31,335 nt of DNA from a virus: the IMG/VR virus record IMGVR_UViG_3300009184_000129, positions 1 to 31,335 of that record; one strand, given 5' to 3'. A model generated the notes under the pieces. It saw only the letters and a list, made by a program, of their open reading frames with translations, ran no database searches and was not told the DNA's origin. A program made the translations under genes and the position numbers. Positions 1-31,335 of this stretch are shown here, piece after piece; positions within the stretch are counted from its first letter, which is position 1, and each line of letters begins with the position of its first letter.

Positions 1-1296
1 AAACTTAAGGCCATGTGCTCTGAGACGGGCTTGAATGCTCCGAGCACGGGTTGGCTTGTCTTTGCCTCCGTGCTTTAAGGGCAACAGAGAAATGTATGTA
101 TTGTTTTTAATCATCTCTTCACGTAAGAACGGGCCGATGGCTTTTGAGATTTGCATATCCTCAACACCCATGGCTACAGGATCATAAAGCTTTTGAAGGG
201 TTAAGAATGTATCAACAATTTCTTTACCATCCATACGCTCACGGATAATGTTCTTTAAGTGAATTCGTTTATCTTCGTCAACACCTGCTATCACAAACAC
301 AGAGAAGTCAGCCTTCTCGCTTTCTGAAATAGCCAAGTCGGCAGTGACGTAGTAGTTGAGCTTTGTTTGACGATCATCTTGCGTTATAGGCAGAAAGTCG
401 CTTCGTTTAAAGAAGCTGACACTTTCGTCAATTGGCTCGTTTAAATATTCCTGACTGTAAATGTCTGTAGTTCCATCCTTGACGGCTTCTTCATACAGCA
501 TCTTAAAGTCAGCAGCACTTTTCTTTGAAGGCCATAGCAACTTAGTAAAGTCACTATTGTGGGCACGGTATTTAACCGCCTTCCACATACCTTTACGTGT
601 AGAGTATTGCTTTAGTTCTTCAATGACAGTCATCTTGTCTGATGCATTGGGCATGTTGCGTTCTAACAGGCTGTCAGCGTGCAGGATTGTTCCCACCATA
701 CGCACGATACCTGAATCACTTCTACAGGGCAGCAAGGCCCCTTTAAACCACTTACGCATTTTTTCACGACGGTCTTTGTTCATAACAAGCTCATCGTTTT
801 CCATATCATCACACATAATGATGTCAGGACGAGACCCATTCCAGATTAATCCACGCAGCTTCTGTTCCGCTCCCTTGGCAATGATCCTGAACTTATGTCC
901 GTCCTCACACTCAACAATGATGTCCGCTTCCGTGTCTTTGGCAAACTGGACAATGTTCTTATCGTTCTTTTTAATTCCAAACAACTGAATGAGTTCTTCA
1001 TTCTCTTGCAATTCTTGTTTGAAAGTTCCTAAGAACAAAGCTGCCTGTGATTCTGTGTCAGACACAAGCAGCATAAATTTTCTTTCTCTAAACAGGAGCG
1101 TGGCTAAGCCATAGCCTAGCGTCACCCCTGTACTTTTGGCATGCCCTCGTGGGGCAGCAATGGCTACAAACTTTTCATTGGAACAACATAGGTCCCAACA
1201 TTCCTTGTGGAAATCAGGAGAACTGGCTTGACCGTCAAAGCGACTGGACAGGACACTTCCCACAAATCCAGCAACAACCTCAGCGGTAAGCTTCAT
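1..1296 (-). CDS. terL: Terminase large subunit, 3' end cut by window edge
   Basis: This is the ATPase/nuclease motor that packages phage DNA into proheads. The frame stays open from an ATG at 1296 to the left edge (432 codons), so the C-terminus is missing. Visible motifs are a Walker A of the terminase type (APRGHAKST, about residues 48-57), a Walker B-like segment (PDIIMCDD, about 157-164), a coupling motif (GTILHAD, about 202-208), and the start of the RNase H-fold nuclease (YYVTADLAIS, first acid near D320; GVED near 377-380 as the likely second). The third nuclease acid would lie outside the window. The start codon directly abuts the TAA of the HNH gene upstream, so the two are probably translationally coupled. 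No frame defects are seen. Confidence 0.95.
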   Translation of the reverse strand, partial: MKLTAEVVAGFVGSVLSSRFDGQASSPDFHKECWDLCCSNEKFVAIAAPRGHAKSTGVTLGYGLATLLFRERKFMLLVSDTESQAALFLGTFKQELQENEELIQLFGIKKNDKNIVQFAKDTEADIIVECEDGHKFRIIAKGAEQKLRGLIWNGSRPDIIMCDDMENDELVMNKDRREKMRKWFKGALLPCRSDSGIVRMVGTILHADSLLERNMPNASDKMTVIEELKQYSTRKGMWKAVKYRAHNSDFTKLLWPSKKSAADFKMLYEEAVKDGTTDIYSQEYLNEPIDESVSFFKRSDFLPITQDDRQTKLNYYVTADLAISESEKADFSVFVIAGVDEDKRIHLKNIIRERMDGKEIVDTFLTLQKLYDPVAMGVEDMQISKAIGPFLREEMIKNNTYISLLPLKHGGKDKPTRARSIQARLRAHGLKF

Positions 1297-1590
1297 TTAA
1301 TGTTCTCGTCTACTGGTTTGGCTCTTGAGGCTTCCGTCTCCATTTCTAGAAAAGCTTCTATTTGAGCCTTTAGAGACAGAGCGAGCGTTGGAAAGAGTAT
1401 TGGCTCCGCCTTTGGAAAGAGGTCGGATGTGGTCGAGGTCATTTCCGTCTCCTTTGTGGGTGATGCCTTGAGCATTAGCTTGTCTCCGTAAGGTGGTTCT
1501 TTCCGACCGATTGTGTATCTGGTCTGGACGGCTGTGGTACTTCGCGTATTCCTTCGCGTAGTCCCTCTTCCCATTGGTCATGTATGGCAT
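1297..1590 (-). CDS. Small HNH homing-type endonuclease
   Basis: This is a 97-residue protein of the small phage HNH family. It starts MPYMTNGKRDY, then has a basic helix with paired Arg residues, then the nuclease core NDLDHIRPLSKGGANTLSNAR, where D-H and the later N are the catalytic and metal-site positions, and a basic tail. I chose the ATG at 1590 over that at 1596 because a GGAG lies 7 nt upstream and because family members begin near this MPY. The gene sits between the TerS-like gene and terL, and its 5' part overlaps the C-terminal coding region of the TerS-like frame in another frame. HNH genes next to terminases occur in many phages and may act in packaging cleavage or as homing elements. 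The sequence does not say which. Confidence 0.85.
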   Translation of the reverse strand: MPYMTNGKRDYAKEYAKYHSRPDQIHNRSERTTLRRQANAQGITHKGDGNDLDHIRPLSKGGANTLSNARSVSKGSNRSFSRNGDGSLKSQTSRREH

Positions 1591-2236
1591 CAGCATTCTC
1601 CAAACTGGTTGCGGGAGCAGGATTCGAACCTACGACTTCCAGCTTATGAGACTGGCCTTCTACCTCTGAATTATCCCGCGTTTTAATCTCAACGTCCTCT
1701 GCATCGATGATGAGAGGGTCTTTTTTCTTTGTTACAAATTCTGCAAACTTTTCAGCCAGCTTAAGCAAACGATCCTCGTCTTGCTTCTCTTCCTGCTGGG
1801 GAGCAGCTGCCTTGTCAAGCAAGGCTCGTTTATCCAAAAGGTCAACAGCAACTTTATGGGCATCCCGTAGGTTGACCTGCTTGCGAACCATCTCGCCAGA
1901 CTTTTGGTCAAACATGAAATCCCCGTTAACAATCCTATCCTCGACAGCCCCTAGGCTGGCATCAACGATTTTCTTCAAGCGTGCAGACATCTGCATGTTT
2001 TCTTGAAGCTTGATGTCCTCAACCGTGTTTTTCCACCATTCGGTGGTTTTCCACACACGGAGGGTTATTTCAGGAATAGCAAGCACCCTGCTCGTAAGAG
2101 CCAAGTTGCCAAGAAGCAACCAAGATTGGACAGCCTCTATTTTTTGCTTGTCACTCCAGGAATGGTTAGAACCCGTGCTCAAAGCACGTTTCTTTGGGCT
2201 GCGTTTTTTAGCAGCAGGATTGTCCGATAAAGCCAT
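1475..2236 (-). CDS. terS: Terminase small subunit-like DNA-binding protein
   Basis: This protein of 253 residues starts MALSDNPAAKKRSPKKRA with a basic N-terminus, followed by a helix-turn-helix-like region (KIEAVQSWLLLGNLALTSRVLAIPE, described by position as about residues 31-55) and VWKTTEWWKNTVEDIK. This is the pattern of phage small terminase or DNA-packaging proteins, and the position upstream of terL agrees. The ATG at 2236 is preceded by GGAG at about 10 nt. A TTG six codons upstream is less likely. The part after about residue 190 is odd: it is read straight through a tRNA gene (see 1606-1680) and then out of frame through the HNH gene. The functional protein may end in this acquired tail. 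The TerS call rests on context and general shape, not on a diagnostic motif. Confidence 0.75.
   Translation of the reverse strand: MALSDNPAAKKRSPKKRALSTGSNHSWSDKQKIEAVQSWLLLGNLALTSRVLAIPEITLRVWKTTEWWKNTVEDIKLQENMQMSARLKKIVDASLGAVEDRIVNGDFMFDQKSGEMVRKQVNLRDAHKVAVDLLDKRALLDKAAAPQQEEKQDEDRLLKLAEKFAEFVTKKKDPLIIDAEDVEIKTRDNSEVEGQSHKLEVVGSNPAPATSLENADAIHDQWEEGLREGIREVPQPSRPDTQSVGKNHLTETS
1606..1680 (-). tRNA. tRNA-Met (anticodon CAT), CCA encoded
   Basis: This is a full cloverleaf read on the minus strand. Acceptor strands are CGCGGGA and TCCCGCA with discriminator A and an encoded CCA. The D arm is TTC/GAA. The anticodon arm is CCAGT-CTCATAA-GCTGG with CAT in the loop. The T arm is GTAGG-TTCGAAT-CCTGC. 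The first acceptor pair is a C1-A72 mismatch, a hallmark of bacterial initiator tRNAs. However, the anticodon stem lacks the three consecutive G-C pairs and the D stem has the elongator-type pair at 11-24, so initiator identity is uncertain. The gene lies wholly inside the 3' part of the TerS-like reading frame on the same strand. Confidence 0.92.
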
Positions 2237-2302
2237 TGTTTTTGTTCTCCACAAAAAGATCCTCTAGGAAACAGGCATCATTTGTGATGCCGTATACTTA
2301 AT

Positions 2303-2331
2303 ATTATACCATAGATTAAAGTAAATGTCAA
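2303..2331 (-). promoter_or_regulatory. Consensus sigma70 promoter driving the terminase genes
   Basis: On the minus strand there is a perfect TTGACA (2326-2331), a 17-nt spacer and a perfect TATAAT (2303-2308). It points at the TerS-like/HNH/terL operon, with a predicted leader of about 60 nt before the ATG at 2236. A host-type housekeeping RNA polymerase would be expected to use it. Confidence 0.88.
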
Positions 2332-2374
2332 GCTATTTCTAAAAAATTTATAAAAAAAATTTTAAGACTACATC

Positions 2375-2403
2375 TTGACAAAACAGGAATTGTATGTTAT
2401 ACT
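2375..2403 (+). promoter_or_regulatory. Strong sigma70 promoter, divergent from the terminase promoter
   Basis: TTGACA (2375-2380), a 17-nt spacer and TATACT (2398-2403) face right, 43 bp from the -35 of the divergent minus-strand promoter. The next sizeable gene starts 1.1 kb downstream, so the transcript would begin with a long leader through the repeat region. It may also prime replication or make a non-coding RNA. The last two points are inference. Confidence 0.8.
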
Positions 2404-2499
2404 ATATATTAATATATATATTATATTATATATTATTATATTATTATTATATTATATATTATACTTATACGCACGTACACGTGCGCATGCGTACGCACG
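2398..2499. repeat. TA-rich tract running into a 34-nt alternating purine/pyrimidine run
   Basis: From about 2398 to 2465 the DNA is almost purely A/T with many TATA and ATTAT units. From 2466 to 2499 it is a perfect alternation of pyrimidine and purine, now GC-containing (CGCACGTACACGTGCGCATG and similar). The first part should melt easily and the second could adopt Z-DNA under negative supercoiling. The tract lies at the start site and downstream of the rightward promoter. Confidence 0.75.
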
Positions 2500-2500
2500 A

Positions 2501-2663
2501 GCAAGCTCATGCTTGCGACAATGTACGCGCGAAGCGCTATGACCATCTTGCTTACATTGAACCTAAAGGTTGTATGCGAGGCCCTAGCCGAGCTTAGCAT
2601 GTGTCTAGAATCGATTTAAACACCCCTAGAAGCTCCTGAAAGGAGCATGGGAATACCTAGGTA
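2501..2663. repeat. Cluster of short perfect hairpins
   Basis: Perfect inverted repeats follow one another: GCAAGC-TCAT-GCTTGC (2501-2516); GCGC-GAA-GCGC (2527-2537), which contains the GCGAAGC mini-hairpin known to be unusually stable as single-stranded DNA; GCTCCT-GAA-AGGAGC (2632-2646); and the palindrome TACCTAGGTA (2654-2663). None is followed by a T run, so these are not terminators. They may be protein-binding sites or single-strand structures used in replication. Confidence 0.65.
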
Positions 2664-2856
2664 GCCAAACTATAAATAATCGTTTTAAACGCTTGTCCTA
2701 TAAACAGTATACCCCACCCCTTTTAAAAACAATAATTACCGTAGTAAATAGGGTTACGCACAATTTCCCTCCAGCCAAGTTTCCCCCCACCCCCCCTTTG
2801 AATATTCAAATGATGAGGTGATGTTTTAAATTATGCATTTCAAATATAATCAAATA

Positions 2857-2906
2857 CTTATATAAGCCCATGCTGATATACTTATATGCGGATTCGCTTA
2901 TATAAG
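2857..2906. repeat. Two copies of palindrome CTTATATAAG
   Basis: Identical 10-bp palindromes lie at 2857-2866 and 2897-2906, each followed by CC, with a related half (ACTTATATGCG) between them. The spacing is 40 bp. They are possible binding sites for a dimeric regulator. Confidence 0.55.
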
Positions 2907-2975
2907 CCGTTGCCATTTCTTAGATTCTAAGATTGTAAACGCGAATGATTCTCATTCTCACCCACTAGAATGTAG

Positions 2976-3117
2976 GTAATACTTTAGTTCTAACCCTATA
3001 CAAAGTAATACTTTTGTTTCTAGAACCACTACCTATATACATCAATAGTAGTAATGTCCCAGAAATGGTGTAATACTTTTGTTTCCTAAACGGAAACTAG
3101 ATGAATACTTTAGTGTC
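2976..3117 (+). repeat. Four direct repeats of type GTAATACTTTWGTTTC
   Basis: Copies begin at 2976 (GTAATACTTTAGTTC), 3005 (GTAATACTTTTGTTTC), 3070 (identical to the second) and 3103 (GAATACTTTAGTGTC). An inverted relative (ACTAAAGTAAT) lies near 3234-3244. Start-to-start distances are 29, 65 and 33 bp. They are iteron-like, so binding by a replication initiator or repressor is the natural guess, but the binding protein is not identified. Confidence 0.7.
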
Positions 3118-3122
3118 AAAAG

Positions 3123-3192
3123 TGTCGGAAAACCGACAGTTAGTAAGCACTCACTTGTCAAAAAGTCGACACTAGTGTCAAAAAACCGACAC
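3123..3192. repeat. Inverted-repeat cluster built on TGTCGG / GTGTC
   Basis: The cluster holds the perfect inverted repeat TGTCGG-AAAA-CCGACA (3123-3138), the 12-bp palindrome GACACTAGTGTC (3168-3179) and GTGTC followed eight bases on by GACAC (3175-3192), all sharing the half-site GTGTC(GG). The last two overlap so that half-sites can be shared. This looks like an operator array for a dimeric DNA-binding protein. Confidence 0.65.
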
Positions 3193-3303
3193 CATTTTGG
3201 AAACCAAAGTGTTACAAAATGAGCCAAAATAATACTAAAGTAATATGGCACACTAGTTGCTTACTATATAGGTATCAGAGAAAATCTTATTTAAGGGCTA
3301 AAA

Positions 3304-3384
3304 TTGAAAACAAAAGAATTCATTTTACTAGTTGGCATAATCTTTGCTTACTTAATAGTATCAGGATTAGACAATCTTAAATGA
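3304..3384 (+). CDS. Possible 26-residue membrane peptide
   Basis: This is a short frame starting at a TTG (3304) with AAGGG six to seven nucleotides upstream and ending at TGA (3382-3384). The product starts MKTKEF, then has one hydrophobic segment (ILLVGIIFAYLIVSG, residues 7-21) and ends DNLK. A charged end, one membrane span and a polar tail is the plan of many phage small membrane peptides. It is the only credible ORF in the control region. The non-ATG start and small size keep confidence low. Confidence 0.35.
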   Translation: MKTKEFILLVGIIFAYLIVSGLDNLK

Positions 3385-3500
3385 GGGAATCTTAGTTAAG
3401 AAAATCTTAGTTAAGAAATACTTAGATTCTAAGATAATGTCGAATTGAATGGCATGGTGTCATTCAGACGGCATTACATTGAAATCTTGGAGATTTTATC

Positions 3501-4367
3501 ATGGCATTTTATGACATTTCATTCAGTGATGATGCGGTAACTTTTGTAAACACTAAGACGAATAAGGCGGAGAAATTCGAATTATTCGAGCAAATGGCGG
3601 ACATTGATGCGATTCGCATAGTCAATGGCGAGATTAAGGCTAGAGACAATGTTTCAAAGGCTAGTGTCTCACTATTGTCTCATTTATTGGATTCGCCTAG
3701 ATTAGACGAATATAAGGGTAAAACCCCTATAAATGAACTAATCCCGAATGACCTAAAATCCGCCATTCGTGACATTGAGACAGAATATTTAAAACCGATA
3801 TTCTCAGCCCCTATGATTGAAAAGGGCAACACAATGGCAACCATTGAAAAACAATGGCAACTATTTGCTAGTGGTTTGCGTGAAGGCGGTGGTTATGCCA
3901 ATGCAAAATCTAGGGTTATTAAATACTTTGCTCATATTGGCAAATTACCCCTAGCAGAGAATGGCAAATGTCTTACAGTGGCATCAATAGACAAAATTTT
4001 GTCTAATGAAATGTCTAAGATTGTGCCTGATGTAAAAGGCGGTATAGCCGATAAACTGGTGAAATTGTCTCTAGAAATTGAGAATAGAAAAGAAACTACG
4101 GACTTAGGCGATTACCCTACTGCTATTGCATCACTTAAGAGTATGCTAGCAACATACGAAGGGCTATATCGTGAGACATTAGAGAATCTTACAATGGCTA
4201 TCGGTAATACTAATTTGCAAAATGTCGCACAAATGGCTATTGCAAAGGCTAGCGAGAAACCTAGTATAGAATCCATTGATGCACAATATCAGAATGGACA
4301 AATAGACGATACTACCTATCAAATTATGATGCTAGAACACCATAATATAGAAATTGTCTTAGAATAA
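3501..4367 (+). CDS. Unknown 288-residue protein, first rightward gene
   Basis: I do not recognise this protein. The ATG at 3501 has GGAG eight nucleotides upstream. It is soluble-looking and mostly helical, with an Asn/Lys/Glu-rich composition, no membrane segment and no cysteine motif. The middle (about residues 115-150: KQWQLFASGLREGGGYANAK and following basic stretch) is the most conserved-looking part. It is the first gene after the control region and has its own pair of terminators, so it forms a single-gene unit separate from the long downstream operon. That position suits an early regulator or takeover protein, but this is inference from place only. Confidence 0.85.
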   Translation: MAFYDISFSDDAVTFVNTKTNKAEKFELFEQMADIDAIRIVNGEIKARDNVSKASVSLLSHLLDSPRLDEYKGKTPINELIPNDLKSAIRDIETEYLKPIFSAPMIEKGNTMATIEKQWQLFASGLREGGGYANAKSRVIKYFAHIGKLPLAENGKCLTVASIDKILSNEMSKIVPDVKGGIADKLVKLSLEIENRKETTDLGDYPTAIASLKSMLATYEGLYRETLENLTMAIGNTNLQNVAQMAIAKASEKPSIESIDAQYQNGQIDDTTYQIMMLEHHNIEIVLE

Positions 4368-4384
4368 AATCTCTCTCTCAAATT

Positions 4385-4410
4385 AGCCCGCCATTGTGCG
4401 GGCTTTTTTT
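4385..4410 (+). terminator. Rho-independent terminator 1
   Basis: The stem is AGCCCGC / GCGGGCT (4385-4391 with 4398-4404), with a 6-nt loop and a T run to 4410. It lies 18 nt after the stop of the 3501-4367 gene. Confidence 0.9.
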
Positions 4411-4413
4411 GTT

Positions 4414-4441
4414 GCGTAACTTTTCAGTTACGCTTTTTTTT
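4414..4441 (+). terminator. Rho-independent terminator 2, tandem with the first
   Basis: The stem is GCGTAAC / GTTACGC (4414-4420 with 4427-4433), with a 6-nt loop followed by eight T residues. It begins only 3 nt after the first terminator ends and stops 24 nt before the next start codon. Confidence 0.88.
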
Positions 4442-4464
4442 GTGCCTAAAATTTGAGGTGTTGT

Positions 4465-4719
4465 ATGGATACAACGGGTCTATCAAATAGGTCTATCAGC
4501 ACGGTCTATCAACAGGCGTGGTGCAAGTGTGGTCAATCCATTGGCTCAGAACGATTTAACTTAGGATATAGGCTATGTCTAGTTTGTGGAGAAAAAGACG
4601 CAAAGCAAAGAAAGTTTACAGTTGTGCCTATGCCCAAGAGTAACTACATTTTAGTTACAGACATGGCACTATTGCGAGGTTTAAACAGTTCACATAAGGG
4701 GAATTCAGATGGACTTTGA
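4465..4719 (+). CDS. Small zinc-ribbon protein, 84 residues
   Basis: The ATG at 4465 is preceded by GAGGT at good spacing. A TTG 12 nt upstream is less likely. The protein has a CxC near residues 19-21 (WCKCGQ) and a CxxC near 38-41 (CLVCGE), a four-cysteine zinc ribbon, followed by VVPMPKSNYILVTD, a segment I associate with conserved small phage proteins of unknown function. Residues 5-17 (GLSNRSISTVYQQ) are encoded by three tandem 13-bp repeats read in three different frames (see 4477-4515), so the N-terminus looks like an addition to the ribbon. It is the first gene of the long operon. Confidence 0.8.
   Translation: MDTTGLSNRSISTVYQQAWCKCGQSIGSERFNLGYRLCLVCGEKDAKQRKFTVVPMPKSNYILVTDMALLRGLNSSHKGNSDGL
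4477..4515 (+). repeat. Three tandem 13-bp repeats headed by GGTCTATCAR
   Basis: GGTCTATCAAATA, GGTCTATCAGCAC and GGTCTATCAACAG follow one another at 4477, 4490 and 4503. They lie just inside the 5' end of the zinc-ribbon gene. Because 13 is not a multiple of three, the same DNA is read as GLS, RSI and VYQ. Confidence 0.92.
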
Positions 4720-4828
4720 AACATTTATCTTTAGATTCGGGCTAACCATTGTGTTCAGCATCATCATTGCAATGAATGTCATTGGTTGCGTATTGGTGGG
4801 CTATGGTATAGGACACTTTCTATTATGA
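4709..4828 (+). CDS. Small single-span membrane protein, 39 residues
   Basis: The ATG at 4709 is preceded by AAGGGG at 7 nt. The product MDFETFIFRFG is followed by a long hydrophobic stretch (residues 12-32, rich in I, V, F and G) and a short end GIGHFLL. It is an inner-membrane peptide of unknown role. Its stop overlaps the next start as ATGA, so translation of the two genes is probably coupled. Confidence 0.65.
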   Translation: MDFETFIFRFGLTIVFSIIIAMNVIGCVLVGYGIGHFLL

Positions 4829-5166
4829 TGATACTCAATCCCAAGGCTAAAGAATCTCAACAGCAAGAAATTGAGAAACACAAACAATGGCTTGCTAAAG
4901 CCAATGCGGGTCAAATTGAGTTGGGCTTTGATTTTGAAGCCCGTCTTAACATTATAAAATCCAATCTATGGAAAAGCATTCGTGACCTATTACCAGAGGG
5001 TAGACAGGCAGAGGTCTTAATGTCTTTACAGAAAGTTTATCTGTCCAACACTAAAATAGATTTAGACATGGACAATTTGGATTCAGCCATGGTATGGCAA
5101 GACACCATACAAGGGCATGAGTATTGGGCAAGTTTACATTCAATGTGTATGGAGAATGATATATGA
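4825..5166 (+). CDS. Unknown 113-residue helical protein
   Basis: It starts with ATGATG at 4825, overlapping the preceding TGA. An upstream TTG in the same frame lies inside the membrane-peptide gene and is not used here. The product is Gln/Glu/Lys-rich and predicted helical (MMILNPKAKESQQQEIEKHK at the start), followed by a leucine-rich middle (LPEGRQAEVLMSLQKVYL). No motif is recognised. Its stop overlaps the next start (ATGA). Confidence 0.7.
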   Translation: MMILNPKAKESQQQEIEKHKQWLAKANAGQIELGFDFEARLNIIKSNLWKSIRDLLPEGRQAEVLMSLQKVYLSNTKIDLDMDNLDSAMVWQDTIQGHEYWASLHSMCMENDI

Positions 5167-5309
5167 AAATCGTTAATGTTTTTGTTAAACGGAGTCGTTT
5201 GGTCGGTAAAAACTACCATTATACGCTATTTGCACGCAATGCACCGAGAGCGTTTACCTACTTCAAGTGGGATAAACCTATTTCTATGCAAGCCTTTTGT
5301 AAATTGTAA
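5163..5309 (+). CDS. Unknown 48-residue basic protein
   Basis: The ATG at 5163 overlaps the preceding stop in an ATGA. The product begins MKIVNVFVKRSRLVGKNYHY and ends MQAFCKL. It is small, basic and rich in aromatic residues, with no recognised family. The stop at 5307-5309 is followed 10 nt later by the next start. The reading frame and spacing fit the operon well, although the gene is short. Confidence 0.6.
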   Translation: MKIVNVFVKRSRLVGKNYHYTLFARNAPRAFTYFKWDKPISMQAFCKL

Positions 5310-5319
5310 GGGGATTCAC

Positions 5320-5463
5320 ATGAACACTTGTCCTGAATGTAGTGAGTATGTATTGTGTAAAGAATGCCAGCAGGCTTTTGAAGAGGCTCAGGTCTATCAA
5401 CAAGCCGAGCCAGAGCCAACACGCATCAACATAGCCAGTGGAGAAGATGTATGTTTAGCGTAA
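5320..5463 (+). CDS. Mini zinc-ribbon protein, 47 residues
   Basis: The ATG at 5320 is preceded by AAGGGG. The protein opens MNTCPECSEYVLCKECQQAF, with CxxC at residues 4-7 and 13-16, a compact zinc ribbon, then an acidic, Gln/Pro-containing tail. One copy of GGTCTATCAA (5391-5400) encodes VYQQ inside the tail. The 3' end overlaps the next gene by 13 nt. Function is unknown. It could bind nucleic acid or a partner protein. Confidence 0.65.
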   Translation: MNTCPECSEYVLCKECQQAFEEAQVYQQAEPEPTRINIASGEDVCLA

Positions 5464-5879
5464 AATGGAAATCCCGTGACTTCGAGAAGAACGGTCGTGA
5501 CGGCACAATCAAGTATCAGGTTGGTAAAAATGAGGCTATGCTTGTCTGTAGAATAGAAACATGGGCATTTGGTAGTTGTGCTTGCTTTGCATTAAGTAGG
5601 TTCAATGATGCCTACAACTTTCGCTATGATGCAGAGAACATTGATAAATTCTTTGAGTTTGTCTGCGGTTTAGACGAAGATTGGAAGCCCAGAGAGTTTT
5701 ACTTTCTGTTAAGCAAGAGCCAACTTGCTCAGGATAAACTAAAGTTTCTGTATAGACACCCCAATGTCAAATTGCGTGATGTGTTTAGCAACAAATCCCA
5801 TGGTCCAAACAAAGTTTATTTGTTTAGATATTCTGCAAGTAAGGATTTCAAAGCCTTCCGTAAATTGAAGGGTATGTAA
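5451..5879 (+). CDS. Unknown 142-residue protein
   Basis: The ATG at 5451 is preceded by GGAGAAG. The protein is mixed alpha/beta and basic, opening MFSVKWKSRDFEKNGRDG, with clustered cysteines in the middle (CRIETWAFGSCACF, about residues 33-46) that do not form a standard zinc motif, and ending RKLKGM. No family is recognised. It is linked to the next gene by a TAATG overlap. Confidence 0.75.
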   Translation: MFSVKWKSRDFEKNGRDGTIKYQVGKNEAMLVCRIETWAFGSCACFALSRFNDAYNFRYDAENIDKFFEFVCGLDEDWKPREFYFLLSKSQLAQDKLKFLYRHPNVKLRDVFSNKSHGPNKVYLFRYSASKDFKAFRKLKGM

Positions 5880-6265
5880 TGAACATCATAGACATATACA
5901 TAGGCAGAGATTTCTACGACTACAAGCGTAGCCCGTCACACCACGCGTGTGAAACCAATGTAGATGATGACTACATTGATGGACAACTCGAGAGAATTGT
6001 CAAGGAGTTTAAAGCCAAGAAAATCCCTTGGTATCTAATGACTGTCACCACATATGAGGTGGGTGGTGATGTTAACACTGCTCATTATCACAATGCTCAC
6101 CCCATGAAGGAGAAAATCATTCTCAATAAACCCGCTAAAGATGCACCACCCCCTAGGTATGGAATTAACATTGAAGAACTAATTAACGGTCATCATGGAT
6201 TGGCTGTTAATGTCTATGCACCGCCAGAAGCACAACAACCTGTAGAGGAGCCTGACTTTGATTGA
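5879..6265 (+). CDS. Unknown 128-residue protein
   Basis: It starts at ATG 5879 within the TAATG overlap. It is acidic, with many His and Tyr residues (SHHACETN, TAHYHNAHPM) and a proline-rich tail (YAPPEAQQPVEEPDFD). Several His clusters might bind metal, but no catalytic pattern is recognised. The 3' end overlaps the next gene. Confidence 0.75.
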   Translation: MNIIDIYIGRDFYDYKRSPSHHACETNVDDDYIDGQLERIVKEFKAKKIPWYLMTVTTYEVGGDVNTAHYHNAHPMKEKIILNKPAKDAPPPRYGINIEELINGHHGLAVNVYAPPEAQQPVEEPDFD

Positions 6266-6674
6266 ACTAACATTTGCCAGTAAGCGTGTAGTTACACCCC
6301 CTCCTGTATTGGAGGTGTCTAAACTACCATGGTATCCTGCAATACCCCCTAATGTTCAGCAACTAGCCGATGCCAAAGGCATCACTGTCCCTGAATATTT
6401 GAGGCGTGATAAGATTGTCCAAGAACTGTATGCCACAGTTAAACTGAAGGCGGGTGATACCGCATACCCAGTCAATGCTAGTGGCTATGCCAAGTATGGT
6501 GCTTCCATTGTCATAGGTGTATGTAAAACATACAAAGACTTTGGCACTGATGGTGTATGGAATGATGACAATCCCATGATTATCACCTTCTCTCCTCTCA
6601 AGAAACGAGAAGAACACATCTTCTGCACAGCGGATTACCTCGTTCATCGTAACCCCCACATAATTACTTGCTAA
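6258..6674 (+). CDS. Unknown 138-residue protein, TTG start
   Basis: A TTG at 6258 is placed 7 nt after GAGGAG and overlaps the preceding stop. No ATG fits. The N-terminal part is proline-rich (PPPVLEVSKLPWYPAIPPN), then comes a helix with ITVPEYLRRDKIVQELY, then a beta-rich half with CKTYKDFGTDG and FSPLKKREEHIFC. Hydrophobic beta strands around VIGVCKTY suggest a small barrel fold, but I cannot assign it. It lies directly upstream of the amidoligase cluster. Confidence 0.7.
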   Translation: MIELTFASKRVVTPPPVLEVSKLPWYPAIPPNVQQLADAKGITVPEYLRRDKIVQELYATVKLKAGDTAYPVNASGYAKYGASIVIGVCKTYKDFGTDGVWNDDNPMIITFSPLKKREEHIFCTADYLVHRNPHIITC

Positions 6675-7363
6675 GGTCTATCAAATTGCCTACACTAGCC
6701 TACTCACCGTTCGGTAACGGACACTCCATCTACCCCTTTGACGAACTATTCGACAATCAAGTAGATGCCTATGTTAATGGATTCAATGGTGTTGATGCCT
6801 TCCTGTTATGGGGTGGCACAGACATTCATCCATCATTCTATAATGAATCTCCACATAGATTCAATCAAGCCCCATCATTCCCATCTGAGCGTGATATGTG
6901 GGAATGGGGTGCAATGAAAGCGTGCAAAGCCAAGGGTATACCAATCATTGGTGTATGCCGTGGTGCTCAGTTCATGTGTGCATTTGCAGGTGGTAAACTG
7001 ATACAACACGTATCAGGGCATGACCGTGGCTATCACCCAGTGGTTACATCATATGGTAAGACTTATGATGTTACATCAGCACATCATCAGATGCTTGACC
7101 TAACAGACACTGAGCATGAACTAATTGCGTGGTCTCCATCTAATCTCAGTGCTGTATACTATGGTGCTAAGAATGAGACACCAGAACATCTATTGTTACA
7201 GATGCGAGAGTCTAAGTTTAAAGAACCAGAGATTGTATACTTCCCTGAGTTCAAAGGTTTGGCTATTCAGGGACACCCTGAGTGGGCTGATTTAAAAGAA
7301 GAGTTTGTGCAAGAAACAAACCGTTTAGTTGTCGAGTATCTATTTAACGAGAAATGGAAATAA
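6668..7363 (+). CDS. Class I glutamine amidotransferase-like hydrolase (peptidase C26/PuuD type)
   Basis: The triad of class I glutaminases is visible: the nucleophile elbow GVCRGAQ (Cys near residue 98), and GHPEW near residues 198-202 supplying His and Glu. The early GGTDIHPSFY and the SAHHQM segment are typical of the gamma-glutamyl hydrolase (PuuD) branch. It could supply ammonia to the ligases downstream or hydrolyse gamma-glutamyl bonds. Length (231 residues) is normal. The start is unclear: TTG 6668 overlaps the previous stop and lacks a Shine-Dalgarno sequence, whereas TTG 6686 has AAGG nine nucleotides upstream. That AAGG overlaps a copy of GGTCTATCAA (6675-6684). The 3' end overlaps the first amidoligase gene by 10 nt. 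Confidence 0.9.
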   Translation: MLRSIKLPTLAYSPFGNGHSIYPFDELFDNQVDAYVNGFNGVDAFLLWGGTDIHPSFYNESPHRFNQAPSFPSERDMWEWGAMKACKAKGIPIIGVCRGAQFMCAFAGGKLIQHVSGHDRGYHPVVTSYGKTYDVTSAHHQMLDLTDTEHELIAWSPSNLSAVYYGAKNETPEHLLLQMRESKFKEPEIVYFPEFKGLAIQGHPEWADLKEEFVQETNRLVVEYLFNEKWK

Positions 7364-8124
7364 CTATGCGTCTAGGCTCTGACCCCGAAGTATTCCTGCA
7401 AGACCAAGCAGGTAATCCCGTATCTGCCATTGGTTACATCAATGCAGACAAGTGGAATCCTATGCAGATTCCTGATATGCCTGAAGGCTATACCTTGCAA
7501 GAGGACAATGTGTCCCTCGAGTATGGTGTGCCACCAGCATCTAGTGCCGATGAATTTGTTCTTCACATTAACAGTGTGATGACCAAGTCTAAGGAATATC
7601 TACCTAACCTATCATTCTCTAAGTTGTCATGTATCATCTTCCCTGAGAGTCAGATGAATGACCCTCGTGCCCACATCTTCGGTTGTGAGCCTGACTTTGA
7701 TGCTTGGACTAAGGATGTCAACAAGAAACCGAATCCTCCTCATCCTCTTATGCGTAGCGCTGGCGGTCACATCCATGTCGAGACGCAGAAAGATGCACTC
7801 GATGTTATCCGTGCCATGGATTTATTCCTTGGTGTCCCCTCTGTGCTAATGGACGATGGTGAGATGCGTAAGCAGTTGTATGGTAAGGCTGGTGCATTCC
7901 GTGCCAAACCATATGGCGTAGAGTATCGCACTCTCTCTAACTTCTGGATATTTAACGATGACTTGATTCGTTGGGTCTGGAATAATACTCAGCGTGCGTT
8001 AGATAGCGTAGGCGTAGTAGATGTGTCAGCAGAGCAAGAGCGTATCTTGCGGTCTATCAACAACAGCGACAAGAAACTCGCTAAGAAACTGGTTAAAGAA
8101 TATGACTTAGAGGTGCTTTTATGA
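7354..8124 (+). CDS. Amidoligase of phage COOH-NH2 ligase type 2 (GS-like fold)
   Basis: This is a glutamine-synthetase-fold ATP-dependent carboxylate-amine ligase of the type first noted in phiEco32-like phages. It shows LGSDPEVF (residues 7-14, with acid D10 and E12), DNVSLEYGVPP (51-61, acid E56), GGHIHVET (137-144, metal-binding His) and GVEYRTLSNFW (188-198), the standard order of the family. The start may be ATG 7354 or ATG 7366 (MRLGSD), since homologues usually begin close to the second. A motif copy GGTCTATCAA (8051-8060) lies near the 3' end. The gene overlaps its neighbours on both sides. Substrate is unknown; amide-bond formation is the family reaction. Confidence 0.9.
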   Translation: MEITMRLGSDPEVFLQDQAGNPVSAIGYINADKWNPMQIPDMPEGYTLQEDNVSLEYGVPPASSADEFVLHINSVMTKSKEYLPNLSFSKLSCIIFPESQMNDPRAHIFGCEPDFDAWTKDVNKKPNPPHPLMRSAGGHIHVETQKDALDVIRAMDLFLGVPSVLMDDGEMRKQLYGKAGAFRAKPYGVEYRTLSNFWIFNDDLIRWVWNNTQRALDSVGVVDVSAEQERILRSINNSDKKLAKKLVKEYDLEVLL

Positions 8125-8720
8125 TGTTTATCCCCATGCTTGCTGATGATATTAACAAATATTATCGGCATACCTATGTCAAGTTTAAGGAAACTGGCGA
8201 TACCCTGTATTACATTCGTGATGTAAATCACAGATTGATTCGTGGCACTGACCAAGACGGCACAGAGTTTGAACTCTATCTCAGCGATGACCATCCATAT
8301 GAAGTGGATTATGTCTTGCCTAACAAGAGTTTCTTCCAACTGGCTAAGAGTGCTTGCCTGTTACAGCGTATCCCTGCTAAACAGTATCGTCGTGGCTTAT
8401 GCAACGAGAATACTCGTATCACTCGTGTCGGTAAGACTGGTAACCTTGTGTCCATGGACTTATCGTTTGATGTGCTCAAGGCGTTTGTTGGTAAACAGAC
8501 ATTCCCTAGCCTATCCACTGTGCTTATCCAGCGTGCTAAGCCCATCTCCGTAGCCCTGTCCAGCAGATTTGCCTATGTCCCTGAGAATGGTATGCTCTTT
8601 GCTGACCTCACCCCCGTAGCCCAGATTAACAAGAAGGAGAAAACCATTGTGATGCTTCACAATATATTTAGACCTGAGATTGTAGAACTCACCAAGAATA
8701 CTGATTTGGAGTTTGTATGA
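8121..8720 (+). CDS. Unknown 199-residue protein inside the amidoligase cluster
   Basis: It starts at ATG 8121 (ATGATG overlap with the previous stop) and ends four nucleotides into the next gene. It is basic and beta-rich, with no recognised catalytic motif. It opens MMFIPMLADDINKYYRHTYV, has a segment GTDQDGTEFELYLSDD and a patch of basic residues (LQRIPAKQYRRGL). Its position between two amidoligase genes with coupled starts argues for a role in the same pathway, for example as substrate, carrier or scaffold. This is inference. Confidence 0.75.
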   Translation: MMFIPMLADDINKYYRHTYVKFKETGDTLYYIRDVNHRLIRGTDQDGTEFELYLSDDHPYEVDYVLPNKSFFQLAKSACLLQRIPAKQYRRGLCNENTRITRVGKTGNLVSMDLSFDVLKAFVGKQTFPSLSTVLIQRAKPISVALSSRFAYVPENGMLFADLTPVAQINKKEKTIVMLHNIFRPEIVELTKNTDLEFV

Positions 8721-9481
8721 GATTGTTCCAAGCATTAAACCTAAACAAGAGTGACTTAGATGATGCTAAGCAATTTGTTGCTGGCATAGAGTGTGAGATA
8801 GAGAGTGTCGATAGCAAGCGAGACTTCCCTTTCTTTCAGTATACAACAGACGGCAGTCTGCGTAATGACGGTGCAGAGTTCATCTCTATCCCGTTAGAGA
8901 AAGATACATTGATGGGTGCATTCAAGAATCTCCATGCAGAGATTGAATTGTATGAGCCAGAGAATGCTTTCTCCAATCGCACATCAACCCATGTGCATAT
9001 TAATTGCCGTAGCCTAACGGAAGAGAATGCCCGTCAGTTGGTATTGTTCTATGCATTGTTCGAGGAATATTTCTTTGCAATGGTAGACAAAGACCGCAGA
9101 CACAACATTCATTGTGTCCCGCTTACCGAAACATTCTTGCCATCTATATACAAGTATCCATTGCTCAAGGCAATGACACAGTGGCACAAGTATACAGCGT
9201 TGAATGTATTGCCGTTAGCCAAGCAAGGTTCAATAGAGTTCCGTCATCTGCAAGGCACTGACAATCCTGTCTTGCTCGAAGAATGGCTAACAACTTTAGA
9301 CAATCTATGGCGTATGTGTCAGCGTGAGGAAATCAATCCAACCTCGCTGAACAATCCAATCGTGGTGAAACAATGGTGGCGAACATTGTTTGGACATAGC
9401 CCACGCATCATGGCTCTCGAGCCTACTCTCCCAAGCATGACTAGAAACAGTATGCTTGATGTCAAGTTCGCCTTCATCTAA
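8717..9481 (+). CDS. Second amidoligase (GS-like, PF12224 type)
   Basis: A different amidoligase branch from the gene at 7354. Motifs in order are GIECEIE (residues 23-29, acids E25 and E27), TDGSLRNDGAEFIS (44-57), THVHIN (91-96, metal-binding His and the Asn), KYTALN (158-163) and GSIEFRHLQGT (171-181, Glu and Arg of the phosphate/ATP site). All key residues are present, so it should be active. It would join a carboxylate to an amine using ATP. It begins inside the stop of the previous gene (ATGA) and ends 8 nt before the class II glutaminase. Length (254) fits the family. Confidence 0.88.
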   Translation: MRLFQALNLNKSDLDDAKQFVAGIECEIESVDSKRDFPFFQYTTDGSLRNDGAEFISIPLEKDTLMGAFKNLHAEIELYEPENAFSNRTSTHVHINCRSLTEENARQLVLFYALFEEYFFAMVDKDRRHNIHCVPLTETFLPSIYKYPLLKAMTQWHKYTALNVLPLAKQGSIEFRHLQGTDNPVLLEEWLTTLDNLWRMCQREEINPTSLNNPIVVKQWWRTLFGHSPRIMALEPTLPSMTRNSMLDVKFAFI

Positions 9482-9489
9482 GGAACTAT

Positions 9490-10689
9490 ATGTGTGGTAT
9501 CGTAGGCGTAGTCCTAAAAACTGATAAGGGTTTTCTAAAACAAACAGAAGACTCCTTCTACCAAATGCTATATGCTGATGCTTTGCGTGGCGATGACAGC
9601 ACTGGCATTATATCTGTGGAGAATGACACAACATTCCACATATCCAAAGAAGCAAGCCACCCTGCATGGTTTATCCCTATCTATGATGCAAGCCCAGTAG
9701 GTAAGGCTATGTGGTCGGATGGTAGGGCGCTCATTGGTCACAATCGTAAGAAGACCATGGGTCTTATCGATGACACAAGTGCTCACCCATTCGTAGTAGG
9801 CGATGAGTTTGCTATGGTTCATAACGGCACATTGTATAATCATCAAGCACTAGCCAAGACAACAGTCGACAGCGAGGCATTGACTATTCACTTAGCCAAA
9901 GCATTCGAGCATGATGACTATGTCGCTGATGTAGAGGAAGCATTGGGTCAGGTAAACGGTGCATATGCCGTGGCTATGTATGACCAGAGACACAATGCCA
10001 TTCGTCTCTTGCGTAACAAAGAACGACCGTTATGTTACATAGAAATGGACAATGCTTGGTATTTTGCTAGCGAGGCAGGTATGTTGCTGTGGATATTATC
10101 CCGCAATGGCTATGACATGACTAAGAGCAAGGTGCAATTCATTCCTGAGCATACTCTTGTATCGTTTAACTTAGATAACAATACGATGAACGAAGAGGTA
10201 TTGGTGCCAAAAAAGCCCTATACCCCTATCAAGACTATAGTCAAGGCATATACGGGGGGTATGGCGGGTATTAATGGGAAGGATGGGTTGAGCAAAAATG
10301 CTTTCAAGCGATTTCGTAGAAAGATTATTAACACCAAGTTAGAATGGTGGTGTGAAGATTTCATCGAATCCAACTACCCCAAAACATTATACGATGGCGA
10401 AGTAATGCTTACCCTCATGGGTGTGTCTGACGGATTGCTCATTGACCATCATCTGTCAACAGAAATAAATTACAAAGATTTAATTCTTACTCCAGATGAC
10501 TTGACAGATAGGCTCTGGACTGGTATAGTAGAGGATGTGTTCTATGACGTTAAGTCTAAGCGCGTATCCATCCATCTTAGAGATGCTCTCCCCCTCCCTG
10601 TATCCTATCGCAAGAACACTGTAATAGATGCAGAATACATCAGAAGGAAACTAGATGATAAAGAAAAAGCCGAGTCTCTTGTGCACTGA
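9490..10689 (+). CDS. Class II (Ntn) glutamine amidotransferase
   Basis: The protein starts MCGIVGVV, so that Cys2 becomes the N-terminal nucleophile after Met removal. It also shows RGDDSTG (33-39), GHNR (83-86), VHNGTLYN (110-117, oxyanion Asn/Gly) and DSEA (127-130), the complete glutaminase site of the GlmS/PurF/AsnB family. The first 200 residues are the glutaminase domain. The remaining 200 residues (after about KKPYTPIKT) are not a known synthetase domain and may dock the ligases. It is expected to release ammonia from glutamine for the cluster. GGAAC lies upstream of the ATG. A candidate promoter (10501-10529) lies in the 3' part. Confidence 0.93.
   Translation: MCGIVGVVLKTDKGFLKQTEDSFYQMLYADALRGDDSTGIISVENDTTFHISKEASHPAWFIPIYDASPVGKAMWSDGRALIGHNRKKTMGLIDDTSAHPFVVGDEFAMVHNGTLYNHQALAKTTVDSEALTIHLAKAFEHDDYVADVEEALGQVNGAYAVAMYDQRHNAIRLLRNKERPLCYIEMDNAWYFASEAGMLLWILSRNGYDMTKSKVQFIPEHTLVSFNLDNNTMNEEVLVPKKPYTPIKTIVKAYTGGMAGINGKDGLSKNAFKRFRRKIINTKLEWWCEDFIESNYPKTLYDGEVMLTLMGVSDGLLIDHHLSTEINYKDLILTPDDLTDRLWTGIVEDVFYDVKSKRVSIHLRDALPLPVSYRKNTVIDAEYIRRKLDDKEKAESLVH
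10501..10529 (+). promoter_or_regulatory. Candidate sigma70 promoter inside the class II glutaminase gene
   Basis: TTGACA (10501-10506), a 17-nt spacer and TATAGT (10524-10529, one base off consensus) lie within coding sequence. It would start transcripts about 120 nt before the ATP-grasp gene. Coding constraint could produce this by chance, so it is less certain than the others. Confidence 0.5.
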
Positions 10690-11359
10690 AAAAGGCTTAA
10701 AGAGTAAAAGCCTGCGCCTAATAGCGCAAGGTCTATCAGCAAGGTTAGGCAAACGCATATGGCGCACAACCCGTCCTAGCAACATTCGACCACAGTTTAA
10801 ATATGGTCAGAGTGTCAACAAACTAAGCCAGTATCAGTGGTTTAAAAACAACAACATTCCATCTCTGGAATTTACAACAGAACTGAATGAAGCAGTGGAC
10901 TGGTGTGAAGAAGGTCACACCGTGTTCGGTCGTAAGTATCTTAATGCTTCCTGTGGTAAGGGCATCATGGTGTTTGAGTCTTCGTTGGATGTAGAGCCAT
11001 GTCCTGTGTATACTCTATACAAGAAGAAGAAGCGTGAGTTTCGTGTCCATGTCTTCAAAGACCAAGTGGTAAGTGTGGTCGAGAAGAAACGCAAGAAGGA
11101 GTTTGATGGTGCAAGGGATACCAAAATCCGAAACGTCGCCAACGGATACGTCTACGTTCAACAAAATGTGGATGAACCAGATGGTCTCCGAGAACTGGCA
11201 TTGCGTGCGGCTCAAGTATCCTACTCTGATTTCAGAGGTGTGGACATCGGTTACAATAAACTCAAAGACGAACTCTTTGTCATTGAGGTTAATTCAGCCC
11301 CAGGAATTCAGGGCAACAACATCAACAGATACTTGGAGGCAATCGTCCAATATGTTTAA
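10655..11359 (+). CDS. ATP-grasp ligase (RimK-like)
   Basis: This 234-residue ATP-grasp enzyme has a nucleotide-binding lid with FGRKYLNASCGKGI (91-104), the EFRVHVF strand (128-134), a Lys-rich loop, and the metal-binding end FRGVDIGYNKLKDELFVIEVN (Glu211 and Asn213) followed by SAPGIQG. The pattern fits ligases that add amino acids or amines to carboxylates. The start at ATG 10655 has AGAAGG upstream and overlaps the previous gene by 35 nt. One copy of GGTCTATCAG (10730-10739) encodes GLSA near the N-terminus, outside the catalytic core. With the two amidoligases it gives three separate bond-forming enzymes in one cluster. Confidence 0.9.
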   Translation: MIKKKPSLLCTEKGLKSKSLRLIAQGLSARLGKRIWRTTRPSNIRPQFKYGQSVNKLSQYQWFKNNNIPSLEFTTELNEAVDWCEEGHTVFGRKYLNASCGKGIMVFESSLDVEPCPVYTLYKKKKREFRVHVFKDQVVSVVEKKRKKEFDGARDTKIRNVANGYVYVQQNVDEPDGLRELALRAAQVSYSDFRGVDIGYNKLKDELFVIEVNSAPGIQGNNINRYLEAIVQYV

Positions 11360-12038
11360 AATCAATATTCTCAAGAAGCATAAGGGTCAGTATGCCGAAA
11401 TTGACCAGCCCAATCCTTTGCGTTGGCGTATTATGCATCGTAGCAAAGATGTGTTAACATCGCAGTCCTGTCTCATCAAATGTAAGGACTTCTTTAATGA
11501 CGTAGTGGCATGGAAGAAAGCCAAGAAAGCCTTCGTCATATACAGTTTTAAGAACAACATCAAGTTCAATAAAGGTGGTGTATATCTTCACTTAACAGAG
11601 ATAGACAACCGTGACTTGTTTCTTAAGAACTTGAACATTGTAGACATTCGATTAGAGCAAGACTTAGGTGTATCTTTAACTTTATGGAACGATACTCCCA
11701 CTAGTATTGTTGTATTAATACCACAGAAAGTATTTAACAGCACCTACTACATCTCTCTGTTGAGTATGCTCATTCGGTTGTGTAATTACAACATTGAATA
11801 CACTACATGGGACAGTATCTTTGATGAAAATGCCCCTCTTAACACCGTAGAGGAAGCCTTTAACGACAATGCTAAAGCATTCACACAGAAGAATGGTTTT
11901 AAACTGTTGACAAAGTATCGTAAGTTGTGGTATAATAGCACTAATGGGTGGGACAGTGCATCAGGTAAGGATTTGATAGGTTCAATCATCCATAACAATG
12001 GTGTATGTGATTGGGTTAAAAGCATGGAGGCTAAATGA
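11352..12038 (+). CDS. Unknown 228-residue protein, end of amidoligase cluster
   Basis: The ATG at 11352 overlaps the end of the ATP-grasp gene by 8 nt. The frame is open further upstream but there it only shadows the ATP-grasp gene. The protein is basic and mixed alpha/beta, opening MFKINILKKHKGQYAEIDQP, with a hydrophobic central part (TSIVVLIPQKVFNSTYYISLL). I see no catalytic motif. It may belong to the amidoligase pathway by position. A consensus promoter lies inside its 3' third, so genes after it form a separately transcribed unit. Confidence 0.75.
   Translation: MFKINILKKHKGQYAEIDQPNPLRWRIMHRSKDVLTSQSCLIKCKDFFNDVVAWKKAKKAFVIYSFKNNIKFNKGGVYLHLTEIDNRDLFLKNLNIVDIRLEQDLGVSLTLWNDTPTSIVVLIPQKVFNSTYYISLLSMLIRLCNYNIEYTTWDSIFDENAPLNTVEEAFNDNAKAFTQKNGFKLLTKYRKLWYNSTNGWDSASGKDLIGSIIHNNGVCDWVKSMEAK
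11907..11936 (+). promoter_or_regulatory. Consensus sigma70 promoter before the primase block
   Basis: Perfect TTGACA (11907-11912) and perfect TATAAT (11931-11936) are separated by 18 nt. It lies inside the gene at 11352-12038 and would start RNA about 90 nt before the ATG at 12035, feeding the primase genes. Confidence 0.72.
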
Positions 12039-12376
12039 TTTACAATCCAGATAAATGGGTTATCGTAAAGATAACAGATAAAAAAGATAAGACACACTAT
12101 CGTGTGTTCGGTTCATGGTATGGAGGATACCTAGGTAGTGATTCTTGGAGAATGAATTCAGGAATCAATGGGGCATCTCGTGAAGATGATGTCTATTCTT
12201 TTTATGGTAGCAGTGGCTCAGAGTATAGATGCCATAACAAAACTTATGGAACATCTGGGTATGGTGGAGGTGTGTTAAAACAAATGACTGACCAACATAA
12301 AAAAGCAGATGTCACAATAACAGTTATGCCAGAACATACTAACTGGCTAACATTAGATTGGGGAAATGTAAAATGA
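12035..12376 (+). CDS. Conserved phage protein of unknown function, 113 residues
   Basis: It starts in an ATGA overlap. It opens MIYNPDKWVIVKI and carries FGSWYGGYLGSDSWRMNSGI, then YSFYGSSGSEYRCHNKTYGTSGYGGGVL. This Gly/Tyr/Ser-rich pattern is one I associate with a small protein found in many unrelated phages without a known role. It is likely a compact beta fold. It is coupled to the next gene by another ATGA. Confidence 0.8.
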   Translation: MIYNPDKWVIVKITDKKDKTHYRVFGSWYGGYLGSDSWRMNSGINGASREDDVYSFYGSSGSEYRCHNKTYGTSGYGGGVLKQMTDQHKKADVTITVMPEHTNWLTLDWGNVK

Positions 12377-12546
12377 AATGCTCATGTTGTGATGTAATCC
12401 TGTCAACACGGGAATCAGTGCGTAAATTTAAAAGTAGCGGTGAGTATGTAGATATGTGCGACAAGTGTTTGTCTACCATCTCAGATGATGTAGCCGTAAT
12501 AGAAGGAAAGGTTACAGAAGATAATGAATACAATGACTACGAGTAA
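12373..12546 (+). CDS. Small zinc-ribbon protein, 57 residues
   Basis: The ATG at 12373 overlaps the previous stop and follows GGGGAAATG. The product opens MKCSCCDVILSTRESVRKF and has MCDKCL near residues 28-33, giving a CxxC/CxxC zinc ribbon, followed by an acidic tail (EGKVTEDNEYNDYE). It ends exactly where the primase gene starts. A role beside the primase is possible but unproven. Confidence 0.7.
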   Translation: MKCSCCDVILSTRESVRKFKSSGEYVDMCDKCLSTISDDVAVIEGKVTEDNEYNDYE

Positions 12547-13268
12547 TGGCTAAGTTTCTTAAACACGAGAGTTGCCCACAATGTGGGAGTAGAGACAACT
12601 TAGGTAGGTATTCCGATGGTAGTGCGTGGTGTTTCGGTTGTGGCTATTATGAACGCAGTGACACCAGTCCCTTTGTAGGAGAACGAAATGGGAAAACTGA
12701 AGAGTATGATGATGGAGAACGAGTATGCTTCCCAGATGATGCAACAAACACTCTGGACGGAAGAGGATGTGAATGGCTTGCTAAGTATGGACTTACAGCA
12801 GTTGACGCAATTAAGGCAGGATTTAAGTGGTCTCCTAAATGGGAACAACTCCTTATGCCCTTCTATGGAGAAGACGATGAACTCGTCTGTATCCAAGCCA
12901 AAAACTTTAATCCTAAACGAGCAAGCAAAGCCAAGTATTACAATGTTGGGGAAAAGGCCAAATCACGGACAATATACGGTTCACACGGAGAACTCCTCGT
13001 CTTAACCGAGGATGCTGTATCAGCCCTCGTAGTGAGCCGTGTAGCAGACGCTAAGCCTTTGCTTGGCACATCCATATCCCGATACCATTTAAGTCTCTTA
13101 AAGGGGCATTACAATGCGTTGGCGGTATGGCTTGACAACGACAAGTGGCGTGAAGCAAGGGAGATAGCAGATGTTGCAAAATTATTGGGATTGGATTGTA
13201 GAACTGTCTTTACGGAAAAAGATCCGAAGGAGTATTCGCTTGATGAAATCAGGAAGTTTGTGGCGTAA
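12546..13268 (+). CDS. DNA primase, T7 gp4 primase-domain type
   Basis: It makes RNA primers at the fork. The N-terminal zinc-binding domain has CPQC (C10, C13) and CFGC (C29, C32). The Toprim catalytic part shows LLVLTEDAVSAL (Glu155) and ALAVWLDNDKWRE (D197-D199), with PLLGTSIS between. In T7 this module is fused to a helicase. Here the protein stops at 240 residues and the helicase is a separate gene 600 nt downstream. The ATG follows the previous TAA in a TAATG overlap. Length and motifs are complete, so it should be functional. Confidence 0.92.
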   Translation: MAKFLKHESCPQCGSRDNLGRYSDGSAWCFGCGYYERSDTSPFVGERNGKTEEYDDGERVCFPDDATNTLDGRGCEWLAKYGLTAVDAIKAGFKWSPKWEQLLMPFYGEDDELVCIQAKNFNPKRASKAKYYNVGEKAKSRTIYGSHGELLVLTEDAVSALVVSRVADAKPLLGTSISRYHLSLLKGHYNALAVWLDNDKWREAREIADVAKLLGLDCRTVFTEKDPKEYSLDEIRKFVA

Positions 13269-13281
13269 ACGAAAGGACGTT

Positions 13282-13617
13282 ATGAAATTTAATGACAAAG
13301 AATTAGAAAGTAAAGCAAGACAAGAGGCTGCCTTACAAGCCCTGCATGATGAGAACAAACGTTTAGGTTTGTATGATTATGAGATAGGGTTTATTGAAGG
13401 TAAAGCACATTACAAAACCTCACGGCAAGAATTGCGTGAGCAAATTGAAGGCTTGGAACGCGACTATGAATTGCTACTTGCTGAGAAAAACCGCCCATGG
13501 GTTGGGTTGACGGATGAGGAAATTGCTCAAGGCAACAAAGAATCTTTTGTAACACAGCAGGCATTTGAATCTGCCGTGTATTGGGCTGAAGCCAAACTAA
13601 AGGAGAAGAACACATGA
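13282..13617 (+). CDS. Unknown helical protein, 111 residues
   Basis: The ATG at 13282 has AAAGGA upstream. The open frame upstream of it is a shadow of the primase. The middle is a long charged helix, probably coiled coil (about residues 45-75: REQIEGLERDYELLLAEK), followed by NRPWVGLTDEEIAQ, a segment often seen in small phage proteins. No enzymatic motif is present. It ends in an ATGA overlap with the next gene. Confidence 0.75.
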   Translation: MKFNDKELESKARQEAALQALHDENKRLGLYDYEIGFIEGKAHYKTSRQELREQIEGLERDYELLLAEKNRPWVGLTDEEIAQGNKESFVTQQAFESAVYWAEAKLKEKNT

Positions 13618-13832
13618 AATTTAAACGACAATGGGTTGACCCAGCAGAAGGCTGGAAGTATGGTTTCCCTAAAATCTATGACTCAGATACAGACGGAACA
13701 ATGGAAGAATGGTTACTCAAGAATGGCTATCCAAAGAGCATGATTCAGTTCCCAATTCGCTACTGGCTTGCAGTAGCAGAGGATGAAGAAAGTGTTGTTA
13801 AAATACAACTTGACAAACAAGATAATGTATGA
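13614..13832 (+). CDS. Unknown 72-residue protein
   Basis: It starts in an ATGA overlap. It opens MKFKRQWVDPAEGWKYGFPK and carries MEEWLLKNGYPKSMI, then an acidic end. No recognised family. Its last codons form the -35 and spacer of the helicase promoter, and its stop codon abuts the -10 box. Confidence 0.72.
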   Translation: MKFKRQWVDPAEGWKYGFPKIYDSDTDGTMEEWLLKNGYPKSMIQFPIRYWLAVAEDEESVVKIQLDKQDNV

Positions 13833-13838
13833 TATAAT
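13810..13838 (+). promoter_or_regulatory. Perfect sigma70 promoter for the helicase-polymerase operon
   Basis: TTGACA (13810-13815), a 17-nt spacer and TATAAT (13833-13838), all consensus. The -35 and spacer lie inside the end of the gene at 13614-13832. The leader to the helicase start is an almost pure A/T stretch ending in AAGGAG. Confidence 0.88.
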
Positions 13839-13892
13839 TATATGTATATATAGTATATAATATATATAATATAATATATAAGGAGTATATCT

Positions 13893-15131
13893 ATTCTTCA
13901 TGAATTAAGTATTGTTAAACATCTACTAAACTATCCTGTCTGGGAATCTTACAAAGACAGGCTTACTCTTTCTGACTTAACGAAAGAAATACAACCAGTT
14001 TATTCTGTCCTTGATAACTTTCATAGACAGAATGAAAGCAAGACAAACTTGACTGTAAACGACTTAGCAAACCTCTTGTTTGCTTCGTCTGCTAAGGACA
14101 AGGACTACTACCAAGGCGTCTTAGAGAACTTAGAAACTCTTGACGTAGGTGAAGACAGCACCATAACTCTTATCAACTCTATCCTGTCGCATAAGAAGCT
14201 CAAGGAAATATCTCTTGCTGCTTACGATGTTACTGAAGGTAAACTAGAACATGATAAGATGCGTGAGTTGCTCACAGAGTATCTCAAGGAGCAAGAAGCC
14301 CATGAGAAAGAAGAACAGTTTGATTTCATATCAGACGATTTAGAGGAACTTGTAAATGATGCAGTCAGAAAACCAGGACTACGATGGCGCGTTAAAACAC
14401 TCAATAGTATGCTTGGCTCTCTCAGGAAAGGCGATTTCGGATTTATATTCGCTCGGCCTGAAACAGGAAAAACCACCTTCTTGGCTAGTGAAACTACCTT
14501 TATGGCGGAGCAGCTTACAGAAGATGCAGGACCAATTGTATGGTTCAATAACGAAGAGCAAGGAAACAAAGTAAAGCTTCGTTGCTATCAGGCTAGCCTA
14601 GGCATGGACATGCCAACATTGTTCAGTGACCTCAAAGGCAACCGTGAAGCCTACATGGAGAAGACTAAGGGCAAGCATAAAATCTTTGACAGTGGCATCA
14701 TACATAGAAGCACAGTCGAACAAGTATGCAAGCAGTATAAACCTTCTCTTGTCATCTTTGACCAAATTGATAAAATCAACGGCTTTACAAATGACCGTGA
14801 AGACTTACGTCTAGGTTCAATTTACATGTGGGCTAGGGAACTGGCTAAGGAGTATTGTCCTGTCATTGGTGTGTGTCAAGCAGACGGCACTGGCGAGGGA
14901 CAGAAGTGGCTTACTATGGCAAACGTAGCCAATGCCAAGACTAGTAAGCAAGCAGAGGCAGATTGGATTATAGGCATCGGTAAGATTGCAGATGCTGGCT
15001 ATGAGAACTTACGTTACTTACATGCCAGTAAAAACAAACTCATGGGTGACTCAGACAGTTTGCCAGACATGCGACATGGTAAGAAAGAGGTATTAATTAA
15101 TGCAAACATTGCCAGATACGAAGATATATGA
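13893..15131 (+). CDS. DnaB-like replicative helicase, probably starting at ATT
   Basis: This is the ring helicase of the fork (SF4, RecA fold). The catalytic half has a Walker A FARPETGKTTF (about residues 186-196), a Walker B SLVIFDQIDK, and later HASKNKLMG. The frame has no ATG or GTG at its 5' end. The first TTG (14049) would delete about 52 residues of the N-terminal region. AAGGAG at 13880-13885 lies 7 nt before an in-frame ATT at 13893, giving ILHELSIVKHLLNYPVWESY, which looks like a genuine helicase N-terminus. ATT is therefore preferred. An out-of-frame ATG at 13899 has only two codons (ATG AAT TAA). Total 412 residues. Confidence 0.87.
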   Translation: MLHELSIVKHLLNYPVWESYKDRLTLSDLTKEIQPVYSVLDNFHRQNESKTNLTVNDLANLLFASSAKDKDYYQGVLENLETLDVGEDSTITLINSILSHKKLKEISLAAYDVTEGKLEHDKMRELLTEYLKEQEAHEKEEQFDFISDDLEELVNDAVRKPGLRWRVKTLNSMLGSLRKGDFGFIFARPETGKTTFLASETTFMAEQLTEDAGPIVWFNNEEQGNKVKLRCYQASLGMDMPTLFSDLKGNREAYMEKTKGKHKIFDSGIIHRSTVEQVCKQYKPSLVIFDQIDKINGFTNDREDLRLGSIYMWARELAKEYCPVIGVCQADGTGEGQKWLTMANVANAKTSKQAEADWIIGIGKIADAGYENLRYLHASKNKLMGDSDSLPDMRHGKKEVLINANIARYEDI

Positions 15132-15294
15132 TTTGGTTAAGCAGTTCTTTACAATCCTAGAACGACAGGAAAGCACTGACTCAGGTCGGATGTTCCATCC
15201 AACAACAATTTCTAGTTGTAGAGTAATGGAACAATTAAAGCTAGAAAAGGTATTAGAAGGGATGAAACATGAAATTTCCAAAACACCGAGCTAA
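15100..15294 (+). CDS. Conserved small phage protein, 64 residues
   Basis: The ATG at 15100 lies inside the end of the helicase gene, with AAAGAGG upstream. The sequence opens MQTLPDTKIYDLVKQFF and has a central ESTDSGRMFHPTTISSCRVM, which looks strongly constrained: FHP followed by ISSCRV is a pattern I associate with small proteins in phage replication operons. Function is unknown. The 3' end overlaps the next gene by 26 nt. Confidence 0.72.
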   Translation: MQTLPDTKIYDLVKQFFTILERQESTDSGRMFHPTTISSCRVMEQLKLEKVLEGMKHEISKTPS

Positions 15295-15466
15295 CTGTTA
15301 TGTAGTAGTGCGCTACCTTGGAGACAACACTACCGTGTGTGGTGTGTTCCCTACCTATGACGGAGCAGATGCCTACAAGGGTGCTTGTGAGCAGGATTGG
15401 ATTGACTCCAAGGCTACCTACAACGCAGAATTTGATGTAGTAATGACCACATATTATGACGCATGA
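15269..15466 (+). CDS. Unknown 65-residue protein
   Basis: The ATG at 15269 has GAAGGGATG upstream. The product opens MKFPKHRANCYVVVRYLGDN, with CGVFPTYDGADAYKGACEQD in the middle. It is a small mixed fold without a known motif. It ends in an ATGA overlap with the DNA polymerase gene. Confidence 0.7.
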   Translation: MKFPKHRANCYVVVRYLGDNTTVCGVFPTYDGADAYKGACEQDWIDSKATYNAEFDVVMTTYYDA

Positions 15467-16587
15467 ACATCTTAGCCTTAGACACAGAAACAACAACATT
15501 TAATAAAGGAAACCCTTATGACCAACGTAATAGACTTGTATGTATTAGCTTTGCCTCAGATAATCACTCTGGTGCTGTGTGTGTGGACGCTCTTAGGGCT
15601 GTCATACGTGATGTTGAAAGTGTCGACATGGTTGTTGGATTCAATTTCAAGTTTGATCTCGCGTGGCTTCTCAAAGTCGGGGTCTATCAGCTAAGCAACA
15701 AGCAGATATGGGATGTACAAATCGCTGAATTTATCCTGTCAAACCAAACCAACAGATTCCCAAGCCTGAATGAGACATGTGAGCGTTACGGGCTGGAAGC
15801 AAAGCTTGATGTGGTTAAGACAGAATATTGGGACAAAGGAATAGACACAGATAAAATACCTTGGGATGTGCTGGCTAGTTATGCGACTAGAGATGCCGAG
15901 CTAACACTTGCTTGTTACCATGCTCAACGAAAGCTAATGACGCCTGCCCAAGTCAAACTGTGTTTCCTTATGTGTCAGGATTTGAAAATATTACAAGAGA
16001 TGGAAGCCAATGGCATTCCGTTCAACGAACAACTATGTATCACTAGAGCTAAGGAGGTTGATGACAAAATATCAGCGCTTAAGGGAAAACTCGAAGCTAT
16101 CTATTCTACCGTTCCTATTAATTTTGCCTCTAACGATCATCTTTCTGCCTTTCTTTATGGTGGCATTGTTAAAGAAGATGGTAAGGAGCATGTTGGATTT
16201 TATAAAACAGGAACCAAGGCGGGTCAACCCAAATACAAAAATATAATTATTGAACATCATTTGCCTAGAATCTACCAGCCCCTCAAGGGCAGTGAGATGG
16301 CTAAGGCTGGCAACTATGCCACAGATGAAGCAACCTTGCGTAAGCTGAAGGGTAATAAGTCTCTTGTGAATATGCTCCTAGAGCTATCCAAACTTGAGAA
16401 ACTCAACGGCACATATTACAATGGTCTTATTAAACTTAGAAAAGAAATGAATTGGGAAGAGGGAATGCTACATGGCAACTTCAATCAGACAACAGCGCAA
16501 ACAGGTCGGCTATCTAGTTCTAGACCAAATCTGCAAAACTTTGCTAGCGAACTCCAAGACATATTTGTCTCCAAGTACGTACACTAA
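15463..16587 (+). CDS. DNA polymerase family A, N-terminal part: 3'-5' exonuclease and start of polymerase domain
   Basis: This is the first of two polymerase polypeptides. Exonuclease motifs are intact: LALDTETT (D7, E9), GFNFKFD (N61, D65) and YATRDAE (Y140, D144). It continues through the thumb and into TGRLSSSRPNLQN (about 347-359), then stops at FVSKYVH, a few residues before palm motif A, which lies in the gene at 16980. A copy of GGTCTATCAG (15681-15690) encodes VYQ in the exonuclease domain. The stop is followed by small genes rather than by an intron-like structure. The two products presumably assemble into one enzyme. Confidence 0.92.
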   Translation: MNILALDTETTTFNKGNPYDQRNRLVCISFASDNHSGAVCVDALRAVIRDVESVDMVVGFNFKFDLAWLLKVGVYQLSNKQIWDVQIAEFILSNQTNRFPSLNETCERYGLEAKLDVVKTEYWDKGIDTDKIPWDVLASYATRDAELTLACYHAQRKLMTPAQVKLCFLMCQDLKILQEMEANGIPFNEQLCITRAKEVDDKISALKGKLEAIYSTVPINFASNDHLSAFLYGGIVKEDGKEHVGFYKTGTKAGQPKYKNIIIEHHLPRIYQPLKGSEMAKAGNYATDEATLRKLKGNKSLVNMLLELSKLEKLNGTYYNGLIKLRKEMNWEEGMLHGNFNQTTAQTGRLSSSRPNLQNFASELQDIFVSKYVH

Positions 16588-16675
16588 AGAGGAACTAGAG
16601 CAAGCAAACAGAGACCTTCCTTGGGCATTACGGGATTGGTCATACGAGGCTGAGAAGGAGAAAAGAAATGCATGA
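16565..16675 (+). CDS. Possible 36-residue peptide in the polymerase split
   Basis: A TTG at 16565 opens a frame reading MSPSTYTKEELEQANRDLPW and ending EKEKRNA, overlapping the end of the polymerase N-terminal gene and the start of the next gene. The frame is open further upstream, but only as a shadow of the polymerase. No good ribosome-binding site precedes the TTG. The highly charged sequence with clear codon structure after the polymerase stop is the main support. Confidence 0.35.
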   Translation: MSPSTYTKEELEQANRDLPWALRDWSYEAEKEKRNA

Positions 16676-16802
16676 CGAAGTAGAAGACGATGAGTATGAG
16701 TGTCCTGCATGTGGAGGTCCAATGTATACACAACCTCATTGGAAGTATTCACAATGTGATGACTGTGGCTTTACAGAAGTAAAAGAAGGAGATTATGACT
16801 GA
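16668..16802 (+). CDS. Mini zinc-ribbon protein inserted in the polymerase split, 44 residues
   Basis: The ATG at 16668 follows GAAGGAG. The protein reads MHDEVEDDEYECPACGGPMY and continues to YSQCDDCGF, giving CxxC at 12-15 and 30-33, a treble-clef or ribbon zinc fold, with acidic ends. It sits between the two halves of the DNA polymerase gene and overlaps the next start. A structural role bridging the halves is an attractive guess but has no direct support. Confidence 0.7.
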   Translation: MHDEVEDDEYECPACGGPMYTQPHWKYSQCDDCGFTEVKEGDYD

Positions 16803-16980
16803 AATAAAACAACTTGAGTATAACGACGGACTTGTCAACTTTGCTTCTTTGTTACAACAACATGGAGTTAAGCGAGTGCTAATGGATTTCCAGATGCATT
16901 ACCCTGGCTATTTTATGGAGATTAAGAATGCCATTAACACCTATCCAAACAAACCCGCAGCAGCTCTCCTAAGAAAGTAA
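16795..16980 (+). CDS. Unknown 61-residue protein in the polymerase split
   Basis: The ATG at 16795 has AGAAGGAG upstream, and the stop overlaps the start of the polymerase C-terminal gene as TAATG. The product is helical (LVNFASLLQQHGVKRVLMDF), with no known motif. Tight overlaps on both sides show it is part of the coupled operon rather than a passive insertion. Confidence 0.7.
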   Translation: MTEIKQLEYNDGLVNFASLLQQHGVKRVLMDFQMHYPGYFMEIKNAINTYPNKPAAALLRK

Positions 16981-17693
16981 TGCTGATACAATGTGACGCA
17001 AGTCAACTAGAATGGCGTACGCTGTTAGAGCTAGCCAAAGACGACGTAGGTATACAAGAAATACTAGGAGGGGAAGACACCCATGCTAAGAATCAAGAGG
17101 CTTTTGGCCTGCCTTCAAGGCTCATCGCTAAGATATTTTTATTCAGAACCATTTATCGTGGCTCTGGCTGGTCTTTCGCTAATGATCCTGACTTCATGCA
17201 CGTATCAACCAGTCCCGACTTTTGGGACGACATGAATGAGCGCTTCTACAGAAAGTACTCAGGCATTGACGCTTGTCATAGAAAATGGAAAGATATCATC
17301 ATGGGTGGTAACCCAATCGTTGGACCCATGGGTAGAAGTTGGTCTTGTCCCCCCAAGCGAGACTATAGAGGAGAACTTAAAATACCTTGGACAACTCTTA
17401 CAAACTATCCCGTTCAAGGAACTGGTGCTGACGTTATGATGATGGCTAGAATAATGGCTAAGAAAAGGATACAGGATGCCAGAATCCCTTGTGATTTTAT
17501 CTCTACTGTGCATGATTCCATTGTTATTGACACTGAACAAAGATACCTCGAGCAAATACGAGGAATTTTTGAAACCGTTTTTACTGATATTCCTAGCAGA
17601 ATTAAGTCTGTGTTTGGGTATAACTGGACTACTCCTATGGCTTGCGAGAGCAAGTATGGCATGAACATGAAAGATATGCAAAAATTCTCTTGA
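16980..17693 (+). CDS. DNA polymerase family A, C-terminal part: palm and fingers
   Basis: The second polymerase polypeptide begins directly with motif A: MLIQCDASQLEWR (catalytic D6, E11). The fingers O-helix equivalent is SRLIAKIFLFRTIYRGSG (R47, K51, Y59) and motif C is FISTVHDSIVID (H178, D179). All catalytic residues are present, so the split enzyme can be active if the parts assemble. The ATG sits in a TAATG overlap with weak Shine-Dalgarno character, so its translation probably depends on the upstream small gene. The stop codon lies inside the -35 box of the ssDNA-binding protein promoter. Confidence 0.93.
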   Translation: MLIQCDASQLEWRTLLELAKDDVGIQEILGGEDTHAKNQEAFGLPSRLIAKIFLFRTIYRGSGWSFANDPDFMHVSTSPDFWDDMNERFYRKYSGIDACHRKWKDIIMGGNPIVGPMGRSWSCPPKRDYRGELKIPWTTLTNYPVQGTGADVMMMARIMAKKRIQDARIPCDFISTVHDSIVIDTEQRYLEQIRGIFETVFTDIPSRIKSVFGYNWTTPMACESKYGMNMKDMQKFS

Positions 17694-17718
17694 CACGGAG
17701 ATTAAAACGTGTTACAAT
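17690..17718 (+). promoter_or_regulatory. Sigma70 promoter for the ssDNA-binding protein gene
   Basis: TTGACA (17690-17695), a 17-nt spacer and TACAAT (17713-17718, one base off) overlap the stop of the polymerase gene. The gene start is 33 nt further on. The RNA genes at 18.3 kb could also be read from here. Confidence 0.82.
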
Positions 17719-17750
17719 AATAGTATAGACACTAATAATTTAAGGAAATT

Positions 17751-18290
17751 ATGAACATAACCATTTTGTCTGTTGACATTAAAACAGTACCTACCGCTAA
17801 AGGTAGCTATCAAACCGCTGACGTTGCTTACAAGAACAACTCGTTCCAAGGCAAAGTAGAAGGTAAGAAGGTCATGTCCTTCGGTGCAACCAAAGATAGC
17901 TTCTCAACATTGGCTCTTGCACAGCCAGGCGAAAGTTACGAGGTTACAATTGTTAAAAATGACAAAGGCTACAACGACTGGGTCTCCATGGCTAAGGCTG
18001 AGGCTGGGGCCTCTAGCCCTGCTGTATCGGCTTCTGCTGGTGGTAAGGCTCCTGCAGCAACGCCACGTAGCACCTACGAAACACCAGAAGAACGGGCGCA
18101 GAGGCAAGTACTTATTGTACGTCAATCTAGCCTTAGTGCTTCTGTCAATCTGCTATTGGCTGGCGCTAAAACTCCACCATCAGTAGAAAGCGTATTAGCT
18201 ATCGCTAAGCAGTTTGAAGACTATGTGTTTGGTAAACAAGCACTTGGTCCCATCAGTGAGATGTCTGACGACTTCCCACAGGTAGACTAA
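17751..18290 (+). CDS. Single-stranded DNA-binding protein, OB-fold type
   Basis: This abundant replication protein probably coats ssDNA. It has a beta-rich N-terminal half (ITILSVDIKTVPTAKGSYQT onward, to about residue 85) consistent with an OB fold, an Ala/Ser/Pro linker (about 85-108), a helical part and an acidic C-terminus DDFPQVD like the partner-binding tips of SSBs. The ATG follows AAGGAAATT. It has its own promoter directly after the polymerase gene. Assignment rests on domain plan, tail and position rather than on a diagnostic motif. Confidence 0.8.
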   Translation: MNITILSVDIKTVPTAKGSYQTADVAYKNNSFQGKVEGKKVMSFGATKDSFSTLALAQPGESYEVTIVKNDKGYNDWVSMAKAEAGASSPAVSASAGGKAPAATPRSTYETPEERAQRQVLIVRQSSLSASVNLLLAGAKTPPSVESVLAIAKQFEDYVFGKQALGPISEMSDDFPQVD

Positions 18291-18295
18291 ATAAT

Positions 18296-18370
18296 GCAGC
18301 GTTTAGTGTAATGGTAGCACACGATTCTGTGAAAGTCGTAGAAACGGATCAAAACCGTAACGTCTGCCCA
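18296..18370 (+). tRNA. tRNA-His (anticodon GTG) with bulged acceptor stem, CCA encoded
   Basis: The D arm is GTGT-AATGGTA-GCAC. The anticodon arm is CGATT-CTGTGAA-AGTCG with GTG at 34-36. The T arm is ACGG-ATCAAAA-CCGT (four clean pairs). The acceptor is GCAGCGTT with AACG-T-CTGC: eight pairs including the histidine-specific extra G-C, with a single T bulged on the 3' side. CCA is encoded. The bulge and an A in place of T54 make it somewhat degenerate, so charging should not be assumed. Confidence 0.78.
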
Positions 18371-18376
18371 TAGTTT

Positions 18377-18468
18377 TGAGGGTTGTCAAGCCAGCAATCG
18401 AGGATGTTGACGTAGGGCTTTTTCTGGCTTTCCACCCTACCTAGTTGAAGACCAAATCGAAACCCTCA
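18377..18468 (+). ncRNA. Structured RNA of unknown class between two tRNA-type genes
   Basis: An outer stem TGAGGGTT/AACCCTCA (18377-18384 with 18461-18468) encloses two hairpins that are directly adjacent in sequence: GTCAA/TTGAC (18385-18389 with 18407-18411) and GTAGGG/CCCTAC (18412-18417 with 18435-18440). Both have 17-nt loops. The loops contain complementary GCCAG (18390-18394) and CTGGC (18424-18428). If the first hairpin opens, the pairing extends to AAGCCAG/CTGGCTT, a pseudoknot. It does not fold as a tRNA (no D-loop GG, no TTC loop) and has no ORF. I do not recognise the class. Confidence 0.4.
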
Positions 18469-18476
18469 CCCTATTA

Positions 18477-18546
18477 GCTGATATAGTTCAATTGGTAGAA
18501 TGCTCGGGGTATCTGAGTAAATGGGAGTTCGAGTCCCCCTATCAGC
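18477..18546 (+). tRNA. tRNA-like gene with shortened anticodon arm
   Basis: The acceptor is perfect over seven pairs (GCTGATA/TATCAGC). The D arm GTTC-AATTGGTA-GAAT and the TTCGAGT T loop are normal, although one T-stem pair is A-C. The anticodon arm is only 15 nt instead of 17: CTCGG-GGTAT-CTGAG (5-nt loop) or CTCG-GGGTATC-TGAG (7-nt loop, GTA at the anticodon place but G instead of U33). No CCA is encoded. It may be a tRNA-Tyr relative, a decayed tRNA, or a tRNA-like RNA with another job. Confidence 0.6.
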
Positions 18547-18554
18547 TTTCTTAT

Positions 18555-18821
18555 ATGAAAATACCTAAACAATTTAATCTGGCTGGTTCTACATGGACAG
18601 TCACACAAATACATGATTACAATCTCTTAGGAAGTTGTAACCGTGACACTAGACAAATCATTCTAAAGAAGAATGTTATGCAAGAGGTTAAGGAACAAAC
18701 CTTCTACCATGAACTCATTCATGCAATCTTTTACATGTTAGGTAAAGATGAACATGATGAGAAAGAGGTAGATGTGCTTGCTACTTTCCTACATCATTTT
18801 ATACAATCTGCGGAGTACTAA
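18555..18821 (+). CDS. Small zinc metallopeptidase-like protein (HExxH)
   Basis: The ATG at 18555 lies 9 nt after the tRNA-like gene. The frame is open upstream but only through that RNA. The 88-residue product has FYHELIHAIFY with the HExxH zinc site (H52, E53, H56) and a downstream acid-rich helix DEKEVDVLATFLHH (Glu71 is a candidate third ligand). The short, single-helix-pair form resembles minimal phage peptidase-like proteins. Substrate is unknown, and loss of activity cannot be excluded. The stop overlaps the next start (TAATG). Confidence 0.8.
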   Translation: MKIPKQFNLAGSTWTVTQIHDYNLLGSCNRDTRQIILKKNVMQEVKEQTFYHELIHAIFYMLGKDEHDEKEVDVLATFLHHFIQSAEY

Positions 18822-18973
18822 TGCCTTTAAAGAAATCTAAATCAAGTAAAGCTGTTTCTGAAAACATTAAAACAGAAATGAAAGCTGGTAAGCCCCAAAA
18901 GCAAGCAGTAGCAATTGCTTTGGATGTCAAGCGTAAAGCAGGCGGTAAAGTTCCTGCAAAGAAAGGCATGTAA
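18821..18973 (+). CDS. Small basic protein, 50 residues
   Basis: It starts in a TAATG overlap. It reads MPLKKSKSSKAVSENIKTEM and continues through KAGKPQKQAVAIALDVKRKA. The KAVSENIKTEMKAG/KPQKQAVAIAL pattern is one I know as a conserved small phage protein (DUF6496-like). It is lysine-rich and may bind DNA. It is the first of three overlapping basic genes. Confidence 0.75.
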   Translation: MPLKKSKSSKAVSENIKTEMKAGKPQKQAVAIALDVKRKAGGKVPAKKGM

Positions 18974-19137
18974 TGGCTACAAAACCTGGATTGTATGCAA
19001 ACATTAACGCAAAAAAAGAACGTATTAAAGCAGGTTCTGGTGAACACATGAACAAGGTTGGTAGTAAAAATGCTCCAACCAAACAAGATTTCATTGACTC
19101 TGCTAAAACTGCAAAGAAACCAAAGAAAGGTAAATAA
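18973..19137 (+). CDS. Small basic protein, 54 residues
   Basis: It starts and ends in TAATG overlaps. It reads MATKPGLYANINAKKERIKA and has GSGEHMNKVGSKNAPTKQDF, a pattern I recognise from small conserved proteins of aquatic phages. It is rich in Lys, with no cysteine and no membrane segment. Function is unknown. Confidence 0.75.
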   Translation: MATKPGLYANINAKKERIKAGSGEHMNKVGSKNAPTKQDFIDSAKTAKKPKKGK

Positions 19138-19433
19138 TGGTAGCTGCTTGGCAAAAGAAAGAAGGTAAGAATCCAAAGGGTGGGCTTAACGCAAAAGGCC
19201 GTGCCTCTTACAAAGCTGAAACAGGGGGTACATTAAAGGCTCCTGTTAAGTCAGGAGACAATCCACGACGTGCTTCTTTTCTAGCACGTATGGGTGGTAT
19301 GCCTGGCCCAGAAGAGAAGGATGGTAAACCTACCCGTCTTAAGCTGTCCTTACAGGCTTGGGGTGCTTCATCTAAAGCAGACGCTAAGGCTAAAGCCAGC
19401 GCAATTTCTGCACGTAACAAAAAGGCTAAATGA
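19137..19433 (+). CDS. DUF6321-like basic protein, 98 residues
   Basis: The sequence WQKKEGKNPKGGLNAKGRAS, then KAPVKSGDNPRRASFLARMG and MPGPEEKDGKPTRLKLSLQA, is characteristic of a widespread family of unknown function in phages and viral metagenomes (DUF6321). It is highly basic with Gly/Lys/Arg-rich segments and an Ala/Lys C-terminal tail (ADAKAKASAISARNKKAK). It may be nucleic-acid binding. It ends in an overlap with the exonuclease gene. Confidence 0.85.
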   Translation: MVAAWQKKEGKNPKGGLNAKGRASYKAETGGTLKAPVKSGDNPRRASFLARMGGMPGPEEKDGKPTRLKLSLQAWGASSKADAKAKASAISARNKKAK

Positions 19434-20116
19434 CCACAGCACTAATCGATGCTGACATTGTGGCGTACCGTTGTGCTGCTGCGAGCGAGAATGAACCTGT
19501 AGAGGTAGCTCTCGTTCGTACAGATGAACTGATACGTCGCATCTTGTTAGAAACAAACAGCGATACATACAAAACCTACCTCACTGGTAGTGATAACTTT
19601 CGATACGAATTCAACCCTGAATACAAAGCCAATCGTAAGGACACGCCTAGACCTAAATGGTTACAGCAAGTCCGTGAATACATTTGTACAGAATGGGGAG
19701 CATCAGTAGAGAACCACCAAGAAGCGGATGATGCCATGGGCATTTATCAGATGGCTAACAAAGACACTGTCATTTGTACCATAGATAAAGACTTGTTGAT
19801 GATTCCTGGAGAACATTTTAATTTTGTAACAGGAACACATCGTGAACAATTTCCAATCCCTGCTATTCGCCACTTCTATTATCAGCTTATCATGGGCGAT
19901 CGTACTGACAATATATTTGGCTTTGATGGGAAAGCTCGACAAAGCGTCCCCAAAAAGCTCGAATCTACTATTGCAGAGCTGGAGAGTTACGACGATGAGC
20001 TTGACATGTTTGAGTTTGTACGTAATCTTTATGGCGACGATGAACGCCTTCTCATGAACGGAGTATGTTTGTGGATAAGACGTCAAGAGGATGAAGTCTG
20101 GAAATTTCCTACATGA
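19430..20116 (+). CDS. 5'-3' exonuclease, flap/PIN-like fold (T7 gp6 type)
   Basis: It degrades 5' ends and removes primers, and in T7-like phages also supplies nucleotides and recombination ends. Acidic metal-site motifs are complete: ALIDADIVAYR (D7, D9), EYKANR (K66, R69 of the arch/gateway), EADDAMG (E98, D100, D101), TIDKDLLMI (D119, D121) and GDRTDNI.G (D157, D160). Length (228) is short for the family but includes all of these. It starts in an ATGA overlap and ends in another with the HNH gene. Confidence 0.88.
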   Translation: MTTALIDADIVAYRCAAASENEPVEVALVRTDELIRRILLETNSDTYKTYLTGSDNFRYEFNPEYKANRKDTPRPKWLQQVREYICTEWGASVENHQEADDAMGIYQMANKDTVICTIDKDLLMIPGEHFNFVTGTHREQFPIPAIRHFYYQLIMGDRTDNIFGFDGKARQSVPKKLESTIAELESYDDELDMFEFVRNLYGDDERLLMNGVCLWIRRQEDEVWKFPT

Positions 20117-20490
20117 GAAATGGTGGGAAGTGGACAGAAGCTCGTTACCGAAGCTTTGTAACATCTACACTCAGGGCAGGGAGTCGCAAATGGCCTCCTA
20201 AGTATGAAACACTTAATGCTGCCAAGACCGAGAAGAAGATCAATAAAGCAACAGGACGTTTAGCACAACATTATCTATGTGCAATGTGTGAGCAAGAGTA
20301 TACACAGAAAAATGTGCAAGTAGATCACATAAAGCCTGTCGTTGACCCCAAGAAAGGATTTGTATCTTGGGATACATACATCGACAGAATGTTTTGTGAA
20401 GGTAAGAACTTGCAAGTACTGTGTAAAGTATGCCACGTAGAAAAAACTAAACTTGAGAAAGAAATATCAAAGAAATATGCTAATAAATAA
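20113..20490 (+). CDS. HNH endonuclease with structural zinc
   Basis: This 125-residue protein has CAMC (56-59) and CKVC (104-107) as the zinc knuckles and VQVDHIKP (D71, H72), N99 and H108 as the HNH centre. The N-terminal half is basic (RSFVTSTLRAGSRKWPPKYE). The complete motif set predicts an active DNA nickase or nuclease. Its tight ATGA link with the 5'-3' exonuclease suggests a role in DNA processing rather than a free homing element, though either is possible. Confidence 0.88.
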   Translation: MRNGGKWTEARYRSFVTSTLRAGSRKWPPKYETLNAAKTEKKINKATGRLAQHYLCAMCEQEYTQKNVQVDHIKPVVDPKKGFVSWDTYIDRMFCEGKNLQVLCKVCHVEKTKLEKEISKKYANK

Positions 20491-20665
20491 AAGTATTGAA
20501 ACAGAGAATGGCACAGTTAAATTCCAAGGTGAATTAGAACAAGAAGAGTTGGACTTCATTCTAAAGATTGGACTTAACACTTTATTACAGATGGGTGCTA
20601 TACCGTTTACTTCTAAATATACAGAGACAGACATTGCTTCGGGTAAGTCTGAACATGTCCAATGA
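20477..20665 (+). CDS. Conserved small phage protein, 62 residues
   Basis: The ATG at 20477 lies inside the end of the HNH gene. A TTG eight codons upstream only extends into it. The product reads MLINKSIETENGTVKFQGEL, then EQEELDFILKIGLNTLLQMG and AIPF. The TENGTVKFQGELEQEELDF pattern recurs in many phages with no known function. It ends in an ATGA with the membrane-protein gene. Confidence 0.75.
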   Translation: MLINKSIETENGTVKFQGELEQEELDFILKIGLNTLLQMGAIPFTSKYTETDIASGKSEHVQ

Positions 20666-20823
20666 GCAACATCTTGTTGGGTATCACTGGCTTAATATAC
20701 GTCGGTGTATCCTTAGATTACTTCTTCAAAGGTAATGTTGGAATGGCTCTGTCATTCTTTGCCTATTCATTAGCAAACGTAGGATTCATTTTAGCAAATG
20801 GCGAAACATTTAGTACTGCCTGA
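20662..20823 (+). CDS. Two-span small membrane protein, 53 residues
   Basis: It starts in an ATGA overlap. Hydrophobic segments at residues 4-18 (ILLGITGLIYVGVSL) and 28-46 (GMALSFFAYSLANVGFILA) flank the short loop DYFFKGN. The pattern is that of a small inner-membrane hairpin protein conserved in aquatic phages. The 3' end overlaps the phosphoesterase gene by 26 nt. Confidence 0.72.
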   Translation: MSNILLGITGLIYVGVSLDYFFKGNVGMALSFFAYSLANVGFILANGETFSTA

Positions 20824-21565
20824 CGTACAGGCAAAACCTGGGGTTGACTTTAGTTACCTCAATAAAATTGGTAGGTATGCTGTAGAAAAGAAGCCTGATA
20901 CAATCGTATGTATTGGAGACTTTGCAGATATGCCTAGTTTATCTAGTTACGATGTTGGAAAGAAAAGCTTTGAAGGCAGACGTTACATCTCAGATATTGA
21001 AGCGAGTAAGAGCGCTATGGTTAGCTTCCTGTCTCCGATATGGGAGTTTAATGCACGAGCTAAGAAAAATAAGGAAAAGCAATACAAACCACAGTTGGTA
21101 TTGACTCTAGGCAATCATGAAAACAGAATCAACCGAGCTGTCAATGATGATCCAAAGTTGGAAGGAGTTCTTTCTATTGGAGATCTTAATTATGAAGAGT
21201 ATGGTTGGGACGTTCATAACTTCCTTGATGTTGCTGTCATCGATGGTGTTGCTTATTCCCATTACTTTACTACTGGCCTTATGGGCCGTCCTGTCACAAC
21301 TGCTGCTGCCTGCCTTAGCAAGAAGCATATGTCTTGTGTGCAAGGACATCAACAGGGATTACAGATTGCGACAGGTTACAAAGCAGATGGAGGACTCCTC
21401 ACGTCGGTGATAGCAGGCTCCTGTTATGAACATGATGAAGACTACATGTCCAGCCAAGGCAACAGACATTGGCGTGGGTTCTTGATGCTTCATGATGTAC
21501 AAGATGGTGAGTTTGACCTAATGCCCGTAAGTCTTAATTACATAAATAAAAAGTATGCTAAATGA
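20798..21565 (+). CDS. Calcineurin-like metallophosphoesterase
   Basis: This is a two-metal phosphoesterase fold. Motifs: LVLPDVQ (D9, with Q where many family members have H), CIGDFADMP (GD-x), LTLGNHENR (GNHE), SHYF (metal His), and QGHQQGLQI (GHxQ, where the family usually has GHTH). It is 255 residues, normal size. It probably hydrolyses phosphodiester or phosphomonoester bonds in nucleotides or nucleic acids. The altered first and last motifs are common in the phage branch. The ATG at 20798 lies inside the preceding membrane-protein gene. Confidence 0.87.
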   Translation: MAKHLVLPDVQAKPGVDFSYLNKIGRYAVEKKPDTIVCIGDFADMPSLSSYDVGKKSFEGRRYISDIEASKSAMVSFLSPIWEFNARAKKNKEKQYKPQLVLTLGNHENRINRAVNDDPKLEGVLSIGDLNYEEYGWDVHNFLDVAVIDGVAYSHYFTTGLMGRPVTTAAACLSKKHMSCVQGHQQGLQIATGYKADGGLLTSVIAGSCYEHDEDYMSSQGNRHWRGFLMLHDVQDGEFDLMPVSLNYINKKYAK

Positions 21566-21812
21566 AACAGACATAAAAGATTATAAAGAACTAAACATTC
21601 CACAACCCGATCCTGTGGAGCATCCCCTACACTACACCGTGCATCCCTCTGGTATTGAATGTATTCAGATTACAGAGCACATGGGGTTTAACTTAGGGAA
21701 TGCTTTGAAGTACATCTGGCGTTGTGATCTAAAGAGAGATGCCGTAGAGGACTTACGCAAGGCTATGTGGTACATTAACCGAGAATTGGAGAAGCGCAAT
21801 GCAGATAAATGA
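21555..21812 (+). CDS. DUF3310 protein (nucleotide kinase-associated family)
   Basis: The sequence HPLHYTVHPSGIECIQITEH, then MGFNLGNALKYIWRCDLKRD and AVEDLRKAMWYINRELEK, is a full DUF3310 domain, the module found alone or in T7 gp1.7-like nucleotide kinases. At 85 residues this is the stand-alone form. It begins in the end of the phosphoesterase gene and overlaps the next gene, placing it in the nucleotide-metabolism block before nrdJ. Confidence 0.9.
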   Translation: MLNETDIKDYKELNIPQPDPVEHPLHYTVHPSGIECIQITEHMGFNLGNALKYIWRCDLKRDAVEDLRKAMWYINRELEKRNADK

Positions 21813-21957
21813 CATTAATGAAAATGAAGACGGTAGCGCTACCCTACAGGTAACCTTTGCACCAAAAGAAGTGGGCTATCTCTTAGAGAAAGCACTCGTC
21901 GACATGCTGCAAGATTACATTGAAAAAACACCTTCTTATGCACATAATGAAACTTGA
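21799..21957 (+). CDS. Unknown 52-residue protein
   Basis: The ATG at 21799 lies in the end of the DUF3310 gene with GAGAAG upstream. It reads MQINDINENEDGSATLQVTF, then APKEVGYLLEKALVDMLQDY. It is acidic and probably a strand followed by helices. No family is assigned. It overlaps the next start by 11 nt. Confidence 0.65.
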   Translation: MQINDINENEDGSATLQVTFAPKEVGYLLEKALVDMLQDYIEKTPSYAHNET

Positions 21958-22099
21958 AGAACTTAAAACACTTATTGTGCATAACTTGGATGTTGTAGAA
22001 TTGTTAGACATCATAGGACGTGACATATCCGATCTTGTCGAAGCCTTTGAAGACGATGTTAGTGAATGCTTTGACGACCTTGCTAAAGCAGTGGAATGA
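21947..22099 (+). CDS. Small acidic helical protein, 50 residues
   Basis: The ATG at 21947 overlaps the previous gene. It reads MKLEELKTLIVHNLDVVELL and DIIGRDISDLVEAFEDDVSE. The DVVELLDI...DLVEAFED pattern is one I have seen in small conserved phage proteins beside nucleotide-metabolism genes. Function is unknown. It is coupled to the next gene by ATGA. Confidence 0.7.
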   Translation: MKLEELKTLIVHNLDVVELLDIIGRDISDLVEAFEDDVSECFDDLAKAVE

Positions 22100-22248
22100 A
22101 AAAGAAACAAGCTAAGAAGCCTTTCTTAGAACGAATACTTCAGGAAAAAGATGCAACAAAAACCATCAGAACCTATCAGCAAAGAGACAAAGCCCCACCC
22201 ATACCGTTGCCAGAAACATCGTATGTGGATGAAAAGAGGCCATTGTGA
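22096..22248 (+). CDS. Unknown 50-residue basic protein
   Basis: It starts in an ATGA overlap with the previous gene. It reads MKKKQAKKPFLERILQEKDA, then RTYQQRDKAPPIPLPE. The basic N-terminus and proline-rich end match no known family. The last 98 nt overlap the next gene in another frame, so at least one of the two may be weakly translated. Confidence 0.5.
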   Translation: MKKKQAKKPFLERILQEKDATKTIRTYQQRDKAPPIPLPETSYVDEKRPL

Positions 22249-22339
22249 ACTTTGTTGTTTGGAACGCGATGCACTAAAACGAGAGAACGAACTATTAGGT
22301 GGCTCCAACAAACCTAAAGTTTTTATAAGGAAAATATGA
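22151..22339 (+). CDS. Small Cys/His-rich protein before nrdJ, 62 residues
   Basis: The ATG at 22151 has CAGGAAAAAG upstream, and the stop overlaps the nrdJ start in ATGA. It carries YRCQKHRMWMKRGHCELCCL (C20, H23, C32, C35), a plausible zinc site. It overlaps the 22096 gene by 98 nt. The good ribosome-binding site and coupling to nrdJ support it. Confidence 0.6.
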   Translation: MQQKPSEPISKETKPHPYRCQKHRMWMKRGHCELCCLERDALKRENELLGGSNKPKVFIRKI

Positions 22340-24006
22340 CAGAAACAAATCGGTTCCGTAATTCTTTTGGCGAAAATATCTTTCGCTATAAATATGCTCA
22401 AGGCCCAGGGGACACGTGGGATAAGCTGGCTGAACGTCTTGTAGAGGATGTTTGTGGTGCTCGTTGGGGCACAACACAAGCTCTTATGTCCCATGCAGAA
22501 CAGAAACAGCTCATTGAGTATATCAAGGAAATGAAATTCCTGCCTGGCGGACGTTACCTTTATTATGCAGGTCGTCCATACAAAGCCTATAATAATTGCT
22601 ATCTGCTACGAGCAGAAGAAGACACAAGAGAAGAATGGAGTGCAGTTACATGGCGTGCAATGAGTTGTTTAATGACTGGGGGCGGAATTGGAATTGACTA
22701 TTCGAGACTCCGTCCTGCTGGAAAGGCTCTTAGCCGAACAGGTGGCACTGCATCAGGACCTATTCCACTTATGTATGCGATCAACGAAATCGGGCGAAAT
22801 GTTATGCAAGGAGGCTCGAGACGTTCTGCAATTTATGCCTCTCTTAATTGGAGACATGAAGATGTTGATAAATTCTTGCACGTTAAAGACTGGTCCCCAG
22901 ACGTAAAGGCTGCTAAGGAAAAAGACTTTAATGCTTTTGCTCCGCTAGACATGACTAACATTTCTGTTAATTATGATGACGGTGCATTCATGATGAAGAA
23001 CGGAGACCCTGGTAGCTATAGCCTAGCTAACAATCCCGTGTTTGTAGAAAACTGCCGACAGGCACTGATGACAGGAGAACCTGGCTTCAGCTTTAACTTT
23101 GGAAAGAAACAGAATGAAACACTTAGGAATGCTTGTACTGAGGTTACTTCGGAAGACGACAGTGATGTTTGTAATCTTGGGAGCATCAATCTTGGCAATA
23201 TCGAAAGTATTGATGAGTTCAAGTCAATTGTACACCTTGCCTCTAAGTTCCTTGTATGCGGAACTCTTAGAGCGGATTTACCTTACGACAAAGTTCACCG
23301 AATTCGCGAGAAAAATCGGAGGCTCGGACTCGGACTCATGGGGATCCACGAATGGCTACTTAAACGAAGCGCTGGATATACTGTTAGCCCAGAACTCCAC
23401 AAATGGTTAAAGGTCTATCAGCAAGAAAGCGAGATAGCAGCCAATGAACACTGCGACAGATTCTACCTCAACCATCCCGCTGCATACAGAGCTATTGCGC
23501 CTACAGGATCAATTGGTATCCTTGCAGGCACGACTACTGGAATTGAGCCATTATTTGCAGTTGCATACAAACGACGATTCCTTACTGAAGGAACCAAATG
23601 GAAATATCAGTACGTTGTTGACGGAACGGCTCAGAATCTTATCACGGAGTATGGCGTTGATCCAAGCAAGATTGAATCGGCTATTGACTTAAGCGAGAAC
23701 TATGAACAGCGAATCAAATTCCAAGCAGACATTCAAGATTACGTTGACATGTCAATCTCGTCAACCATCAATCTACCCTCCTGGGGAAGTGCTGGAAACA
23801 ATGACAAGCGCGTACAGTCTTTTACAGAAACTCTTGCAAAGTATGCCCCAAGACTGCGAGGTTTCACTTGCTATCCAGACGGAAGCCGAGGCGGACAACC
23901 TCTCACGTCCGTACCATACGAAGATGCCATTAAAAGCAAAGACATGATCTTTGATGAAGTTGACATCTGTGAATTCACAGGTCACGGTGGAAGCTGTGGC
24001 GTATGA
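22336..24006 (+). CDS. nrdJ: Adenosylcobalamin-dependent ribonucleotide reductase (class II)
   Basis: It makes deoxyribonucleotides. The barrel shows NNCYLL (redox Cys88), RNACTEV (N264, C266, E268, the NxCxE radical site) and DVCNLGSINLGNI (partner Cys278), plus APTGSIGILAGTTTGIEPLF of the phosphate site. The C-terminus CEFTGHGGSCGV supplies the re-reducing cysteines. There is no NrdB or NrdD/NrdG partner nearby and no ATP-cone at the N-terminus, which fits the monomeric-type class II. It needs B12 from host or environment. A motif copy GGTCTATCAG (23412-23421) encodes VYQQ. The start overlaps the preceding gene. Confidence 0.92.
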   Translation: MTETNRFRNSFGENIFRYKYAQGPGDTWDKLAERLVEDVCGARWGTTQALMSHAEQKQLIEYIKEMKFLPGGRYLYYAGRPYKAYNNCYLLRAEEDTREEWSAVTWRAMSCLMTGGGIGIDYSRLRPAGKALSRTGGTASGPIPLMYAINEIGRNVMQGGSRRSAIYASLNWRHEDVDKFLHVKDWSPDVKAAKEKDFNAFAPLDMTNISVNYDDGAFMMKNGDPGSYSLANNPVFVENCRQALMTGEPGFSFNFGKKQNETLRNACTEVTSEDDSDVCNLGSINLGNIESIDEFKSIVHLASKFLVCGTLRADLPYDKVHRIREKNRRLGLGLMGIHEWLLKRSAGYTVSPELHKWLKVYQQESEIAANEHCDRFYLNHPAAYRAIAPTGSIGILAGTTTGIEPLFAVAYKRRFLTEGTKWKYQYVVDGTAQNLITEYGVDPSKIESAIDLSENYEQRIKFQADIQDYVDMSISSTINLPSWGSAGNNDKRVQSFTETLAKYAPRLRGFTCYPDGSRGGQPLTSVPYEDAIKSKDMIFDEVDICEFTGHGGSCGV

Positions 24007-24149
24007 GAGTAATTCTTGTAGAAATGATTAACGGTATTCAACTAGGCATTGAGCATGTTACTGGAGATGACGATGAGGATTATGAAAACCTCATTGCTCT
24101 AAACATTTTGTGCTTTAGGTTTATCTTTATGAAAATGAAAGAAGAATAG
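24003..24149 (+). CDS. Unknown 48-residue protein, last gene of the rightward operon
   Basis: The ATG at 24003 overlaps the nrdJ stop. It reads MRVILVEMINGIQLGIEHVT, then GDDDEDYENLIALNI and a short hydrophobic end before KMKEE. It is small, with a mixed strand/helix pattern. No family is recognised. It is followed directly by the bidirectional terminator. Confidence 0.6.
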   Translation: MRVILVEMINGIQLGIEHVTGDDDEDYENLIALNILCFRFIFMKMKEE

Positions 24150-24160
24150 GCAAAAAAATA

Positions 24161-24195
24161 GCCCCCTATAGCTGCAAGGCCGTAGGGGGCTTTTT
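24161..24195. terminator. Bidirectional terminator between convergent operons
   Basis: The perfect stem GCCCCCTA/TAGGGGGC (24161-24168 with 24183-24190) has a T run after it for the plus strand and a run of seven A before it (24152-24158), which reads as T on the minus strand. It ends both the rightward operon and the leftward virion operon. Confidence 0.9.
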
Positions 24196-24989
24196 CATTT
24201 CTGGAAATACTTAGATGCCCAAGTACCCAGTTGTTTAAGTTTATCTGAACCAGAATTAATCATACTGTCTATTGGATCAACCTTTGGCTGTGGAGCTTGA
24301 GGCTCAGGATTTAGATTAATCTCTACAGGTTGTCTTGCAGGATTACCATACTTACTGTACATAACTTCTGCTAATGCTTTTGGACTATCGTAATATTCCT
24401 TCACAATATCCAAAGCAGAAGCATCCGCTTTAACAGGATAAGCTTCATGTTTGTCTGAAAAACCGTACATATCTCTAATGATGGTTTTACCCTTTTCATT
24501 ATAAGCCTTGGCACTACCAAAAGTGTTTTTTACACGATAAGCAGGATCAGTATACATCTTTTCAATAATTTCTTTTGGAGATTCGTAGATGTCTGCAGAC
24601 TCGCTAGTCTCTTTGGGGTAGTAATCTTTGTAAGAAAAACTAGTTCTGTCCTTAGTCCTATCGTAGCTTTTTAAACGACTTTTGAGATCTTTTTGCCATT
24701 GTGGATAGGTTATAGGAATCTCTTTGTCATCATCCCCCGTTACCATACCATAAGGTGTTGTAGCAGGATCGTAGTTCTTTCTTGGCATAGTAGACAGTCT
24801 ACGTAAATAGTCCTGTTCATCGGCATTACGCTGATTGGCTCTATTTACAGTAGTTTTAAGAGCAGCAAGTTCTTCCGCTGTTAAGTCTTTTTCTGTAATG
24901 GGAGAACGATCTCCCAATACATATCCAGCAAATTTTCTAGCGGGCAAAGGAACTGCTTGTTTATAAAGGTCCCCTAATGTATCAGCCAT
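24195..24989 (-). CDS. Unknown virion-operon protein, 264 residues
   Basis: This is the last gene of the leftward virion operon, directly after the large internal virion protein. It is hydrophilic with many Tyr, Lys and Asp, and no membrane span. Two related segments occur: YESPKEIIEKMYTDPAY (about 135-151) and YDSPKALAEVMYSKYGNPA (about 200-218), suggesting an internal duplication. The C-terminus has a Pro/Gln linker (LNPEPQAPQPKVDPI). A virion or ejectosome-associated role fits its position, but nothing in the sequence proves it. Confidence 0.75.
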   Translation of the reverse strand: MADTLGDLYKQAVPLPARKFAGYVLGDRSPITEKDLTAEELAALKTTVNRANQRNADEQDYLRRLSTMPRKNYDPATTPYGMVTGDDDKEIPITYPQWQKDLKSRLKSYDRTKDRTSFSYKDYYPKETSESADIYESPKEIIEKMYTDPAYRVKNTFGSAKAYNEKGKTIIRDMYGFSDKHEAYPVKADASALDIVKEYYDSPKALAEVMYSKYGNPARQPVEINLNPEPQAPQPKVDPIDSMINSGSDKLKQLGTWASKYFQK

Positions 24990-27900
24990 TATTCAGCCTC
25001 CAAACGGTTACGGAGTCTTGCTGCCTCAATAAGTTGACGAGCATTAGTTCCATTAGCAGCTTTCAGCATCATGCTTTCTTTGTCAGTCATGGCTTTTTCC
25101 ATGGCTTTATTGAAGATTTGATCCGTTGTAATAGGCTGACCTTTCAGACGTGTGTAGAGCTTGTTCAACTCACCAAATCGTTTCATGTCGCCTTTCATCT
25201 GAGCTACCACAGCCATGTTAACAAGTTCTCCACCCTTCTCATTATAGAGACGTAGTTCTTTGTTAGCCTGATAGGTTAAGTCACGCTCAACCACCTCACG
25301 CTGGCTTTTTAAGCCCGTCATACGACGCAATTCAACTTCTTCTGGAGTACGGACAAAGGCTACATCTTTATTACCAATATCGGTTGTTTTAAAGACTCCT
25401 ACACGGCCTCCAGGACGTTGTTGGTAGGTTATACCAGCATTAGCTGGAGCCATCTCGTAAGCACCCTGTACACCGCTAGGCAGGATATTCATAACAGCCT
25501 GAGCTGTCTTTTCTCTACTAGTTGGGTCTGCAAGAGCTTTACCAGCAGAAACTGCTTGTTTAGCTATATCTACCACTGGACCACCTGGGGCCTGTAACAT
25601 ACCACCAACTCCAGGGGCAGCCACACGAGAAGTAAGTCCTAGTCCCGTTGTCTCAGACAAAGCACCGTAGACAGAACTTCTACCGAAGGTGTCAATAGCC
25701 CATGTCTTTGGATCACGGAGGAATGGAGAATCTTCCATACTAGCCCACACATCGGCAGGCAAAGCATTGTCTTTAATCCATGTAAACAGTTTGTTGGTGT
25801 CTTCTATATAAGGAACACCCATTGCGCCAGCAGTTAAGTATTGAACTCCTATTGCAGCAAGCAATGGACCATAGTTGCCTTTTGTAGCTTCCCCAATAAA
25901 ATACGTATATTGGTTGTAGAAGTTCATTGGGTAAGTTTGCAATGTGTTTAAAGCATTACCTGCTGTACCTAACTTAGAAAACACCATTGGACGTTCTGTT
26001 TGGCGATAATCCACCATAGCAGTATTCACAAGCTCTTCTGCTTTTTGAAATAAAGCAATCTGATCTTTGTACATTCCACTGCTTTTAAGCATATGAGCGT
26101 AGGTAGCAAAAGCCACGCCACGAGTAAATGCGTCAGGAACAGTTAAAGTTTTACTTAATGCATTAGCTGCTTTACCCATTAAACCAAAGTTAGAGGATAG
26201 TTGACTTTCATCGTATACAGAACGGGTGGTAACACCATTCTCTTCTGCATATAAGAACATGTCTTTAGTAAATTGGTCAGGAAGCTTGTTCATATACTCA
26301 TGTCCTGTAGACTTGAGGTAGTGAGCAAAGCCCATAGCCATACCTGTAGGAGCACCAAGCATTACAGCAGTAACTGGATTTCCTTTATACCCTTTAGCAC
26401 GTAAATCAGTTAAGTAAGGCAAAATGCTACCAAGCTGAATAAACTGAGCTAACGTAAAGCCAGCAGAAACAGATAACTTATCCAAGATAAAGTAACTCTT
26501 AGCTTTACCGATACCGCTACTAAATGCATCAGAAGTAGTTCCCAATCCTTTACGAAGTGAGTCTTCTATTGCACGAGTTACTTGGGATTGTCCTTGACCT
26601 AAAGCATTTTTAAAATACTCACGGGCATACTTAATGTTGTTAGGTTGCTCATCACGTAACACGGGGTTAGCCAAAACATCTTTAACAATGTCTCCAGCCT
26701 TTTGCATTGCAGTCCAATTATAGGCATTCTTACCATATTGAATCTGTTCTTCAAAGAAAGCAAGAGATTCGGATAAACCACCATATCCTGGACGGTCTCC
26801 AACAAAACCACGGATATTAGATTTCTTTTTAAAGTGTTTAGTTTGAGCCAGGGTAAACTCAGTTTCCATTACAGTTTGTTCTTCAACAGCTTTTTTTAAT
26901 GCCAATACAACAGGATCATCGCGACCTGCAATGTCTAACATTGTGGTATAAGCACTTTGTAAATCGGTTTTATTTCCCTGCAAGCTAACTGAATGACCCT
27001 CAGCATAGTCAACCTTAAGTTCAGGCATTTGTTTTAATAAAGCCTCAGCTTGAGCTTTAATTCCTAGTTTAGAATCAGAAGCTAAATACCAAGCCAAATG
27101 ACCATTAGCATCTCTTACTGGCTGACGAAAAGCTCCTTGCCAACGAGAAGACATGTAAGCTTCTTTAGCAGAAACAAGTGGTTGTCCTTTAGATTGACGA
27201 ACAGCATTCTGTGCAGCCAATGTATCATCATACATTTCACGTATACGTGAGTAGGCTTCAAGTTGTTTAATAGACAGGTTTTGTTCCAAAATTGTGGAAT
27301 CAAAAGCCTTATTGCTAAACGCTTCTTTCTTAAAGATTTCATGCAACTCAACAAGTTCTTTTGAATTCATGCTTCCCAAAGATTTCTCAATTGGAAATAT
27401 AAAATTACGAATTGCTAAGTCAGCTTTTTTTGTTTCATTTTGTACAATGCGTCCTACATCACGAATGATAGTAGAATTTGTTTTCATTGCAGTTAATGTA
27501 GAACCGCTTTGGAGATAAGTAAATACATTACTATCTTTCTCACCAGCAGCTTTCTTAATAATTTGTTCTGCAGGAGTGTTGTCTGGAATAGTTTCACCAG
27601 ACAATATTTGCTCTGAACGTACAACTTTAAATGCGTCAGCTAGTTTGTCAGCAACAGCTTGCCACCCTTCACCCAAGATTTGATTGGCATGTGCCATGGC
27701 TTCTGCAAGAGTTTTATACCCAGCATCAAACAACGCACGAGCAAAATCCATAACCGCAGGCAATAGTTTACGATTATCAGGCAAAAGATTCATGTCATTC
27801 TTAGACATAAGAACGTCTAACAATTGGCCCGTAGCTTCTTGCAAAGACATACGTTCAGTCATGGCCTCAGAAATAGGACCAATTTTGTTTAATGCTTTAG

Positions 27901-29329
27901 TAGCAGCAGCCTTTTCTTGTGGAGTTAAATCACCCCAGTTTCTATGAGAAGTACTTTGCAAAATGGCATGAGCACCAAACAAATCACCTTGACCACCACC
28001 AGGATGGTTTAAATAATCTTGATAAGCAGCCTTCATATCTTCAGGAAGTTTGTATGCTGTACCAGGTTCTTTAGCTAAGTTCTGTAATGTTTCTTTAAAC
28101 TCATTAAAAGAGAATGGACGAACACCTTCTGGTGTCTGTGCAAACACTTCTTCATATGCACGATGCATATTAGCATGAGGTTCAAACAAAGAAGCTTGTT
28201 CACCTGCGCCAGCAGCTTGTGCCAGTTCAGAATCACGTCGTTGACGTTCTACCTTGGCTGCTTCTTCTTGTGCTGATAGATGTTCTTGATAACCTGTAGG
28301 AGCAGCTTCTCTACGCTGCAGTTCAGCAGCATTGAGTTCTGGTCTAGCTTGACGAGCAACATCAAACTCCATTTGCTTTTGACGTTCATCAAGAATGTCT
28401 TGAGCAGCACGTTGTTCAGGAGTAGAGCGCTCTGCTGTTAAGTCCTTAGCCATTTGACTCATAGGAGTAAACTCTTCTGCAGGAGCAAAAGGTTCTCCAC
28501 CCAAGTCCCGTGTCATACGGTTCATTGGAGACTCTTTAGTCATACCAGCAAACTGTTCAGGCAAACCCGTTGGAGCAGTGGACACATCCAAATCTTTTTG
28601 CTGTTGTTCCATAGCATCTGCTTTAGATTTGGCAGCTGTGGGTGCTTCAAAACGACCCATAAATTTACGACCAAAAGCCGTAGGATTGGTTGCTACACCT
28701 TGAACAACAGAAGCCATAGCTATATGAGCTGGGTCTAAAGGTTGTCCACTTAAAAGCTGAGAACCAGCTTCAATGCCACCACCAATACCACCCATAGCTA
28801 AACGCTGTGCGCCAGCACCCATAATTTGTTTACCAGCAGCATCTACAATGGGAGCTACCGCTCCTGGACGAAATGCTAACAAGTTAGGAGCAAGTCTACC
28901 AGCAAAAGATAGGTTAGGATTTTGTTGTGTTTCAAGTTCACGTTGCTGTTTACCAAAGCCAAAACGCTCTTTCATGGTTTCAGGAACTAGTGATGTGGCA
29001 GCTTCCTGCATTTTTTCAACAGCAGTAGAACCACCATAAGCACCAGTTAAACCTAAACCAAGGGCTGTAACAGGTCCCAAAACGGGACCAGCTACTGGCA
29101 CAGCAGATGCTCCAGCAATTAAAGGAGCACCATAGGATATAGCAGCAACACCACCAGCCAATCCACCTAATGATGGGAGAGTGCTTTCAACAGCAGACTT
29201 ACCAAAAGCGGCTGTACCACTGGTTTGTTGTTTTGATACGTGGGCGTATGCCTCCTCAATATCAGCTTCTGTAGGAGGCGTATCAAACGTTACAGAAAGA
29301 CCGTTATCAAATTTTACGTTATAGCCCAT
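24989..29329 (-). CDS. Large internal virion / DNA-ejection protein, 1446 residues
   Basis: This very large protein has the layout of podovirus ejection proteins. A small beta start (MGYNVKFDNGLSVTFDTPPT) is followed by a Gly/Ala-rich hydrophobic region (about residues 50-105) that could enter a membrane. Next come long Gln/Glu/Ala-rich, probably coiled-coil, segments (about 220-380), a central helical domain and a long C-terminal part. No peptidoglycan hydrolase motif is recognised. It probably forms, with the two preceding genes, the internal core that is injected to build the DNA channel across the host envelope. The family call is from size, composition and gene order. Confidence 0.85.
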   Translation of the reverse strand: MGYNVKFDNGLSVTFDTPPTEADIEEAYAHVSKQQTSGTAAFGKSAVESTLPSLGGLAGGVAAISYGAPLIAGASAVPVAGPVLGPVTALGLGLTGAYGGSTAVEKMQEAATSLVPETMKERFGFGKQQRELETQQNPNLSFAGRLAPNLLAFRPGAVAPIVDAAGKQIMGAGAQRLAMGGIGGGIEAGSQLLSGQPLDPAHIAMASVVQGVATNPTAFGRKFMGRFEAPTAAKSKADAMEQQQKDLDVSTAPTGLPEQFAGMTKESPMNRMTRDLGGEPFAPAEEFTPMSQMAKDLTAERSTPEQRAAQDILDERQKQMEFDVARQARPELNAAELQRREAAPTGYQEHLSAQEEAAKVERQRRDSELAQAAGAGEQASLFEPHANMHRAYEEVFAQTPEGVRPFSFNEFKETLQNLAKEPGTAYKLPEDMKAAYQDYLNHPGGGQGDLFGAHAILQSTSHRNWGDLTPQEKAAATKALNKIGPISEAMTERMSLQEATGQLLDVLMSKNDMNLLPDNRKLLPAVMDFARALFDAGYKTLAEAMAHANQILGEGWQAVADKLADAFKVVRSEQILSGETIPDNTPAEQIIKKAAGEKDSNVFTYLQSGSTLTAMKTNSTIIRDVGRIVQNETKKADLAIRNFIFPIEKSLGSMNSKELVELHEIFKKEAFSNKAFDSTILEQNLSIKQLEAYSRIREMYDDTLAAQNAVRQSKGQPLVSAKEAYMSSRWQGAFRQPVRDANGHLAWYLASDSKLGIKAQAEALLKQMPELKVDYAEGHSVSLQGNKTDLQSAYTTMLDIAGRDDPVVLALKKAVEEQTVMETEFTLAQTKHFKKKSNIRGFVGDRPGYGGLSESLAFFEEQIQYGKNAYNWTAMQKAGDIVKDVLANPVLRDEQPNNIKYAREYFKNALGQGQSQVTRAIEDSLRKGLGTTSDAFSSGIGKAKSYFILDKLSVSAGFTLAQFIQLGSILPYLTDLRAKGYKGNPVTAVMLGAPTGMAMGFAHYLKSTGHEYMNKLPDQFTKDMFLYAEENGVTTRSVYDESQLSSNFGLMGKAANALSKTLTVPDAFTRGVAFATYAHMLKSSGMYKDQIALFQKAEELVNTAMVDYRQTERPMVFSKLGTAGNALNTLQTYPMNFYNQYTYFIGEATKGNYGPLLAAIGVQYLTAGAMGVPYIEDTNKLFTWIKDNALPADVWASMEDSPFLRDPKTWAIDTFGRSSVYGALSETTGLGLTSRVAAPGVGGMLQAPGGPVVDIAKQAVSAGKALADPTSREKTAQAVMNILPSGVQGAYEMAPANAGITYQQRPGGRVGVFKTTDIGNKDVAFVRTPEEVELRRMTGLKSQREVVERDLTYQANKELRLYNEKGGELVNMAVVAQMKGDMKRFGELNKLYTRLKGQPITTDQIFNKAMEKAMTDKESMMLKAANGTNARQLIEAARLRNRLEAE

Positions 29330-29341
29330 AGAAATCCTCGA

Positions 29342-30307
29342 TTATTGAGTCGGAGTTACAGTGAATTTTGCACCACTTTTTGTTGTACCAGAAACAGGTC
29401 CAGCAGGAGCTGCTGAAGATGCTGGAGGAGCAGGAGCATTTGGAAAACCACCGCCACCCATAACCATTTGCAATGCTTGTAATTTTTGTGCTGCTTGAGC
29501 ATCACCCGCAGCAGCACTTTTTTGCAGATCTTTAATATTAGCTTCTTTAGAAAGAGCTTCTAAACGAGTTGCTTCTTCTGTATCGCCACGTAAACGTGCT
29601 TTAGCAGCATGATTACCATACACAACAGATTGTGCTTGATATGTTCTAGCGGCAGACAAGTCTTGCTGTAAAGTCTTTTCAAGATTAGCTTTTTCTTGGG
29701 CAAGTTTTGCTTTAGCAGCTTCACGCATACCTTCAACAGTAACTTGATTTTTACCTTGTTCTTTAATTCCATCAATGTGTGAACGGTAAGCAGCACCTTG
29801 CTGAATGATTTTATTTCTAAAAGCATCTAAAGCTTGTGGCAGTTTATCAGGAGGAATCTGTGAGGTTTGCTGCCAAATGCTTTTAACGGCAGGATCGTTA
29901 GTATCAATACCATTTTGCTGAGCAAAGTTGGCAAGCCATGCATGACGAGCAGGAGGAGGTATGTTAGCTAACTGTGCAGCAGCAACTCCCATTAGTTGGC
30001 TATAAGCATCTGCTTTTTTAACAGCACCTTCCAGTTTACCAATGGTTAAATCAAACTTACCTTTTTCAAGTTCTACAGCACCCTTTTCAATGTCTTGAGC
30101 GCCTTTATCAAGACCCTGTTTTTTGCTCTGAAGTTCTAAAGGATGCAGTTCTGCTTGTTGAGAGGTACGCTGCATAATGTCTGCCATCTGTGCTTGACGA
30201 TAGGCTTCTTGTGATTTCTGTTCGTTTGCAGCTTGAGCCATTTGTGAGCCAGCTACTACAGCTCCGCCCATTGGTCCCAAGTTTTGAAACATTGAGGATA
30301 AATCCAT
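29342..30307 (-). CDS. Internal virion protein, 321 residues
   Basis: This is an Ala/Gln/Lys-rich helical protein with a hydrophobic start (MDLSSMFQNLGPMGGAVVAG), long probable coiled coils (about residues 45-90 and 185-260) and a Gly/Pro/Ala tail (MGGGGFPNAPAPPASSAAPA). It lies just before the 1446-residue protein with a 12-nt gap, the position of a second ejection protein in many podoviruses. No catalytic motif is seen. Assignment is by composition and order. Confidence 0.78.
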   Translation of the reverse strand: MDLSSMFQNLGPMGGAVVAGSQMAQAANEQKSQEAYRQAQMADIMQRTSQQAELHPLELQSKKQGLDKGAQDIEKGAVELEKGKFDLTIGKLEGAVKKADAYSQLMGVAAAQLANIPPPARHAWLANFAQQNGIDTNDPAVKSIWQQTSQIPPDKLPQALDAFRNKIIQQGAAYRSHIDGIKEQGKNQVTVEGMREAAKAKLAQEKANLEKTLQQDLSAARTYQAQSVVYGNHAAKARLRGDTEEATRLEALSKEANIKDLQKSAAAGDAQAAQKLQALQMVMGGGGFPNAPAPPASSAAPAGPVSGTTKSGAKFTVTPTQ

Positions 30308-30317
30308 ATACTATCCT

Positions 30318-31331
30318 TTATTTAGACATTGCGTACAAAGTAGCAAGTGTAGCAGGAGTGTTCATCATACCGTAACGATTACCTAAACCTAAATTAGCCA
30401 AGGAGTTTTGACCACTTTGCATACCAGTTAAAGCATTAGTTTTATATTTAGCTATGGCACCTGCAAGTTCATTTGCACGGGTTCCATATTGACTGTTACG
30501 TCCAGCTTTAGCATCTGCACGAGCCATTTGCTGTTGTAACAAATTGTATTCAGGAGAACCAGGAGCATACATGTTATTAATGTCTGCACGGTTTTGATTG
30601 TACATACCTTCTTGTGCTTTAGCCATTTTGTTCTTGGCATACATGTCATACAAACTAGCAGCACCATAGATGGTAGGAATTGGTTTCTCTTTAGCAAAGT
30701 CATAAGCTTTGCTAGCCATATTAGCTAAACTAAAAGGTGATTCTACACCAGGCATAGCAGGACCGCTATTAAAAGCGGGCATCATGTCTTGTATACCAGA
30801 ATAATCTAAAGGAGCAGAACTTCCCATAGAACTGGTTACAGCATTATTTAATACTTGTTGTGTTTCAGGGGCAGCAGATAATGGTAAACTACGAGTAGTT
30901 AAAGGTCCTTCTGTTACAGGGGGGAAATTACTAGCTCCACTACTTCCTAATGTTTCTGGAAGAGCTTGAGGAGTCATGTCTCCACCTGCAGGAATACCAT
31001 CAAATGTTCCAATGTTATTTTCAAGTCCTGGAACTGCGTTACCAGTAATAGAGGCTACGTCTGCAGCACTGCTAGCATATGGGGCAAACGCTTCTGCAAA
31101 CTGAGAACCAGCAAGAGTGTCTAAACCTCCAAGAGATTCAAGATAACCTAAGCCTCCTGCTCCTCCTAATCCTGCCATACCAGCGGTTCCTAGACCACCA
31201 GCAGTAAGTCCTCCACCAGCACCTGTAGCTGCCATATCACCAAGGAAAGCTCCACCACCTGCTGCCTCAGCAGCACCCAAGCCAGCTAAACCTTCTCCTG
31301 CACCAGTAGCAAGCATGTCTCCAAGAAACAT
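30318..31331 (-). CDS. Gly/Ala-rich internal virion protein, 5' end uncertain at window edge
   Basis: This 337-residue protein has an extremely Gly/Ala-rich N-terminus in which FLGDM.ATGAG occurs twice (residues 2-12 and 29-39). It is followed by a Ser/Pro-rich part and a C-terminal helical part with AKNKMAKAQEGMYNQNRADI and MARADAKAGRNSQYGTRANE, similar to the small internal virion proteins that precede ejection proteins. The ATG at 31331 is only four bases from the edge and lies at the repeat unit, and the frame is still open upstream, so the true start may be outside the window. Confidence 0.78.
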   Translation of the reverse strand: MFLGDMLATGAGEGLAGLGAAEAAGGGAFLGDMAATGAGGGLTAGGLGTAGMAGLGGAGGLGYLESLGGLDTLAGSQFAEAFAPYASSAADVASITGNAVPGLENNIGTFDGIPAGGDMTPQALPETLGSSGASNFPPVTEGPLTTRSLPLSAAPETQQVLNNAVTSSMGSSAPLDYSGIQDMMPAFNSGPAMPGVESPFSLANMASKAYDFAKEKPIPTIYGAASLYDMYAKNKMAKAQEGMYNQNRADINNMYAPGSPEYNLLQQQMARADAKAGRNSQYGTRANELAGAIAKYKTNALTGMQSGQNSLANLGLGNRYGMMNTPATLATLYAMSK

Positions 31332-31335
31332 TTCT

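Follow-up and report, generated by a model that had tools for sequence, protein, structure and literature searches.

GGTCTATCAR, a dispersed one-strand word in an uncultured phage, looks like a new version of the single-strand cut sites of some related phages

For some fifty years it has been known that phage DNA can carry fixed nicks (PMC11780129). In Pseudomonas phage tf (Krylovvirus), 14 nicks were mapped, all on one strand at TACT/RTGMC and 11 of the 14 in the left half, and in virion DNA they leave 3'-OH and 5'-P ends at the word (PMC3517423). The database record of tf contains sci features, of which sci13 and sci14 are antisense to late genes. Similarly, Rembedalsseter has 13 nicks at WACTRTGAC, with nanopore coverage dropping at the sites (PMC11780129), and the LUZ24-like phage P1-14Or01 shows read pile-ups at eight positions with GTACTATGAC (PMC3634792). 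As cited in the tf study, the phiKMV-like phages are nicked at CGACNNNNNCCTA/CTCCGG on the non-coding strand, while the major nicks of T5 and BF23, for which sciA and sciB genes are named, lie at R/GCGCRGG (PMC3517423). The former are also site-specific and on one strand, but use an unrelated longer word on the non-coding strand; the latter are likewise fixed nicks in virion DNA, but at a looser site in an unrelated phage. In the literature on nicks in this kind of phage, we found only the Pseudomonas word described. To our knowledge, fixed nicks in phages have no established purpose, and we know of no enzyme for them beyond the genetics of T5.

Copies of GGTCTATCAR in the window

The DNA analysed here (the window, the 31,335 nucleotides of IMG/VR record IMGVR_UViG_3300009184_000129) covers part of the genome of an uncultured phage. 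Its early/replication genes form an arm that runs rightward and its late genes one that runs leftward (Table 1), the same convergent arrangement as in phages with nick sites of the tf/LUZ24 type. On recounting, all nine plus-strand copies of GGTCTATCAR named in the original prediction were recovered at their positions, and the minus strand of the whole record contains none, as had been judged by eye. Three of the copies form one tandem array, so that the nine copies occupy seven separate places. Dinucleotide shuffles of the window gave a mean of 0.22 copies and a maximum of 2 (100 shuffles), and the pattern read backwards is found on neither strand of the record (0/0). Shuffling synonymous codons within each of 42 mechanical ORFs, which hold eight of the nine copies, gave a mean of 0.40 and a maximum of 3 (2000 shuffles) against the observed 8; the excess therefore holds against a codon-aware background. 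Beyond the nine, no single-mismatch copy occurs in the window (3.6 expected in all), showing that GGTCTATCAR is an all-or-nothing word, short and nearly invariant like the tf/LUZ24-type sites.

Table 1. Arms, copies of the word and predicted nicks in the window
Feature	Position	Strand	Remark
Early/replication arm, rightward	3501..24149	+	holds all nine copies
Late arm, leftward	24195..31331	-	no copy
Tandem array of three copies (4477, 4490, 4503), 13-nt spacing	4477..4511	+	start of small ORF
Predicted nicks of the array	after 4481, 4494 and 4507	+	from predicted cut position
Motif copy	5391..5400	+	predicted nick 5395/5396
Motif copy, start of glutamine-amidotransferase ORF	6675..6684	+	predicted nick 6679/6680
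Motif copy, COOH.NH2 ligase gene	8051..8060	+	predicted nick 8055/8056
Motif copy, ATP-grasp gene	10730..10739	+	predicted nick 10734/10735
Motif copy, polymerase exonuclease ORF	15681..15690	+	predicted nick 15685/15686
Motif copy, ribonucleotide reductase gene	23412..23421	+	predicted nick 23416/23417
Divergent sigma-70-type promoter matches, head of both arms	2303..2403	12/12 on -, 11/12 on +	consensus match only

The copies are distributed 7/2/0 over the first half and second half of the early arm and the late arm (8/4/2 in tf), with the density highest toward the early end, as at tf/LUZ24-type nick sites; the remainder of this phage's late arm, carried by contig G036, lacks the word too. 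The small ORF at the array shows a weak zinc-ribbon match (Pfam, below cut-off). In the region of the divergent promoter matches, 19 sigma-70-type consensus matches were found versus 12.1 ± 4.5 in shuffles.

Turnover, spacing and strand in related phages

In the relatives the word persists as a DNA signal, its copies changing position and frame inside the same genes. A single copy lies in the COOH.NH2 ligase gene of 10 out of 12 phages, its codon varying among six; the ATP-grasp copy lies at the same codon in six genomes and is shifted in G032; and the copy in the polymerase exonuclease is found in G039 at the same codon (73) in another frame. The ribonucleotide reductase copy is also present on nine short related contigs (L010-L017 and L023). 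The original prediction had read the copies correctly as GLS, RSI or VYQ and placed the signal in the nucleic acid rather than in a protein. This is borne out by the codon-aware null, by the conservation or re-gain of the word in relatives and by the nearly equal use of the three frames (24/19/23, for the 66 of 94 sites placeable in a known gene).

The 94 copies come from nine phages. One strand of the early arm holds 84 of them (65 in the arm's first half, 19 in its second), and seven more lie on that same strand in the late arm, the other strand having none early and three late. A lock to one strand, as in the tf/LUZ24-type sites, was observed in the window (9/0), in nine genomes (64/3) and in the 12 loci found via the gene at 8121, where GG[TA]C[TG]ATCA occurs 87 times sense and never antisense, and four times in all when read backwards. 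Late copies in tf, PaP3, QDWS535 and PQ867841 stay on the early strand. The nine genomes hold 23 single-mismatch copies on the strand of the word, GGACTATCA accounting for 10, and nine on the opposite strand. The sites avoid one another (Fisher p 7e-7; 14 genomes, some of them related, with arrays merged), and only 3 of the 94 lie outside every ORF of at least 40 aa on that strand. Close pairs of copies are confined to the window species, G040, G037 and G038, the matches in the last two being taken as chance. A terminator in front of the site was not retained as a feature of the word: among 13 phages, it was seen at the first site in a trio of related genomes, at one site in G043 and at one in QDWS535. 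Of the 45 true contig ends in the 23 records that contain the word, one lies within 20 nt of a site (one end of L147 is artificial).

Ribonucleotide reductase was discarded as a marker for kin: 19 of the 35 relatives counted whole, drawn from at least 80 ribonucleotide-reductase loci, have no copy, and three (G023, G030 and G032) have five or more. The amidoligase-cluster genes are better markers. Three further records in the same count came from the tandem-pair scan.

Kinship with mapped nick sites and a putative nickase

An unbiased search for 9-mers retrieved GGTCTATCA in the window (9/0 by strand) and TACTGTGAC in tf (11/0), and a word of this family came top in 14 of the 35 sequences. Some phages also give high scores to unrelated words (9.6 in MW202701, 13.2 in CVT22), so the score alone is weak evidence. 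The tf word recovered in this way is its mapped nick site, TACT/RTGMC, to which the window word is kin in sequence. The words of the family align on C-[T/G]-R-T-S-A, and they have in common the strand lock and a density falling from the early end. This alignment is backed by the intermediate words TACTATGAC, TACTATCAT, GGACTATCA, GGTCTATCA, GGTCGATCA and GGTCGGTCA. Other lineages have their own variants, GGTCGGTCA, TACTATCAT and ATGCTATCA, and the Alcaligenes phage QDWS535 (vB_Af_QDWS535) carries GGTC[GT]ATCA (16/0 by strand). The Citrobacter phage CVT22 has eight ATGCTATCA sites, and the Vibrio phage 1.293.O has seven TACTATCAT sites on one strand.

The phage tf is distantly related to the window phage, with which it shares the layout of two convergent arms and four enzymes of the amidoligase cluster. 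Its word, too, is a dispersed one-strand 9-mer with few single-mismatch copies; it occurs 14 times per genome, mostly inside genes and most densely in the early half, and it aligns with that of the window on C-T-R-T-S-A. They differ in that the window word is GGTCTATCAR (group GG[TA]C[TG]ATCA), with R after TCA, and in that nicks are mapped in tf and predicted from sequence in the window phage. The motifs of the LUZ24-like phages (TACTATGAC in P1-14Or01, the same word in PaP3) and of Rembedalsseter (WACTRTGAC) have the same general features as tf, but the aligned word differs at positions 1, 2, 7 and the last base, and the hosts are Pseudomonas. Of the exact Pseudomonas words, TACTATGAC and TACTGTGAC were counted and have no copy in the window; the window word is a sister of TACTRTGMC.

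The role that fits best is one that the original prediction did not list, localized single-strand interruptions. Probably, GGTCTATCAR is recognized by a strand-specific DNA nickase that the phage itself encodes, with the predicted cut GGTCT/ATCAR placed by alignment with the mapped tf cut. Late in infection, such an enzyme would cut the motif-bearing strand at each copy; packaged DNA would then have some seven to nine interruptions at fixed places, most closely set toward the early-gene end, to be sealed by ligase in the next infection. Several results speak against this reading: the late copies on the other strand in the GGTCTATCA group, the 19 ribonucleotide-reductase relatives that lack the word, the absence of TACTATGAC and TACTGTGAC from the window, and the negative outcome for the HNH and VRR-NUC candidates described below. 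Our guess is that the benefit could be strain relief on the early genes' non-template strand, during packaging or during entry and first transcription.

A wider reading is tentative, and we consider it rather improbable as a whole: a nickase-and-site system may be diversifying across a wide clade of amidoligase-cluster phages (uncultured, Alcaligenes, Vibrio, Citrobacter, oyster-associated and Pseudomonas phages), with the word changing from lineage to lineage but strand, spacing and gradient preserved. As swivels in the early genes' non-template strand, the nicks would then serve the end of the DNA that is first to be packaged or injected. The triple array of the window species might shed two 13-mers and so open a single-stranded gap of 26 nt close to the early end, immediately behind two terminators.

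If related words do change with lineage in such a series, the nickase would become findable by genome comparison, and the series points to cultured phages suited to an immediate test of nicking; there is also a hint that strand-specific 9-bp nickases might serve as reagents.

Alternative roles and candidate genes

The foremost alternative to a nick site, though an unlikely one, is an RNA-level signal in early transcripts, such as a processing, antitermination or regulator-binding site. The preponderance of copies sense to early genes (84 of 94) speaks for it, as do five late copies on the other strand, sense to late genes, in seven records of the GGTCTATCA group (0.48 expected; two of the five are one homologous site). 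However, two of the nicks mapped at the related tf sites are antisense to late genes, as is one late copy in QDWS535; the sites lie at many places in genes and avoid each other; and across 64 sites conservation hardly reaches past about 11 nt, except for a weak A at -2. The same lack of conserved flanks disagrees with the mobile repeat suggested originally, and the clustering of copies in the early arm disagrees with a Chi-like polarity of the whole genome.

The stoperators of mycobacteriophage L5 are asymmetric, dispersed short sites in one orientation, bound by the repressor and mostly intergenic. The window word is comparably short, asymmetric and fixed in its orientation to transcription, and it loosely resembles the L5 consensus. 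Nevertheless, an operator for a phage repressor or silencer is improbable here, since the sites are almost entirely inside ORFs, the word is kin to mapped nick sites, and no repressor or integrase is named among the window proteins scanned. Promoters for a T7-type RNA polymerase were rejected as well: the polymerase (PF00940) was found in 1 of 39 records and is absent from the window, G023, G030, G032 and G036.

Slightly less probable still are recognition sites for the primase or another replisome component that guide lagging-strand priming, a role raised in the original prediction and less firmly excluded than the others on its list. The strand lock and kilobase spacing are compatible with priming, and GGTC resembles T7 primase sites. 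In MEP402, which has the replication genes in common, three GGTC-type copies occur, and each is on the plus strand. Yet neither MEP401 nor MEP402 has a family word in excess, despite keeping primase, helicase and polymerase (by annotation in MEP401), and a 9-nt all-or-nothing word is far longer than any primase site known to us. Finally, chance, codon usage or a protein repeat is refuted for the window by the null, frame and position tests, and the gain of sites at new positions leaves it a negligible explanation of the word, even if some copies in kin encode conserved residues (e.g., the late site common to G032 and G018).

Several genes were considered for the putative nickase or as the cause of the word. 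The HNH gene (20113-20490) was rejected as the common nickase because its profile misses five motif-bearing phages, QDWS535, G045, G046 (a fragment), tf and PaP3, and the VRR-NUC nuclease because it was found in 0 of 23 records. The gene at 8121-8717 is present with the word in 12 of 12 loci, and its predicted fold (pLDDT 91.5) contains small beta barrels. However, no nuclease signature was recognized in its invariant residues, and its PDB matches are weak (none at E <= 0.001; the best, an Hfq, with Z 4.9 and rmsd 2.3 over 54 residues), so it is not put forward as the nickase. The amidoligase cluster was dismissed as the cause of the word, since phiEco32, annotated with ATP-grasp and glutamine amidotransferase genes and presumably carrying the rest of the cluster, has no family word in excess. 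Two other words were observed among the phages searched: GTACCTGT in MEP402 lies mostly in tail-fibre and neighbouring late genes, and TTCATTCTCC in CVT22, which outranks the family word of that phage, looks like ribosome-binding sites.

A strand-locked word and its turnover

GGTCTATCAR occurs nine times on the + strand of the window and never on the - strand, every copy being exact, against a shuffle mean of 0.22 (maximum 2), as the original prediction of nine copies on a single strand had it. No near-miss copies were found in the window and the motif read backwards gave 0/0. The excess also stands under the codon-preserving control proposed with that prediction: 2000 synonymous-codon shuffles within genes gave a mean of 0.40 (maximum 3), against eight copies in the mechanical ORF set. 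At 4477-4511 the first three copies stand in tandem at 13-nt spacing, downstream of two intrinsic terminators (4385-4433). Two intrinsic terminators also accompany the first copy or array in the related contig G040 (39463-39595), and one does so in G039 (reverse strand); in all three, the terminators start 63-139 nt ahead of the first copy or array, which lies at the beginning of the following ORF.

Nine group genomes, picked for bearing several copies each (299 kb in all; G000, G030, G032, G039, G040, G043, G042, G044 and G023), carry 64 copies on the early-sense strand and three on the opposite strand. Only nine letters are fixed in these 64 sites; they are followed by A (46), G (14) or T (4), never C, the base after that is C in 45/64, and a weak A is seen two bases upstream (38/64). 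Twelve phages have 94 early-strand sites between them; the 66 that could be assigned to genes known from the window use the three reading frames 24, 19 and 23 times. The ATP-grasp site keeps its codon in six genomes and is displaced in G032. For the polymerase site, at codon 73, four genomes use frame 2 and G039 uses frame 0. A single site falls in the COOH.NH2 ligase gene of 10 of the 12 phages, at codon 70, 85, 214, 220, 221 or 233 (window numbering). Since sites of the same gene fall at differing codons and frames, the pattern is one of turnover of a DNA signal, not of protein conservation. This agrees with the earlier placing of the signal in the DNA or RNA rather than in a protein, and the suggested inspection of orthologues indeed reveals copies both kept and moved across relatives.

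Lineage-specific variants

All 9-mers with at least four copies were ranked by excess over a Markov model, with no preset word, in 35 sequences. One word family ranked first in 14 of them: GGTCTATCA in ten, one of which (G036) is from the window's own phage, GGTCGATCA in Alcaligenes phage QDWS535 (11/0) and locus L152 (6/0; 6/1 over the whole record), GGTCGGTCA in locus L153 (10/0) and TACTGTGAC in Pseudomonas phage tf (11/0). Another word came first in the remaining 21, many of which are short or have other backbones. GGTC[GT]ATCA reaches 16 copies on one strand of QDWS535 and none on the other, TACTATGAC is found 8/0 in Pseudomonas phage PaP3, and GCTATCAT 10/1 and 11/0 in two oyster-associated phages; GGACTATCA and GGACGATCA copies likewise lie on the expected strand. 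By score alone, GGTATCATC in PQ867843 (6/0), ATGCTATCA in CVT22 (8/0) and TACTATCAT in Vibrio 1.293.O (7/1) are near the noise, because unrelated words score 9.6 in MW202701 and 13.2 in CVT22.

When the 256 8-mers of the family were scanned in 36 sequences, 16 scored >5; in PQ867843 the scoring word differs from the one proposed. The backward-read control exceeded 5 in two of the 36, tf and PaP3, in both of which the backward word overlaps the true one. The family word is not in excess in MW202701 or in phiEco32, even though part of the amidoligase cluster is annotated in the latter. In a search by COOH.NH2 ligase, 10 of 11 loci bear an excess word, the exception (L154) having two lone GGTC-type copies. 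Among ribonucleotide-reductase relatives, 19 of the 35 counted have no copy.

Strand, position and mapped nicks

In tf, 14 ligase-sealed nicks, every one in the same strand, were mapped to TACT/RTGMC by Glukhov and others, 11 of them in the left half (PMC3517423), and Dougherty and others place 13 nicks of Rembedalsseter at WACTRTGAC, a word enriched in 60 relatives (PMC11780129). Read pile-ups are described at eight GTACTATGAC sites in a LUZ24-like phage (PMC3634792), and a paper on a Klebsiella phage remarks that breakage of sheared libraries occurs at nicks (PMC7291057); the purpose of such nicks is said to be unknown (PMC3517423, PMC11780129). The tf word is therefore more than a statistic, and GGTCTATCA can be aligned with TACTRTGMC at C-T-R-T via intermediate words. 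The motif is a real, functional-looking DNA signal, and its copies most probably mark where DNA is nicked in this phage group. Among the matches listed, from literature mostly outside subscription journals, neither GGTCTATCA nor GGTCGATCA was described as a nick word.

Nine of 11 configured phages have clear arm borders (the two without set borders were left out; the early end was given 900 bases of slack; of QDWS535, PQ867852 and PQ867841 the first 50,000 bases were used). On the early strand, the early arm has 65 of their 94 copies in its first half and 19 in its second, and the late arm has seven; the other strand has none early and three late. As the words came from discovery, this strand bias is partly selected for, and the gradient is not. 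Short spacings between sites are avoided (Fisher p 7e-7; 14 genomes, some related, arrays merged). Early genes have the early strand as their non-template strand; nicks in it would therefore spare the template of the RNA polymerase. In contrast, the nicks of phiKMV are described, in PMC3517423, as being in the non-coding strand, at odds with this idea. Some results go against the nick-site reading: besides the L154, phiEco32 and ribonucleotide-reductase findings above, seven records of the GGTCTATCA group have five late copies between them (two representing one homologous site) on the opposite strand, sense to late genes, against 0.48 expected, and late copies of tf, PaP3, QDWS535 and PQ867841 stay on the early strand. 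Contig ends are close to sites in 1/45, the single case being an end of contig G036 at window position 8068, 9 nt past the copy at 8051, such as breakage at a nick could produce.

Candidate readers and genomic context

The primase, formerly suggested to recognize the word, is a very improbable reader. Methylophilales phages MEP401 and MEP402 have the same replication genes, lack the full amidoligase cluster (GATase alone was found by profile in MEP402) and show no excess of any family word, which speaks, though not conclusively, against recognition of the site by primase, helicase or polymerase; three GGTC-type copies in MEP402, all on +, slightly raise the standing of the primase.

As for the predicted nickase, no gene is conspicuous. 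Of the nuclease families searched, HNH and VRR-NUC, neither fits the motif-bearing phages as a common factor. All 12 loci that a query from motif-bearing phages found for the gene at 8121 also bear the word (87 sense, 0 antisense), six of them in records already used and two of them near-copies (L191, L195). Its invariant P-A-[KR]-Q and R-G stand in a predicted fold that appears unlike a nuclease, with eight viral-library matches at E <= 0.001 and no PDB match at that threshold. Profiles detect the cluster enzymes in QDWS535, G045, G046, MW202697, tf, PaP3, Vibrio 1.293.O, CVT22 and three oyster phages.

Features of the window
Feature	Position	Strand	Remarks
tRNA-Met	1606-1680	-	inside leftward ORF 1475-2254
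Divergent sigma-70 consensus matches	2303-2403, 2393-2469		near-perfect (12/12, 11/12); head of both arms
Rightward genes	3501-24006	+	amidoligase-type cluster, replication genes, ribonucleotide reductase; leftward genes after
Amidoligase-type cluster	7354-11359	+	rightward arm; COOH.NH2 ligase, amidoligase, glutamine amidotransferase (GATase II), ATP-grasp
Uncharacterised gene	8121-8717		flanked by COOH.NH2 ligase and amidoligase; structure predicted with high confidence, small beta barrels
Sigma-70-like stretch	13795-13881		TTGACA, then AT-rich run
Split family-A polymerase	15463-16587, 16980-17693		exonuclease and polymerase ORFs, 61-aa ORF in between
tRNA-His, tRNA-Tyr	18297-18368, 18476-18548	+	early arm
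Other rightward genes		+	primase, DnaB-like helicase, split family-A polymerase, exonuclease, HNH endonuclease, phosphoesterase, ribonucleotide reductase

The window record (31,335 bases, IMG/VR virus) is probably a fragment. A second contig of the same phage, G036 (32,596 bases), 99.9% identical across both overlaps, supplies the remaining late arm, in which no motif copy was found. By protein, the nearest named phages include QDWS535, the uncultured podovirus MW202697, MEP401 and MEP402, with tf and PaP3 more distant. Two polymerase genes are also annotated in QDWS535, MW202697 and MEP402.
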